The notes under the pieces: model-generated | The model's input: the letters and a program-made list of their open reading frames with translations, nothing else | The model's database searches: none | What the model was told of the DNA's origin: nothing | Made by a program: the position numbers and the translations under genes | Origin: Anaerolineales bacterium | GTDB taxonomy: Bacteria > Chloroflexota > Anaerolineae > Anaerolineales > UBA6663 | Assembly (NCBI GenBank): GCA_020845955.1 | Contig: JADLEU010000333.1 | Coordinates: forward strand, 1 to 51,693 | DNA: 51,693 nt | Reading direction: 5' to 3' | Part shown: in pieces, positions 1 through 51,693 of the stretch | Position numbering within the stretch: position 1 is the first letter of the stretch | How the letters are laid out: each line of letters begins with the position of its first letter

Positions 1-239
1 GGGCGACATGAGATGGGCCAGTCATCGGGCAGGCTCCTTTTCGCACAGGCAGCAAGCGAGTCGCTGCCAGTGTACGAAAAGGCGTCGGCCCATCCGACGG
101 CGAAATCAGTCCGGCACTGATTTCGCTCTTCTGTTCGATCCAAGCGTGAGCGCTGCCTCATTTAGAACATCGGAGCGAAATCAGTCAAGGACTGATTAAA
201 CCCTCATAAAGGCAATGTGAAATCACTTGGGAGGACACT
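1..239. other. Non-coding left edge with hairpins
   Basis: No convincing gene was found. The stretch contains an imperfect inverted repeat at 36-82 (outer arms CCTTTTCG/CGAAAAGG) and two further hairpins sharing the arm GCGAAATCAGT (described separately). A + strand frame open from the window edge to a TGA at 118-120 could be the tail of a gene lying outside, but nothing in it is recognisable. Confidence 0.4.
100..197. repeat. Two related inverted repeats (ATCAGT...ACTGAT)
   Basis: First copy: arms GCGAAATCAGT at 100-110 and ACTGATTTCGC at 116-126, an 11-bp perfect stem with a 5-nt loop. Second copy: arms AATCAGTC at 179-186 and GACTGATT at 190-197 with a 3-nt loop. The word GCGAAATCAGT is repeated directly at 100 and 175. 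Two palindromes with the same half-site just upstream of the gene starting at 240 look like a double operator. They could also be RNA hairpins. Neither is followed by a convincing U-run. Confidence 0.5.
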
Positions 240-752
240 ATGGTCGAGCGCCTCAAGGAGGCTCTAAGTCGGATCAATGGCGTATCAACTCCGGCCATCG
301 GCTTATCGTGGAATCCGCCTGAACCCGACCGGAGCCGAGCAACAAGGCTGGTGAAATTCCTGGCGGGAAGGCGAGTGCTTAGCCCCTACTACATTGATCC
401 CGACATGGAGATAGTTGACTATGCAGTCATGTCAGTACTAAAGGTGCGAGATAGGTTATCAGAGGACTTGGAGCGAGTACGAGGGAATTCGCATCTCGGA
501 CAGGCGCTTGAGGCCATGCACAGAGAGTGCATGATGTTTCTGGATCGGATGCAAGCTGCAATGAAGCACCTCCCGCCTGCGGAAGGCTATAGCGAAAAAC
601 GAAAGGGCGATAGAAGCGCCCGCTTGGCGCTCATGCAACTTCAGCGCACAGTAGTCCTGGAAGTGGCGAAGCTGATTGTCATCTATGACATTGAAGATGT
701 GCCCGAGGACCTGCTGCAAACACTAGAGCACGTTTCGCGTCAACCCCGGTAG
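240..752 (+). CDS. Conserved hypothetical protein (DUF6650-like)
   Basis: This 170-residue soluble protein has no signal peptide or membrane segment. The ATG is preceded by a clear GGGAGG ribosome site 6-8 nt upstream. The N-terminus has the pattern LKEALSRINGVSTPAIGLSWNPP followed by a mostly helical region. From memory, this resembles small proteins grouped as DUF6650, which have a similar 'GVSTP...G..WNPP' start and no known function. The assignment is tentative. It stands alone on its own transcript: hairpins precede it, a long palindrome follows 40 bp after its stop, and a promoter/terminator pair separates it from parA. Confidence 0.6.
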   Translation: MVERLKEALSRINGVSTPAIGLSWNPPEPDRSRATRLVKFLAGRRVLSPYYIDPDMEIVDYAVMSVLKVRDRLSEDLERVRGNSHLGQALEAMHRECMMFLDRMQAAMKHLPPAEGYSEKRKGDRSARLALMQLQRTVVLEVAKLIVIYDIEDVPEDLLQTLEHVSRQPR

Positions 753-792
753 CTTCAGACCGCTGGCGACGTTGTGAACCCGCGCTGGAACA

Positions 793-824
793 GCCAGCCA
801 TGACACTGCAGTGTCATGGCTGGC
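793..824. repeat. Perfect 32-bp palindrome
   Basis: The left arm GCCAGCCATGACACTG (793-808) is followed at once by its exact reverse complement (809-824), with no spacer. It lies 41 bp after the stop of the 240-752 gene. No T-run follows, so it is not a standard intrinsic terminator. It could be a protein binding site, a replication or transfer site, or a cruciform. Confidence 0.85.
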
Positions 825-862
825 GTAGCGCAAAGATGTCATGAAGTTCGGGCGATTGGCTA

Positions 863-891
863 TTGACCGCGCCACGCGCGAGTCATAAGAT
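863..891 (+). promoter_or_regulatory. Candidate sigma70-type promoter
   Basis: TTGACC (863-868), a 17-bp spacer and TAAGAT (886-891). The predicted start near 898 lies only about 20 nt before a strong terminator hairpin, so this promoter would make a very short transcript unless the terminator is bypassed. Confidence 0.5.
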
Positions 892-897
892 TGTCAC

Positions 898-953
898 AAC
901 TTCACAGCACTGACCGCTGGCCGTACGGGCTGACCGTGCGGCCTTTTTTATTT
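898..953 (+). ncRNA. Candidate short RNA ending in intrinsic terminator
   Basis: This is inferred only from the promoter at 863-891 followed closely by the terminator at 919-953. The roughly 50-nt product would contain a 20-nt lead and one hairpin. It sits between an orphan gene and the parA promoter. It could be a regulatory RNA, or just read-through protection for the partition operon. Confidence 0.3.
919..953 (+). terminator. Intrinsic terminator
   Basis: Stem GGCCGTACGG (919-928) pairs with CCGTGCGGCC (934-943) over a 5-nt loop, with one G-T pair, and is followed directly by TTTTTTATTT. This is a textbook rho-independent terminator on the + strand. Confidence 0.8.
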
Positions 954-985
954 GCCAGGATGTAGCAGTAGGAGGGATCAGACGA

Positions 986-1015
986 TTGACTCACCGAGGA
1001 TAGGCAAACGATTAT
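986..1015 (+). promoter_or_regulatory. Candidate parA operon promoter
   Basis: TTGACT (986-991), an 18-bp spacer and GATTAT (1010-1015). The -10 hexamer overlaps the left end of the 34-bp palindrome at 1011-1044, which is the expected geometry for a repressor-operated promoter. The next gene starts at 1345, giving a leader of about 320 nt. Confidence 0.45.
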
Positions 1016-1044
1016 GTCTTGTCCACATGTGGACAAGACATAAT
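1011..1044. repeat. Perfect 34-bp palindrome, candidate operator or parS
   Basis: The left arm ATTATGTCTTGTCCACA (1011-1027) is followed without spacer by its exact reverse complement (1028-1044). The core is TGTCCACATGTGGACA. It lies over the -10/start region of a candidate promoter and 300 bp upstream of parA. It shares only the outer TGT...ACA with the canonical chromosomal parS, so a ParB site would have to be a divergent, element-specific one. Autoregulation of a par operon through such a site is common in plasmid systems; that role here is inference. Confidence 0.8.
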
Positions 1045-1344
1045 TACCATGAGCATGACTTGCGCGCGCGGCCACGCGCAGGGCTGGGATTTCCCGCAAA
1101 ACCAGCAGATTTTGCCCCTCGCGACTCTATGATCACACTCCATATCCAACGCTGCGGATCTGTCCAGATGAGTGAACGCCTGGACGATGGGTGCTTTTTC
1201 CTGATGGCAAACGGCTACCTTTTTGTCAGCCCTCATCCCCTATCTTGCCCAACTGCACATCACCGACGATCAATGGCAAGCGGAGGACAGGGTGAGGACT
1301 CTTTGGGTGACCAACCGGTTAGGATAACGGCTGAAGGAGTTCTC
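1045..1344 (+). other. parA leader, no gene seen
   Basis: The parA frame stays open upstream, but this part lacks a good start and the composition is unlike the parA body. No hairpin with a U-run, no tRNA and no known riboswitch pattern was recognised. Confidence 0.4.
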
Positions 1345-2277
1345 ATGCGCAAGATCGCGTTCTTCTCCCAAAAAGGCGGCTGCGGCAAAACCACCACCTG
1401 CGTCAACATCGCTGCTGCCCTTGCCGGCCGCGGACGCCGCATCCTGATCCTGGACCTCGACAGCAACGCCTGCGCCTCGCGGACCTTTGGAGCGCTCGAA
1501 AGCCTGGAGAATTCCATCGCCGCCGCGCTGCTGGGCCTGCGCCCGCTGGTCGAGGTGGTGCACCGGACCGAGATTGACAACATCTGGCTCGTGCCCGGCG
1601 CGACCGATCTGCACAGCCTGGACGACGTCGAGGGCGTCCTCGATCCCAATCGCCGCGATGACTTGGGCCGGTTGAGCCCCGTGGCGCTCCAACTGGAGTT
1701 GGCCCAGAGCGATCTGGCCGGCTTCGACTACCTGCTCCTCGATTGCCCCGGTGGGCACCCCTTTATCGAGCACCTGGTGCTGCTGGCGTGCGACGAGGTC
1801 ATCATTCCCACCGGGCTGTCCATCTACGACCTGTATGCCGCCACGCCCACGATGCACCTGATCCTGATGGCGCGCGAAGCGCGCGGCGACGACAAACCCG
1901 AGTTCCTGGGCTTCTTGCCCAATGGGGCAGGGCGCCGGGGTGTCTCGCGGCGGGTGCAGAGCACGCTCGACCAGTACTCGCTCCCTTGCCTGCCGGCGGT
2001 CCGGCATTCCGACCTGATCAAAACGCTCGCAGGCATGCCGACCGTCCCGCAGCGCCTGATGGTGTTGGCCCGGCCCGATAGTGCCGTCACCGCCAGTTTC
2101 CAGCAGGTGGCCGCCAAAATTGACCATGACCCAGAGATAACTGGGCGCAGCGAGCCAGATAACGCCACGGCGGCTGGCCCCACAGGCGCGACGAGTGCTC
2201 CAGAGGATGCACAATCGTCACTGCCTATTGACTCCGAACACCTGGAAGTGGTACCATGCGCGCACTTGGGGATATGA
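1345..2277 (+). CDS. parA: ParA-family partition ATPase
   Basis: This 310-residue ATPase is of the ParA/MinD (SIMIBI) type. The deviant Walker A box KGGCGKTT is at residues 10-17. The A' region ILILDLDSNACAS follows, then a Walker B-like segment DYLLLDCPGG near residue 130. ParA proteins bind DNA non-specifically and position a ParB-bound replicon in the cell. The start is the ATG with AAGGAG 5 nt upstream; the longer open frame to 952 is not supported. The short N-terminus without a helix-turn-helix resembles the small (type Ib or chromosomal) ParA class. A ParB-like gene follows after one small membrane-protein gene, and a palindrome-operated promoter lies upstream. A MinD-like or other cargo-positioning role is possible, but the ParB neighbour favours partition. 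Confidence 0.88.
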   Translation: MRKIAFFSQKGGCGKTTTCVNIAAALAGRGRRILILDLDSNACASRTFGALESLENSIAAALLGLRPLVEVVHRTEIDNIWLVPGATDLHSLDDVEGVLDPNRRDDLGRLSPVALQLELAQSDLAGFDYLLLDCPGGHPFIEHLVLLACDEVIIPTGLSIYDLYAATPTMHLILMAREARGDDKPEFLGFLPNGAGRRGVSRRVQSTLDQYSLPCLPAVRHSDLIKTLAGMPTVPQRLMVLARPDSAVTASFQQVAAKIDHDPEITGRSEPDNATAAGPTGATSAPEDAQSSLPIDSEHLEVVPCAHLGI

Positions 2278-2316
2278 ACCCTAGTGCGCGGATGGGAGGA
2301 CTTGGGTAACGGTAAG

Positions 2317-2670
2317 ATGATCCGCCTGCGCTTTCTCGCCTGCCCGATGTTGGTGCTTTGGGTAGCCCTCGTTTTTGCTTCGTTCCTGGCCGGATTCCGG
2401 CTCGACGATACGCGCCCATTGGTGCGTGCCTATGGCGCCGCCCGACCTTGGCTGCTCACGCTGCCCGCCTGGCTGGCGCTGCCCCTTGGCCGCCCAATCA
2501 AACTCACCGGTGCCTGCCTGTTAGCGGCCATGACCTTGTTGACCTGGGAGCCCGCCCCCAGCATCATTTTCCAGCCGCTTGTCCTGCTTGGTCTGATCCT
2601 GGTCACCGCAAGCGCACAACGTTTCGCTGGGCCATCCCACTGGGAATTGAGAAACGACCATGACCGCTAA
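2317..2670 (+). CDS. Small membrane protein
   Basis: About 117 residues with three hydrophobic stretches: residues 4-27, a Trp/Leu-rich one near 42-55, and a long one near 62-98. It has no motif I recognise. A GTG at 2284 would add 11 residues; the ATG at 2317 puts the N-terminus at MIRLRFLACPMLVLW, a plausible first membrane segment, but the upstream GGAGGA is rather far (16 nt). It lies between parA and parB, and its end overlaps the parB start by 11 bp, so the three genes are probably co-translated. Membrane anchoring of the partition or pilus machinery is only a guess. Confidence 0.6.
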   Translation: MIRLRFLACPMLVLWVALVFASFLAGFRLDDTRPLVRAYGAARPWLLTLPAWLALPLGRPIKLTGACLLAAMTLLTWEPAPSIIFQPLVLLGLILVTASAQRFAGPSHWELRNDHDR

Positions 2671-3865
2671 CCTCCACCTGGGCGATGAGTCAAAGGTCCA
2701 TTTTTCGAACCCGTATGAGCGGCACCAGCTCAGGGGCCGGCGTGCGGCGCCTCCAACGCCAGGCGCCGAGAGCCAAGACCACTACCGGGAAGTGCCACTG
2801 GCGGAAATCGCCGGCCAGCGGTCCATGCAGACGCGTGCGGCCTTTGATCCGCAACACGATGATGAAGACCAGGCCCTGGTGGACAGCCTGGCCAGCGAAG
2901 GTCAGTTGGTGCCTGTCCTGCTGGCTCAATCGGCCGGCGGAGATTCGCCCCAGTATGTGCCGCTCGATGGGCACCGCCGCATTGCCGGCCTGCGGCATCT
3001 TGCCCGAGCCACCGTTCGCGCCTTCATCGTCCATGCGGCCACGCGGGAGTGCGACCTGATCTCCCTGACGGCCAACGTCCGCAAGAACCTGACACCGCTG
3101 GAGTTGGCTGAGGCGCTCGCGCGGTTGGAAAACGAGCACAAACTCACACCAGACGATATCGCCCGGCGGGTCGGTCTGACCCGCTCCTACGTTTGGAAGC
3201 TGCGCCGCCTGTCCACCGCGCCGCCGTCCGTGCGCGAGGCCGTGGCAGAGAAACGCATTACGGCCCACCTGGCCGATGCGCTGCTGCGGGCGCCTGAAGG
3301 GCACCAGCAAGCCGCGCTCGACCTGGCGGTCAACTGCCAGTTGTCGGAACCGCAGGTGGAACGGGTGCTGGAGGAGTGTGCCAAGAACAGCCTCACGCCC
3401 GATCAAGCCGCGCAGGCGCTGAAGCTGATCAGCGCCCCTTCAGTGGCTCCCTCACCCCCGGCGCCAGTTGCCGCCAAACAAGACAGGCCGAACGGCCAAA
3501 CGGTTGAGCTGACACAGGAAGCCATCGTGGCTTACATCCAGGACGTGTTTCCGGAGGTAACCGCAGAGCAGGCGGCCGGGGTAGCCGAGTTGGCGGTGGA
3601 CCACGACCAGCCGCGCAAGATCGTGAAGGCAGCCTGCCTCCTCTTACTCTCCAATTGGGAGCCTGTCCGGGCCATCGAAGGCGCGGAGCTTTCGGAGCGC
3701 GATCCGCAGGTTCGGCGCGTCGTGAACATGCTGGACCTGTGCCTTGAATTGGAGGCCATGCTCCGAAGCGAGACCAAGTCACGCGAGTGCGCCCCCATGC
3801 TGGTCGGTCTCATGCGCCGTCTTCTGGCCACCAAGCGGCTGGCACTCCAGTTCGAGAAGGAATAG
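2660..3865 (+). CDS. parB: ParB-family DNA-binding protein
   Basis: A 401-residue protein with the ParB layout. A ParB/Srx N-terminal domain (about 45-125) carries DGHRR at 103-107, the CTP-binding signature. A helix-turn-helix follows at about 161-183 (TPDDIARRVGLTRSYVWKLRRL). The linker near 255-285 is Pro/Ala-rich. The C-terminal helical half (about 290-400) is longer than a simple ParB dimerisation domain and may have its own role. ParB loads on parS as a CTP-gated clamp and is moved by ParA. The gene overlaps the upstream small membrane-protein gene by 11 bp. The 34-bp palindrome at 1011-1044 is the best candidate binding site in view. Confidence 0.87.
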   Translation: MTANLHLGDESKVHFSNPYERHQLRGRRAAPPTPGAESQDHYREVPLAEIAGQRSMQTRAAFDPQHDDEDQALVDSLASEGQLVPVLLAQSAGGDSPQYVPLDGHRRIAGLRHLARATVRAFIVHAATRECDLISLTANVRKNLTPLELAEALARLENEHKLTPDDIARRVGLTRSYVWKLRRLSTAPPSVREAVAEKRITAHLADALLRAPEGHQQAALDLAVNCQLSEPQVERVLEECAKNSLTPDQAAQALKLISAPSVAPSPPAPVAAKQDRPNGQTVELTQEAIVAYIQDVFPEVTAEQAAGVAELAVDHDQPRKIVKAACLLLLSNWEPVRAIEGAELSERDPQVRRVVNMLDLCLELEAMLRSETKSRECAPMLVGLMRRLLATKRLALQFEKE

Positions 3866-3875
3866 GGAGCATCGC

Positions 3876-4847
3876 ATGCGCGCCACAGTTCGAGGTCTTG
3901 TGTTGGGTGTCTTGCTGATGGTGCCCATGGCCTGCGGGCGCGCGACAGAAACTCCGGGTCCGTCGCCCACAGAGGCCGCCACGCAGCCTGAACCACGCTC
4001 CACGGTTGGCGACACCCCGACCAAGGCCACGGCCACGGCTCTGGCCACGGCGACACACACACCCACACCCGTGCCTAGCCCCACCCCGACGTTCGACCCG
4101 ACACGCGGCGCTGCAATGACGCTGGAGGCTATCCGCGTGGCGGTGACGGCCAGCGGCGTGCCGGAAGGCTCGACAGAATTCGAGGCGCAAGTTGCCGCCA
4201 CGCGTTGCGCCCTGATCCCACCGCCGACATCAACGCCCATGCCGTGGCGCCTGACCCCCGAGCAGCCTTACCTGGTGAGCGCGAATTGCCTGGGAAGTGA
4301 ACTGCCGGGGCAGGGCGTTCGGCTCTGGCAAGACGGCGTCTGGGTTGAGGCCAATCAATATGCATTCGCGGATCCGGCCGAGCTTGAGGCTCCTCGCCAT
4401 AGCTACCTCGCCTATCTTGACCTCATGTCCTTTGCCGCTGCTCCCCCAGGAGACGATTTCGAGGCGAAGCTTGCCGAATACATGATGACAGACGGTGTGC
4501 TGCCTTCACCTGAGAGCTGCTTTGCGGGCGAAGTGTCCAGCCAGGTGTTGGAACTTGCCCGGCAGGACCTCTACGTTCGGTTGACGTTCAAACAGTCTAT
4601 CGAGTGGAATGCAGCTTACTACCTATATGTTTCGCCGGTAGATATCCAATTGGCATTGCCCTGGAGCACTGGCCCGGTGCTCCAGGAATTGCTCAGCATG
4701 GAGAGCAATACGCCTCTACGGCATGAATTTCTGGCTGGGCTCGCAGGTACGGCGCGGTTTCGCTACGACCCGGCGACCAGCCGCTGGTATCTGACTGACG
4801 ATGAGGGCGGTTACTACTGCCACGTGCTGCCCCTGTTTCTGAACTAG
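3876..4847 (+). CDS. Putative lipoprotein with Pro/Thr linker
   Basis: 323 residues. The N-terminus MRATVRGLVLGVLLMVPMAC has a charged start, a hydrophobic core and a lipobox-like PMAC, so lipid attachment at Cys20 is likely. A Thr/Pro/Ala-rich spacer (about 25-75, TPTPVPSPTPT) follows, as is common in Chloroflexota surface proteins, then a globular part without a recognised fold. Start: ATG with GGGAG 6 nt upstream; the longer frame from 3744 lies inside parB and is rejected. It opens the run of secreted and pilus genes, so a surface role beside the pilus is plausible, but the function is unknown. Confidence 0.7.
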   Translation: MRATVRGLVLGVLLMVPMACGRATETPGPSPTEAATQPEPRSTVGDTPTKATATALATATHTPTPVPSPTPTFDPTRGAAMTLEAIRVAVTASGVPEGSTEFEAQVAATRCALIPPPTSTPMPWRLTPEQPYLVSANCLGSELPGQGVRLWQDGVWVEANQYAFADPAELEAPRHSYLAYLDLMSFAAAPPGDDFEAKLAEYMMTDGVLPSPESCFAGEVSSQVLELARQDLYVRLTFKQSIEWNAAYYLYVSPVDIQLALPWSTGPVLQELLSMESNTPLRHEFLAGLAGTARFRYDPATSRWYLTDDEGGYYCHVLPLFLN

Positions 4848-4886
4848 GAAATGCCCATGCTGAACCATTTTGGACGAGGAGGGGCA

Positions 4887-5321
4887 ATGCCAAGGCATTT
4901 CATGTCAAACCGGGGACAAATTGCGGTCATGTTCGCGCTGCTGACTCCACTCTTGCTGGGCTTCGTAGGCTTAGTGCTCGATGGTGGGCTCGCCATGGTC
5001 CAGTATCGTCGCGGCCAGGTTGCTTTGGATAGCGCAGCTCTCGCCGCCGCGACTCAACTCGACAAAGACTTTTTTCGCACCGACAACCTTGTGCAGCTGA
5101 CGCCAACTGACGCCCACGTGTTGGCGATGACCTACGCTTCCGAAAACGGCGAGGGCCATGTCTCGATCACCGGGATCAGTGTTCATGGCACGCAAGTCGA
5201 TGTGTACGGTGTCGTGACCTCCCGCACGGTCTTTCTGCGCATCTTTGGCGTCAACCAGGTTCGTTTCGACCTGTCGGCGCGGGCTGAGCTCAAGTATGGG
5301 ATCACGGAGGAAGGTCAATGA
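4887..5321 (+). CDS. TadG/TadE-like pilus-assembly protein
   Basis: About 144 residues. The N-terminal part, RGQIAVMFALLTPLLLGFVGLVLDGG, is the single membrane segment typical of TadG/TadE-like proteins, followed by the characteristic RRGQVALDSAALAAAT helix. The rest is a short beta-rich domain. Start chosen at the ATG preceded by GAGGAGGGG; an in-frame ATG at 4851 has no such site. TadG-type proteins are minor components of the Flp/Tad pilus. The end overlaps the next gene as ATGA. Confidence 0.78.
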   Translation: MPRHFMSNRGQIAVMFALLTPLLLGFVGLVLDGGLAMVQYRRGQVALDSAALAAATQLDKDFFRTDNLVQLTPTDAHVLAMTYASENGEGHVSITGISVHGTQVDVYGVVTSRTVFLRIFGVNQVRFDLSARAELKYGITEEGQ

Positions 5322-6454
5322 GAGACACCTGGGGTACTCAGCCACGCTCGGCCAAGGCTGCCCGCTTCAGTTTCGCCCTGATCCTGGCGCTGAGCCTCCC
5401 TCTCGGGATGGCCCTGGTGCCCCGGCCTTTGACAGCGCAAGCCCAGACCGTGCCAACCGCCACGCCCACGCCAGACTGCCCGCCGGGCGAGTACTGGGAC
5501 CCGGTCATGGGGCGCTGCTGGCCCATTCGGCGTGACTGCCCGGCTGGCCTCATTGATGTAACCGGCGACGGCTCGGTGTGTGAAGCGATCGATCCCATTG
5601 CGTCTCCCGGCGCGTGCCTCGCCTGGCCCTCGGCCCCACTTCTGCTGGCGACCGGTTCCGTCGAATGCGCCCTGCCATACCAGACCGGCGGCCAACTGCT
5701 GCGGATCAGCGGCTCGGTCGGATGCCTGAACGTGAACCGGCGCCCCTATCCGCGGGCCCTGGTCAACCTCCCGGTCGAGTATCGTGTCACCGGGGTCATC
5801 CCGCCCAACCAGCTCTCCGGCATCCCGTTTGGCGACCCCGGCAGCTATCGCCTGTCGGCCAGCGATCCGTGGGCGACCGAAGGGCTCTTCCTGCACGAGC
5901 GCTATGGTGCTGTCACGTCCGATAGCTTTGGGCAGCCCGCCTTCAATACACGAGCACTGCTCGCCGGCGATGCCTACCCCTATCCCAGTGTCAACAACGT
6001 GCGGGCGCGCCTCGTCTTCAAGATGGCGACTGGGGCCGACGCCCTTACCTGGACGACGGCCGGGCGGCCGAGCGCGTTCTACGGCGGGCTAACAACCTGG
6101 GCTGAGACCACCTACACCTGGGCTAGCTTTCCCCTGCCGGGTAGCCTGCAGCACATCTCGTCGCTGGGACCCGCCCTGAATGGCGCCAACTCACTGCCGG
6201 CCTTCAAGGTGGCGGTTCAGTCCCGCTGGGATCTGTACCTGAACGCCGAGTGGGATGAGTACGCGGTCAACGACGCTCACAATTACGTCTGGGCGGATCA
6301 TCGCCAGATCGAAGTGCGCATCGCGCCCACCTACGTCAGTTATAGGGCGTGGGACAACCGCCAGCGCCCGGACAACGCGGCCGCGATCTACTGCAACGCA
6401 GCGAGTGGGTACCTCCCGGTGCCGGTGATTGAGGCGCAAACGGTGCTCCGATGA
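5318..6454 (+). CDS. Secreted protein of unknown function
   Basis: 378 residues. It has a long N-terminal signal-type sequence (basic stretch, then hydrophobic about 18-40, AQAQT cleavage-like site), a short TPTPT spacer and a Cys-containing segment (CPPGEYWDP...GRCWP, then DCPAG...C) resembling small disulfide-knotted modules. A Trp/Tyr-rich, probably beta-sheet domain makes up the rest. No catalytic motif was recognised. It is translationally coupled at both ends (ATGA overlaps), so it belongs to the pilus operon. It could be an adhesin or tip-like protein; that is inference from location only. Confidence 0.65.
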   Translation: MRDTWGTQPRSAKAARFSFALILALSLPLGMALVPRPLTAQAQTVPTATPTPDCPPGEYWDPVMGRCWPIRRDCPAGLIDVTGDGSVCEAIDPIASPGACLAWPSAPLLLATGSVECALPYQTGGQLLRISGSVGCLNVNRRPYPRALVNLPVEYRVTGVIPPNQLSGIPFGDPGSYRLSASDPWATEGLFLHERYGAVTSDSFGQPAFNTRALLAGDAYPYPSVNNVRARLVFKMATGADALTWTTAGRPSAFYGGLTTWAETTYTWASFPLPGSLQHISSLGPALNGANSLPAFKVAVQSRWDLYLNAEWDEYAVNDAHNYVWADHRQIEVRIAPTYVSYRAWDNRQRPDNAAAIYCNAASGYLPVPVIEAQTVLR

Positions 6455-6846
6455 CGAGCCTGACCGAAGATTACGCGCGGGCGATCGGCATGGCCGGGCT
6501 GAGCGACGAGCGGCAGACACGTTTGCTGACCCATCTGCTGAGCCTGAACGAGGCCCTGCCCAACGTCCCGCCCGTTTCGCCGGCGGTGGCCCGCACCGCC
6601 GCGGCGCTCATGGCCGCAGATCCTGACCGGCTGGCTGGACCGACGGCAGTCGCGCAGGCGGAGGCCGTCGCCCGGGTGAGCCAGATCGGGCCGGCACTGA
6701 TCCAGATCCAGGCCGGCGTGATGGCGCTCGAAGCAGTAGGCGACCTGCCTGAAGCGGCGGCCCATGGGCCGCACACCGCGGCGCTGCGCCGCATCTTGTG
6801 GCACCTGATCGGCGCCGCGTCAACCCTGTTGGACCGCCTCGGTTGA
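6451..6846 (+). CDS. Small all-helical cytoplasmic protein
   Basis: 131 residues, Ala/Leu-rich and probably all alpha-helical, with no signal peptide or membrane segment. No family recognised. It overlaps the preceding gene by 4 bp (ATGA) and lies 37 bp before cpaB. It may be a chaperone or assembly factor for the pilus, but nothing in the sequence proves this. Confidence 0.55.
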   Translation: MTSLTEDYARAIGMAGLSDERQTRLLTHLLSLNEALPNVPPVSPAVARTAAALMAADPDRLAGPTAVAQAEAVARVSQIGPALIQIQAGVMALEAVGDLPEAAAHGPHTAALRRILWHLIGAASTLLDRLG

Positions 6847-6883
6847 TGGTTAGCGTATCTAAGCATTGGAGAAGGAGCGTGGC

Positions 6884-7933
6884 ATGACGAGACGAAACTC
6901 AGCCGTGATTGTCCTGGCGATCATCCTGATGGTGGGCGGCTTCCTGGGGGTCCTGTTCGTAGGCCAACTCGTCAACCCGGCACCGGCGCCCGTGGCCGTC
7001 GCGGTGCTCGACATCCCGGCCGGCACGACGCTGAGCGCCGACATGATCGCGATTGACAGCGTCCATATGGACCCCAAGGTCCTGGCCGGTCTCGTGCTGG
7101 AAGGCGAACTGGCCAGCTACGTGGGGGGCGTGGTCGTCGAGCCGATCCATGCCTTTCAGCCGGTGCACAAGGCCGCCATCAGCGTCAGCGGAAACCCGGC
7201 GTCGGATCACCGGCTGGCCCTCGCGCTCTCCGATCCGAGTCTGGTGGCGATGGTCGTGCCCGTGACGGTTGGCACCGCGCCGGACGCGATCGTGGAAGGC
7301 GACTTCGTGGACCTGAACTTCGGGGTTGGCTCGACGACGGCTTTCGGCGGGATGTTGTCCACCGCGCCGACCGAGATGCCCTTTGCCGCGGGCTTCGGGG
7401 CTCTGGATCAGGCGGGCGGCGAACTGGCGGCCACGCCCGCGGTGAGCCCAACCCCAACCCCCGAGCCGCTCCTGATGCTGCCGGTCGCCAAGACCGTCGT
7501 GCGCAGCGCCCGAATCCTGAGCGTCATTCGAGAGGAACGCGCCGCCACAGTGCAGAGCGAGCCTGGCGCAGAAACCCGGACGGTCGCCGTCCAGGGCAAG
7601 ATCATCGCCCTGGTCGTCGCCATCCCACGCGAGGCGCAGGAACTGCTCGAGTTCGCCATTGACAACGGCACCGTGCGGGTCGCGCTGCTGTCGGCCCAGA
7701 TCGCGGACCATTCGGATGGCGCGGCGCCTTCCCTTGGCATGACCTGGAACGACCTGGTGGCCCTCGTGCGCATGGAGCGGGAGGCGGCGCTGGCCGCCGG
7801 CCTGCCCACCGATGTGTTCGGGCCGGGCGCGTACGCCGTCGAAGCGACGCGCAGCGCCGCCACCCAGGCCGCCCAGCCCCCGAGTCCCACCGCAACGCCG
7901 CTGCCGTTTCTGACAGCGACACCCACACCCTAA
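6884..7933 (+). CDS. cpaB: CpaB/RcpC-like pilus assembly protein (SAF domain)
   Basis: About 349 residues. One N-terminal membrane segment (about 7-28) is followed by a SAF domain: VAVAVLDIPAGTTLSADMI, then ASYVGGVVVEPIHAFQPV. A second domain at about 120-290 has the RcpC pattern (RILSVIRE..., KIIALVVAIPREAQELLEFA). Pro/Thr-rich tails occur near 190-205 and at the end. CpaB/RcpC links the inner-membrane Tad platform to the cell wall and pilus exit. The start is the ATG with GAAGGAG upstream; a TTG at 6866 is less likely. It heads the core Tad genes. Confidence 0.85.
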   Translation: MTRRNSAVIVLAIILMVGGFLGVLFVGQLVNPAPAPVAVAVLDIPAGTTLSADMIAIDSVHMDPKVLAGLVLEGELASYVGGVVVEPIHAFQPVHKAAISVSGNPASDHRLALALSDPSLVAMVVPVTVGTAPDAIVEGDFVDLNFGVGSTTAFGGMLSTAPTEMPFAAGFGALDQAGGELAATPAVSPTPTPEPLLMLPVAKTVVRSARILSVIREERAATVQSEPGAETRTVAVQGKIIALVVAIPREAQELLEFAIDNGTVRVALLSAQIADHSDGAAPSLGMTWNDLVALVRMEREAALAAGLPTDVFGPGAYAVEATRSAATQAAQPPSPTATPLPFLTATPTP

Positions 7934-7946
7934 TCTCGAGGCCGAC

Positions 7947-9353
7947 ATGCTCAAAACGCTTCTGAAACGCGGAACCGAAGAGGTTGCCGAGGCGACAGCC
8001 TTGGGTGTCATCATCGCTGCGCCGCCCGAGCTCTTCCAGCCCTTCCTGGCCCTCGGCGGTCCCGACCACCATGTCACCATCCTGGCGACGACCCGGGACG
8101 CCGCCGACCTGCCGGGGGACGTGCAGGCCTACCGGCCGCAGGTGGTGCTGCTCTCGCCCGAGGTGCGGGGCTACACGCCCGAGCTCGTGGCCCAACTCGC
8201 CAACTGGCCCGAGTTCCCTATCGCCGTGGTCGGCCTGGTGCCGCCGAACGGCAACTGGGGAGCGGAGATGTCGTCGAGCGGCGCGACCGCCTTCTACACC
8301 ACGCCCGTGACGCCCGCCATCGTGGCGCAGTTCGACAGGCAGGCGCGGCTGCTCTTCGACCAGGCCCGCCAGGGCTGGAATGCCCCTGTCGCAGCTTCGG
8401 GCGTGCCGCGTCAGGTGGTGGCGGCCGTGGGCGCCACCGGCTACGCCTACCGCACCGGCGTCATCGCCTTCTGGTCCACCAAGGGCGGCGACGGCAAGAC
8501 GACACTCGCTGTCAACGTCGCCTGCCTGCTGTCACAGGTGGCGGGCAAGAAGGTGCTGCTGGTGGACGCCGACATGAACTGCGGCCGCGCGGCGCTGCAC
8601 CTGAACATGCAGCCGGATCAAAACACGCTGCTGCACCTGGCCAGCGACTACGCCGAAGCCAACGGGCAGCTCACCGGCAAGATGCTGCGGCGGCGGGTGG
8701 TGGGCGCGGACCGGCACCTGGACCCGCGCACGCGGGTGGTGGAGAGCCGGCTCGACGTGCTCTTCGGCATCACCAAGATCCAGCAGGCCAGCGTGCCGGA
8801 GCTGCACGGACGCCAGGGCCATGAGTTCATGAGCGATCTGCTGCGCCTGGCGCGCGAGCTCTACGACTTCGTCATCGTGGACCTGGGCTCCAGCACTCAG
8901 GTCGGGCCGCACTTTGGGGCGCTCAACGCCGCCGATGTGGTGGTCTTCATCTGCACCTCCGACCGCACCAGCCTGTTCCACAACCGCGCCACGCTCCAGG
9001 CGCTGACGGCCGAAGCCGATCTGCGCCCGGACAAGTTCAAGCTCGTGATGAACCGCTTCGACCCGGCCGACCGGATTGATCTCAAGGACGCGGCGGATTT
9101 CATGGGCATGCCGATCTTCGCCACCGTGCCCGAGGACCGCAGCCGGGCGGTGATCGCCGCCGTCAACGAGGGCCGGCCTTTCGTCCTGCAGCACATGGGC
9201 AAGAACGCGCCGGACGCCGAAGCCACGCTGCGCGGGCTGCTGGCGATCACCGAGGAGATCTTCCCGCCGATGGGGGCCATCATCAAGGCACGGGCGGGCC
9301 AGAATGGCCGCCGGCTGCGCTTCGCTTTTGGCCGCGGGGGAGGCAGCCGATGA
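7947..9353 (+). CDS. cpaE: CpaE/TadZ-like pilus-localising ATPase
   Basis: 468 residues. The N-terminal 130 form a degenerate receiver-like domain, as in TadZ/CpaE, and the C-terminal part is a ParA/MinD-type ATPase with the deviant Walker A STKGGDGKTT at 177-186, VLLVDADMNCG after it, and DFVIVDLGSS as Walker B. These proteins localise the Tad machine in the cell. It ends in an ATGA overlap with the secretion ATPase gene. It is the second ParA-type ATPase of this element, but its two-domain layout and neighbours separate it clearly from the partition ParA. Confidence 0.87.
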   Translation: MLKTLLKRGTEEVAEATALGVIIAAPPELFQPFLALGGPDHHVTILATTRDAADLPGDVQAYRPQVVLLSPEVRGYTPELVAQLANWPEFPIAVVGLVPPNGNWGAEMSSSGATAFYTTPVTPAIVAQFDRQARLLFDQARQGWNAPVAASGVPRQVVAAVGATGYAYRTGVIAFWSTKGGDGKTTLAVNVACLLSQVAGKKVLLVDADMNCGRAALHLNMQPDQNTLLHLASDYAEANGQLTGKMLRRRVVGADRHLDPRTRVVESRLDVLFGITKIQQASVPELHGRQGHEFMSDLLRLARELYDFVIVDLGSSTQVGPHFGALNAADVVVFICTSDRTSLFHNRATLQALTAEADLRPDKFKLVMNRFDPADRIDLKDAADFMGMPIFATVPEDRSRAVIAAVNEGRPFVLQHMGKNAPDAEATLRGLLAITEEIFPPMGAIIKARAGQNGRRLRFAFGRGGGSR

Positions 9354-10834
9354 GCACCACGACCTGGCCGCTCACGGTTGAGGCCTACAACCCGCTCGCC
9401 GGCCAACCGCATCCAGCTCGGGACCCGGCCGAGGGCGCGCTACTGGCCGCCCAGCCCTATGTCCTGGTCAAGACCCAACTTCGCGACCGGGCGCTGGCGC
9501 AGTTCTCGGCGGCTGAGCTCGCCGAGGCCAAACCCGACACGCTCGCCTGGCTGGCGGAGTGCGCGCACGAGCTGGTTGCGGCGGCGCGGGATCAGGCCCT
9601 CTCGGCCAGCGGGCAGCCCGCCTTTGCCCAGCCGGCCGAGGCCGTCGTCCAGGCCTTGCTCAACGACGTGCTGGGCATGGGGCCGATTGAGGCACTGCTG
9701 CGCCTGCCGGACGTGGAAGACATCGCCATCAACGGTCCCGCCGACATCTGGTACCGCCGGCACGGCTATTGGGAGCGCTGCGACGCAGCCTATCCCGATG
9801 CGCAAAGCCTGCTGCTCACGCTCAATCGCGCCATCGTCCACACCAATCGCCAGGCCGGGCCGCTCACGCCCATTGTGGACGCGACGCTCCGCAGCGGCCA
9901 CCGCATCAGCATCGTCACCGAGCCGGTGGCCGAGCCCTGGCCGGTGGCCACGATCCGGGTGCATCGTGACCGGGGCCTGAGTCTCGATGACCTGGTGGCG
10001 GGCGGTGGGCAGGACCGGATCACGCCGCCCGCCCGGAAGTTGCCGAATTACTACGCCCACGATCAGGGCCAGGGGCTGTTCACGGGCCTAGTCGCCTCGT
10101 TCCTCCACATGGCCGTCGTGGCGGGCCTCAACCTACTGGTGGTCGGGGCCACCGGCGTAGGGAAGACCACCGTGCTGGGGGCGCTCGGCCGGATGATCCC
10201 GACCGAGCGGCGCGTGATCGTCATCGAAGACACGCGCGAACTGCGCCTGCGCGTGCGGGCGTCCGAGGGCGGCGCGGCGCACAACTGCGTGTACTTCACG
10301 ACGCGGGCGGAGAGCCTGGAAGGGCTCGCCCCGATCCAGCAGGATGCCCTGGTCCGGGCGGCGCTGCGCCAGCGACCGGACGCGCTCACGGTGGGTGAGG
10401 CTCGTGGGGCTGAGGTGTTTGACCTGCTCAAGTCGATGTGGACCGGCCACCGCAACGGTCTGACATCCATCCACGCCGACTCGCTGGAAGACGTGCCCAA
10501 CCGGATCCGCATGATGCTGCAGGAGGCCCGCTTCCAAACGGAAATCAGCGACGCGGCCGTTGCGTTGTGGATCGCCAAGGCCTTCGACCTGGGCATCATG
10601 CTGCGGATGACCGAAACCGGCCGCCGCTACGTGGAGGAGATCGCCGAGTTCACCGGCGGGGTCGAAGGTCATGTGCCGGTGCGCACCTGTTTGTTTGCTT
10701 ATGCGCCGGAAGTGCGGCGGCTGCGCTGCACTGGCCACCAGCTGCACCCGACACACGAGGCCCGGCTGCGCGGTGAGGGCTACAGCTACGCGGCCATCTT
10801 GCAGGCCGCCGCCGAGCGAGGAGAACTGGGATGA
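9350..10834 (+). CDS. tadA: CpaF/TadA secretion ATPase (T2SE/VirB11 superfamily)
   Basis: 494 residues, normal for CpaF. A helical N-terminal domain is followed by the N-subdomain (LLNDVLGMGPIEALL, VEDIAINGP) and the ATPase core with Walker A GATGVGKTT at 266-274, Asp box VIVIEDTREL, Walker B region RPDALTVGEARGAEVFDLL and a His box ending in TSIHADS. It powers pilin assembly and retraction at the Tad inner-membrane platform. It overlaps cpaE and tadB by ATGA. It is the only VirB11-superfamily ATPase seen in this window, so it might also serve the T4SS encoded downstream; that is inference. Confidence 0.92.
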   Translation: MSTTTWPLTVEAYNPLAGQPHPARDPAEGALLAAQPYVLVKTQLRDRALAQFSAAELAEAKPDTLAWLAECAHELVAAARDQALSASGQPAFAQPAEAVVQALLNDVLGMGPIEALLRLPDVEDIAINGPADIWYRRHGYWERCDAAYPDAQSLLLTLNRAIVHTNRQAGPLTPIVDATLRSGHRISIVTEPVAEPWPVATIRVHRDRGLSLDDLVAGGGQDRITPPARKLPNYYAHDQGQGLFTGLVASFLHMAVVAGLNLLVVGATGVGKTTVLGALGRMIPTERRVIVIEDTRELRLRVRASEGGAAHNCVYFTTRAESLEGLAPIQQDALVRAALRQRPDALTVGEARGAEVFDLLKSMWTGHRNGLTSIHADSLEDVPNRIRMMLQEARFQTEISDAAVALWIAKAFDLGIMLRMTETGRRYVEEIAEFTGGVEGHVPVRTCLFAYAPEVRRLRCTGHQLHPTHEARLRGEGYSYAAILQAAAERGELG

Positions 10835-11886
10835 GCTTTATCAATCCGCTCAATGTGCTGCTGGCAGCACTGGTGGGGGCGGGGGTGTTTGCCCTGACCG
10901 TCGCCCTGCTGTCCCAGCGGCCCGTGAACCTGTCCGAGACTGAGAAGCTCTTTGGCGCGGGCATGATCGATGCTCCCTGGCACGTGCGGCTCCAGCGCCA
11001 GCTCGACCTGGCGCGCATTGATCTGACGGTCGCGACGTTCCTGCCGATGCTGGTCATGCTGTCGCTCCTGGGCGGCCTGGCAGCCTTCCTGGTGTCGGGC
11101 GCCTGGCTAGCCGGCGTGCTCGGCACGGTGCTGGGCGGATCGGGCTACTGGCTCTACCTGTCGCAGAAAGCCGACCAGGCGCTGGAAACCTACGATGAAG
11201 AATTGCCGCAAGTGCTGGCGCGCCTGGTCGCGGGCGCTCGGCTCGGCAACAGCCTGCCGGTGGCCGCCGAGCACGTGGCGCAGTTTGGCCCACTGCTCTG
11301 CCGCGAGGATTGGGCCTATATCGCCGCGCAGCTGCGCGCGAACGCGCCGGCGGAACAAGTCTTCAAGGTGATCGGCCTGCGGCGAGGCAGCCAGCTCCTC
11401 AACAACATCCTGGAACTGCTCCTACTGCAGCAGGAACGGCGCACGCCCCTCAGCCAGGCGCTGCCGCTCATCCAGGAGTCGCTGGAAGACCGGGTGCGCA
11501 CCATCCGCCGAGCCCGTACCAAGATGAAGGGGCCGATCCGGGAGCTGTGGATCGTGTGCGCCACCCCGTTTGCCGCGGTGCTGGTCTTGCGACTGATGTC
11601 GCCCGAGTTCACCGCCATCTACAGCACGCCCCTCGGCCAGGTGCTCTTGCTCACCAGCTGGGGCATGGCCCTGGCCGCCTTCGTCCTGGCGCATCGCTCC
11701 TTCAGCCAGGCGCTGCGGCGCGAGACCGATTTCTCCGGCGGGCTGAAGCCCGCGCCGCGGCCCAAGTTGCCGCCCACTGGCCACGCCGCGGGTGGGCCAT
11801 CGCGCCGGGCGCCCGTTTCGCTGGCCGAGCTGACGGAACAAGCCAAGGCCGATCCCATCCACGAAGGGAGCGCGCCCCATGCCTGA
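10831..11886 (+). CDS. tadB: TadB-like pilus platform protein
   Basis: 351 residues with the T2SSF/TadB layout: one hydrophobic segment at the N-terminus, a pair near 70-110, a cytoplasmic helical domain (about 115-230, DEELPQVLARLVAGARLGNSLPVAAEHV) and a C-terminal pair of membrane segments near 245-290. A basic/Pro tail follows. TadB and TadC form the inner-membrane platform on which CpaF acts. It overlaps tadA (ATGA) and tadC (8 bp). Confidence 0.85.
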   Translation: MSFINPLNVLLAALVGAGVFALTVALLSQRPVNLSETEKLFGAGMIDAPWHVRLQRQLDLARIDLTVATFLPMLVMLSLLGGLAAFLVSGAWLAGVLGTVLGGSGYWLYLSQKADQALETYDEELPQVLARLVAGARLGNSLPVAAEHVAQFGPLLCREDWAYIAAQLRANAPAEQVFKVIGLRRGSQLLNNILELLLLQQERRTPLSQALPLIQESLEDRVRTIRRARTKMKGPIRELWIVCATPFAAVLVLRLMSPEFTAIYSTPLGQVLLLTSWGMALAAFVLAHRSFSQALRRETDFSGGLKPAPRPKLPPTGHAAGGPSRRAPVSLAELTEQAKADPIHEGSAPHA

Positions 11887-12823
11887 CCTTCTGCCCTATC
11901 ACCTGTTCTTCGGCCTGATGGCCGCCCTGGGCGGCTGGCTGCTGGTCGTGGGGGTGCGGCGTGGCACGGACAGGCATCCGGCGGTGGCGCTCAACCCCAG
12001 CAGTGCGGCGCCCGAAGAACCCGCGGACCAAGTTAGCGCGCTGCCCCGCGTCGTTCGGAAACGGTGGTCGCAGCCAGTCAGCGCCGTAGGGCGGCGGCTG
12101 CTGGGACAGCGCGACATCTCACGCCTCGAAGACCGGCTGCGGCGCTCCGGCTGGCGCTATGGCTCGGTGGGCGACTACTACGGCTCCAAGATCGCCACGG
12201 CGGTGACCTTCTTTGTCGCGGGCGCCATGAGCGGCCTGCTGCTCGGCTTTCCAGCGCCGGGGCTCACGCTCATCGCGGCCGCGCTCGGCGCCTGGGGCCT
12301 GTTCCTGCCCGACCTGGAGCTGCGTACGACGCTGCGCGAGCGGCGTGAGGCGCTTTACCGCGAGATGGCCTGGACGCTCGACCGTGTAGCCCTCGTCATG
12401 GGGACCGGCGAGGCGCTGGAGCCCGCGCTGCACCGCGTCGCGGGCGACTCCTTCGGCTGGCTCTCGGGCGGTGGCGGCGGGTTGTTTTCGGCGCTCCTGC
12501 GCGATATCGCGGCCGGTCTGGCCACGCAGCGGCACGACGTGGCCGCACTCCTGGCCGACCTTCGCCGCGGCCTGCCCGAGGATATCCCAGAGCTGGATGA
12601 ATTCCTCCAGGCAGTGCAGCTGAATCTAGAGAAGCGGCAGCCGATTGTCGACCCTCTGCGGGCGCTCGCGCGCACCATGCGCGACCGGCTCAACAACCGG
12701 GTCGAGGAGCTGGCGCAGAAGGCGGAGCTCAAGGTCGTAGCGTTGACGTCAGGCGTGATCGTGCCGGCGCTCTTGGTCGTGGTGTTGGGAGCCGCCGTCC
12801 TGGGGTTCGTCACCAACTTCTAG
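11879..12823 (+). CDS. tadC: TadC-like pilus platform protein
   Basis: 314 residues. Hydrophobic segment at 5-25, a membrane pair near 105-145, a T2SSF-type cytoplasmic domain (about 155-275; RREALYREMAWTLDRVALVMGTGEALEPAL) and a last membrane helix at about 288-312. An insertion of Gly-rich sequence (SGGGGGLFSALL) sits in the cytoplasmic domain. It is the partner of TadB and ends the first block of Tad genes; a 150-bp gap with its own leader separates it from the pilin gene. Confidence 0.85.
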   Translation: MPDLLPYHLFFGLMAALGGWLLVVGVRRGTDRHPAVALNPSSAAPEEPADQVSALPRVVRKRWSQPVSAVGRRLLGQRDISRLEDRLRRSGWRYGSVGDYYGSKIATAVTFFVAGAMSGLLLGFPAPGLTLIAAALGAWGLFLPDLELRTTLRERREALYREMAWTLDRVALVMGTGEALEPALHRVAGDSFGWLSGGGGGLFSALLRDIAAGLATQRHDVAALLADLRRGLPEDIPELDEFLQAVQLNLEKRQPIVDPLRALARTMRDRLNNRVEELAQKAELKVVALTSGVIVPALLVVVLGAAVLGFVTNF

Positions 12824-12974
12824 CGGCATGAGGACAGGCTGAGGACAGCGTGGGCGCGAGCGCTCCTACACTGAGGTGGTCGAATAGGGACGCATACAGA
12901 GGAGGTGCTATGGCGTGACCACAAGGGACGAAACGCGCTCTCTTCATTGGACTGGTCTTGCAAGGAGGTTACCC
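12824..12974 (+). promoter_or_regulatory. Leader of the Flp pilin gene
   Basis: This AT-poor gap contains two strong ribosome sites in a row: GAGGAGG at 12899-12905 and AAGGAGG at 12962-12968. The first precedes a two-codon frame (ATG GCG TGA at 12910) and an in-frame GTG at 12915 that would add 20 residues to the pilin. The second precedes the preferred pilin ATG. A separate promoter is expected because pilin is needed in excess, but I do not see convincing hexamers. Confidence 0.4.
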
Positions 12975-13160
12975 ATGCTGACGGAAGCAAAAGCACAGCT
13001 GCAAGCGTTTTGGAACGACGAGGCCGGCCTCTCGGCGACCGAGTACGCCATCCTGTTCGTGGTCCTGCTCGTCTTCATCGTCGCGGGCATCCGGGTCCTG
13101 GGTCCGAAGATCGTGGAGCTCTTTAACCGGGCCGGTGCGGCGCTGGACGCGGCCGGCTGA
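12975..13160 (+). CDS. flp: Flp/Fap-type type IVb pilin
   Basis: 61 residues, typical of Flp pilins. An 18-residue leader ends in Gly18, followed by LSATEYAILFVVLLVFIV, which fits prepilin-peptidase cleavage G|L with Glu at +5 and Tyr at +6 of the mature pilin. The mature part is one hydrophobic helix plus a short amphipathic tail. Start: ATG with AAGGAGG 6 nt upstream; GTG 12915 is the alternative. The prepilin peptidase gene is at 33801-34340. A strong hairpin follows the stop. Confidence 0.92.
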   Translation: MLTEAKAQLQAFWNDEAGLSATEYAILFVVLLVFIVAGIRVLGPKIVELFNRAGAALDAAG

Positions 13161-13174
13161 GGCCGACGAGGCAC

Positions 13175-13208
13175 GGCGGCGGCCAGGCAGGCACGCCTGG
13201 CCGCCGCC
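13175..13208 (+). repeat. Strong stem-loop after the pilin gene
   Basis: A 14-bp perfect G+C stem (GGCGGCGGCCAGGC, 13175-13188, with 13195-13208) and a 6-nt loop, without a U-run, ending exactly at the AGGAGG site of the next gene. It would stabilise the pilin mRNA 3' end and could mask the ribosome site of the downstream pseudopilin, keeping pilin in excess over minor subunits. Confidence 0.7.
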
Positions 13209-13222
13209 AGGAGGCACTTCAC

Positions 13223-13651
13223 ATGCCGCACCGTATTCAATCATCACGTGAGAAAGGCGTGTCCTCGGCCGAGTTCGCGCTGGTCATGCCGGCGTTCTTC
13301 CTGGCCGTCATGGTCGTGCTGGCCTTGGCGTTGTGGCTGTTTAGCCTGCTGTTGGCAGCCACAGGCGTGCCCGCCGGGGCGCGCGTGGCCGGAACGGAGG
13401 CCGGTCTGGGGAGCGGCTACGCCCGCGTGCAGACCATCATGGGCGTGGTGCAGCCGGCGGCCAGTGCGGCCGGGGCCGCCCAGTTCAGCCAGGGCGCACC
13501 CGGTTGTGAACGCGCCATCTTCGCCCGCCTCAACGGCGCTGGCGGGTTCCGCGTGCCGCTGCTGGGCAACCTGTCCGCCCGGCTCCAGGCTGGCGCGCAG
13601 GGCAGGGACTGGCGCTTCTGGGCCGGCAAGCCGAGTGATGGCTGTGACTGA
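13223..13651 (+). CDS. TadE-like pseudopilin
   Basis: 142 residues. A short basic N-terminus, then KGVSSAEFALVMPAFFLAVMVVL, a membrane segment with the TadE hallmark (Ser/Ala-x-Glu-Phe/Tyr at its start). The remainder is a small soluble domain with one Cys pair (C102 region and the terminal CD). The AGGAGG site at 13209-13214 sets the start. TadE-type pseudopilins are processed by the prepilin peptidase and are minor pilus parts. Confidence 0.78.
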   Translation: MPHRIQSSREKGVSSAEFALVMPAFFLAVMVVLALALWLFSLLLAATGVPAGARVAGTEAGLGSGYARVQTIMGVVQPAASAAGAAQFSQGAPGCERAIFARLNGAGGFRVPLLGNLSARLQAGAQGRDWRFWAGKPSDGCD

Positions 13652-13664
13652 AGTAGGAGCAACC

Positions 13665-14138
13665 GTGACCAGTAAACCCACAATTCGCGACCAAATACCG
13701 GAGCGCGGCCAGGCGTCGGTCGAGCTGGTGCTCGTGCTGCCGCTCATCGTATTGATGATCGTCGGGCTGCTGGCCCTCGGACGCCTGCTGTACGTCCACC
13801 TGGCGATCCTGACGGCGGCGAATGACTGCGCGACGAGCGCGGCCCAGGCGACGGCGTTCGACCGGATGATGGGCCAGGGCTTTGCCGCTCGCGAGAACAG
13901 CCTGTCCACGTTTCAGGTGTCGCAAACCGTGACCACCGGCGGCATCTACTCGGCGGTCTCGCCCCACAATGCCTTCGGCAACATCGCCTGCCAGGTGGGC
14001 TACCCGGAGGAGGTGCGCTGGCTCGGCACGTTTGACGGCATCATCTTCGTCGGCCCGCAGTTCTTCTCCATCGAGTACACCATCCATCTCCCCTGGCAGC
14101 CGTACAAGTCCAACTGGGACGAGGCCCCCTCGCCATGA
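13665..14138 (+). CDS. TadE-like pseudopilin, tandem copy 1
   Basis: 157 residues from a GTG start with TAGGAG 5 nt upstream; an ATG at 13638 would overlap the preceding gene by 14 bp. ERGQASVELVLVLPLIVLMIVGLLALGRLLYVHLAILTAAND is a classic TadE start. It is a clear paralogue of the next gene: both share the membrane segment, the NDC[AS]T.AAQA helix and the ending PYKS[ND]W. It overlaps the next gene by 4 bp. Confidence 0.8.
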   Translation: MTSKPTIRDQIPERGQASVELVLVLPLIVLMIVGLLALGRLLYVHLAILTAANDCATSAAQATAFDRMMGQGFAARENSLSTFQVSQTVTTGGIYSAVSPHNAFGNIACQVGYPEEVRWLGTFDGIIFVGPQFFSIEYTIHLPWQPYKSNWDEAPSP

Positions 14139-14569
14139 ATAGCGAACATAGATCTCGGCGCGGCCACGAGCAGGGGCAGGCTTCCGTAGAATTGGTCATG
14201 GTTCTGCCCCTGCTCGTGCTCATGATCCTGGGCCTGCTGCTGATCGGCCGGATGCTCTACATCCATCTGGCCCTGATCACGGCGACGAACGATTGCTCGA
14301 CGGCCGCCGCGCAGGCCGTGCGATCCGACCAGGCGTATATCCAAGGCAACGCGGCGCGCAGCCAGAGCCTGGCCACGTTTGCTGTGCCGCAAGAGAACCC
14401 CGGCGGCCTGGGCTTCTCCAACGACGCCACCTGCCAGACGGGGTACACGGCTACGCCGATGTGGTTCTTCTGGGGCGGGGGCACCTGGACGCCCAGGACG
14501 TTCACGATCTACTACCAGTTCAGCCAGCCGCTGCAGCCCTACAAATCAGACTGGCGGTTGGCGGATTAA
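14135..14569 (+). CDS. TadE-like pseudopilin, tandem copy 2
   Basis: 144 residues. The N-terminus EQGQASVELVMVLPLLVLMILGLLLIGRMLYIHLALITA nearly repeats that of the preceding gene, and the C-terminus ends in QPYKSDW as the neighbour does in QPYKSNW. The middle part has diverged and is shorter. The pair arose by duplication and probably makes two related minor pilus subunits. Start from ATGA overlap. Confidence 0.8.
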   Translation: MNSEHRSRRGHEQGQASVELVMVLPLLVLMILGLLLIGRMLYIHLALITATNDCSTAAAQAVRSDQAYIQGNAARSQSLATFAVPQENPGGLGFSNDATCQTGYTATPMWFFWGGGTWTPRTFTIYYQFSQPLQPYKSDWRLAD

Positions 14570-14579
14570 GGCTGCGCCC

Positions 14580-15089
14580 ATGGACCTGGCAAGAAGCACC
14601 GCGCTGGTGGCAGTCATCGCCGAAGTGATGCAGTGGGCTGGCGGGCTGGGCGCGATCTACTTCACGGTGGCGTTGGTGACGACCCTGGCGCAGGCGCACG
14701 TTGGCGCTATTGCCGGGCGGACGGGCGTGCTGGTCGAGCTCTACGAGCGCGCGATCCCCATCATCGTTTGCCTGGCCGTGGTGGCGAGCGCCGCTGCACT
14801 CGGCGACGCCGTGGGCCGGTGGATGACATCCGGTGTGCAGGATGCGACGGGCGCGGTAGCGCTGTGGCGCGGCCTGGCCGAGATCGTGGTGCAGGCGGTG
14901 CTGATGACGGTGGGAGCGAGTCTGGCGGTGGGGTTTGCGAGCGGTGTGTTGGGCGCGCAACTCAGCCTGCTGGGAGGCCAGCCAGGAATTCTTTCGGCGC
15001 TGGCCGCGCGGCTCATGCTGGTCGTGCTCACCGGCGTCCTCACGCTTCTGGCGGTTCGGTTGGCGGGACTGGTGATTGGCTTGGTCTGA
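14580..15089 (+). CDS. Polytopic membrane protein of unknown function
   Basis: 169 residues with four hydrophobic segments (about 20-40, 58-78, 100-122, 137-168). No family recognised. It lies at the junction between the Tad block and the T4SS block, 10 bp after the second TadE copy and 19 bp before the VirB2-like gene. Size and topology would fit a small T4SS channel or accessory subunit, but this is inferred from location. Confidence 0.6.
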   Translation: MDLARSTALVAVIAEVMQWAGGLGAIYFTVALVTTLAQAHVGAIAGRTGVLVELYERAIPIIVCLAVVASAAALGDAVGRWMTSGVQDATGAVALWRGLAEIVVQAVLMTVGASLAVGFASGVLGAQLSLLGGQPGILSALAARLMLVVLTGVLTLLAVRLAGLVIGLV

Positions 15090-15108
15090 TTATGGGAGTG
15101 ATAGCGCA

Positions 15109-15534
15109 ATGAACAAACGACAGAAGCGGGGAAATGCGTGGAGACGGCTGGCCATCCTGCTCACACTCATCCTATTGCTGGTCAGTCCGGCCATGCCGGC
15201 TCAAGCGAGCAATCCGCAGCAGGACGACCCGCCGAGCGGCAGCGCTTCGGTGCAGCCGCTCGTGGAGCTGGTGACCAACGTAGCCCGGCTGTTCATCCAG
15301 TTCTTCGTCTTCTCAAGCGTCGCGGTCTTCGCCGTCAGCGTGGCGCGCGGCTTCTGGTCCGCCCAAATCGCCAACCTGGTGGGCAGCCCAATGGGGGTGA
15401 GCCAGGCTTGGCTCAACATCATCGCGGCAGTCTTCATCTTCATCCTGGCGGTGATGTCCACGACCTTCGTCGGCATCGTGTTTGACGCCGTCCGAAACTA
15501 CGTGGACACCTCCATCCCCATCCCGCAGTTCTGA
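15109..15534 (+). CDS. VirB2/TrbC-like T4SS subunit
   Basis: 141 residues. A signal peptide (basic RQKRGNAWRR, hydrophobic to about 30, cleavage near AQA|SN) is followed by two long hydrophobic helices (about 58-85 and 100-125) separated by a short loop, the architecture of VirB2/TrbC-type pilin or channel proteins. The start is the ATG with GGGAG 10 nt upstream. It overlaps the TrbL-like gene by one base (TGATG). Family assignment rests on topology and on its position before TrbL, VirB3 and VirB4 homologues. Confidence 0.6.
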   Translation: MNKRQKRGNAWRRLAILLTLILLLVSPAMPAQASNPQQDDPPSGSASVQPLVELVTNVARLFIQFFVFSSVAVFAVSVARGFWSAQIANLVGSPMGVSQAWLNIIAAVFIFILAVMSTTFVGIVFDAVRNYVDTSIPIPQF

Positions 15535-17813
15535 TGAGCACCGTGAAGCGCTGGCGCGTAGTTTGGTGTGCAGGTGTGCTGCTGGTGGCGATGGCCGCCG
15601 GGGCCGTGTCGGTTGCGCCGGTCACGGCTACTGGGTCCATGCCTGATCCGGCCTGGCAGCCTACGCCCGTCCCGACGCCGCAATACGTGCCGACCCCAAG
15701 GCCCACGACGGGGCCTGGTCCGACCCCGACTGCAACGGCCACGCCGGATACGCCGCCGCCCATCATCGAGAACATCTTTCACATCATCCGCTTCCCGTTT
15801 CAGACCATGATGGACGCCGTGGTGCAGATGAGCAACAAGATCCTGCTGCAGGCCTACCGGGAAGCCGGGCAGCGGTTCACCGGTGCGCTCGATGCGCTGG
15901 TGGCGGGACCTTACGGCCTGGCGCCGGACGTCGCCGCCGGCGCGCCAACGCCCCTGTTTGAGAACCTGGTCCTGCCCCACTGGCGGGTCACGCTGGCCGC
16001 CGGCCTGCTGCTACTGCCGGTGACCCTCCTGCTCACGGCGGTCAGTGCCCTCCGCTTCGGCGCGACCTCGGCCTTGGGCCTGGCCGACCTGAAAGAAGCG
16101 CTCCTGGGTTGGCTGATCTCGGCTGGGGCGGCGGGCAGCTCGTATTACCTGCTGAGCCTGGCCCATCGCCTGAGTGTGGCGACCGCCGGAAGCCTGCTCG
16201 TGGCCGACTTCGGCACCCGGGTGACCGGGGCCACCCTGGCCGGCGCGTTCTTCAACGTGAACGCGCTGCTGGCCCTGGCCGGCAATCTGCTGACTTCGCC
16301 GATCGTACTTTACCTGGCGTTCTTCGGCCTATTCCTGGCGTCGAGCATCATGCTGGGCCTCGGGCTGGCGCTGGCGGCATATACGGCGCTGGCCTATCTC
16401 CTCACCACCCTGGCGCCCGTAGTTCTGATCCTGGGCAGCCTGCCGCCCATGCGCTGGCTGCAGGCCCTATGGCTGAAGGCCGTCGTCGTGACCTTCCTGA
16501 TCCCGATCGTCGACGCCCTGCTGCTCAAGGCCGTCGTCTCGCTCTTCTACAACCTGCTCTCGGCGGAAGGCAGCGGCGACATCGGCACATTCGTGACCGG
16601 CGTGTTCGTCACCGCCGGCGTCGTCAGCGTCCTGATCGCCATCAACTTCAAGGTGGGGGAGGCCGTCTTCGGCGCGCTGGCCGAGGTGCACCGGCACGCC
16701 CTGGACGCCACGATGGGCGTGGTGAAGCTCGCGGCCGTGGCGGTGGGGTTCGCCGCCGGCGGGCTCGCCGTTGGGGCGGCGGCCGGCGCTGGGGCAGGGG
16801 GGCTGGGCGCGGCCGGCGGTGCGGCTGCGGCGGGCGGGGCGCCCCTCGCGGGCGCGCCGTCGGGCGGCGCGGCGAGCGCAGCCGCCGCAGCTTCATCCGG
16901 CACCGGAGGGGCTAGCACGTCAGTGGCATCGCCTGGGCCGACCGCATCACCTGCCGGTTTCAGCCTTCGTTCTGGCCTGGGTGGGGTCGGCCGGCGGATG
17001 CTGCAACTGCTTGGCGGTCAACCTGGTGGCGCGTCCACCTATCAGGCTGACCCTCCTTCGGATCATGCGGCTGCGTCGAGTGCGTCTGTGGCCGAGGGCA
17101 ACAGCCCGAGCCTGTCCCCTGAATCCCCGGCGACATCTGAGCCTGGTACAGCGGACGCTAGCGCAACAGAGCGACCAATGTCGCAGCCACCAGCGAACGA
17201 CGGCCAGCTTCGGCGAGCACGCCTCGCCGGCAGCTTTGGACGGGCGCTGGCGGTCGGCACCCGCAATCCCATTCTCCAGGGACTGGGGCTCGGGCTGCAG
17301 GCCGGTGGCCTGGCCGGCGAACTCAGGGCCGAGCGGACCCTATCGGGTGTCAGCCCTGGCGCAGCCCCCGCAGAAGGCTTGAGCGCCGGGTCGCTGTCCG
17401 GCGCATTGCGGTGGTCGAACCGCGACCTGAGCCACATGCCGAATGAGCTGTTCGATCCGGGCCGTGACAACACCGAGCTCATGGCCGGCGGTCTGCATCA
17501 GTCCTTTGTCAGTGCAGGTCGCGCCGTGCCCATGGCACCCCTGCTCCGCCTCGCGAACGAGAGCTACGGCGCATGGCGCGGGCAGGGCCAACCCGGCGGC
17601 ATGGCGGCGCAGCGCGACCTCTTCGAGGCGATGCTGGATCCAAACACCAAGGCCGACCCGGAGACGCTGGTGGGCCACCTGGAGACTCTGGCATCGCGGC
17701 ACGGCTTCAGGCTGGCCGGCCAGATTGCCAGCACCGCGCGCGACGCCTTTGCGCGCAGCCAGGATATCGCCGGCAGCGACACCACCAGTCCATCCACCAC
17801 GAGGAGGAGCTAG
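15534..17813 (+). CDS. TrbL/VirB6-like T4SS membrane protein
   Basis: 759 residues. It starts with a signal sequence and a TPTPTATATP spacer (about 45-75). An amphipathic segment precedes six or more membrane helices between about 140 and 400, which contain the TrbL/VirB6-like region. An Ala/Gly-rich low-complexity stretch (400-470) and a long, soluble Ala/Ser/Pro-rich C-terminal domain (470-759) follow. Proteins of this type form the inner-membrane channel of conjugative T4SSs. The extended C-terminus resembles that of many monoderm VirB6 proteins, which reach into the cytoplasm or cell wall. It is preceded by the VirB2-like gene and followed by VirB3/PrgI. Confidence 0.75.
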   Translation: MSTVKRWRVVWCAGVLLVAMAAGAVSVAPVTATGSMPDPAWQPTPVPTPQYVPTPRPTTGPGPTPTATATPDTPPPIIENIFHIIRFPFQTMMDAVVQMSNKILLQAYREAGQRFTGALDALVAGPYGLAPDVAAGAPTPLFENLVLPHWRVTLAAGLLLLPVTLLLTAVSALRFGATSALGLADLKEALLGWLISAGAAGSSYYLLSLAHRLSVATAGSLLVADFGTRVTGATLAGAFFNVNALLALAGNLLTSPIVLYLAFFGLFLASSIMLGLGLALAAYTALAYLLTTLAPVVLILGSLPPMRWLQALWLKAVVVTFLIPIVDALLLKAVVSLFYNLLSAEGSGDIGTFVTGVFVTAGVVSVLIAINFKVGEAVFGALAEVHRHALDATMGVVKLAAVAVGFAAGGLAVGAAAGAGAGGLGAAGGAAAAGGAPLAGAPSGGAASAAAAASSGTGGASTSVASPGPTASPAGFSLRSGLGGVGRRMLQLLGGQPGGASTYQADPPSDHAAASSASVAEGNSPSLSPESPATSEPGTADASATERPMSQPPANDGQLRRARLAGSFGRALAVGTRNPILQGLGLGLQAGGLAGELRAERTLSGVSPGAAPAEGLSAGSLSGALRWSNRDLSHMPNELFDPGRDNTELMAGGLHQSFVSAGRAVPMAPLLRLANESYGAWRGQGQPGGMAAQRDLFEAMLDPNTKADPETLVGHLETLASRHGFRLAGQIASTARDAFARSQDIAGSDTTSPSTTRRS

Positions 17814-17816
17814 AAG

Positions 17817-18311
17817 ATGCGGCCACCCAGTCGGATTGACGTTTCGGAGCGGCGGTTCTTCGGCCTGACGTTTCGCCAGCTCGCTATTTTGGCCACGGCG
17901 GCTGCGCTGGCCCTCGGCTGCCTGGTCGGCCTGAGGACCTGGCCTTTCTGGCTGCGGATTGTGCTAGTGCTGGTCAGCGCTGCGGTTGGCCTGGTCTGGG
18001 CGTTCTGGCAGAGCCAGGGGCAGACCTTGGAGCAGCGTCTGCTGGACGTACTGGTCTTCAATCGCCGGACCCGGTACCTGCTGCATCGCGCCGTGCGGGA
18101 TCAAGGCCAAGCACGGGCCGCGTGGCCCACAGCAGAGGCTATGCCCGCAGCACATCGGCGCAAGGTTCCTCAGGCGGCTGTGATCAATTGGTCACCGGCG
18201 CTGCTGTGGATCACCGCCAACGCCCTTGGTTTATCAATCCTAATGCTGCTCACGCTGTGGCTCATACAGGGTGGAGCTAGACAACTTGAACTCCTGTGGC
18301 ATCCACTCTAG
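17817..18311 (+). CDS. PrgI/VirB3-like T4SS protein
   Basis: 164 residues. SERRFFGLTFRQLAILATAAALALGCLVGL begins the PrgI-like pattern: a short cytoplasmic start, then two close membrane helices (about 18-40 and 43-62) and a conserved helical tail (EQRLLDVLVFNRRTRYLLHRA). A third hydrophobic helix lies near 125-148. VirB3/PrgI proteins work with VirB4. A strong GAGGAGG lies 10 nt before the ATG. A convergent antisense gene begins 8 bp after its stop and separates it from virB4. Confidence 0.75.
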   Translation: MRPPSRIDVSERRFFGLTFRQLAILATAAALALGCLVGLRTWPFWLRIVLVLVSAAVGLVWAFWQSQGQTLEQRLLDVLVFNRRTRYLLHRAVRDQGQARAAWPTAEAMPAAHRRKVPQAAVINWSPALLWITANALGLSILMLLTLWLIQGGARQLELLWHPL

Positions 18312-18319
18312 CGACCGTA

Positions 18320-18886
18320 CTACTTAAGAGAGATGGCAATCGCCTTGGCTTCCTCGAGGGTAAGCTCAAGCCCACCGAGATGGTATGAAACTCCATCCGC
18401 TTCCCATATGAGACCGCGACCATCCATCCAGGCTGCTGGCCGACCATCCAGGTCAGTCTGCTCAAGTGTCCCGCTCGTGCCTACGCTGACGCTCGTGCTT
18501 GAGACGTGGGTGCCCGAGGACGACTGCTGGCCCTGCTGGTGTCCAACAGGTGTTTCCGCCAGGACGATATCGTGCCCTTGTCCGCCAAAGATCAGGACGG
18601 TAGTTGTAGGGCCTACAGGCGGCACCAAGACTTCCCGTAAGGTGTACCCGTCTGGCAGAAAATTCGGAGTTGCTAGGTGAAATCCAGCATGTGGCTGAGC
18701 CAGTTCCAGCGTTGCATACGACCGCACATTGGGATCCACGCCTGGCGGTACGTTCCCGCCAAAGCCACCAATATCCGTCCGAATGTGCCACATGCCGGTC
18801 GGCAACGGGTGAGATTGCTTTGTATCCGTAGGCTCGCGCGTCTGGACAACCGTGTTTGGGCCAAGTGCTACACGCTTATGTTGCAT
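18320..18886 (-). CDS. DUF4367-like protein, antisense cargo
   Basis: 188 residues. The C-terminal half has the DUF4367/anti-sigma C-terminal pattern: FLPDGYTLREVLV, then a region ending with GRGLIWEADGVSYHLGGLELTLEEAKAIAISL. In the usual family this domain follows a zinc-finger and membrane segment of an anti-sigma factor; here neither is present, so it would be soluble and not a normal anti-sigma factor. AAAGGA lies 10 nt upstream of the ATG. It is the only - strand gene between prgI and virB4, so it is probably an insertion into the T4SS operon. Confidence 0.65.
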   Translation of the reverse strand: MQHKRVALGPNTVVQTREPTDTKQSHPLPTGMWHIRTDIGGFGGNVPPGVDPNVRSYATLELAQPHAGFHLATPNFLPDGYTLREVLVPPVGPTTTVLIFGGQGHDIVLAETPVGHQQGQQSSSGTHVSSTSVSVGTSGTLEQTDLDGRPAAWMDGRGLIWEADGVSYHLGGLELTLEEAKAIAISLK

Positions 18887-19029
18887 CTTGAAAAATCCTT
18901 TCGGTGCCTGGCGGAAAAGCCCTGTGCACTACGCAGTTTCGGCCTGACTTTCTACCGCGGACTGCCTGTCATCAGTATAGCCCTGATTCACTGTGCATGG
19001 GCTGACAATCCACCCGGAACCTGAGCAGA
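18887..19029. other. Divergent intergenic region before virB4
   Basis: This 143-bp gap lies between the antisense DUF4367-like gene and virB4, so it should hold divergent promoters. It is lower in GC than its surroundings. No clear hexamer pair was identified. Confidence 0.35.
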
Positions 19030-21942
19030 ATGCGATTGAAGTCTTTGTTACGTCGTGATAGGCCGGCAAATAGCCATTCCACTGAACAGGCGAGCACATC
19101 GGCCGGCTCCAAAGCATTTCCCGGCCCAGCCCTTGTGGGTCCAACCGAGTCGCTCGTGGACATCATGGCCATCTTGGACGATGCGGTGATCCTGGACAAC
19201 GGCTCCTTCGTGCGCGGCATCGAGGTCGCGCCGATTGATCTGGAGCGGGGCGACCCCGCCGCTCGTCAGCAATTCTGGGGTCTGTTCGCAGCGGCCCTGC
19301 GCCGCCTGCGGGCGCCCCTGGCCATTCAGCTCGTCATCGTCACCCAGCCGCAGGACCTGGACGGATACCTGAACCGGTGGCACGCGGCCGCGGCGGACTG
19401 GCAGCAGCGCGCCGAAGCGGCGGTCGAACACCAGACGAAGGCGCGCCGCCGGCGCATGCACGCCTGCGCGGAAGAAACAGCCGCCTTCCTGACGGCGGCC
19501 CACGAACAGCTCTCCCCCAGGCAGCAGCGCTACCTGGTCGTCATCGCCCACAATCCCTTCCCTGAGGCCGTATCGGGCAAGCGCCGCGAGCGGGTGCTGA
19601 GCGAGCCCATCGTCAAGGCCGCGCACGAGCAGCTCGAGGAGTATGTGCAGGTTGTGACGACAGCGCTCGGCGAGATCGGCCTGCAACTGGTGCCCTGGTC
19701 CCCGGCGCGCCTGTGCCAGGCGCTTTGGGACCATAACCATCACTCGCCGAGCCTCCTGGGCACACCGCGCGGGCCAGGAAGCGTCCTCTCAAGTAACGGA
19801 AACTCGCCTGCCTGGGCGCCGCGGTCGCCCGTAGACCAGTGCCCCCTGGAGACCGAACTGGTTCAGGCCGCCCGCGACCCTGAAAACCTGGCCGACCTGC
19901 TGGCACCGGCGCTCATCGAGGAGCATGAGCACTACCTGCGTGTGGGCGAGGTCGTGGCGCGCGGGTACTTGCTCTACGACTTCGACCCGCGCGCACCCGT
20001 GGACCTGGCGTCCATCGTGGCGCTGCCCCTCGACACGACCCACGCGCTCTTTCTCACCGCCGCCGACCCGGTCCAGATTCGCCAGCAGTTCAAGGAAACC
20101 GAGACGGAGTTGAAGGCCTCGACCCTCGTGGACGCGCGGCGAGGCGCGATTACGGACTGGGGAAGGCAGGCCGCGATCCAATCGGTGGAGGCCGCCCGCG
20201 CGGAGCTCGAGATCGCGCTGCAAGCACCCTACTTTCTGCACTGGTACGTGCTGGTCTGGGCCAACGACCTGGCAGGGCTTGACCGGCAGTGCCGCGAGTT
20301 CGAGACCGCCCTGAAGGTGAAGGACATCCGCTTCTACCCGGCGACCCGCCGCCATCTGAGCGTGCTGCAGTCGACACGGCCGCTGGCCCGCCCGGCCTAC
20401 AAGCTCAAGCCGCGCAACATGTCGGCGGAGTCGCTGGGCTCGTTCTTCCCCTTCGTCCGCCGCGAGTACCTGGACCCTGAAGGCTGGCATTTCGGCCTGC
20501 ACCGGGGCAATGGCCTGTTCGTGGCTCTGAACCCGTTTGAGCGCGGCCAGAGCAATGCCTCGGAGCTCGTCATCGGCGCGCCGGGCGGCGGCAAGTCGGT
20601 CTATCTCAAGCAGGCCATTGAGACGGTGCTGGCGCTGGGACACAGGGTCTTTGTGATTGACCCCGAGCGCGAATACCTGCGGCTGGCGATTGACTTCCAC
20701 GCGCCCTACGTGGAGCTGGGGAAACACAGCGAACCCAAGCGCCTTGAGCTGCCGGCCGAGCCGGACGGCTACCGGGATGGACTTGTGGCGCTGGGGGAGC
20801 TGTATGAAGCGTTGAGCGCGGCGCCGCTGGCCGAGAGCCAGGTGCAGGCGCTGACCCAGGCCTATCAGGCCGTCTGTGCGGGGGCCGGGATCCTGCCCGA
20901 TCAGCCGGCGACCTGGGTGAGGCCGGCGCCACCGTTGTCTGCACTGGTGTCTGGCCTATTGGATCAGGGCACGCCCGATGCCCACGGGCTGGCGCGTGTG
21001 CTGCGCTATGCCGAGTCCCTCACCGGTGGCCAGGTGATCAACATCATGGACCTCAACCTGGCCTCCGAAAACCCGTGGACGAGCGCCGCCGAATCCCTGG
21101 CGGCCTTCGTGGAAGCCATCCTGGGCCAGCGCCTCGACGCTCCGACCTTCAACGCGCTGGTGGAGTGCTACCAGACCACGATGGAGAAGTGGGGCTTCCG
21201 CGCCGACGACCTCGGCCACGGGCAGGCCGGGCGCGCCGCGCCGACCCTGGCTGCCCTGGTGGACACGCTCACGGCCCACGCCAACCCCCGCAGCCAAGCC
21301 CTGGCGCAGGTGCTGCTGCAGTACGCCTACGGCCTCTACGCCGATCTGTTCAATCAGCCCACGACCGTAGACGTCGGCCAAGCGCCGCTGGTGGTGTTTG
21401 GCATGCGGTCGCTGCGCGAGAACGTTGAGCGGACGCTGGGGCCGGTCTTCGCCTGGCAGGTGCTGCGGCTGGTCTGGAACGAGGTCGTGGCCGGCGGCGC
21501 GGCGCAGCCGATCCACCTCTTCATTGATGAAGCCTGGTATCTGCTCGAGCAGCCCGGCGCCGCCCACCGGCTGGAGCGCATGGCGCGCAGCTTTCGCAAG
21601 TACAACGCCGCGCTGCACCTGGCCACCCAGGACACCCACCGGCTCGTGAACAGCCCCGAGGCGCGGGTGATCGCCGAGATCGCCCGGATCAAGATGCTGT
21701 TCAGCCAGGAATCGGACAGCGCCGTGCGCCGGCTGGGCGAGCTGTTTGGGCTCTCGGCAGCCGAGCAGGCGGATCTGCTGCACGTGCGCAAGGGCGAGGG
21801 GCTGCTGCTTTTCGGCAACGATGTTCGCCTGCCGCTTTACGTGGCGGTGAACCCGCTGCGGCTGGCGCGGCTGGCGACCAACCGCGAGCAGCAGCAGGCC
21901 GTGGCCATCGCGTCGGGCCGGCGGGCAGAGCCGATCTGGTAG
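19030..21942 (+). CDS. virB4: VirB4-family T4SS ATPase
   Basis: 970 residues, long for the family but with its full layout. The N-terminal half (about 30-480) is a VirB4 N-terminal domain (EVAPIDLERGDPAARQQFWGLF; a Lys/Arg-rich coiled segment; TTHALFLTAADPVQIRQQFKETETE). The ATPase half has Walker A GAPGGGKS near residue 516-523, VFVIDPEREYLRL, Walker B HLFIDEAWYLLEQ near 830 and LHLATQDTHRLVNSPEA. VirB4 energises T4SS assembly and substrate transfer. It is the best single marker that this cluster is conjugation-related. The M23 hydrolase gene starts 6 bp after the stop. Confidence 0.93.
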   Translation: MRLKSLLRRDRPANSHSTEQASTSAGSKAFPGPALVGPTESLVDIMAILDDAVILDNGSFVRGIEVAPIDLERGDPAARQQFWGLFAAALRRLRAPLAIQLVIVTQPQDLDGYLNRWHAAAADWQQRAEAAVEHQTKARRRRMHACAEETAAFLTAAHEQLSPRQQRYLVVIAHNPFPEAVSGKRRERVLSEPIVKAAHEQLEEYVQVVTTALGEIGLQLVPWSPARLCQALWDHNHHSPSLLGTPRGPGSVLSSNGNSPAWAPRSPVDQCPLETELVQAARDPENLADLLAPALIEEHEHYLRVGEVVARGYLLYDFDPRAPVDLASIVALPLDTTHALFLTAADPVQIRQQFKETETELKASTLVDARRGAITDWGRQAAIQSVEAARAELEIALQAPYFLHWYVLVWANDLAGLDRQCREFETALKVKDIRFYPATRRHLSVLQSTRPLARPAYKLKPRNMSAESLGSFFPFVRREYLDPEGWHFGLHRGNGLFVALNPFERGQSNASELVIGAPGGGKSVYLKQAIETVLALGHRVFVIDPEREYLRLAIDFHAPYVELGKHSEPKRLELPAEPDGYRDGLVALGELYEALSAAPLAESQVQALTQAYQAVCAGAGILPDQPATWVRPAPPLSALVSGLLDQGTPDAHGLARVLRYAESLTGGQVINIMDLNLASENPWTSAAESLAAFVEAILGQRLDAPTFNALVECYQTTMEKWGFRADDLGHGQAGRAAPTLAALVDTLTAHANPRSQALAQVLLQYAYGLYADLFNQPTTVDVGQAPLVVFGMRSLRENVERTLGPVFAWQVLRLVWNEVVAGGAAQPIHLFIDEAWYLLEQPGAAHRLERMARSFRKYNAALHLATQDTHRLVNSPEARVIAEIARIKMLFSQESDSAVRRLGELFGLSAAEQADLLHVRKGEGLLLFGNDVRLPLYVAVNPLRLARLATNREQQQAVAIASGRRAEPIW

Positions 21943-21948
21943 GCCGAT

Positions 21949-22647
21949 GTGCGTGTGCTCAAGCCACTCTTTGCGCTGGGATTGGCGGGCTGGATGTGCA
22001 GCTTCTGCTTCTTCATCGTCATGCCGAACCTGATGGTGGCCAACGCCATTCCGCAGATGCCCTTCGGCGCCGGCGAGTTGGCCGAGTGGCAGCTCGATAT
22101 CCCGCAAGACTCGGATGGCGCGACCGGCAGCAGCGGGGTGGGTGCGGGCGTCAGCGCAGTGGGGCGCGACGGCTACCGCAGCGCGGATGCGCGGGCGCCC
22201 TGGGGCGTGCCGCTGCGCGGCCCCGTCCAACATTGGGCCAACACCCACGACCGGCCGCTGCTGGGCTGCGAGTTTCAGGACGCGAACTATGCTGATCACG
22301 TTGGGGTGGATTTTCCGGTCAACGCCGGCGCACCGGTCTACGCCACGATGGGCGGCAAGGTGGTCTGGGCCGGCGACAACGGCGCCTGGGGTGGCCTGGT
22401 TGTGGTCGAGAACGGCGACTACCAGACCTGGTTTGCACACAACGAATCGATCTCGGTGCAGGTCGGCGACATCGTTCAGGCCGGCCGAGTTATCGCCGTG
22501 AGCGGCAATTCCGGGAATTCCACCGGGCCGCACGTGCACTACGGGGTCAAGCAGTTTCGCGGTGATGGGGATACGACCGGGGTATGGCTCGATCCGGCGT
22601 TGTTCTTCAGTGCTCAGGACGTAATTGATTGGCCATGTGGTGACTAG
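21949..22647 (+). CDS. M23-family cell-wall hydrolase (VirB1-role)
   Basis: 232 residues from a GTG start. One N-terminal membrane anchor (about 7-30), a linker, and an M23 (lysostaphin/LytM) domain at about 95-215: HVGVDFPVNAGAPVYATMGGKV gives the first His and Asp zinc ligands, and GPHVHYGV the HxH motif. Such endopeptidases cut peptide cross-links and, in monoderm conjugation systems, replace the VirB1 transglycosylase by opening the wall for the channel. Placed 6 bp after virB4, which supports this role. Confidence 0.85.
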   Translation: MRVLKPLFALGLAGWMCSFCFFIVMPNLMVANAIPQMPFGAGELAEWQLDIPQDSDGATGSSGVGAGVSAVGRDGYRSADARAPWGVPLRGPVQHWANTHDRPLLGCEFQDANYADHVGVDFPVNAGAPVYATMGGKVVWAGDNGAWGGLVVVENGDYQTWFAHNESISVQVGDIVQAGRVIAVSGNSGNSTGPHVHYGVKQFRGDGDTTGVWLDPALFFSAQDVIDWPCGD

Positions 22648-22741
22648 CCATGCTTTGCCCTGCCGTCATATTGGCATGCGCATGCATTTTATTGTCACGC
22701 TCCCGTGGCTCGGCCGGAGATTCGACATGTGGACTTTGTGG

Positions 22742-23485
22742 TTATTCCTTAGTGGCGCGATGAGTTGCCCCCAGTTCCAAGATGAAATCGTGCATATATG
22801 TTTTCAGTTCATCTGCATGTGTCAGCCACAGATTGTGAGTTGCGCCAGGCAGCATTGTGAAGTGCCCCTTGGGCAGCAGGTGTGCAACCTGCTCAACGGG
22901 CCAACTCGGCCGGATGTCGTTCTCACCGTAGATGAAAAGGGTAGGCACTTGGAGTTGAGCCAGGTCACGGAACAAAGTCGGACGCTGAATGTAACGTCTC
23001 ATGGACTGGTTCATCAGCTTGTTGACTTCCATATTGGGTGGGTAGTCAAAGGACAGTGGTGGTTCAAGACCAGCCTCCCGCCCCTGTTCATACGCCTTGT
23101 GCCATTCCCGGTCGTTATTCATGTACCCGCCCGAAAGACAGATCAGTCCGAGGGTGCGGCCCGGATAGTTCATGCCGTAAATCAGAGCGAGCTCAGCACC
23201 CCAAGAGTGCCCCGCCACGATCCAGTCATTCACCCCATAGTGCTGCCTGACGCCCTCCAAATCGCCCAAATACGTCGCAACATCGTAGGGTGGGTAGGCA
23301 TCAGAACGACCGCACCCTCGCTGTTCGTAACGAATTACATTTGCCTGCTCGGAAACCAGATTCGCTACCGGAGCCAGATAGTCGCAGCAGCCGGGACCAC
23401 CATGGCAGAGCACCAGTGGGATACCGGTTCCCTGAGATACGGACCACAAGCGAACGCCACCGGTTTCCACGAAACTTTCAAGCAT
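22742..23485 (-). CDS. Alpha/beta hydrolase, proline iminopeptidase-like
   Basis: 247 residues from an ATG with GGAGG 7 nt upstream; the frame is open to 23626. VLCHGGPGCCDYL carries the HGGPG oxyanion-hole motif of proline iminopeptidase-type hydrolases, YEQRGCGRSD follows, and GHSWGAEL holds the nucleophile Ser. The late GENDIRPSWP and GATHNLW segments supply the acid and His. Substrate unknown; peptidase, lactonase or esterase activity is possible. It lies antisense between the M23 gene and the coupling ATPase gene and has lower GC than both, so it is probably an inserted cargo gene. Confidence 0.85.
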   Translation of the reverse strand: MLESFVETGGVRLWSVSQGTGIPLVLCHGGPGCCDYLAPVANLVSEQANVIRYEQRGCGRSDAYPPYDVATYLGDLEGVRQHYGVNDWIVAGHSWGAELALIYGMNYPGRTLGLICLSGGYMNNDREWHKAYEQGREAGLEPPLSFDYPPNMEVNKLMNQSMRRYIQRPTLFRDLAQLQVPTLFIYGENDIRPSWPVEQVAHLLPKGHFTMLPGATHNLWLTHADELKTYMHDFILELGATHRATKE

Positions 23486-23616
23486 CTGGCCCTCCAGAGT
23501 GTGAAGCGAAGTCAGATCTGCCAAATCGTCATCCCGCATAAGCCTACACCCTATCACCGTCATGGTGATATCCGGCCATTCGTGACACCCATTGGCAATC
23601 GTTGAGCGTGCATAAC

Positions 23617-26346
23617 ATGGCGACAAGTGGATTCTCGGATAGGGCGCAATACTTGGCCATCCTGCCGCCGCCGGAAAACCTGCGCGATGCCACCGCGATG
23701 GAGCAACTGGCGGGCACGCTCGGGCAATTGCCGGGGCCGGTGGCCCTGGAGATCGTCGGCCACCACCATCAGCGGCTGCTGGCCATCCGCGGATCGGCGG
23801 CGGCCATGCAGCGGGTCAGCGCCCAACTTTACTCCGTTTACCGGCAGGTCGAAGTGCGACCTCTCCCCGCGGAACTGGATCCGCTGGCGCCTCTGTCAGC
23901 AACCCCAAGAGCCTGGGTGGCTGTTCAGCTCGTGACGACTGGTCCAGAGTTCTTGCCCATCAAGACATGGCGCGAGTTTGAGGGCAGCGAGCCGCTGGAT
24001 GCCATCCTCGGCGCCTTTGATGGCCTTCAGCCGGAGGAGTGTGTGCTGTCGCAGGTGATTGTGCGCGGCGCGGCGCGGGCCGCCTGGGCTGAACCCCATC
24101 TGCGCCAGCTGGCGGCGCTCAAACGACGCGGCTACGGGGCCGATATACCCGCGCCCACGCGAAATATCACGGCCGTGACCGGCGCCTCGGTGTTATTGCT
24201 GTGCGTGGCGATGCTGGCGCTGTGGGCGCTCGTCGGCGCTTGGACGCGTTGGCTGGTGGCGTTGCCGGTTGGGGCGGCGCTCGGGCAACTGGCCGGGTGG
24301 TTGTTCAGTCTCAACGACAACCAGTGGGCCCGGGTATTGGAAGAAGAGGCGGCCGCCAAGCTGCGCGACCAGGCGCTGGCGATCGAGGTCCGGTTATTCG
24401 CCAGCGCCACAAGTGTCGGGCGCGCCCAGGCCCTGCTGCATCAACTGGTGGCCGCCTACCAGCTCTTCAACACGACTTCCGGCAATCGCTGGCGCGTCGT
24501 GATCTTGCCTGCCGGCGCAAAGCCGGATGACCTGAGGCCGGCCGCCGGAATTCAACCCAATGTGTTGAGCGTGAAAGAACTGGCGGGCCTGTGGCACATG
24601 CCGGTGGGCGAGTCGCTGGAGCGGGTGCGCCGGCAGATCTACGAACAATTGCTTCCGCTGCCGTCTAAAGCCCCGCAGCCACTCGGGGCGCCGGTCGGGG
24701 TCTCGCAGAAAGGTGAGCAGGCGGTCGACGTCTGGCTCTCGCCGGCGGCGCTCCAGCGCAACCTGTTCATCATCGGCAAGACCCAGCACGGCAAGAGCAC
24801 CCTGATGGAGCACATCGCCAGCCAGTGGATGCGCGACCCCGCCCGCTCGGTGCTGGTCGTAGATCCGCACGGCGACCTGGCCCGCCGCGTCATCGGGCTC
24901 GTGCCGCCAGAGCGCGCTCAGGACGTGGTCTACATCGACCTCTCCTACGAGACGCGGTCGGTCGGCCTCAACCTGCTGGACGTGACCGAAGGCTTCGACC
25001 CGGACAGCCTGGCCGAGAACTTCGTCGACGTAGGCCGGGCCCTATGGCAGCAGTATTGGGGGCCGCGGATGCTGATCCCCCTGGGTATTGGCCTGCGCGC
25101 GCTGGCCCAGGCCAACCTGCGCCGCCCACCCGAGCGGCAGTACACACTGCTGGCGCTGGCGACGCTGCTCACCTGTCATCCCAATATCCGCGATAAATTC
25201 CTGTCCGAGGAGGTCACCGCCGCCGAGCGGCCCGACATCGTCCACTACTTTACGGGCGAGTACTTTCAGATGAGCCCCTCGCAGCGCGAGCAGGTCATCT
25301 CGCCTGTGCTCTCCAAGAGCCACGCCTTCGAGCGCTCGGCCGCGATCCGGCGCCTGGTGGGCCAGCCCCGCTCGACCCTGCACCTCTTCCAGGCCATCCG
25401 CAGCCGCAAGCTCATCGTGGTCAACACCAACGCCGGCATCCTGGGTGACGACCTGGCCGGCTTCATCGGATCGCTATTCCTCAATGTGATGCGCCGGGTC
25501 ATCATGCGCCAGACGACCCTGCCGCGCGAGCAGCGCGTGCCGGTCTCCGTGGTGGCGGACGAGTTCCAGACGATGACGGGCACTGACTTCGGCGCGCTGC
25601 TGGGCGAGTTGCAGAAGAACGGCGGCAACTTCGTGCTCGGCACCCAGGCGTTGGACAACCTGCGCCGGATCGAGCCGACCGGCACCCTGGCCGGCAGCAT
25701 CTTCGCCGGCGTGGCCAGCAAGGTGGTCTTCCAGGTGAACGGCGACGATGCCCGCTACCTGGTCGAGCGTGAGCTCGACATCGACCGCCTGCGCGCCGAA
25801 AGCCTGGTCAACCTGCCGCAGCACCACGCCTACGTCAAGACCATCGCCGATGACGGTCAGCCGCTGCCGGTGTTCCTGATGAAGGTGGCGAGCCCGCTCG
25901 TGCCCGATCCCGGCGTGGTCGAACGGGTCCTGGCCGGCCGGGCGCTCTACACCGTGGCCGGCGATGAGGCGGATCGCCTGGCCCGCCTGTCGCTCTCGAT
26001 GCTGTTCGACGAGCATCAGGGGGCGGCGTCGAAGCCCTCCGGTACAGCGGATGAGCCGAAGAGCCCGCTTCAGGATCTCGTGGACCGGCAACGGGCGCAG
26101 CCGCCCAACTCGCCGGACGCCATCCGGCATTCGGTCGAGGTCACCGGCGGGGCGCCGGCGGACTCGACTGCTACCCGCGCGACCCAGCATGCGGTGGCGA
26201 GCACACCGCGCCCTAAGGCGCAGCCACCCACGTTTCGCGAAGTCGTACCGGGCGTGACACCGGACGCGGTCGGCCTAGAGCGTCTGACCGGGGCAATGGC
26301 CAAGGCGACGGGGAAAGGACGCGATGGGCAAGCGCAAGCAGATTGA
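23617..26346 (+). CDS. VirD4/TraD-like coupling ATPase (HerA/FtsK superfamily)
   Basis: 909 residues from the ATG; TTG 23602 or GTG 23608 would add 5 or 3 residues. The N-terminal 180 residues are soluble, then a membrane helix pair (about 190-230). The ATPase has Walker A GKTQHGKS near 385, SVLVVDPHGDLARRVIGL, Walker B VPVSVVADEFQTM near 645, and FVLGTQALDNLRRI. A Pro/Ala-rich tail (about 790-909) may bind partners. Coupling proteins bring the DNA-relaxase complex to the T4SS. It overlaps the next gene by 23 bp, which suggests the two proteins work together. Confidence 0.86.
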   Translation: MATSGFSDRAQYLAILPPPENLRDATAMEQLAGTLGQLPGPVALEIVGHHHQRLLAIRGSAAAMQRVSAQLYSVYRQVEVRPLPAELDPLAPLSATPRAWVAVQLVTTGPEFLPIKTWREFEGSEPLDAILGAFDGLQPEECVLSQVIVRGAARAAWAEPHLRQLAALKRRGYGADIPAPTRNITAVTGASVLLLCVAMLALWALVGAWTRWLVALPVGAALGQLAGWLFSLNDNQWARVLEEEAAAKLRDQALAIEVRLFASATSVGRAQALLHQLVAAYQLFNTTSGNRWRVVILPAGAKPDDLRPAAGIQPNVLSVKELAGLWHMPVGESLERVRRQIYEQLLPLPSKAPQPLGAPVGVSQKGEQAVDVWLSPAALQRNLFIIGKTQHGKSTLMEHIASQWMRDPARSVLVVDPHGDLARRVIGLVPPERAQDVVYIDLSYETRSVGLNLLDVTEGFDPDSLAENFVDVGRALWQQYWGPRMLIPLGIGLRALAQANLRRPPERQYTLLALATLLTCHPNIRDKFLSEEVTAAERPDIVHYFTGEYFQMSPSQREQVISPVLSKSHAFERSAAIRRLVGQPRSTLHLFQAIRSRKLIVVNTNAGILGDDLAGFIGSLFLNVMRRVIMRQTTLPREQRVPVSVVADEFQTMTGTDFGALLGELQKNGGNFVLGTQALDNLRRIEPTGTLAGSIFAGVASKVVFQVNGDDARYLVERELDIDRLRAESLVNLPQHHAYVKTIADDGQPLPVFLMKVASPLVPDPGVVERVLAGRALYTVAGDEADRLARLSLSMLFDEHQGAASKPSGTADEPKSPLQDLVDRQRAQPPNSPDAIRHSVEVTGGAPADSTATRATQHAVASTPRPKAQPPTFREVVPGVTPDAVGLERLTGAMAKATGKGRDGQAQAD

Positions 26347-28162
26347 GGACCGGGAACGACTGGCCATGCTGCTGCAGGCCATCGGCGCGCATCCCTGGGC
26401 GCGGACCGAGCTGCTGCGCTCGCACAGCGGTCTGCACCAGAGCGAATACGAGGCCGCGATCCGGCTGGCACGGCGCTATCGCCTGGTGACCCGCGCTGTG
26501 ATCCGCGGGCTGGGGCAGACGCCCGCGCGCTATGGCCTGACGCCCGCCGGCGCCGAGCGCGTGGGCCTGCTCCACTCCGCGCCCTGGCAGGAGCGCACGC
26601 TCCTGGCGGCGCTCAAGCTGGACTATGCCCGCGCCCTGCTCAACGACTGGTTTGCCGCGCCGGGCGTGGTGTGGGCGCTCTCGCCCTACCTCGTGCCCGC
26701 CCAAAGCCTGCGGCCGCACCATCCGCCCAGTCACACCCGGCCGGATTTCGCCGCGCGCGCCTATCGCTCGCTGCGGCTGGACGGCCTGGCCTGTGTGCGG
26801 CTTGGCCCCCGCGCCTATCGCAATGTGGCCCTGCTCTTCGATCCCGGCAACCTCAAGCCCGCATGGCTCTATCAGGCGTTCCGCAGCGTCCATGCCTGGC
26901 GGCGGCGGCCCGAGTTCCACGCGCCGGAACACACCTACTTCCCAACCTTCGCCGTCATCACGCTCGACCAGCAGCGGTTGACTGAGGTCGTGCAGGCGTG
27001 GCAGGCAGCGCTGCACGGCGGGGAGTGGGGCGGCCCCTTGCGGCTGACGACCCTGGAGGCCCTGCGGCGGAACCAGTGGTGGAACGAGCGCCGCGTGCCC
27101 ACGTCGCTGTGGGCCGGCGCGGTGGACTCATCCCGGCCCAGCCGCCGCCCAGCCGCGCCGCATGTCGGCTGGTGGGGCGAGCCCGCCCTGGACGAGGTCT
27201 CCGCCAATCAACCCGCGAGTGCCCAAGCGGCATTGCGTCGGAGCCAGGCGCAGCCGACGGGCGTGCCCCGTGACGAGTGGAAGCGCCTGCTCGCTGTCCA
27301 CTCGTCGCTCAGCATCAACGCCCGCTCGCTGCTCGACCGCATCGGCCAGTACCCGCTGATCGCGGCCGACGACCTGGCCATCGTGATGGCATGCACACCG
27401 AGCAACGTCCGTGTTGGGCTGCAGGAGCTGAAGGCCAACGCATTGGTGGAGCGGGTGTCGCCGGGCAACGGGCACGTCCTGACCTGGCTGGGACTGTGCC
27501 TGCTCGCGGCACAGGTCGGCCTGGCGCCGGTGGAGTATGCGCGGCTGCGCGGCTGGCCGGTGCGCCGGACCGCGACGGGGGCTGAGTATGCCGTCGGCTG
27601 GCTGGACCGCGTGCGCGCCCACACCGCGCTGATCCTGGACTTCCTGGTGGGCCTGTGCCGCTATGGCCCGCCACAACTTTCACTCGTGCGCTGGGATCAC
27701 GTGCAGTGTCTGTTTGACCTGCCCGAGCGCACAGCCCCTGTGCCGGAAGCGGTGCCAGACGGACTGCGGGCCGTTGTGCCGGATGCAGCCGGTGTCGTGT
27801 CGATCCAGCAGTCAAGCGGGGGTTGCCGTGAACAGGCCTTCTGGCTGGAAGTGGATCGCAACAGCGTGCATGGCCAGCAGCTGCGAGACAAGCTTGCCCG
27901 CTACTACCAGCGCGGCGGACAGTGGGATGGGCTGGCCGGAAACCTGCCACGGCTGCTGATCTTGGTGGAACGCGGGGGTGAGGGCCGTCTGCGGTCACTA
28001 CAGCGGCGGCTGAGTGACATGAACGCCCAATATCGGAGCACGCTCGATGTCCGCCTGGCCCGCGCCGATCTGCTGGCCGACGACCAGAGGCGCCTGAACC
28101 CGGTTAAGCCGGCCTGGCGTACGGTGACGTCGAGCGAGTTCGTGAGCGCTTTTGAGTCATAG
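26324..28162 (+). CDS. Replication-relaxation-like winged-helix protein
   Basis: 612 residues, soluble. The N-terminal 80 residues form a winged-helix (RERLAMLLQAIGAHPWARTELLRSHSG...YGLTPAGAERV), as in the replication-relaxation (PF13814-type) family found next to coupling ATPases in conjugative elements. A second winged-helix-like unit lies at about 325-390 (RIGQYPLIAADDLAIVMACTPSNVRVGLQELKA). No HUH or tyrosine relaxase motif set is visible. It may be the DNA-recognition part of the transfer machinery. It overlaps the coupling ATPase gene by 23 bp. Confidence 0.65.
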   Translation: MGKRKQIEDRERLAMLLQAIGAHPWARTELLRSHSGLHQSEYEAAIRLARRYRLVTRAVIRGLGQTPARYGLTPAGAERVGLLHSAPWQERTLLAALKLDYARALLNDWFAAPGVVWALSPYLVPAQSLRPHHPPSHTRPDFAARAYRSLRLDGLACVRLGPRAYRNVALLFDPGNLKPAWLYQAFRSVHAWRRRPEFHAPEHTYFPTFAVITLDQQRLTEVVQAWQAALHGGEWGGPLRLTTLEALRRNQWWNERRVPTSLWAGAVDSSRPSRRPAAPHVGWWGEPALDEVSANQPASAQAALRRSQAQPTGVPRDEWKRLLAVHSSLSINARSLLDRIGQYPLIAADDLAIVMACTPSNVRVGLQELKANALVERVSPGNGHVLTWLGLCLLAAQVGLAPVEYARLRGWPVRRTATGAEYAVGWLDRVRAHTALILDFLVGLCRYGPPQLSLVRWDHVQCLFDLPERTAPVPEAVPDGLRAVVPDAAGVVSIQQSSGGCREQAFWLEVDRNSVHGQQLRDKLARYYQRGGQWDGLAGNLPRLLILVERGGEGRLRSLQRRLSDMNAQYRSTLDVRLARADLLADDQRRLNPVKPAWRTVTSSEFVSAFES

Positions 28163-28169
28163 GCGAACG

Positions 28170-29387
28170 ATGGATCCGGCCCAACACGCGACCCTGGACG
28201 AGATCAAGGCCCGGCACCCGCTGCAGGATGTGGCACCGCGCTACGTGGCGGCGCTTCGGCATACGGGCAGCCACCTGGTGGGCCGTTGCCCGTTCCACGA
28301 CGACCAGCATCCGAGCTTCACCGTCCATCTGCCGACCCAGACCTGGCACTGTTACGCGGCATCGTGCGACCTGGGCGGCGACGTGATTGACCTGGTCGGG
28401 CACGCTCGTTTTGGCCGTGCCTGGAACAGCCATGATAAGGCGATGTTCAAGGAAGCCCTGGCCGACCTCGGCGGCAATAACCTGCCGCCCCTGCGCCAGC
28501 CAGTGCCGGCGGCCTGGCATCGCCAGCAGGCCTGGCGGCCGGTCGAGCTCAGCCCGCACGTTCAGATGCTGCTGCACACGGCGGCGCGCCTGTACCACAC
28601 GACGCTGCTCGCGATGGGGCCAGGACCCGGCACGCCCTATGACTACCTGCGCCGGCGAGGCTTCAGCCATGCCACCATCCGCCAGGAAGCGATTGGTTAC
28701 GCCATCGGCGATCTGCTGGCGCCGGCCTTGCTGGCCTGCGGCCTGCCGCTTGACGCCGCCGCGGAGGCCCACTTGCTGGATACCGAGCGGAGAAACCGCG
28801 AGTTCATGATTGGCCGGGTGGTGTTCGTCGAGCGTGACCGCAGCGGCCGCGTCCTGCACCTGATCGGGCGGGCCTTTGCGCCGACGCTCGGCCCGCAAGC
28901 GCCGAAGTACTTGAGCCTGAAGGAGATGGCCAAGCCGCTATACGGCTATGCCCGCCTCGACCGGCGCGAGAGCAATCAGCCGGTCCTGCTGGTTGAAAGC
29001 CCGCCGGACGCCCTCACCGCGCGGCAGTGGGGGTTCGACGCGCTTGCCAACATCGGCACGCGCATGAAGGGCGAGCACGCGGCGCTCCTGGCGCGTCTCA
29101 AGCGCCCACTGGTGATTGTGCCCCATAACGACGGCGGGCCGGGCCTGGCGGCGGCGGAGCGCTGGCGCGAACTGATCGGCCGCGGCACGCTGGCCGAATT
29201 GCCGGACGGCGTGAAGGACCTCAACGAGATGGCCGCGCGCTCCGATGACGAACGCGAGTTTCTGAAGCTCATGCGTGCGCTGGGCTATGAGCGCCGTCCT
29301 CCGCAGTGGGCGCGGGGGCAGAGCAGCCGGCCGATCTACACCCAGGCGATGGCCTGGGCCGAGACCTTGTTGGCGAGCCAGCTCTGA
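28170..29387 (+). CDS. CHC2-type DNA primase
   Basis: 405 residues. The N-terminal zinc domain is C40-P-F-H43, then C61 and C66: the third and fourth ligands are four residues apart (CYAASC) rather than two as in DnaG. A Toprim-like domain at about 270-350 has VLLVESPPDALTARQWG (acidic Glu) and VIVPHNDGGPGLAAA (acidic Asp region). No DnaB-binding C-terminal domain of DnaG length is present. It would make primers for replication or for conversion of transferred single strands. The ATG start is preferred to TTG 28152. Confidence 0.82.
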   Translation: MDPAQHATLDEIKARHPLQDVAPRYVAALRHTGSHLVGRCPFHDDQHPSFTVHLPTQTWHCYAASCDLGGDVIDLVGHARFGRAWNSHDKAMFKEALADLGGNNLPPLRQPVPAAWHRQQAWRPVELSPHVQMLLHTAARLYHTTLLAMGPGPGTPYDYLRRRGFSHATIRQEAIGYAIGDLLAPALLACGLPLDAAAEAHLLDTERRNREFMIGRVVFVERDRSGRVLHLIGRAFAPTLGPQAPKYLSLKEMAKPLYGYARLDRRESNQPVLLVESPPDALTARQWGFDALANIGTRMKGEHAALLARLKRPLVIVPHNDGGPGLAAAERWRELIGRGTLAELPDGVKDLNEMAARSDDEREFLKLMRALGYERRPPQWARGQSSRPIYTQAMAWAETLLASQL

Positions 29388-29412
29388 TGCAAGCAAAGTG
29401 CAAGTGAGCGAA

Positions 29413-30741
29413 ATGGAAAGCGGTTGGATGGTACTGGTGGTCGCCGGTCTCTTCGTCGGAGCGGTGCTCTGGGGCGTGTGGCGCGCGAGCCAATGGCTCC
29501 TGCAGCGCGAGCGCGCCTGGGGCGATGCGCTGGGCGCGGTGATGGCGGCCACTGTGATGCGCCGCGACCGGGAGCAGACGCTGGGTGTCATCCTCGAATG
29601 CAGTCTCGAGGCGTTGGGCGGCCTGGGCGGGACGCTGCACCTGGTCCGGCCTGGGGCGCCGTGTTACTTGCTGGCGCATGCTGTGAATGTCGTGCAGTTG
29701 GACTGGCTGGCGGCGCTTCCCGCCGACGACCTCCTGTTGTGCCGTTCGCTGGCCGCAACCGGACCCGCCCTACTGCCCGTGGCAGAGGTCGCGGTGCGCT
29801 GGCGCGCCCTGGCCTCTGGCCGTGACCACGTGCTGGTGGGTATGTGCCTTGGGCGGCAGGCCCTGCTTGTGCTGGCCTGGCCGGAAGCCCATGAGGCCGA
29901 GCGCCAACTGCCGGCGCTGCAGACTATCCAACGCTATGGCGAGCAGGTGTTGACCGAATTTGCAGAGATTGACGCCCGGGCAGCGGATATTCAGGCGCTG
30001 AGTGCGAGCCTCGATCACCAAGAACGGCTGACCCGCACCGCCGCGCACGACCTGGCCAACAAGCTGGCGGCGGCCCAGTCGCTCCTGGACCTGGCCGGCA
30101 GCAGTGGGTGCCTGCAGGGCGAAGAAGGTGAGCTCGTCCAGCAAGCGCAGGAGCAGCTCAGCCTCAGCCAGCCGCTGGTGGACGAGCTCAGCGAGCCCGG
30201 CCGGGAAATTGAGACCGAGCCGCTCGAGGTCGAGGAGTTGGCGCGGCTGGCCGCCGCCATGCTGGCGCGCCGGCGGCGCGAGCGCAGTGTAGCGTTTTCA
30301 CTGGAGGTCGCGCCGGGTCTGCCGGCGGTGTGGGGCGAGCGCCTGGCGGTGCTCCGCGTCCTGGACAACTTGCTGTCCAACGCGCTCAAGCACAATCGGC
30401 AGCAACTCGACCTGCGCATCTGGCTTCGGGTTTGGGCCGAAAGTGAGCGTGTGGTCTTCGAGGTCGGCGACAACGGCGTCGGTATCCCGGGTGAGCAGAT
30501 GAAACAGCTCTTCGAGTTCGGCTTTCGGGCCGACGGCACCGGCAGGGTGAAGGGGCACGGCCTGGGCCTCTGGTCGAGCCGGCGTCTGATCGAGGCACTG
30601 GGCGGGTGGGTTTGGGCCGAGAGCACGCCTGGTGTGGCGACACGCTTCTGCTTTGCACTGGCCGCCGTCACAGTGCAGCCTGACGTGGATGTGAACGCTT
30701 CGCGGGCAGGCTCGGTCGTGCGCGCGGAGATGAGCCGGTGA
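29413..30741 (+). CDS. Sensor histidine kinase
   Basis: About 442 residues. One membrane segment at 5-25, a GAF-like domain (about 45-190), then a phosphoacceptor region with TAAHDLANKLAAAQSLLD (His near 212) and a HATPase domain: N box DNLLSNALKHN, G1 VGDNGVGIP, G2 GHGLGLWSSRRLIEALGG. The H box is of the less common HDLxNxL type. The start is the ATG; GTG 29404 is possible. It ends one base into the next gene. It is encoded inside the transfer/replication block, together with another kinase and two regulators. Confidence 0.85.
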   Translation: MESGWMVLVVAGLFVGAVLWGVWRASQWLLQRERAWGDALGAVMAATVMRRDREQTLGVILECSLEALGGLGGTLHLVRPGAPCYLLAHAVNVVQLDWLAALPADDLLLCRSLAATGPALLPVAEVAVRWRALASGRDHVLVGMCLGRQALLVLAWPEAHEAERQLPALQTIQRYGEQVLTEFAEIDARAADIQALSASLDHQERLTRTAAHDLANKLAAAQSLLDLAGSSGCLQGEEGELVQQAQEQLSLSQPLVDELSEPGREIETEPLEVEELARLAAAMLARRRRERSVAFSLEVAPGLPAVWGERLAVLRVLDNLLSNALKHNRQQLDLRIWLRVWAESERVVFEVGDNGVGIPGEQMKQLFEFGFRADGTGRVKGHGLGLWSSRRLIEALGGWVWAESTPGVATRFCFALAAVTVQPDVDVNASRAGSVVRAEMSR

Positions 30742-31943
30742 TGGACTCGAGCTGGATGGACATCACCGTGGATGAGCTACGCACCTACGCGCGCTGCCCG
30801 CTCGAGTGGTTCTGGGAGCGGCGGTCGGGGGTGCCACGGCCGCAGACGATCGCGGCGCTTGTGCCTGCCGCGATCCGCGCCGGGCTGGACTTCTACTACG
30901 ACGGGCATGCGCCCGACCTCGCCGCTGCGGTTGGGTTGGTCTGGCAGGATTGGTGCGAAGGGTGGGGAGATGCGGCCCTGGCCGGCGACCTGGCCCGCTA
31001 CGCCGTTGGGCGGGCCAAGATCCTGAACCTGTTCGCGGCTGGCCACGTGCAGCGGCCGGGCGGGGGGCGCTACGTGGTGCCGGAGATGACCAACGAGTAC
31101 CGGCAGCGTATGCACGCCGCCGGCCTGACCAAGCTGGGCCGCCAGCTCGACGAGTTCGCCCGGACCCACGCGCTGCTCGCGGCCGACGAGGACGACCGCC
31201 CGGGCAGCGCCCTGGGTGATGCCTTCGCCGAATGTCTGGCAGCGGCGGAGCGGTGTGCGCCCGATATCCCCGCCCGCGAGATCGTGCTCGGCCGGCAGGT
31301 GCCCTACCAGGTGGAAGGACTGGGGACCGTGCGGCTGATCGGCCAGGCCGATCTGCTGCTGCCCGACGCCGAAGCGTCCGAGGCGGTGGTGGTGGAAGTT
31401 CACGATTTCGACTCCGCGCCGTGGATACGGGTGGGGATCGCCGGGCGCGACCTGCGCGTGATTGCTGCTTCACTGGCGAAGCCCACTGAGACAACGCCTA
31501 TAGCTGCGTGGGAACGGGTATCGCAGGTGGTCTACCGGCACTGGCCCACCGGGCAAGTCTACCGCTTTCGAGAGACGAACAGCGGCCATCTTCTGGGGCT
31601 GGTGGCCTCGATTGCCCGCGGGATGCGCCAGCAGGTCGTGGTCCCACGCGCCGTGACCGGCTACGAGCACTGCCGGGCCTGCGCCTATCGTCCCGAGTGC
31701 TGGGACGGTGCGAATTGGGACACACTGCCGCTGATTGATGCCGGCCTGCTGGGCGCGGCCGAGGCGCTGCGAACCACCATGCACGGGTTGCGCGGCAGCC
31801 TGGCCGGCGATCACGCGGTAGTGCAGCGCATGCACCGGTTCCTGGACACTCTGGGGGCGGCCGTGGCGGAGGCAGAACCTGCCGCAATCTTGGGCGCGAG
31901 CCGGCAAGTGCTGGAGGAGACCGATGGCCATAGCCGCGGATGA
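30741..31943 (+). CDS. PD-(D/E)XK-like nuclease with Fe-S cysteine set
   Basis: 400 residues. The N-terminal ELRTYARCPLEWFWERR holds the first Cys (C19), and C-terminal EHCRACAYRPECWDG (about 308-322) holds three more (CxxC-x5-C), the arrangement of Fe-S cluster nucleases of the Cas4/AddB type. The presumed core GQADLLLPD...VVVEVHDFDS has Asp and Glu but a His (ExH) where the family has Lys (ExK), so activity is uncertain. It could trim or bind DNA ends during transfer. It overlaps the upstream kinase gene by 1 bp and the next kinase gene by 20 bp, which is an odd place for a nuclease. Confidence 0.68.
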   Translation: MDSSWMDITVDELRTYARCPLEWFWERRSGVPRPQTIAALVPAAIRAGLDFYYDGHAPDLAAAVGLVWQDWCEGWGDAALAGDLARYAVGRAKILNLFAAGHVQRPGGGRYVVPEMTNEYRQRMHAAGLTKLGRQLDEFARTHALLAADEDDRPGSALGDAFAECLAAAERCAPDIPAREIVLGRQVPYQVEGLGTVRLIGQADLLLPDAEASEAVVVEVHDFDSAPWIRVGIAGRDLRVIAASLAKPTETTPIAAWERVSQVVYRHWPTGQVYRFRETNSGHLLGLVASIARGMRQQVVVPRAVTGYEHCRACAYRPECWDGANWDTLPLIDAGLLGAAEALRTTMHGLRGSLAGDHAVVQRMHRFLDTLGAAVAEAEPAAILGASRQVLEETDGHSRG

Positions 31944-32688
31944 AACGAATGCCCTAGACGCGCTCCGCCAGGAACACACTGCCTTCTTGCGGGTGGTCGC
32001 GCACGCCCTGCGGACGCCGCTGCAATCCCTCCAGGGCTTCGCGGAAATGCTGGAACCTGGCCTCCCGCCCGCCCAGGTCGAGCACTACCTGAGCTTCATC
32101 AAGCGCGACACCGCCCACCTGGCGGCGGTGGTGGACGACCTGTGCCTGCGGCACGAGCTGGATCGGGGGGCGTTGGTGCTGTTCCCGGCGGCCATTGATG
32201 TGGGCACCCTCTTGGCGGAGCTTGCCGGCAGCTTCGAGGCCCGTCTGCCGGACTGTGTGGTCGGCTTCGAGTACGCCGACGACCTTCCGGCCGCCTTCGC
32301 CGACCCGGACCGGCTGCTCCACATTTTGGGCACGCTCCTCCTCAACGCCGAGCGTTGCCGTCCAAGTGCGCGTGGCCCCGGCTGGCTGACGATCAACGCG
32401 CGGCACGAACCGGTTGCGCGGCAGGTCGTGTTTGTCGTGGATGACGATGGGCCGCGCGTGCCTGCCGAGTATGCCGCCGCGCTCTTTGAGCCATTTCCGA
32501 AGCTGCCGGCGGCGCTCGGGCGGCCACGGCATGGCATCGGCCTGGGGCTGTACGCGGCGCGTGAGGTGGCCCGGCAGATGGGCGGGGATTTGTGCCTGAC
32601 ACTCGGGGCGGAATCGTCGAGGCGGCAATTTGGCAACACTTTCGTTCTGCATGTGCCGGCGTTCGCCGGGCAGGTGGGCCATGCCTGA
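31924..32688 (+). CDS. Small soluble histidine kinase
   Basis: 254 residues without membrane or obvious sensor domain. HisKA box VVAHALRTPLQSLQGF (His27) near the start and a HATPase with N box LGTLLLNAERC, G1 VDDDGPRVP and G2 GIGLGLYAAREVARQMGG. It probably acts as a cytoplasmic kinase fed by another protein, or with an N-terminal sensing partner. It overlaps the nuclease gene by 20 bp and the following regulator gene by 8 bp. Confidence 0.82.
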   Translation: MAIAADETNALDALRQEHTAFLRVVAHALRTPLQSLQGFAEMLEPGLPPAQVEHYLSFIKRDTAHLAAVVDDLCLRHELDRGALVLFPAAIDVGTLLAELAGSFEARLPDCVVGFEYADDLPAAFADPDRLLHILGTLLLNAERCRPSARGPGWLTINARHEPVARQVVFVVDDDGPRVPAEYAAALFEPFPKLPAALGRPRHGIGLGLYAAREVARQMGGDLCLTLGAESSRRQFGNTFVLHVPAFAGQVGHA

Positions 32689-33064
32689 TGTCTTGGTCGT
32701 GGAAGACGATTTCGCCCTGGGCGAGTTCGTGCGCCGGGCGCTTGAGCGGGATGGCATCCCCTTTCGGCTGGCGCAGGATGGCGGTGAAGCGTTGAGCCTG
32801 GCCGCCGAGCGCTGGCCGGCGGTGGTGCTGCTCGATCTAACCCTGCCCGGCACACTCGACGGTTGGCAGGTGTGGGACGCGCTGCTCGCCCAGGCGGGTG
32901 GTCAGACCCTGCGCGTCATCTTGTTTGCGGCCGAGCTGGACAGTCATGACCGACAACAGGCCCACAGACGGGCTGCCTGGGCGGTATTGCGCAAGCCGGT
33001 GAGCCGTGTGCAATTGGTTGATCGGGTGCGCCGGGCACTGGCAGAGAGTTCCACCCATGGCTGA
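32681..33064 (+). CDS. Single-domain response regulator
   Basis: 127 residues: one receiver domain only. Acidic pair D9-D10, phosphoacceptor D52 in VVLLDLTLPG, and the conserved Lys in LRKPVSR near 108. With no output domain it should act through protein contact or a phosphorelay. It overlaps its neighbours on both sides by 8 bp. Confidence 0.85.
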   Translation: MPDVLVVEDDFALGEFVRRALERDGIPFRLAQDGGEALSLAAERWPAVVLLDLTLPGTLDGWQVWDALLAQAGGQTLRVILFAAELDSHDRQQAHRRAAWAVLRKPVSRVQLVDRVRRALAESSTHG

Positions 33065-33797
33065 GCCGACTGCACTGAGCCAGCGGATTCTGCTGGTCGA
33101 GGACGAGGTGGCTCTGTTGGTCTTCTACCGCAAGGTGTTGGAAGAGGCCGGTTTCCACGTTCGCGCAGCACGCAGCGGGCCAGAGGCGCTGGCCGCCTTT
33201 ACCGAATTCAATCCTGATCTGGTACTGCTCGACCTGATGCTCCTGGGCGACATGGACGGCTTCGATGTGCTGACGGGGCTCCGTGCCCGCAGCCCGGTGC
33301 GCATCATCATCCTGACTGGCCAGGCGGGCGATGCCCGGGTGGTGCGCGGGCTGAACCTGGGCGCCGACAACTACCTGGTGAAGCCCATCTCGGGCGCGCA
33401 GCTTGTGGCGCGCGTGCGAGCACAGGTCCGCCGGACGCCGGGCGGGAATCTGGCGCCTGATCGCAGCCGCCGGCTGTTCTGCTACGGTGACCTGGTCATT
33501 GACCTGGGTCGGAGCCAGATGCTGCGCCGCGGCCGGCGCGTGGTTTTAGGCGATGTCGAGCGCCGCCTACTAGAACGGCTGCTGCAGACGCCGGACCGGT
33601 TGGTAGGCTACGCCGAGTTGATGGAGGCGGGCTGGGGGGTGATCCAACCGAATATCCACCGCGAGGAAATCCACCAGGTGCTCAACATGGCTTATCGCCT
33701 GCGGCGCAAGTTGCGCCAGGCGGAGGGGCGAGAGGTGCTCGAGACTGTGACCAGTGCCGGCCTGGTCATCGCGGCGCCGGACGAGGTCAGAGATTAA
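33057..33797 (+). CDS. OmpR/PhoB-type response regulator
   Basis: 246 residues. Receiver domain 1-125 (ILLVEDE, phosphoacceptor D59 in LVLLDLMLLG, Lys in YLVKPISG), then a winged-helix DNA-binding domain (about 145-246; GDLVIDLGRSQMLRRGRRVVLGDVERRLLERLLQ, last strand ETVTSAGLVIAAP). It probably regulates the element's own transcription; the target sites are unknown. It overlaps the preceding regulator by 8 bp and is followed 3 bp later by the prepilin peptidase gene. Confidence 0.86.
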   Translation: MAEPTALSQRILLVEDEVALLVFYRKVLEEAGFHVRAARSGPEALAAFTEFNPDLVLLDLMLLGDMDGFDVLTGLRARSPVRIIILTGQAGDARVVRGLNLGADNYLVKPISGAQLVARVRAQVRRTPGGNLAPDRSRRLFCYGDLVIDLGRSQMLRRGRRVVLGDVERRLLERLLQTPDRLVGYAELMEAGWGVIQPNIHREEIHQVLNMAYRLRRKLRQAEGREVLETVTSAGLVIAAPDEVRD

Positions 33798-33800
33798 GCG

Positions 33801-34340
33801 ATGACAACACCGCAAACCCAGTTGTTTGAGTGGGCCGTTCGCATTGCCTTCACGGGCCTGCTGGTGAGCCTGGCCGCGTATGACTGGCGCTATCGGCGGG
33901 TGCCCAACGGGGTCGTGCAGCCGCTGCTGCTCGGGAGCGTTGTTCTCCTGATCTTGCGGCTGGGGTGGGGCTATCTCAGCCCGGCCGCATTGGCAGTAGC
34001 TGGAGGCACGTGGGCAGCCTGCCTTATTCTGTGGTGGCTGCACGTGTTCGGTGGCGGCGACATGAAGCTCGTCATTGCTGTGATCGCGCTTGCACCCGAG
34101 TTGCAGCTCGTCTATTTGCTCTTGGCGGCCGTGCTGGGCGGCTTGCTGCTCAACCTGGCCCTGGGCGAAGGGCCAAGCGGCCTCCGACGGCTGGCGGCGC
34201 TGCTGGTCACCGCCAGCCAGGGTGCGCTTCCCACGCGTGCCGAGATCACCGCCGCCTACGAGGCGCGCGGCCGGCCGATCACGTTCGCGTTCTGCTTGGC
34301 CGGTATCGTGTACTTGTGGCTGTTCTGGGCGGGGTTGTAG
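33801..34340 (+). CDS. Prepilin peptidase, A24 family (TadV/CpaA-like)
   Basis: 179 residues with about five hydrophobic helices. The two catalytic Asp residues of A24 peptidases are visible: D28 in AAYDWRYRRVPN and D87 in FGGGDMKLV. It is short and lacks the N-terminal methylase domain, as in TadV/CpaA. It would process the Flp pilin at 12975 and the TadE-like pseudopilins. Its position 20 kb from the pilin, behind the regulator gene, ties the two ends of the block together as one functional unit. Confidence 0.87.
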   Translation: MTTPQTQLFEWAVRIAFTGLLVSLAAYDWRYRRVPNGVVQPLLLGSVVLLILRLGWGYLSPAALAVAGGTWAACLILWWLHVFGGGDMKLVIAVIALAPELQLVYLLLAAVLGGLLLNLALGEGPSGLRRLAALLVTASQGALPTRAEITAAYEARGRPITFAFCLAGIVYLWLFWAGL

Positions 34341-34342
34341 CC

Positions 34343-35383
34343 ATGCCTGAGATACCGCCCACAATCCGGCTGCCGAACACCGAGGCGTTTCGCCCCCAGA
34401 ACCTCTGGGAAACGGTGCAGGCTTTTAACCAGCGGCTGCGCTCGGGCAACCTGGAAAACTATCGGCCCGCGCCGCTGGGGTTCCCGCAGCTCGACGCCTG
34501 CCTGGGCGGGGGCCTACGCGCCGAAGACCTTTGCCTCGTCGGGGGAATGCAGAACGTGGGCAAGACCATTTTCGTGCTGCAAGTCGCGCGCAACCTGGCC
34601 GCGGCCGGCGAGGTGCTGCCCATCGTGGTGTGCTATGAGCATGGCCCGGAGACCTTACTCCACCGTCTATTGTGCCTGGAATCCGTAGACGATTCCGATA
34701 GCGCCAATCCCCAACGTGTAACCCGGGACGCCATCGAGAAGGCCGTCCTGGGCTACTACGATGCGCATCTGGATCCCGAAGCGCGGCGGCGACTGGACCT
34801 GGATTGGCTACTGGCGAATGTGCCGGGCGTAGACCAGGCCTGGTACCGCCTGCGGGATTACTTGTGGCGACTCTGGTTGGTTGCTGGTGACGGTCTCGAA
34901 ACCACGCTGCCTGTGCTGCACGAGTACGTGCGCATGGCCCAGCACCTGGGCTTCGCGCGCGTGATGCTGATCGTGGACTATGCCCAGCGCGTTCCGCTGG
35001 CTCCCCGCGCCGACGGAGCGCAGCTCAGCGAGCTGCAGCGCATTGACCAAGTGATGCGCGGGCTGAAAGGCATCGCCATGAAGCTCGGCGTGCCGGTGAT
35101 GGCGGTCGCGGCCGCGGACGAGGCGGCGCTGCGACGGCAGCGGGTACGTTTCGAGGACTTATGGGGGCCAGCGACGGTGCAGTATGAGCCTGATGTGGCC
35201 ATAATCCTCAATCGAGGCACGGTAGACAACTTGACCGGGAACAGGTGGGTGGGAATCGCTGTGGAGAAGAACCGACACGGAATGAGCGGTGTGGGATTTC
35301 GGTATCAGCAACATAGCGCCCACTTTGCGTTTTCGGCCTGGGGCGAGGACGTAACACCGCCGAGCAGCACGCAGTGCCAATAG
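34343..35383 (+). CDS. DnaB-like helicase/RecA-fold ATPase
   Basis: 346 residues, equal to the C-terminal motor of DnaB without its N-terminal domain. Walker A GGMQNVGKT at 67-75, VVCYEHGPETLLHRLL (the helicase Glu and Arg region), Walker B MLIVDYAQRVPL near 207-217, then AMKLGVPVMAVAAAD, VQYEPDVAIILNRG and EKNRHG as in DnaB motifs. It fits the replicative helicase partner of the CHC2 primase encoded at 28170. It starts 2 bp after the prepilin peptidase stop and is the last gene of the long + strand run. Confidence 0.78.
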   Translation: MPEIPPTIRLPNTEAFRPQNLWETVQAFNQRLRSGNLENYRPAPLGFPQLDACLGGGLRAEDLCLVGGMQNVGKTIFVLQVARNLAAAGEVLPIVVCYEHGPETLLHRLLCLESVDDSDSANPQRVTRDAIEKAVLGYYDAHLDPEARRRLDLDWLLANVPGVDQAWYRLRDYLWRLWLVAGDGLETTLPVLHEYVRMAQHLGFARVMLIVDYAQRVPLAPRADGAQLSELQRIDQVMRGLKGIAMKLGVPVMAVAAADEAALRRQRVRFEDLWGPATVQYEPDVAIILNRGTVDNLTGNRWVGIAVEKNRHGMSGVGFRYQQHSAHFAFSAWGEDVTPPSSTQCQ

Positions 35384-35406
35384 GCGTCGCCGGCTACGGC
35401 GACGCC
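35383..35406 (+). terminator. Hairpin at the end of the backbone operon
   Basis: A 10-bp perfect stem, GGCGTCGCCG (35383-35392) with CGGCGACGCC (35397-35406), and a 4-nt loop, beginning at the last base of the helicase gene. No U-run follows, so termination would need rho or be partial. Confidence 0.5.
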
Positions 35407-35507
35407 CAGAATCGCTGCAAAATACCTCCACATAGCAGGTTCGCCGAGACTGGCACTCCTGGTTCCTATAGTTGCACCCTAGACTTGGTAAGCTGGACTT
35501 GGTACGC

Positions 35508-35535
35508 TTGCCCTTGGCAAGAACTGGCTTATAAT
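35508..35535 (+). promoter_or_regulatory. Promoter of the ParB-like/methyltransferase module
   Basis: TTGCCC (35508-35513), a 16-bp spacer and a perfect TATAAT (35530-35535). It is preceded by two direct copies of GACTTGGTA. The predicted start near 35542 gives a 140-nt leader. Confidence 0.6.
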
Positions 35536-35633
35536 GACACTTGTCTCGCCGAAAAACGCAAGAGCCCGTGCCGATGCAGGAGGCCGGGTGTTGGCCAGCC
35601 CGATTTGCGCGGAGAGGGGATTCTCATGCATCT

Positions 35634-35669
35634 GAGCCGTTCGCCCTTCCGCGGACGGCTCTCTTATTT
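35634..35669 (+). terminator. Attenuator-like hairpin in leader
   Basis: GAGCCGTTCG (35634-35643) pairs with CGGACGGCTC (35652-35661), one mismatch, followed by TCTTATTT and only 12 nt before the ATG at 35682. An earlier leader segment AAGAGCC near 35560 could pair with GGCTCT of the same hairpin, which would be an alternative (antiterminator) fold. Predicted by eye only. Confidence 0.4.
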
Positions 35670-35681
35670 GGGGAAGAGGTT

Positions 35682-37049
35682 ATGGCGCCACAACCGAAAC
35701 CAATACGGACACTTAGGGTCGCAGACCTGTTAATCGACCTAGAAAACCCTCGCTATGATGTCATTTCAAGCCAAAGGGAATCGCTGGCGACCATCGCTCG
35801 TGAGCAAGGTGCCAAGCTCGCGAATCTGGCAGAGGACATTGCGGTGGAGGGGCTTAATCCTTCGGAGTTGTTGATAGTCAGTGAAACAGCTAACCCGACG
35901 CAGTTCATTGTGCTGGAAGGCAATCGTCGCATCGCCGCGATTAAGATCGCGTCATCTCCGACGTTGGCCCAGGACCTGGGACTGCCTCCGACCCTGTCGA
36001 AGCGATATCGTGCGATCTACGACAGGTACGGGGATAGTATGCCAGAGGAAGTGCCCTGCGCTGTGCTTACACGCGAGGATTCTCGCAATTGGATTCGGCT
36101 GAAGCACACAGGTGAAAATGATGGGGTTGGCATCGTCAACTGGGACGGCCGCGCGAAGCAGCGGTTTCGTGGATCATCACCGGCGCTCCAAGCCATTGAG
36201 TTGGTCGAGAATAGCACATATCTGGATCGTGCAACTCGTGCGAAATTGCCCGAGATCGCCATCACCAACATAGAGCGGTTGTTTACGACCCCTGAGGCTA
36301 GGCAGCTAATCGGCGTTGAGGTTAAGAACAGCCAACTGTTTCTGACATCACCCGAATCTGAAGCACTTGGCCGCTTGGCGATAGTGGTGGATGATGTCGC
36401 CAACCGGCGTATTCGGGTTAGTGACCTTGATTCCCGGCAGCAACGCATCGATTATGCGCAGGACGTAGCCAGCCGCAAGTTGCCTGAAGCAGGTGGTGCG
36501 ACCGTGCCTGGGACAAGCGGCGGCGGTGCCGTATCGGCTCCCGAGAGCGGTGCGACTAAGGTCATTCGGCGATACAAACCAGACCGAGCGAATCTAATCC
36601 CACGACAATTCCGCCTGGCAATCCCACAGGCTCGAATCAACCGTATCTACTATGAGTTGCAGAGGCTCGATCTTGAGCGGTTCGTAAACTCGGCGGCCGT
36701 GTTGTTTCGCGTGTTTCTGGAACTCAGCCTTGATGACTACGCCAAGAGAAAGCGAATCAAATTAAAAGTGGCGCGCAAACCCAGGTCAAGCGCCCCCTTG
36801 CCAACAGAGAGGGACATGACGCTGCGCGAAAAGCTGGACACAGTCGCGTCTTACTTGGAGACCAAAGGCTTCTGCGAGAAAACGGAGCTGCGTGGTATTC
36901 GTAGCCTTGTTGCCAACCGGAATCATGTCCTCTCAGTCGACAGCCTCAACGCCTACGTACACAACAAGGATTACAGCCCGACGGTGTCCGATCTGAGGAC
37001 CACCTGGGACAACATCGAGGTGTTTGTGGGGCGCCTATGGTCAATGTGA
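35682..37049 (+). CDS. ParB/Srx-fold protein paired with a methyltransferase
   Basis: 455 residues from the ATG preceded by GGGAAGAGG; the frame is open upstream to 35541 but that part lies in the hairpin leader. The N-terminal part (about 1-110) is ParB/Srx-like: LRVADLLIDLENPRYD, a helix, then FIVLEGNRRIAAIKI with the GNRR signature near 88-91. The remaining 350 residues are not a partition-type HTH; they include a helical C-terminal region with basic KRKRIKLKVARKPR. The protein overlaps the next gene, an adenine methyltransferase, by 13 bp. Similar stand-alone ParB-fold proteins can be nucleases or CTP switches; the role here is unknown. Confidence 0.7.
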   Translation: MAPQPKPIRTLRVADLLIDLENPRYDVISSQRESLATIAREQGAKLANLAEDIAVEGLNPSELLIVSETANPTQFIVLEGNRRIAAIKIASSPTLAQDLGLPPTLSKRYRAIYDRYGDSMPEEVPCAVLTREDSRNWIRLKHTGENDGVGIVNWDGRAKQRFRGSSPALQAIELVENSTYLDRATRAKLPEIAITNIERLFTTPEARQLIGVEVKNSQLFLTSPESEALGRLAIVVDDVANRRIRVSDLDSRQQRIDYAQDVASRKLPEAGGATVPGTSGGGAVSAPESGATKVIRRYKPDRANLIPRQFRLAIPQARINRIYYELQRLDLERFVNSAAVLFRVFLELSLDDYAKRKRIKLKVARKPRSSAPLPTERDMTLREKLDTVASYLETKGFCEKTELRGIRSLVANRNHVLSVDSLNAYVHNKDYSPTVSDLRTTWDNIEVFVGRLWSM

Positions 37050-37957
37050 ACGTTGGCGCGTCTTGCGGCAAACACGGTTTCACGACACCATTGCGGTACC
37101 CCGGCGGCAAGGGCATGCTAGCCAATTTCGTCAAACTCATGCTCGTTGCCAATGACCTGCTGGACGGGCATTATATTGAGGTCTATGCCGGAGGGGCTGC
37201 GGTTGCGTGGCCACTGCTATTTGATGAATATGTCCGGCACGTTCATATCAACGACTTGGATGAAGCGGTCATGGCCTTCTGGCATAGCGCGCTGCACGAG
37301 ACAGATGCCCTGTGCGGAATGATCCGTGATACACCCGTGACGATCGAGCAATGGCACCGCCAACGGGTCATACAGAATCACCGCACCGACCATTCACGGC
37401 TGGAACTGGGATTCAGCACCTTTTTCCTTAACAGAACTAATCGTTCAGGCATAATCAGGGGCGGCGTGATTGGAGGCAAGGAACAAGCTGGTCAGTGGAA
37501 ACTTGATGCTCGTTATAGAAAGGACGACCTGATTTCCAGAGTGGAGCGAATAGCCCGCTACGCACACCGGGTCACCTTGTATTGCCAGGATGCAGCGCAC
37601 TTCATCGAGACGGTACTGCCCACCTTGCCGGGCAAAGCGCTCGCCTATTTGGATCCGCCATACTATGTGAAAGGCGAGGGTCTCTATGAACATCACTATA
37701 CTCACGTGGATCATGTGCGCATAGCAGATCTGGTTCTGTCGCGGCTGCAGCAGCCCTGGATTGTGTCCTACGATGCCGCACGGGCTATCGTGCATTTGTA
37801 TCGCGATTGCCAGAGACTCAAGTACAGCGTGAACTACAGTGTCCAAGATCGTTACGCGGGCCGGGAAGTCATGTTCTTTAGTAGAACAACACGTGTGCCC
37901 CTCGTTAACAACCCCATTCGTGTAGATAGGGGCCGTGTGCAATTGTCGCAATTCTGA
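37037..37957 (+). CDS. D12-class DNA adenine-N6 methyltransferase
   Basis: 306 residues with Dam/D12 motifs: PLRYPGGKGMLANF (residues 18-31, AdoMet pocket motif), EVYAGGAAVAWPLL, HINDLDEAVMAFW (acidic AdoMet ligand) and YLDPPYYVKGEG near 203-214 (catalytic DPPY). The target-recognition region between is shorter than in typical Dam. It would methylate adenine in an unknown site. It starts inside the end of the ParB-like gene and has no restriction endonuclease beside it. Confidence 0.87.
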   Translation: MVNVNVGASCGKHGFTTPLRYPGGKGMLANFVKLMLVANDLLDGHYIEVYAGGAAVAWPLLFDEYVRHVHINDLDEAVMAFWHSALHETDALCGMIRDTPVTIEQWHRQRVIQNHRTDHSRLELGFSTFFLNRTNRSGIIRGGVIGGKEQAGQWKLDARYRKDDLISRVERIARYAHRVTLYCQDAAHFIETVLPTLPGKALAYLDPPYYVKGEGLYEHHYTHVDHVRIADLVLSRLQQPWIVSYDAARAIVHLYRDCQRLKYSVNYSVQDRYAGREVMFFSRTTRVPLVNNPIRVDRGRVQLSQF

Positions 37958-38345
37958 AATGCGGGGCCTCCTTCGCACATTCACTCCTTGGAGCGGGCCG
38001 TTCATCTTGGGCGTTGTAGATTCCTTGGAAGATTGGCACCGGCGGGTTCGGTGGATGGCAATCGGTCACTAGAATTCGGCATTGGCTTTGTCAAGAACCT
38101 GCGTTGGTCTCGCGGTACCCGAGGCCTCGCGGCCAAAACCTGTCACGGGCCGACAACTCGGCAATAGGCCTTCCGTCGGTATCGTCGCCACTTTGGTCAG
38201 TGCCTGATTGCCCGGTGCTATTCCGTCAGGGTCGGGGCACCATTGCCAGGCCTCAGACGAACCTTTCGAGACCATATGGATTGGATGCTCACTTTGTGGT
38301 AGAGTCGTGCGCACTACAGTAGCACTCACACGCACGGAGGCGGAC
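37958..38345. other. 388-bp intergenic region with candidate promoter
   Basis: No gene or RNA was recognised. It includes the 10-bp palindrome CGAGGCCTCG near 38120. Near the right end, TGG-TAGAGT (38297-38305) looks like an extended -10 element for the gene at 38346, giving a leader of about 34 nt. Confidence 0.4.
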
Positions 38346-38744
38346 GTGGCCCGTACGCTGTCTTTGGCCGAGAAGCTTGAACTGCTGTTTCAGTTTGGCG
38401 AGTCTCGGGGCATCTCTCCGGCTTACCGCACGATCGCCGATGCCACGGACGAAAACGCCAACAACATCCGCAAGATACACCGGGGCGAGAACACCAACCC
38501 GGGGCTGAAAATCCTGACCGCGCTGGTCAGGTACTTCCGGGTGGATCTGGCCTACTTCAACTGCCAGACCAAGGCCGAATGCCAGGCCTACTTGGCCAAG
38601 TACCCTGTCGAGCACGAGCTTGACGAAATCAAGCTGCGGGCCAACGGCATGTCAGAGGCCGGATTGGCAGCCCTACGCGCCATGATGGACATCGTGCGCA
38701 AGGGCGAAGGGCTGCCGCCGTTCGAGTCCTCGGAGGATAAGTAG
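38346..38744 (+). CDS. XRE-family transcription regulator
   Basis: 132 residues from a GTG with CGGAGG 5 nt upstream; the upstream frame is rejected because it lacks a ribosome site. The N-terminal 75 residues form a lambda-repressor-like HTH (SPAYRTIADATDENANNIRKIHRGENTNPGLKILTALVRYF), then a helical tail (ANGMSEAGLAALRAMMDIVRKGEGLPPF). This layout is typical of XRE regulators paired with an ImmA-like protease, which comes next, 44 bp away. Confidence 0.85.
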   Translation: MARTLSLAEKLELLFQFGESRGISPAYRTIADATDENANNIRKIHRGENTNPGLKILTALVRYFRVDLAYFNCQTKAECQAYLAKYPVEHELDEIKLRANGMSEAGLAALRAMMDIVRKGEGLPPFESSEDK

Positions 38745-38788
38745 GCTGGGATCAGTTGGCGTCGTTGCTGTTGGCAGGGGAGCGGCAA

Positions 38789-39331
38789 ATGGTGAACTTG
38801 TCACTGCGGGCGCGGCTTCTTCAGCTGATTGACAGTTTGGAGTACGACTTTTCTCGGTTCGACATAGCCGACTTCACCGCCTGGGTCGCGGCGCGACGCG
38901 GCCGGCCCATACAGGTGGTGCCCATGTCGCTCCCGCCGGAGTTGTTTGGGGCGTGGATCGAGAGTGATGCCGCCGACTACATCTTCTACGAGGACGAGCC
39001 CCTCCACGTCCACACCGTTCACATCCTCCTTCACGAGCTATCCCACATCCTCTTGGGGCACAAGACGGTCCGCGTTTGCGGCGATCTGAGCACTACGGCC
39101 CAGGCGGCGCGGGCGCCGGAAGACGCGCAGCCCAGCCAGGCTTTGAACGGCCTCTTCCGAAAGGTGGGCTACGCGGATGAGCAGGAAATCGAGGCTGAAA
39201 CCCTGTCCAGCCTGATCCAGCACCGCGTGTACCAGCAGGCCGGTCTCGCCGCGCTCAGTCATATCGGCCAGGGTCCTGAAATGCGGCAGTTCATGCAGGG
39301 TTTGGGGATGGATGGTGGCCAGGGCGGGTAG
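38789..39331 (+). CDS. ImmA/IrrE-family metallopeptidase
   Basis: 180 residues. The zinc motif HELSHILLGH begins at residue 82, with HxxxH as catalytic core, and the third ligand is probably in the following EAETLSSLIQHR region. Start: ATG with GGGGAG 6 nt upstream. ImmA/IrrE proteases cleave partner XRE repressors (as in ICEBs1 ImmA/ImmR), so this pair is probably a signal-responsive derepression switch. It is followed 3 bp later by a membrane-protein gene. Confidence 0.87.
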   Translation: MVNLSLRARLLQLIDSLEYDFSRFDIADFTAWVAARRGRPIQVVPMSLPPELFGAWIESDAADYIFYEDEPLHVHTVHILLHELSHILLGHKTVRVCGDLSTTAQAARAPEDAQPSQALNGLFRKVGYADEQEIEAETLSSLIQHRVYQQAGLAALSHIGQGPEMRQFMQGLGMDGGQGG

Positions 39332-39334
39332 GTC

Positions 39335-40324
39335 ATGTCCATAAACGGCTTGGCTGCCCTGGTGGGCTGGGGGATGATCCTTTGGCGCCTTCCGCGCGTC
39401 CAGCTTCGCTCTGCCCACGCGCTTTACACGTTCGCCACGCTGGTCTGCTTTACCCTCGCCGCGACCTTCAGTGCTCCGTTTGTAGCGGGCTGGGTAGACA
39501 CCCGAACGCGTCTGGCCGCTTTCAGCTTGCTGGTGGAGTATTTGTGCGCGATTGCCGCCGCCGGCGTTTGGGCGCTGAGCTGCCTGAGCTTGGATCAGGC
39601 GCTTCGCTCACGGCGCTGGCTGATTGCCCTTGCCCCGGCCGTTGCAGCCGGCCTGTTGGCGATCTGGTGGGCTTTTCTTCCCGAGATGACCCCTGCGCGC
39701 TCGGAGACGGCCACGGGAGAATTGCTGTTAACTGCCCTGGCGCAGTGTTATGCCCTGGCGATTGTAGCCGCTATCGCAGTTCCGGCCCTTGCGCGGCGTG
39801 CAGCCAGCGAGCCGGCACTGCCTGTTCGGTTTCGCCTGCTGTGCATCCTCGCCACGCAGATCATCTTGGCAGTCTGGTTGGGGGCGAGGACGATCCTGGG
39901 GCCGCTGGTGCTCTTGGGAGCTCTGCCGCGCACCTACTCCTTCTCCTTCGTAAACATGCTGATTGGCTTGATGATCCTGGCCTACACAGCCTCTCTTCTG
40001 CCTCCGCGATTTCTGATTGGCCTTGCGCGCTGGGTGGTCCGTGGCCGGGATTGGCTGGCATTGCGCCGCCTGTGCCGTGTTGAACAGCAGACCGCCTGCC
40101 TACTGGACGCGTCGCCAGTTAAAGTACCTTTGGCTGAGGCCTGGAGTATTCCCGATTACGCCATATACCGGGTGGCAATCGCAATCCTCGACCGGCGCAA
40201 GGCACTGGGTGCCGCTCCCAGCCCGAAGGCCCAGGGGCTGGCGCTGCGCCTCAATCAGTTGGTGGCCGAGTCCCCCGACTACTTCGAAGTCGTGCGCCGC
40301 CTGCAGCGGATTGGCTCACATTGA
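39335..40324 (+). CDS. 7-TM protein, MAB_1171c/DUF6545-like
   Basis: 329 residues. About seven hydrophobic helices between 1 and 230, then a soluble helical C-terminal region of about 100 residues (RLCRVEQQTACLLD...YRVAIAILDRR...). This layout matches actinobacterial membrane proteins named MAB_1171c-like or DUF6545, which occur beside XRE/ImmA pairs; I rely on recall, not a search. The function is unknown; sensor or transporter are both possible. Its stop overlaps the TTG of the next frame. Confidence 0.65.
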   Translation: MSINGLAALVGWGMILWRLPRVQLRSAHALYTFATLVCFTLAATFSAPFVAGWVDTRTRLAAFSLLVEYLCAIAAAGVWALSCLSLDQALRSRRWLIALAPAVAAGLLAIWWAFLPEMTPARSETATGELLLTALAQCYALAIVAAIAVPALARRAASEPALPVRFRLLCILATQIILAVWLGARTILGPLVLLGALPRTYSFSFVNMLIGLMILAYTASLLPPRFLIGLARWVVRGRDWLALRRLCRVEQQTACLLDASPVKVPLAEAWSIPDYAIYRVAIAILDRRKALGAAPSPKAQGLALRLNQLVAESPDYFEVVRRLQRIGSH

Positions 40325-40350
40325 ACCGCAACCCAGGCTCGTCCGAGGCA

Positions 40351-41244
40351 ATGCCGCCATTGCCCTTACGCCCGGCCTACGCGGCCGCCGAGAGCTACAT
40401 CCGCCAGCATGAGAGCATGTTGTACGCTGTGTCAAGATACCTGCCTCCCGATCGCCGGGCCAACGTGCGCGTGGCGTTCGCATTCTTCCGGCTTGCCGAC
40501 GATATGGTCGACAGCGGCCGAGCGTCCCCCGAGACGTTCCGTGCCTGGCGTGAGCAGGCCAATCGCCCAGCCGGTGAACAGAGCAACCCGATCCTCGCTG
40601 CCTGGTCCGATGTGCGTGACCGCCACGGGATCAACCCGCAGCACGTCAATGACCTGCTCGATGGCATCGAGATGGACCTGACGCCGCGGCGCTATGCGAC
40701 ACTGGATGAGCTGCGGACGTACTGCTACTACGTGGCCGGGACAGTCGGGCTCATTTCGCTGCCCCTCCTGCACCTGGCGCCCGGGGTCACGTTCGACCAG
40801 GCCGCGCCGCACGCCGCCGAACTCTGTACGGCTCTCCAACTTATCAACATCATACGAGACGTGGGCGAAGACCTGGATGCCGGACGGATCTACCTGCCGC
40901 TCGACGAGCTCGCCGCTCACGGCCTGAGCTACGCCGATATCGAAGCCCGGGTCCATGACGACCGCTTCCGAGCGCTCATGGCTCATCTGGCCGCCGTCGC
41001 AAGGAGCCACTACGATGCTGCCTGGCCGAAGCTCGCCCTGCTGTCCCGTACCGGCCGCTTCGTGGCAGGGGCCGGCGCGGTGTACTACCGGGCGATGCTA
41101 GATGAGCTGGAACGCGGCGGATTCGCCGTGTATCGTCGTCGCCTGCGCTTCTCGACCCCGCGCAAGCTCTGGATCGTGTTTTCTCGATGGCCGGCCATTG
41201 CGCGGCCAGGCCCGCTATCTGCGAGTCACGGCAATCGCATCTAA
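40351..41244 (+). CDS. Phytoene/squalene synthase-like enzyme
   Basis: 297 residues from ATG 40351; a TTG at 40321 would overlap the preceding stop. Both Asp-rich prenyl-diphosphate sites are intact: ADDMVDS (D50, D51, D54) and RDVGEDLDAGRIYLP (D170, D174). It would condense two C15 or C20 prenyl diphosphates head to head. No desaturase, cyclase or prenyl transferase gene is nearby. The current last five residues (HGNRI) are encoded by the left end of an IS element: the original gene ended after AGT (41226) with a TGA now located at 42473-42475. The enzyme is therefore probably still functional with a short foreign tail. Confidence 0.86.
   Translation: MPPLPLRPAYAAAESYIRQHESMLYAVSRYLPPDRRANVRVAFAFFRLADDMVDSGRASPETFRAWREQANRPAGEQSNPILAAWSDVRDRHGINPQHVNDLLDGIEMDLTPRRYATLDELRTYCYYVAGTVGLISLPLLHLAPGVTFDQAAPHAAELCTALQLINIIRDVGEDLDAGRIYLPLDELAAHGLSYADIEARVHDDRFRALMAHLAAVARSHYDAAWPKLALLSRTGRFVAGAGAVYYRAMLDELERGGFAVYRRRLRFSTPRKLWIVFSRWPAIARPGPLSASHGNRI
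41217..41226. repeat. IS target-site duplication, left copy
   Basis: ATCTGCGAGT, a perfect 10-bp direct repeat of 42463-42472, directly abutting the IS left terminal repeat. It gives the exact insertion point and marks a recent, un-rearranged insertion. Confidence 0.9.
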
Positions 41245-42462
41245 ATTCGTCTGGGCCAAGGTAAGATGGGCGGCAATCGCCTACTCAGGAGCTTGGCCTT
41301 GGAAGAACAATCGCTTGGTCAGTTAGCCACGAGTTTTGCCAGCCTGAAAGATCCGCGGGTCGAGCGCACACGAGAGCATTTGCTGTTGGACATTGTGCTG
41401 ATCGCCATCTGCGCGGTGGTGTGTGGCGCGGATGGCTGGGTGGAAGTGGCCGAGTGCGGCGAAGCGAAAAGGGCCTGGTTTAGCCGCTTCTTGAAGCTGC
41501 CGCATGGCATCCCGTCGCACGACACCTTTGGGCGGGTGTTCGCCGCCTTGGATGCCGACGAGTTTGGGCGGTGCTTTTTGGAGTGGGTCCAAGCGGTGAA
41601 CGTGCTGACGGCGGGGCAAGTGATCGCCATCGATGGCAAAACCCTGCGCCGCTCGCATGATCGGCGGCGGGGCAAAGCCGCGTTGCATCTGGTCAGCGCC
41701 TGGGCCAGCGCCAATCGGCTGGTCTTGGGGCAGGTCGCCACCGACGCGAAATCCAACGAAATTACAGCCATTCCGGAGCTGTTGCGGCTGTTGGACGTGA
41801 AGGGCTGTATTGTGACCATTGATGCGGCCGGCAGCCAGACAGCGATTGCCGAGCAGATTGTGGCCGCTGGGGGGGATTACGTGTTGGCCCTCAAAGGCAA
41901 CCAGAAAGGCTTGGCCGAAGACGTCCAGCGCTTGTTCGAGTGGGGCCGGAGCATTGAGTTTGCCGAATTGCAGCACGATCATGTGCGCACCACGACCAAG
42001 GGCCACGGCCGCCTCGAAATCCGGGACTGCTGGACCATTGCGGACCCGCGCTACTTGGGCGACTTGCGCCAGGGGCGCCAGTGGAAATCCTTGCGCTCCG
42101 TCGCCCAGGTGCAACTCGAATGTCGCCAAGCAGACCGCGTGACGGTCGAGACCCGTTACTTCATCAGCAGCCTGCCCGGCGAAGCTCAGCAAATCGAAAA
42201 CGCGGTGCGCCTGCATTGGGGCGTGGAGAACCCCTTGCATTGGTGTCTGGACGTCAGCTTCAACGAAGATGCCAGCCGCATCCGCCAAGGCCATGCTGAC
42301 CAGAATTTCGCGGTCTTGCGCCACGTCGCACTCAATCTCCTGCGCCAGGAAAAAACTGCCAAAATCGGCATCAAAGCCAAGCGCCTCAAAGCCGCTTGGA
42401 GCGAAGACTATCTGCGCACCGTCTTAGCGGGGGCCCAACCCCAATAAGATGCAATTGCCCTG
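41227..42462 (+). mobile_element. ISAs1-family insertion sequence
   Basis: 1236 bp. The left end CACGGCAATCGCATCTAA (41227-41244) matches the right end read inward, CAGGGCAATTGCATCTTA (42462-42445), at 15 of 18 positions. It carries one full-length transposase and is flanked by a perfect 10-bp target duplication. Intact by every sign visible. Family assignment from the transposase pattern and the terminal repeats. Confidence 0.9.
41266..42447 (+). CDS. ISAs1-family transposase
   Basis: 393 residues, full length for the family. DDE residues: first Asp in [14 protein letters not shown], second in [15 protein letters not shown], Glu in [18 protein letters not shown]. The middle [30 protein letters not shown] is the characteristic DDE_Tnp_ISAs1 pattern. 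The stop codon lies inside the right terminal repeat. The weak upstream AAGGTA is the only ribosome-site candidate. Confidence 0.92.
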
Positions 42463-42472
42463 ATCTGCGAGT
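42463..42472. repeat. IS target-site duplication, right copy
   Basis: ATCTGCGAGT, identical to 41217-41226. The TGA that follows at once (42473-42475) is in the frame of the interrupted synthase gene once the IS is removed. Confidence 0.9.
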
Positions 42473-42499
42473 TGACAGGCTCTCAGTCTCAAGTACACT
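42472..42499 (+). promoter_or_regulatory. Candidate sigma70-type promoter
   Basis: TTGACA (42472-42477), 16-bp spacer, TACACT (42494-42499). It begins on the last base of the IS target duplication, so it belonged to the host sequence before insertion. The predicted start is close to 42506. No gene follows on the + strand before the terminator. Confidence 0.45.
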
Positions 42500-42505
42500 C
42501 TTGCC

Positions 42506-42561
42506 TGCCCGGAGCAATCCGGGTACACCCCGCGGCTCCCCCCTCCGCGGGGTGTTTTGTT
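42506..42561 (+). ncRNA. Candidate small RNA with two hairpins
   Basis: Predicted transcript of about 56 nt from the promoter at 42472-42499 to the terminator. First hairpin CCCGGA-GCAA-TCCGGG (42508-42523) has a GNRA-type tetraloop; the second is the intrinsic terminator. This could also be merely the end of the synthase operon, with the promoter occurring by chance. Confidence 0.3.
42526..42561 (+). terminator. Intrinsic terminator
   Basis: Stem CACCCCGCGG (42526-42535) with CCGCGGGGTG (42545-42554), 9-nt pyrimidine loop, then TTTTGTT. It would end the XRE-ImmA-7TM-synthase operon, whose original stop is 50 bp upstream, and separates it from the convergent defence genes. Confidence 0.8.
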
Positions 42562-42609
42562 ACTTTGGCGTTGTCGTGCACCAGTTGTCGGCCGGAGCCA
42601 AATGTAACC

Positions 42610-44064
42610 CTACATGTAGTAGCGATAGTATGGTTCAAATGGGTCAGACTCGCCAATGTGCTTCAGGATTGCCCCAACCTGGCGAGCGGCTCGTAAAGTT
42701 ATCGGATCGCCGCCATCGAATTGCGTGTTGTTCCAGTTCATTTTCGTTAGCGCCAGGATTTCCTGGGCAAGCAAGTGCGGAGTCTCGGTGGTCGCATCGC
42801 ACCGGAACTTGAGCGGACGCGGCACATACATGCCAGGGTAGGCGGTAAAGAAGTCGACGCTTCCTTTGGTGTAGAGTATGTGTGCTGTGCTATTGGTGAC
42901 GAGCAAAGTGCCGCGCAGCGGTGGGTATGCCCCTGCACGAAACAAGCGCGTCGAAGAGCGTGTCAAGCTGAGGAAATCTGCACGCTCGATTCCGTGCACT
43001 GAAAGCGCACCCCTAAACCCGGCTAATTCACTCTGATTGAAGGTCGAGCTCTTGTGCATGACCAGGCGCGCCGGCAACGTACCGTGCTCCGACTTGTAGT
43101 TGCGCAGGGCTTCCATGAGCAATCGGTGCGCATCCTCTTCCTCAAGGTGGATTTGAAGATCGTCTTTGTCGATCCGGGCCGGGCCACCTCGGACGATAAT
43201 GCCCTCACCGCGCTCGCTGAAAACCTGTGCCGTGCTGGTCAGTAACTTGGACTTGTCCAGAGCCTGATAGAAGCTCACGCCAACATAACAAACGGTGAAA
43301 TCGGATGGGTTACGCAGCAAGCGCCAGGGTGCTCCACCGGCCTTGTAATACAAGGCCACATAGAAGTTCCAGGCGCGGGTTGCATCATCTTGAAGCTGCC
43401 TGGACTCTTTATAGGTGCCCTTTGGACGCGGCGGCATCAAGCCCCCATAAGTGCTGGGCCGAACGACCTGCGTCGGGATCCGGAGACGCATGGCTTGCGC
43501 CTTCAGTAGATCGTGAAAGACGGGTGCGTCCGCTGCTTCAGCCTCGGAACCCTGAGTATCCAGCTCTCCTTCGTCGGCGCGGCCAACCTGATCGATGAGC
43601 GCAACCAAATTGGCCGGCAGCGCGCAGATCAAGACGTTTGGGCTTGCCTTCTGCGCCAGGTATTCCATTTCCGACAAGTACATCTCCGTTACTTCACGGA
43701 TTACAGTTCCTGTCTTGGCTTGCTTTGTGAGCGCATCCAGTTTGGCGGCAGGCAGGGTGCGCTGCAACGATGGATTGACCTCGAAGGCTGTTGGCAGTAG
43801 GCTCTCGGGGCCATAGCCTGGAAATCGCGGGAATAGATTGGGCCGCTTGCTGAGTTTGGCTGAAATGCCCTTTTTGCATTCCTCCAACCAATGAAGGATC
43901 CCCTGAATCGTCTCGGGCGTACCAACGATGCCGAGTTTGACAGGGTTGGGCGCCAGGCTGCTGGCAATATCGAGCGGACCGTAGTTCATCAGCCCGAACC
44001 GAATATCGATATGGCGGCCATTGCCAAACTGCAGTTCCGGTTCGCGAAGAAGGTGGACTTCCAT
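42610..44064 (-). CDS. Short prokaryotic Argonaute (MID-PIWI)
   Basis: 484 residues, right for short pAgo proteins, which have MID and PIWI but no N or PAZ domain. MID region about 140-210 (FHDLLKAQAMRLRIPTQVV). The PIWI domain starts at TVCYVGVSFYQ: the first catalytic Asp is replaced by Ser264, so slicing is not expected. The ending ALTKMNWNNTQFDGGDPITLRAARQVG is highly typical of pAgo PIWI. In this class an RNA guide lets pAgo sense invading DNA, and a partner protein is the effector. It starts 3 bp after the stop of the DUF4365-APAZ gene. Confidence 0.92.
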   Translation of the reverse strand: MEVHLLREPELQFGNGRHIDIRFGLMNYGPLDIASSLAPNPVKLGIVGTPETIQGILHWLEECKKGISAKLSKRPNLFPRFPGYGPESLLPTAFEVNPSLQRTLPAAKLDALTKQAKTGTVIREVTEMYLSEMEYLAQKASPNVLICALPANLVALIDQVGRADEGELDTQGSEAEAADAPVFHDLLKAQAMRLRIPTQVVRPSTYGGLMPPRPKGTYKESRQLQDDATRAWNFYVALYYKAGGAPWRLLRNPSDFTVCYVGVSFYQALDKSKLLTSTAQVFSERGEGIIVRGGPARIDKDDLQIHLEEEDAHRLLMEALRNYKSEHGTLPARLVMHKSSTFNQSELAGFRGALSVHGIERADFLSLTRSSTRLFRAGAYPPLRGTLLVTNSTAHILYTKGSVDFFTAYPGMYVPRPLKFRCDATTETPHLLAQEILALTKMNWNNTQFDGGDPITLRAARQVGAILKHIGESDPFEPYYRYYM

Positions 44065-44067
44065 ACC

Positions 44068-45405
44068 CTAGAAGAGCGCCAACTGATTATCCGAGTCCGA
44101 CAAGATGCGGCCCTCCTCCTCCTCCTCAGCCTTCATCCACAGGCCATCCTCGATTCCAAATTCCACGTCAAACGTGCGTAAGGCACTGAATGCAAGAAAC
44201 GGATAGGTTGATCGAAACAGGTCCTGTGGCTGGGTAAGGACAGTTGCCCACACCAGCAACTGGGCGAGAACTGCTGGATTGCGGTCCAATCGCTTTATCC
44301 CCTTCAGGCGTTCTGAGTAGTACCGGTCCACATCGTACCCGTTCCACGTAAAACGGTAAGTTGGCGTGATTTCGAGGAACCACTGGCTACCCTGCCGCAC
44401 AAACTTGCTTTCGAATGCGGAGTGCCGATAGTACGCCGTGGCGTCCGGTGTTATCTTGCTTGCATATGACTTGAATACGGTCCGTTTGCCTTTTCGGGAA
44501 GCCGTCTGGTACGGCACCTTGCGAGGTTTCAGGTCCCGCGTGGCCTGATAATAGAAGTGCTCCAGTCTTGGGTCGTAGCGGACACCCATGGGCCACAGAA
44601 GCTCGCGAAGACTGAAGTGCAGGAGGTCGACGAAGTCATTCGCTCGGTCACTGGTCTCCGACAGCGCCCATTCTTCGGTGTCGAATCCCTCGACGGTTCC
44701 AGGTTCGCATACTTCACGCCAAGGCAACTCGTCAAGCTTGTGGAATGAAAGGATGCGCTTGTTTCGAAGGATCCACTCAGAACCGAAGGGTCCGCCCACA
44801 GACTTGAGCTTTGTCCACACCTCGCTGCGCCGCCGGAACTCTGTCTCGGCCACAGATAACCGCGGCGCATAGCTGGATACCGCCAGCAAGTTACTGATCA
44901 GCAGTTCTTTCTTGGGAGGTGGAGCAAAGTAAACGCCGCGATCACGGGGGGCGGCGATGCTGAGGAGGCCGTGAGCACTCGACGGTGAAAACCGATCACG
45001 CGTCTTGTTGAACAGGACTTTCCGAGTCGTGCGGGTAGCCGGATCAGCGAAGTAGCCCTTGATAGAGATCCAGTACGCTTCCGAGGCGGCCGGTCGCGAC
45101 ACGATCAAAATGACCGGCGCGTTCCCCTGGAGCCAATAGTCCAGGTCTCGCTCCTCACAAACGTACTCGAATCGGTCCTCGGTCTCGGCCTGAAAGGGCT
45201 GACTCGTCGCCTTGCTCTGAACCTGCAGGATCAGGTTGGTCACCGCGCCAGAATCGCGGTTGCGTATCTCGATCAAGCCGTCAATCCCAGCCTCGAGCGG
45301 CCCGGTGGGATACCACAGGTAGCCCATTTCGAGGACGATACGCTCAATCAGGTTGATGCCCTGCTGGCCTAGAAGTGAGCGGTAATTGACGTACTTGTTC
45401 GACAT
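44068..45405 (-). CDS. DUF4365-APAZ nuclease (DREN-APAZ, SPARDA effector)
   Basis: 445 residues. The N-terminal domain (about 1-165) is a DUF4365 PD-(D/E)XK fold: GQQGINLIERIV (Glu21), GIDGLIEI (Asp42), LILQVQSKAT (Gln63-x-Lys65). The C-terminal 250 residues fit the APAZ region (long helical/beta segment ending FRSTYPFLAFSALRTFDVEFGIEDGLW) that stands in for the N-terminal part of a long Argonaute and binds short pAgo. In SPARDA systems, activation by plasmid or phage DNA triggers non-specific nucleic-acid degradation and cell suicide. It is the upstream gene of the pair, 36 bp after hsdR. Confidence 0.87.
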   Translation of the reverse strand: MSNKYVNYRSLLGQQGINLIERIVLEMGYLWYPTGPLEAGIDGLIEIRNRDSGAVTNLILQVQSKATSQPFQAETEDRFEYVCEERDLDYWLQGNAPVILIVSRPAASEAYWISIKGYFADPATRTTRKVLFNKTRDRFSPSSAHGLLSIAAPRDRGVYFAPPPKKELLISNLLAVSSYAPRLSVAETEFRRRSEVWTKLKSVGGPFGSEWILRNKRILSFHKLDELPWREVCEPGTVEGFDTEEWALSETSDRANDFVDLLHFSLRELLWPMGVRYDPRLEHFYYQATRDLKPRKVPYQTASRKGKRTVFKSYASKITPDATAYYRHSAFESKFVRQGSQWFLEITPTYRFTWNGYDVDRYYSERLKGIKRLDRNPAVLAQLLVWATVLTQPQDLFRSTYPFLAFSALRTFDVEFGIEDGLWMKAEEEEEGRILSDSDNQLALF

Positions 45406-45441
45406 ATCGTTCGCAGTCAGCCGATAGCAAGTGTCGCAGCC

Positions 45442-48400
45442 TTAGGCCCACTCCCGCGCCACCACTTCAGCTTGTTCGATGACGGTTGCCGTCGCCTGCT
45501 CCTGCTTATCCGGCGGATAGCCGTGTTTGCGCAGCACTCGCCGCACCATCCGCCGCAAGTTGGCGCGCACACTCTCGCGTACGGCCCAATCGATAGTCAC
45601 GTTGCGCCGAACAGTGTCCACCAGCTCGCGGGCAATCGCTCGAAGGGTCTCGTCGCCCAGGATTTTGACGGCACTGTCGTTGACTTCCAGGGCGTCATAG
45701 AAGGCCAGTTCGTCGTCGCTCAACCCCATCGCCTGGCCCCGTTCCGTCGCTTCGCGCATGTGTCGGGCTAACTCGATCAACTCGCTGATCACCTGGGCGG
45801 CTTCGATCGAGCGGTTCTGATAGGCCCGAATGGTTTGCTCCAACAGGGCAGCAAATGACCGAGCCTGCACCACATTCTGGCGCGAACGGGCGCGGATCTC
45901 ATCGCTAAGCAGCTTACGCAGGATCTCGAGCGCCAGGTTCTTGTGCGGCAGCGACCGGACCTCGGCCAGGAACTCCTCTGACAGGATCGATAGGTCAGGC
46001 TTGCTCAGGCCGGCTGCGGCGAAGATGTCCACGATCTGGTCAGAGACGACGGCGCGCGAGACGAGCTGCCTTAGGGCGCTGTCCAGATCCTCGCGGCTGT
46101 GGCCGTCCGGCTCGGTGGCCTTGATGAAGGCGGCGCGCACCGCCTGGAAGTAGCCGATCTCGTCGCGCCGGGCGAGAGCGTCGGGGTGCGGCACGGCCAA
46201 GGCAAAGGCCCGCGCCAGGTCGGCCGTGGCCTGCAGGTAGCGCGGTTTGCCCTCAGGCAGGGCCAAGATGTGCTCCATGCCGGCCGGGATGAGCGCCAGG
46301 CGCTCGGCCGGCGTTCCGCTGACAAAGCGGCCATAGTCAAAGCCGTGGAACATGGCGGCCACGATCTCGTGCTTTTCGCGCAGCACAGCCGCGGCTTGCT
46401 CCTGCGGGATGGCCGTCTGCTCCTGGTCACCCTGCGTGTAGGCCGCTAGCGCCTGGCGGAGCTCGTGAGCCAGGCCGAGATAATCCACCACCAACCCGCC
46501 GGGCTTATCCTTGAATACCCGATTGACGCGCGCGATGGCCTGCATCAGCCCGTGGCCGCGCATGGGCTTGTCGAGATACATGGTGTGCAAGCTGGGAGCG
46601 TCGAAACCGGTGAGCCACATGTCGCGCACGATCACGAGCTTGAGCGGGTCGGCCGGGTCTTTGAAGCGCCGCGCCAGGGCTTCGCGCCGAGCCTTGTTGC
46701 GAATGTGCGGCTGCCAGTCGGCCTCGTCGGCGGCCGAGCCGGTCATCACCACCTTGAGCGCCCCGGCCTCGTCGGAAGGGTCGTGCCAGGTAGGGCAGAG
46801 TTTGGCGATCTCCGAGTACAGCGCAACACAAATCCGCCGGCTCATGCACACGATCATCCCCTTGCCCTCAAGCTCGGCAGTGCGGCGCTCGAAGTGCTCG
46901 ACAATATCGCGCGCGATCAGCCGAACGCGCTTTTCGGCCCCGACCAGGGCCTCGAGCCGCGCCCAGCGGCTCTTCAACTCCTCCTTTGCCTGGGCTTCTT
47001 CGCCTTCGGTAACGTCTTCGAAGTCTGGATCGAGGTGCGGGCGCTCGCTCTCGTCCAGATCCAGCTTGGCCAGCCGGCCCTCGTAGTAGATGCGCACCGT
47101 GGCGCCGTCTTCCACTGCCCGGGTGATGTCGTAGACGTCGATCTCGTCTCCGAAAACGGCCCGCGTGCTGCGGTCGCCCAGCTCCACCGGTGTGCCGGTG
47201 AAGCCGATGTAGGAGGCATTGGGCAGGGCGTCACGCAGGTGTTTGGCAAAGCCATAGGTCAGGTAGGCGCCGGAGCCATCCTTGGGCGTGACGACCCGCG
47301 CGCCAAAACCATACTGGCTGCGGTGGGCCTCGTCGGCGATCAGCACGATGTTGCGCCGGTCGGAGAGCAGGGGGTAGGCCTCGCCCGGCTCGGGCAGGAA
47401 CTTTTGGATGGTGGTGAAGATCACGCCGCCTGAGGCCACGCGCAGCAGCGCGCGCAGGTGCTCGCGGTTTTCGGCCTGCACCGGCGCCTGGCGCAGAAGG
47501 TCCTGGCAGGCGGCAAAGGTGCCGAACAGCTGCTCATCCAGGTCATTTCGGTCGGTGAGCACCACCAAGGTGGGGTTGGCCATGGCCGGGTGCCGGATGA
47601 CCTTGCCGGCGTAGAAGGCCATGGTGAGGCTCTTGCCGCTGCCCTGGGTGTGCCAGATGACGCCCACGCGTCGGTCGCCCTGCGCGCTTGCAGCCTGGAG
47701 CGTGCAGTCCAGGGCTTTGTTCACGGCGTGAAACTGGTGGTAGCCCGCCAGCTTCTTGACGGGCTGGCCGCCTTCGCCCGGCCGCTCAAAGACGGCGAAG
47801 TTGCGAATCAGGTTCAGAAAGCGCGCCGGCTCGAAGATGCCCTTGGCCAACACCTCCAGGTCTGGCAGGCCGCGCGGCGCAACCGTATCGCCTTCCACCG
47901 TGCGCCAGGGCATGAAGCGCTCCCAATCAGCTGTGAGAGACCCGGCCCGAGCTTCGACGCCGTCAGACGCAATCAGGACGGCATTGTAGGCCAGCAGCGA
48001 TGGCATCTCGGCCTTGTAGGTCTGGAGCTGGCGGAAGGCCGCGCGAACCGTGGCGTCTTCGTCGGCCGCGTTTTTGAGCTCGATGACGGCGACCGGGAGG
48101 CCGTTGAGAAAGAGCACGATATCGGGCCGGCGGTGGTGGCCGGCTCTGCCGCGCGCGGTGCGGCCCTCGATGACCGTGAACTGATTCACGGCCAGCCAGT
48201 CGTTGCTGGCGGGTTGGTTGAAGTCGGCCAGCCAGACCTTGTCGCCGGCCAGGCGGCCATCGGGGCGGCGGTACTCCACGTCCACGCCGTCTACCAGCCA
48301 GTGGTGAAAGCGGCGGTTATTCTCAACGAGGCTAGGGTTGCCGGGCCGCAGGACCTTTCGCAGCGCTTCTTGGCGCGCCTCTTCAGGCAGGGCCGGGTTC

Positions 48401-48573
48401 AGGCGCGCCAGCGCCTCACGAAGGCGGCCTACCAGCACCACATCGCCGAAGCTGGTGCGCTCCGAGGCGGGTTCGCCCGGCGCGATCTCCGGGCCGTGCG
48501 CGACGGCATAGCCCAGGTCGCGTAGCCAGTCGAGGGCGGCGTCTTCAACGACAGATTCAGTGAACACGATCAC
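45442..48573 (-). CDS. hsdR: Type I restriction enzyme, R subunit
   Basis: About 1043 residues. A PD-(D/E)XK nuclease (D151 in RRPDIVLF and E165-L-K167), superfamily 2 helicase with Walker A TQGSGKS at 309-315 and DEAH at 414-417, motif [16 protein letters not shown], then a helical C-terminal region. Start: GTG with AGGA upstream, giving [14 protein letters not shown], which matches the usual beginning; GTG 48621 would add 16 residues. It cuts DNA only together with HsdM and HsdS, neither of which is in the window. They may lie beyond the right edge, or this is an orphan. Confidence 0.93.
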
Positions 48574-48710
48574 GCCAATCCTAAGTTCCGCCGGAAATGA
48601 CCAATCCGACGTATGCTCCACTCTGGACTCCGCTGGATGTACTGCGACATTTGCTTCACCTTAGCAATCTCATCCCTAGACGGCCTCCCGGGACTCTTGC
48701 GAACCATGTA
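48574..48710 (-). other. Gap between hsdR and the upstream gene
   Basis: About 140 bp with a run of - strand stop codons; no gene or hairpin with U-run recognised. It may hold an hsdR promoter. Confidence 0.35.
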
Positions 48711-49859
48711 CTAGGGCCTTGAGGTTCTGGGCGCCCAGAACACGCGAAGATCAGTGTGAACGTCATTTGGCTTGAGACCTTCGTAATCGTCCAACAGATT
48801 CGACACATTCGAGCCAATGTCAATAGCCAGACTTGAACCATCCGTGAAGTGGACAATGATCGCTTCAGACTCGTGTACGTCGGGATGGCTCGCAACCTCA
48901 CCGAATTCCACCGATGCTATCGTCTTCCCTTCCGCCGCCTTAAGCTCGGCCAACTTGTACTCCGGCCGAGGTGGACCACTCAACTTTGGAAAGAGCGATT
49001 TCATTACGTTTTCCCTCTTCAGGCACGCTTCGGCATCGGCAGACAACACCGCCTCGAGCCACTCGACCAGCTGGGTTAGGCAGGTTGAGACCTCCAACAA
49101 ATCGGCATGGAATTCGTCAAATGCCGGGAAGGCCACTGCCGGCGTGTCGGGCACACCGTGACTCTTGTTGCGGACATTAGAGACTTTGCGCAACGGTTTA
49201 TGAACACCGTCAACGAGGTGAGATGGGAGTATTTCCTTTAGGCTGTTCAGGGTCTTGGTTGGATCAGAGAGCACGATGCCCAGGCGCTGCGCAAGCAAGC
49301 TGAGAACCTCACTGTCCAGACCATCCACCAGCAAACGGTACAGCTCGAGGTGGGCCTTGTTATACGCCTCGGTGTTTTCGGCAACCGGGTAATTCACGAG
49401 TTGATTTTCCGCAAACCTAAACAGTGGCCTGCCCAACAATTGAACAGTCATCGCTCTTACCAATTGGACGCTGTGGTCGATGGTAGGGCGAGGCCCATCC
49501 TCGACTTCCCATGATGCTTCAAGGTTCCGCTTTGCCCAGCGCGTGAAGGCCGAATCGTCTTCAGCAAATGCCGGATGCTCAATCAGGTGCCCGAGCCAAA
49601 TCCGCTGATCACTCTCGGGCAACTTCACGATGTCTGGACCGAATGCTGCAACACACACACGTTTGTCGATTCGCCGACGGAAACCGAAGCGTACGTTGAA
49701 GTATGGCCGGGCCGCTTGATCGCCCGTAGAGTGAACGGTCTGCAGGTCACCCCCCATGTCATCTTCCTCCAAGCGGTAAAGATGCGGAGAGGCCCTGTAG
49801 TGCGCGAGTACCGATCGCTCGAAATACAACAGATACCGGCTATAGGGATCTTGGTTCAT
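48711..49859 (-). CDS. Unknown protein coupled to a HEPN gene
   Basis: 382 residues. No family recognised. An N-terminal part of about 150 residues with an Arg-rich patch (VRFGFRRRIDKRV) is followed by a helical middle region containing KVSNVRNKSHGV (R230-N-K-S-H234), reminiscent of the Rn..H signature of HEPN/Abi-type domains though one residue short of the R-x4-6-H rule. The C-terminal 80 residues look like a small beta domain (KTIASVEFGEV...AIIVHFTDGSSLAIDI). The ATG overlaps the upstream stop as ATGA, so it is translated with the HEPN gene. A toxin, antitoxin or sensor role is possible. Confidence 0.6.
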   Translation of the reverse strand: MNQDPYSRYLLYFERSVLAHYRASPHLYRLEEDDMGGDLQTVHSTGDQAARPYFNVRFGFRRRIDKRVCVAAFGPDIVKLPESDQRIWLGHLIEHPAFAEDDSAFTRWAKRNLEASWEVEDGPRPTIDHSVQLVRAMTVQLLGRPLFRFAENQLVNYPVAENTEAYNKAHLELYRLLVDGLDSEVLSLLAQRLGIVLSDPTKTLNSLKEILPSHLVDGVHKPLRKVSNVRNKSHGVPDTPAVAFPAFDEFHADLLEVSTCLTQLVEWLEAVLSADAEACLKRENVMKSLFPKLSGPPRPEYKLAELKAAEGKTIASVEFGEVASHPDVHESEAIIVHFTDGSSLAIDIGSNVSNLLDDYEGLKPNDVHTDLRVFWAPRTSRP

Positions 49860-51466
49860 AGGCGGTCCCACGGTGAAGCACCCGAACTTGGGGTCCAGCG
49901 AAACACATCGTCCACTGGGGTTCCTGGAATGACCCCATATCTGCCATCCTTGGCTGTCTTTGACTCCTCTGTCTCGACAGCGAGGACGAGATAGAAAACC
50001 GCAGCACGTGCGATTTGCATCGCCTTAATACACTCACGCAGGAACACGTCGACGTGCAACCGCGGAATGGCACCATCTTTTTCATCGGGTATGACGATAT
50101 CGTGCAGAACCAGGAAGCGATGCGTGAGCACGTTACGCCGCTGAATTAGCCATTCGTACGCGCCGCCACGCCGCAAATCTAGCGCGAGGTCGAACAACGC
50201 AAGGATGAACCAATTCTTCTTGGAGGTCAGCTCTGGCCTCAGTGTGGTTGAGGAAATGCTCTCCGTCCAGATACTTCTGTAGTTGACACGCTCATCGCCA
50301 ACTGACGTGATACCAAAGTAGTCACGCACGAACATGGAGATCTTGTCCATCACATCAATGGTCAACCGAAACGCGTTTTTTAAGAGTTGGATATAGGCGC
50401 TGTGGAGGGAATAGTCTAGCGGGTAGTATAGCGCCACGTCCTCATCGACCGTGTCAACCACATCGGACCGGAATTGAGACTGCACCAGAAAGTACCGCGC
50501 CAGAATGTAGTCCTGTTTGATCTGGTTGAGAAAAGTGATGCAACGGTCAAACTTCGTATCATCATCAAGTGCAGCGTGCATCCGGGTGATGTACAGTGGA
50601 TCACCATATATCGCCCACTCTGGACGGCTTAGGACAGTGCTAGGCGTCAAGTACAGTTCATTCTGCGCGCAAAAGCGTTGCAGAAAGCGGTGGAAGGTCG
50701 TCTGTGGTGGGTTGCGACTGTGGAATTCGGGGCTTACCTGGCTGTGGCTTTCGATAGCACTTTGGACAGCTGCCGACACTCGCTCAAATGTAGTCTTTTC
50801 TGGTGTGTGAAGTGGTTTCTGGATCGCCTGCGCTAACAACTCCCTTGCTGTCAACATGAATTGGTGTGTGTGCCCGTGTGCGAGTCCTGCAAGGCGAAAG
50901 ATGGTCATCGCCTTATTGCCCAGTGCCATCCCCATGGTCGAGTCCACGCGAAGTGCTCGGTCATAATAAGTGATAGCCTCGACAGAGCGACTGACGGAAT
51001 CAAGCAAGTTGGCAAAGTTGACGTACAACTGCGCATGAAGGTGTGGTGACGCCAAGCCTGCCTCGGCCTCAACCATGGCCATAGCTTCTCGGAAAAGCGC
51101 TTTGGCACGCACATGAGATGCATCGAGCATCTCCAGCTCGAAACATCTTCGCTTTCGGATACTCCACAGCGCCGAAAAGCCGTTAGCAGCATTGTAGAGC
51201 AGGTGCACGCGTTGAACAGGATGTGTCATCTGCCCAATGCCATACTCGATGAACTGTGTGCCCCGGGCGATCATCGCTTCATCCGACCTGAGAGAGCCCA
51301 AGTCGATCATGATTCCGCCAAGATCCGCCTTGGCCCGAACGGCTTCTGCTTGGTCGAGCACCTGGGGCAATGCCGCCTCGGCTGTCGCAACAAACCCCAC
51401 AGCCCCTTCCAGGTCATTGGCATCAAGTGCGCGGTCGGCCGCCTGTATGCTGTCGAAGATGCTCAT
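49856..51466 (-). CDS. TPR-HEPN protein, LA2681-like
   Basis: 536 residues. The N-terminal 240 are TPR-like helical repeats (clear unit at 146-190, AQLYVNFANLLDSVSRSVEAITYYDRAL). The C-terminal domain (about 330-500) carries YEWLIQRRNVLTHRFLVLHD, with R444-N445-x3-H449, the catalytic R-x4-H motif of HEPN ribonucleases, matching the LA2681-like HEPN family as I recall it. HEPN proteins usually cleave RNA in abortive infection or toxin-antitoxin systems; the TPR part would sense or bind a partner. It overlaps the next gene by ATGA and has a weak ribosome site. Confidence 0.72.
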   Translation of the reverse strand: MSIFDSIQAADRALDANDLEGAVGFVATAEAALPQVLDQAEAVRAKADLGGIMIDLGSLRSDEAMIARGTQFIEYGIGQMTHPVQRVHLLYNAANGFSALWSIRKRRCFELEMLDASHVRAKALFREAMAMVEAEAGLASPHLHAQLYVNFANLLDSVSRSVEAITYYDRALRVDSTMGMALGNKAMTIFRLAGLAHGHTHQFMLTARELLAQAIQKPLHTPEKTTFERVSAAVQSAIESHSQVSPEFHSRNPPQTTFHRFLQRFCAQNELYLTPSTVLSRPEWAIYGDPLYITRMHAALDDDTKFDRCITFLNQIKQDYILARYFLVQSQFRSDVVDTVDEDVALYYPLDYSLHSAYIQLLKNAFRLTIDVMDKISMFVRDYFGITSVGDERVNYRSIWTESISSTTLRPELTSKKNWFILALFDLALDLRRGGAYEWLIQRRNVLTHRFLVLHDIVIPDEKDGAIPRLHVDVFLRECIKAMQIARAAVFYLVLAVETEESKTAKDGRYGVIPGTPVDDVFRWTPSSGASPWDRL

Positions 51467-51496
51467 TTTCGTGATTGCGAAAGAAGCAGCTGCCCA

Positions 51497-51693
51497 TCAG
51501 CAGTTGCGGTCAAGTGTTCCTCGAAGCGCTTTGTTCCACTCAGTCGCCCTCAACCAAAAGAGCGCGTCTAGCAGTCTGTCGGAGAGGAGAGCCGCTACAC
51601 CCGTTGAATGGCGTTCAGCGATGATTCTGTGGCGCTCCGAGGGCATTGAGCGGCCCAACCCCGTGCTTTTTTCAGGCAGTAGACGTGCGGGTA
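51497..51693 (-). CDS. C-terminal fragment of a gene off the window edge
   Basis: An open - strand frame from the edge to TGA (51499-51497), about 64 residues ending ALFWLRATEWNKALRGTLDRNC. It is collinear with the defence genes and 30 bp upstream of the HEPN gene. No family could be recognised from this tail. It is not obviously HsdM or HsdS. It may be part of the same operon. Confidence 0.35.
   Translation of the reverse strand, partial: PARLLPEKSTGLGRSMPSERHRIIAERHSTGVAALLSDRLLDALFWLRATEWNKALRGTLDRNC

Follow-up and report, generated by a model that had tools for sequence, protein, structure and literature searches.

A Tad pilus locus joined to conjugation-type secretion genes in a probable integrative conjugative element of Anaerolineales

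Sequence analysis of an entire contig of 51,693 nucleotides from an Anaerolineales (Chloroflexota) MAG, here called the window, points to a block of genes which is likely the core of an Anaerolineales integrative conjugative element, the Tad pilus of which would make the mating contact for a type IV secretion system (T4SS). The best reading of the window is that it holds part of one copy of this putative element. Gene content, gene order, recurrence, shared history, purifying selection and, in sister copies, an integrase and chromosomal flanks are read from the sequence. In Chloroflexota, the Tad pilus and its CpaF ATPase are inherited together with VirB4, VirD4 and a Replic_Relax protein, and the pairing also occurs on Streptomyces-type plasmids.

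Organization of the gene block

The window belongs to a fragmented genome. Pfam searches of its open reading frames delineated a co-oriented plus-strand block from a ParA gene (start at 1345) to a DnaB-like helicase gene (end at 35383), in the order of Tad pilus locus, monoderm-type T4SS genes (PrgI, VirB4, M23, VirD4) and Replic_Relax gene, with many stop/start overlaps between neighbouring genes. Pfam matches, common strand and overlaps confirm the proposal of the first-pass annotation that Tad and T4SS-type genes form one operon-like block. The unbroken run from Tad to T4SS described there holds for the co-oriented order, but two inserted minus-strand genes (18320-18886 and 22742-23626) are the only interruptions of the block, and a sister copy (C398) has neither. 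The helicase is not the end of the block, as had been assumed, since three of the four other copies also share the genes that follow, as far as a squalene-synthase-like gene (41244). The genes described below lie on the plus strand unless stated otherwise.

The block starts with a ParA-family ATPase (1345-2277; AAA_31 2.8e-25), for which the start at 1345 chosen earlier, with GGAG just upstream, is indeed the best one, followed by a ParB-like protein (2660-3865; HTH_ParB 6e-16) and a secreted lipoprotein-like protein without assigned function (3876-4847) called from the sequence. All three occur in five copies of the block, and the ParB-like protein also in genome G083.

CpaF/TadA, TadB, TadC, TadZ/CpaE, CpaB, Flp and TadE pilins and an A24 peptidase were all recognized in one locus by Pfam and motifs. 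The order is a TadG-like protein (4851-5321; Tad PF13400 2.7e-9), a secreted protein without assigned function (5318-6454), a small protein without assigned function (6451-6846; identity 57-92% in the other copies), CpaB (6866-7933; SAF 1e-4, collinear homologues), CpaE/TadZ (7947-9353; AAA_31 3e-14), the CpaF/TadA ATPase (9350-10834; T2SSE 3e-25), TadB (10831-11886; T2SSF 2e-4, collinear homologues) and TadC (11879-12823; T2SSF 5e-8). These are followed by a Flp prepilin (12915-13160), with the motif EAG/LSATEYAILF and a Flp_Fap match (5e-5) below the Pfam curated cut-off, and by three TadE-like minor pilins at 13223-13651 (TadE 4e-4), 13638-14138 (start approximate, inside ORF 13248-14138; TadE 5e-10 at ORF residues 154-195) and 14135-14569 (TadE 2e-8). 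The A24 prepilin peptidase (TadV, 33801-34340; 2e-11, GGGD motif) is encoded at the far end behind kinases and response regulators, where it had been placed before. None of the ORFs searched by Pfam contains a secretin domain; only the Tad loci of diderms include one, and its absence is expected in monoderms.

VirB4 and a VirD4 coupling protein are both present, as in the monoderm conjugative T4SS set; PrgI/VirB3 and an M23 cell-wall hydrolase were identified by Pfam, and TrbL/VirB6 by topology and position only. A small multi-span membrane protein in the VirB2/VirB6 position (14580-15089) was assigned from its frame and homologues, ORF 14633-15112 being in the wrong frame. The next small membrane protein (15109-15534) has its equivalent position occupied in G083, and the TrbL/VirB6-like polytopic protein of 759 amino acids (15534-17813) was assigned from topology and a G083 homologue. 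The earlier VirB2-like and TrbL-like designations thus agree with position, size and membrane topology but find no family match in Pfam. Further downstream are a PrgI/VirB3-like protein (17817-18311; PrgI 4e-9), the VirB4 ATPase (19030-21942; P-loop_TraG 9e-12, AAA_10 3e-11, and 1e-31 to the solved VirB4 4ag5), the M23 peptidase (21949-22647; 1e-25) and VirD4 (23617-26346; TrwB_AAD_bind 5e-6, DUF87, Walker A GKTQHGKS). The minus-strand gene between PrgI and VirB4 (18320-18886) is DUF4367-like (0.0026, below cut-off), and the one between M23 and VirD4 (22742-23626) encodes an alpha/beta hydrolase (Abhydrolase_1 6e-20). No VirB8/TcpC-like protein was matched by Pfam among the ORFs searched, which include several membrane or secreted ORFs without assigned family. 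The viral contigs searched contained no relative of the window VirB4, so the block is not a phage feature.

Directly behind VirD4 lies the Replic_Relax protein (26324-28162; PF13814 1.4e-7), a candidate relaxase-like protein which takes the same position in other loci. A canonical HUH relaxase was not found, a PDB profile search with the Replic_Relax protein gave no relative, and its AlphaFold2 model (pLDDT 35) was discarded. The remainder of the block comprises a DnaG-like primase (28152-29387; Zn_ribbon_DnaG 2e-14), a histidine kinase (29398-30741, likely start; HATPase_c 1e-22), a PD-(D/E)XK (Cas4-like) nuclease (30738-31943; PDDEXK_1 2e-6, weak cas4), a second histidine kinase (31924-32688; HATPase_c, HisKA), a single-domain response regulator (32681-33064; Response_reg 1e-17), an OmpR-type response regulator (33057-33797; Response_reg 3e-24, Trans_reg_C) and the DnaB-like helicase (34343-35383; DnaB_C 3e-18). 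Beyond it are an ImmR-like HTH regulator (38346-38744; weak HTH_3, in shared copies), an ImmA-like metallopeptidase (38789-39331; HELSH motif), a homologue of which adjoins Tad in G231, and two shared passengers, a membrane protein and the squalene/phytoene-synthase-like gene (39335-41244; SQS_PSY 6e-66).

Sister copies and integrated state

The block was found in five collinear copies on five contigs of two MAGs, three of the copies coming from a MAG with 4.4% contamination. The whole gene order is repeated in these copies, and a further family has it with 25-40% identity, which places it far beyond chance. For a MAG contig from a fragmented genome one might suspect that two unrelated machines became neighbours by chance insertion or mis-assembly, but the Tad-T4SS junction recurs in the five contigs and in many other genomes, and the pairing exists on complete plasmids. 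This recurrence rules out such an artefact, the probability of which we put at practically nil.

Comparison of the window copy (C333) with C398 gave dS values of 0.26-0.58 from position 5318, in the secreted protein that marks the left edge, into VirD4, with PrgI (0.82) and VirD4 (0.69) as exceptions, against about 0.95-2.0 outside this tract. This contrast indicates that one exchange, with a tract of about 20 kb, carried Tad and T4SS together. Between the same copies dN/dS is 0.04-0.2 in the Tad half and the T4SS half alike; judged by these values, the block is under purifying selection. Cargo differs among the copies.

An integrase and the integrated state are seen in sister copies C398 and C159. 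C398 carries a tyrosine integrase beside a tRNA-Leu gene as well as mer cargo, and the chromosomal flank of C159 contains an integrase, tRNA-Val and RNase J. On the contig of the window itself no integrase was found. Direct repeats at tRNA-Leu and tRNA-Val were considered as att sites, but they showed partial tRNA similarity and no convincing repeat was obtained.

Recurrence and shared history in Chloroflexota

In a sample of 40 Chloroflexota genomes chosen by VirB4 alone, CpaF was found upstream on the same strand in 21 of 51 VirB4 loci (0.77 expected) and downstream in none. The Tad-T4SS order, which the first-pass annotation had suggested tracing in this phylum by VirB4 and CpaF, therefore recurs. 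No CpaF was present within 45 kb at the other 30 loci; some of these contigs end early and some loci are truly without CpaF. The pairing is frequent without being general. Distances among the VirB4 proteins correlate with those among the CpaF proteins (Mantel r 0.98/0.96, p 1e-4), the two trees show matching clades, and the T4SS-linked CpaF group stands apart from most stand-alone CpaF proteins of the same genomes. The outcome named beforehand as speaking against a single element was not obtained; the Mantel tests, the trees and the exchange tract show that the two halves have their history in common. The five collinear copies, the shared history and the exchange tract bear out the idea of a single element of Tad and T4SS.

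Further families of Chloroflexota also have the composite, again with Replic_Relax immediately following VirD4, and these two genes accompany it in most loci. For the G083 locus, VirD4 lies on a different contig, and a search for Replic_Relax in this genome gave no hit. Three loci (G110, G015 and G117) were rejected as full composites: CpaB-CpaE-CpaF lie near a VirB4/VirD4-like pair with unrelated genes between, and no TadB, TadC or TadE was found. The G110 and G015 loci are included in the linkage count; a thinned Mantel test without both still gave 0.96.

The pilus could instead be a passenger host adhesin for attachment or biofilm formation, which chance or co-regulation keeps beside the T4SS of a conjugative element and which is dispensable for mating. 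The many loci in which this T4SS family has no nearby CpaF fit such an explanation, as does the interpretation of the Flp pili of a Cutibacterium acnes plasmid as adhesins and colonisation factor (PMC5696575). However, it is rather unlikely in view of the long shared descent, the exchange as one unit, the fixed orientation in two phyla and the retention of Tad in every close copy against otherwise variable cargo.

Relation to known systems

When the block was first described, Tad pili and T4SSs were said to be known as machines apart from each other. This does not hold as worded, given the conjugation-serving type IV pili of IncI plasmids and PAPI-1 (PMC12857230) and the C. acnes tad locus next to VirB4 (PMC5696575). 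PAPI-1 of Pseudomonas aeruginosa is, like the proposed element, integrative, and its own type IV pilus, which is essential for conjugation, and a few T4SS genes (VirB4, VirD4) serve transfer in what is regarded as a chimeric conjugative system (PMC12857230). By description, the window is set apart from PAPI-1 by its Tad (type IVc) pilus, PrgI, TrbL-like, M23 and Replic_Relax proteins, and a phylum taken as mostly monoderm. PAPI-1 has a diderm host, and the pilus it encodes is not known to belong to the Tad class. A thin type IV pilus of the IncI plasmids R64 and TP114 of Enterobacteria helps cells to make mating contact in liquid (PMC9045228, PMC12857230); these systems differ by a type IVb pilus, a shufflon adhesin, a Dot/Icm-like T4SS and an arrangement in two separate clusters. 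With IncI and PAPI-1 the composite shares the presence of genes for a type IV pilus and for a T4SS together on a single mobile element. The C. acnes linear plasmid has a tad locus with VirB4, FtsK and TcpC-like genes and was considered possibly conjugative by its authors (PMC5696575). Its CpaF groups with CpaF of Streptomyces plasmids, but its divergent T4SS and Tad blocks show no more than distant similarity to those of the window. The type IV pili of PAPI-1 and IncI and the C. acnes plasmid are precedents, and the Tad-T4SS composite is a new, widespread version of such systems.

The Kil system of Myxococcus, in which a Tad pilus is functionally tied to a needleless T3SS at cell contact (PMC12075869), is a precedent for linking such a pilus to a secretion machine. 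By analogy, the composite could be a contact-dependent device delivering proteins to neighbours and not DNA, and the G083 locus without VirD4 and Replic_Relax would suit this. Kil itself differs in serving predation, in its T3SS-like partner and in being without DNA-processing genes. We consider protein delivery very unlikely, given that VirD4, Replic_Relax, primase, helicase, ParAB and integrases accompany the composite, that VirD4 and Replic_Relax do so in most loci, and that complete plasmids carry it.

Proposed function

DNA transfer, the role of the pilus in mating and the identity of the DNA-nicking protein are what we infer from the gene set. In the proposed conjugative element, Flp and TadE pilins would be matured by the element's own A24 peptidase and assembled into Tad pili by CpaF with TadB and TadC; the pili would reach and hold the recipient cell, a use during transfer that these elements probably share. 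The M23 enzyme would open the cell wall, the Replic_Relax protein, helicase and primase may prepare the element DNA, and the monoderm-type T4SS (TrbL/VirB6-like, PrgI/VirB3, VirB4) with the VirD4 coupling protein would pass it on. ParA/ParB, the kinases and the ImmR/ImmA-like pair are predicted to control upkeep and induction.

A closer integration can be imagined, in which both halves form one chimeric machine, CpaF doubles as VirB11 and the Tad platform or filament contributes to the route by which DNA crosses the wall, which would make the composite a phylum-spanning class missed by mobility typing. We hold this chimeric arrangement to be unlikely. According to a 2025 review, in which Tad pili are not mentioned, Gram-positive T4SSs have no ATPase of the VirB11 family (PMC12857230). 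The window CpaF is nearer to CpaF structures (1e-52) than to VirB11 (5e-33). If the pilus makes the mating contact, this would explain how the elements find recipients and would be a new role for Tad pili.

Occurrence on plasmids

The composite is present on finished plasmids of Chlorohelix, Embleya and Streptomyces. On Streptomyces plasmids the two halves lie within 30 kb of each other in 41 of 60 cases, all on the same strand. One small linear example is the 69-kb plasmid of Streptomyces sp. NBC_01276 (NZ_CP108445). The linear plasmids of Streptomyces and Embleya resemble the Chloroflexota loci in their one-strand composite of T4SS and Tad, but have the order VirB4-VirD4-Replic_Relax-Tad, with T4SS first, Tad second and a LysM/BTAD protein behind TadG, whereas Tad comes first in Chloroflexota. 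In the literature we found no paper describing the pairing on these linear plasmids. Arthrobacter pYA7-1b has Tad, with no T4SS gene listed within the 37 kb viewed. Related VirB4 proteins are present on Rhodococcus plasmids; Rhodococcus is not among the organisms named for CpaF. Of 203 plasmids with the related VirB4, 160 are typed as 'non-mobilizable', and these may move by conjugation if the pilus provides mating contact.

Gene content of the Tad and T4SS block

The window comprises the whole of contig C333 (51,693 bases), part of a 6.06-Mb MAG. Its VirB4 occurs in named relatives that are Anaerolineales MAGs, which places the host in the Anaerolineales (Chloroflexota). Pfam searches bore out the main gene identities proposed in the first-pass annotation. 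TadG-like, CpaB, CpaE, CpaF, TadB, TadC, Flp and TadE-like pilin genes, with ParA and ParB ahead of them, make up the Tad half. The pilins are followed by small membrane proteins, a 759-aa TrbL/VirB6-like protein, PrgI, VirB4, an M23 peptidase and VirD4; the TrbL-like and VirB2-like labels are based on topology and position, and gene starts are approximate. Behind VirD4 are encoded a Replic_Relax protein, a DnaG-like primase, kinases, response regulators, a Cas4-like nuclease, an A24 prepilin peptidase and a DnaB-like helicase. In structure matching, CpaF is closer to CpaF structures (1e-52) than to VirB11 (5e-33), and VirB4 matches the solved VirB4 4ag5. Sequence inspection showed intact pilin (EAG/LSATEY) and peptidase (GGGD) motifs.

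The T4SS part of the run is broken by two minus-strand genes, a DUF4367-like gene (18320-18886) between PrgI and VirB4 and an alpha/beta hydrolase gene (22742-23626) between M23 and VirD4, both missing from C398, another contig of the same MAG. Extra DNA also occurs at other operon joints in sister copies (TadC/Flp in C398, Flp/TadE in C159, a contig of the relative G001).

Copies and integration

The MAG holds two further VirB4 copies, on C398 (92%) and C245 (81%), and the relative G001 (JADZEK01) has two more (89% and 79%). Since MAG contamination is 4.4%, the three copies in one MAG may not share one cell. Gene order matches in all five copies from ParA as far as the response regulator. In four of them the collinear stretch also takes in the A24 peptidase, DnaB and a squalene-synthase-like gene; the fifth, C193 of G001, stops at a contig edge. 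This squalene/phytoene-synthase-like gene (40321-41244 in the window) has the same place in the window, C398, C245 and C159, and despite its conservation a role in transfer is not obvious. Left of ParA, four copies have a common module of a UvrD-like helicase, DUF6908 and a DUF6094 methyltransferase/helicase; the window contig begins just short of it.

In C398, a tyrosine integrase adjoins a tRNA-Leu gene, and merB and a mercuric-reductase-like gene come next (L030 12306-16277, corresponding to C398 52306-56277). C159 has ordinary chromosomal genes as flanks, with an integrase, a tRNA-Val gene and an RNase-J-like gene (labelled from the start of its sequence, not by family search) on the right side. 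No convincing att repeats were found in a search of the C398 and C159 flanks. Judged from sequence, the flanks and gene set are those of an integrative conjugative element.

The C398 copy may carry mercury resistance cargo. The right end of the window (42610-51466, minus strand) encodes a defence-like cargo of a type I restriction HsdR-like protein together with DUF4365 and LA2681-like HEPN genes; it has no match in the other copies except a distant HsdR in C159. A ParB-domain-like protein beside a D12 adenine methyltransferase (35541-37957) occurs in the window copy only.

Recurrence in Chloroflexota and on plasmids

In G083, a genome from another family of the same order, ParA, ParB, CpaB, CpaE, CpaF, TadB, TadC and TadE/TadG-like genes again precede a T4SS part, at 25-40% identity. 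Both parts follow the window order, the T4SS part consisting of two small membrane proteins, TrbL-like, PrgI, VirB4 and M23, with VirD4 on a separate contig. In further Chloroflexota families Tad genes lie upstream of VirB4 on the same strand, either close to it (G507, G352, G169, G298) or 16-39 kb ahead (G176, G231, G223, G479, G162, G209). Replic_Relax stands immediately behind VirD4 in G352, G169, G507, G231, G162, G479 and G209, and was found in none of 14 control genomes.

In 40 genomes picked by VirB4 match, blind to Tad, 21 of 51 VirB4 loci (15 genomes) have a same-strand CpaF no more than 45 kb upstream, as compared to 0.77 expected under uniform placement; the count is a lower bound, as several contigs stop near VirB4. 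CpaF was downstream at none of the 51 loci and on the opposite strand at one. Some long contigs with VirB4 are truly without CpaF. In other loci (G110 C6/C10, G015 C1 and G117 C14; L081-L083, L097) CpaB-CpaE-CpaF accompany a nearby VirB4/VirD4-like pair, but TadB, TadC and TadE are missing, possibly reflecting reduced or different CpaF use.

In Candidatus Chlorohelix allophototropha (Chloroflexota), VirB4 is encoded on a finished 241-kb plasmid, with PrgI and a Tad locus about 40 kb away. Outside the phylum, PrgI, VirB4, VirD4 and Replic_Relax are followed by CpaB through TadG on a linear plasmid of Embleya. On a 69-kb Streptomyces linear plasmid the T4SS genes come first (VirB4, a large protein the size of TrbL, a C40 peptidase, VirD4 and Replic_Relax), and the Tad genes CpaB, CpaF, TadB, TadC, TadE and TadG follow on the same strand; these names are from the record, VirB4 and VirD4 being assigned from position and ATPase annotation. 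For the 60 top-ranking VirB4 plasmids of the Streptomyces type, CpaF is listed in 46, every time downstream on the same strand, and in 41 it lies less than 30 kb from VirB4. Because the Chloroflexota loci are Tad-first whereas the Streptomyces plasmids are T4SS-first, the order differs while the pairing stays. Twenty-nine Rhodococcus plasmids have a VirB4 match, and Rhodococcus is not one of the organisms listed as carrying this CpaF.

PLSDB typing of 203 VirB4 plasmids gave 160 non-mobilizable, 43 mobilizable and no conjugative ones. NZ_CP108445, NZ_CP108778, NC_021086 and NZ_CP128402 carry VirB4 and Tad genes, the first two also VirD4 and Replic_Relax, and their MOB-suite type is non-mobilizable. 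A large LysM/BTAD protein, missing from the window, is encoded behind TadE/TadG in the G298, Embleya, Streptomyces, Chlorohelix and C. acnes loci (L088 6980-10456, L139 38604-41455, L141 21054-24341, L103 19287-24638).

One history of the two halves

The CpaF and VirB4 trees have the same clades, with near-identical branching inside the group of the window, and pairwise CpaF and VirB4 distances are correlated (r 0.98 for 19 loci, 0.96 for 11 thinned loci, p 1e-4). In the same genomes, CpaF proteins near a T4SS VirB4 are separate from most of those that stand alone; only a second Tad copy in G231 and a fragment in G298 break the pattern (3 label changes versus 13 when shuffled). Adding actinobacterial plasmids gave 2 versus 16 changes, with the G231 copy relabelled and the G298 fragment, the long C122 row and other rows omitted; the deepest branches of this tree are weak. 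Between C333 and C398, dS is 0.26-0.58 from 5318 into the VirD4 gene (PrgI 0.82, VirD4 0.69) and about 0.95-2.0 on both sides of this tract, and therefore a single exchange most likely carried the Tad and T4SS genes as one tract. The dN/dS values are 0.04-0.2 in both halves. Taken together, trees, distances, CpaF grouping and dS tract oppose separate histories of the halves, an outcome named in the first-pass annotation as speaking against a joint element.

Relation to known systems and proposed mechanism

IncI plasmids and PAPI-1 are known precedents for type IV pili with a role in conjugation (PMC12857230, PMC9045228); PAPI-1 cannot do without its pilus, and its clear T4SS homologues are limited to VirB4 and VirD4 (PMC12857230). 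The same 2025 T4SS review states that VirB11 homologues are lacking in Gram-positive T4SSs and does not mention Tad or Chloroflexota. The pairing of Tad and T4SS is widespread, and we see it as a new form of an established type of system, since the full-text literature searched, which covers neither bioRxiv preprints nor many subscription papers, had no description of it as a class.

The evidence for element and mechanism is all genomic. Most likely, the Tad pilus would make and keep cell contact, the M23 enzyme would open the wall, and VirB4/VirD4 with PrgI and the TrbL-like protein would transfer DNA that the Replic_Relax protein (a candidate relaxase), the helicase and the primase have prepared. 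Alternatively, the pilus could be a passenger adhesin; for C. acnes plasmids with a tad locus beside VirB4, the authors took the pili to be adhesins and considered conjugation possible (PMC5696575). The machine could also deliver proteins, by analogy with the Myxococcus Kil Tad pilus (PMC12075869). A possible control module lies near the element core in the window (38346-39331), where an XRE-like regulator with a weak HTH match is paired with a metallopeptidase in which the HELSH motif is seen. Such a pair resembles ImmR/ImmA of ICEBs1 and, by that analogy, would fit control of induction. In G231 (C75 and C3), genes of this kind adjoin CpaB.
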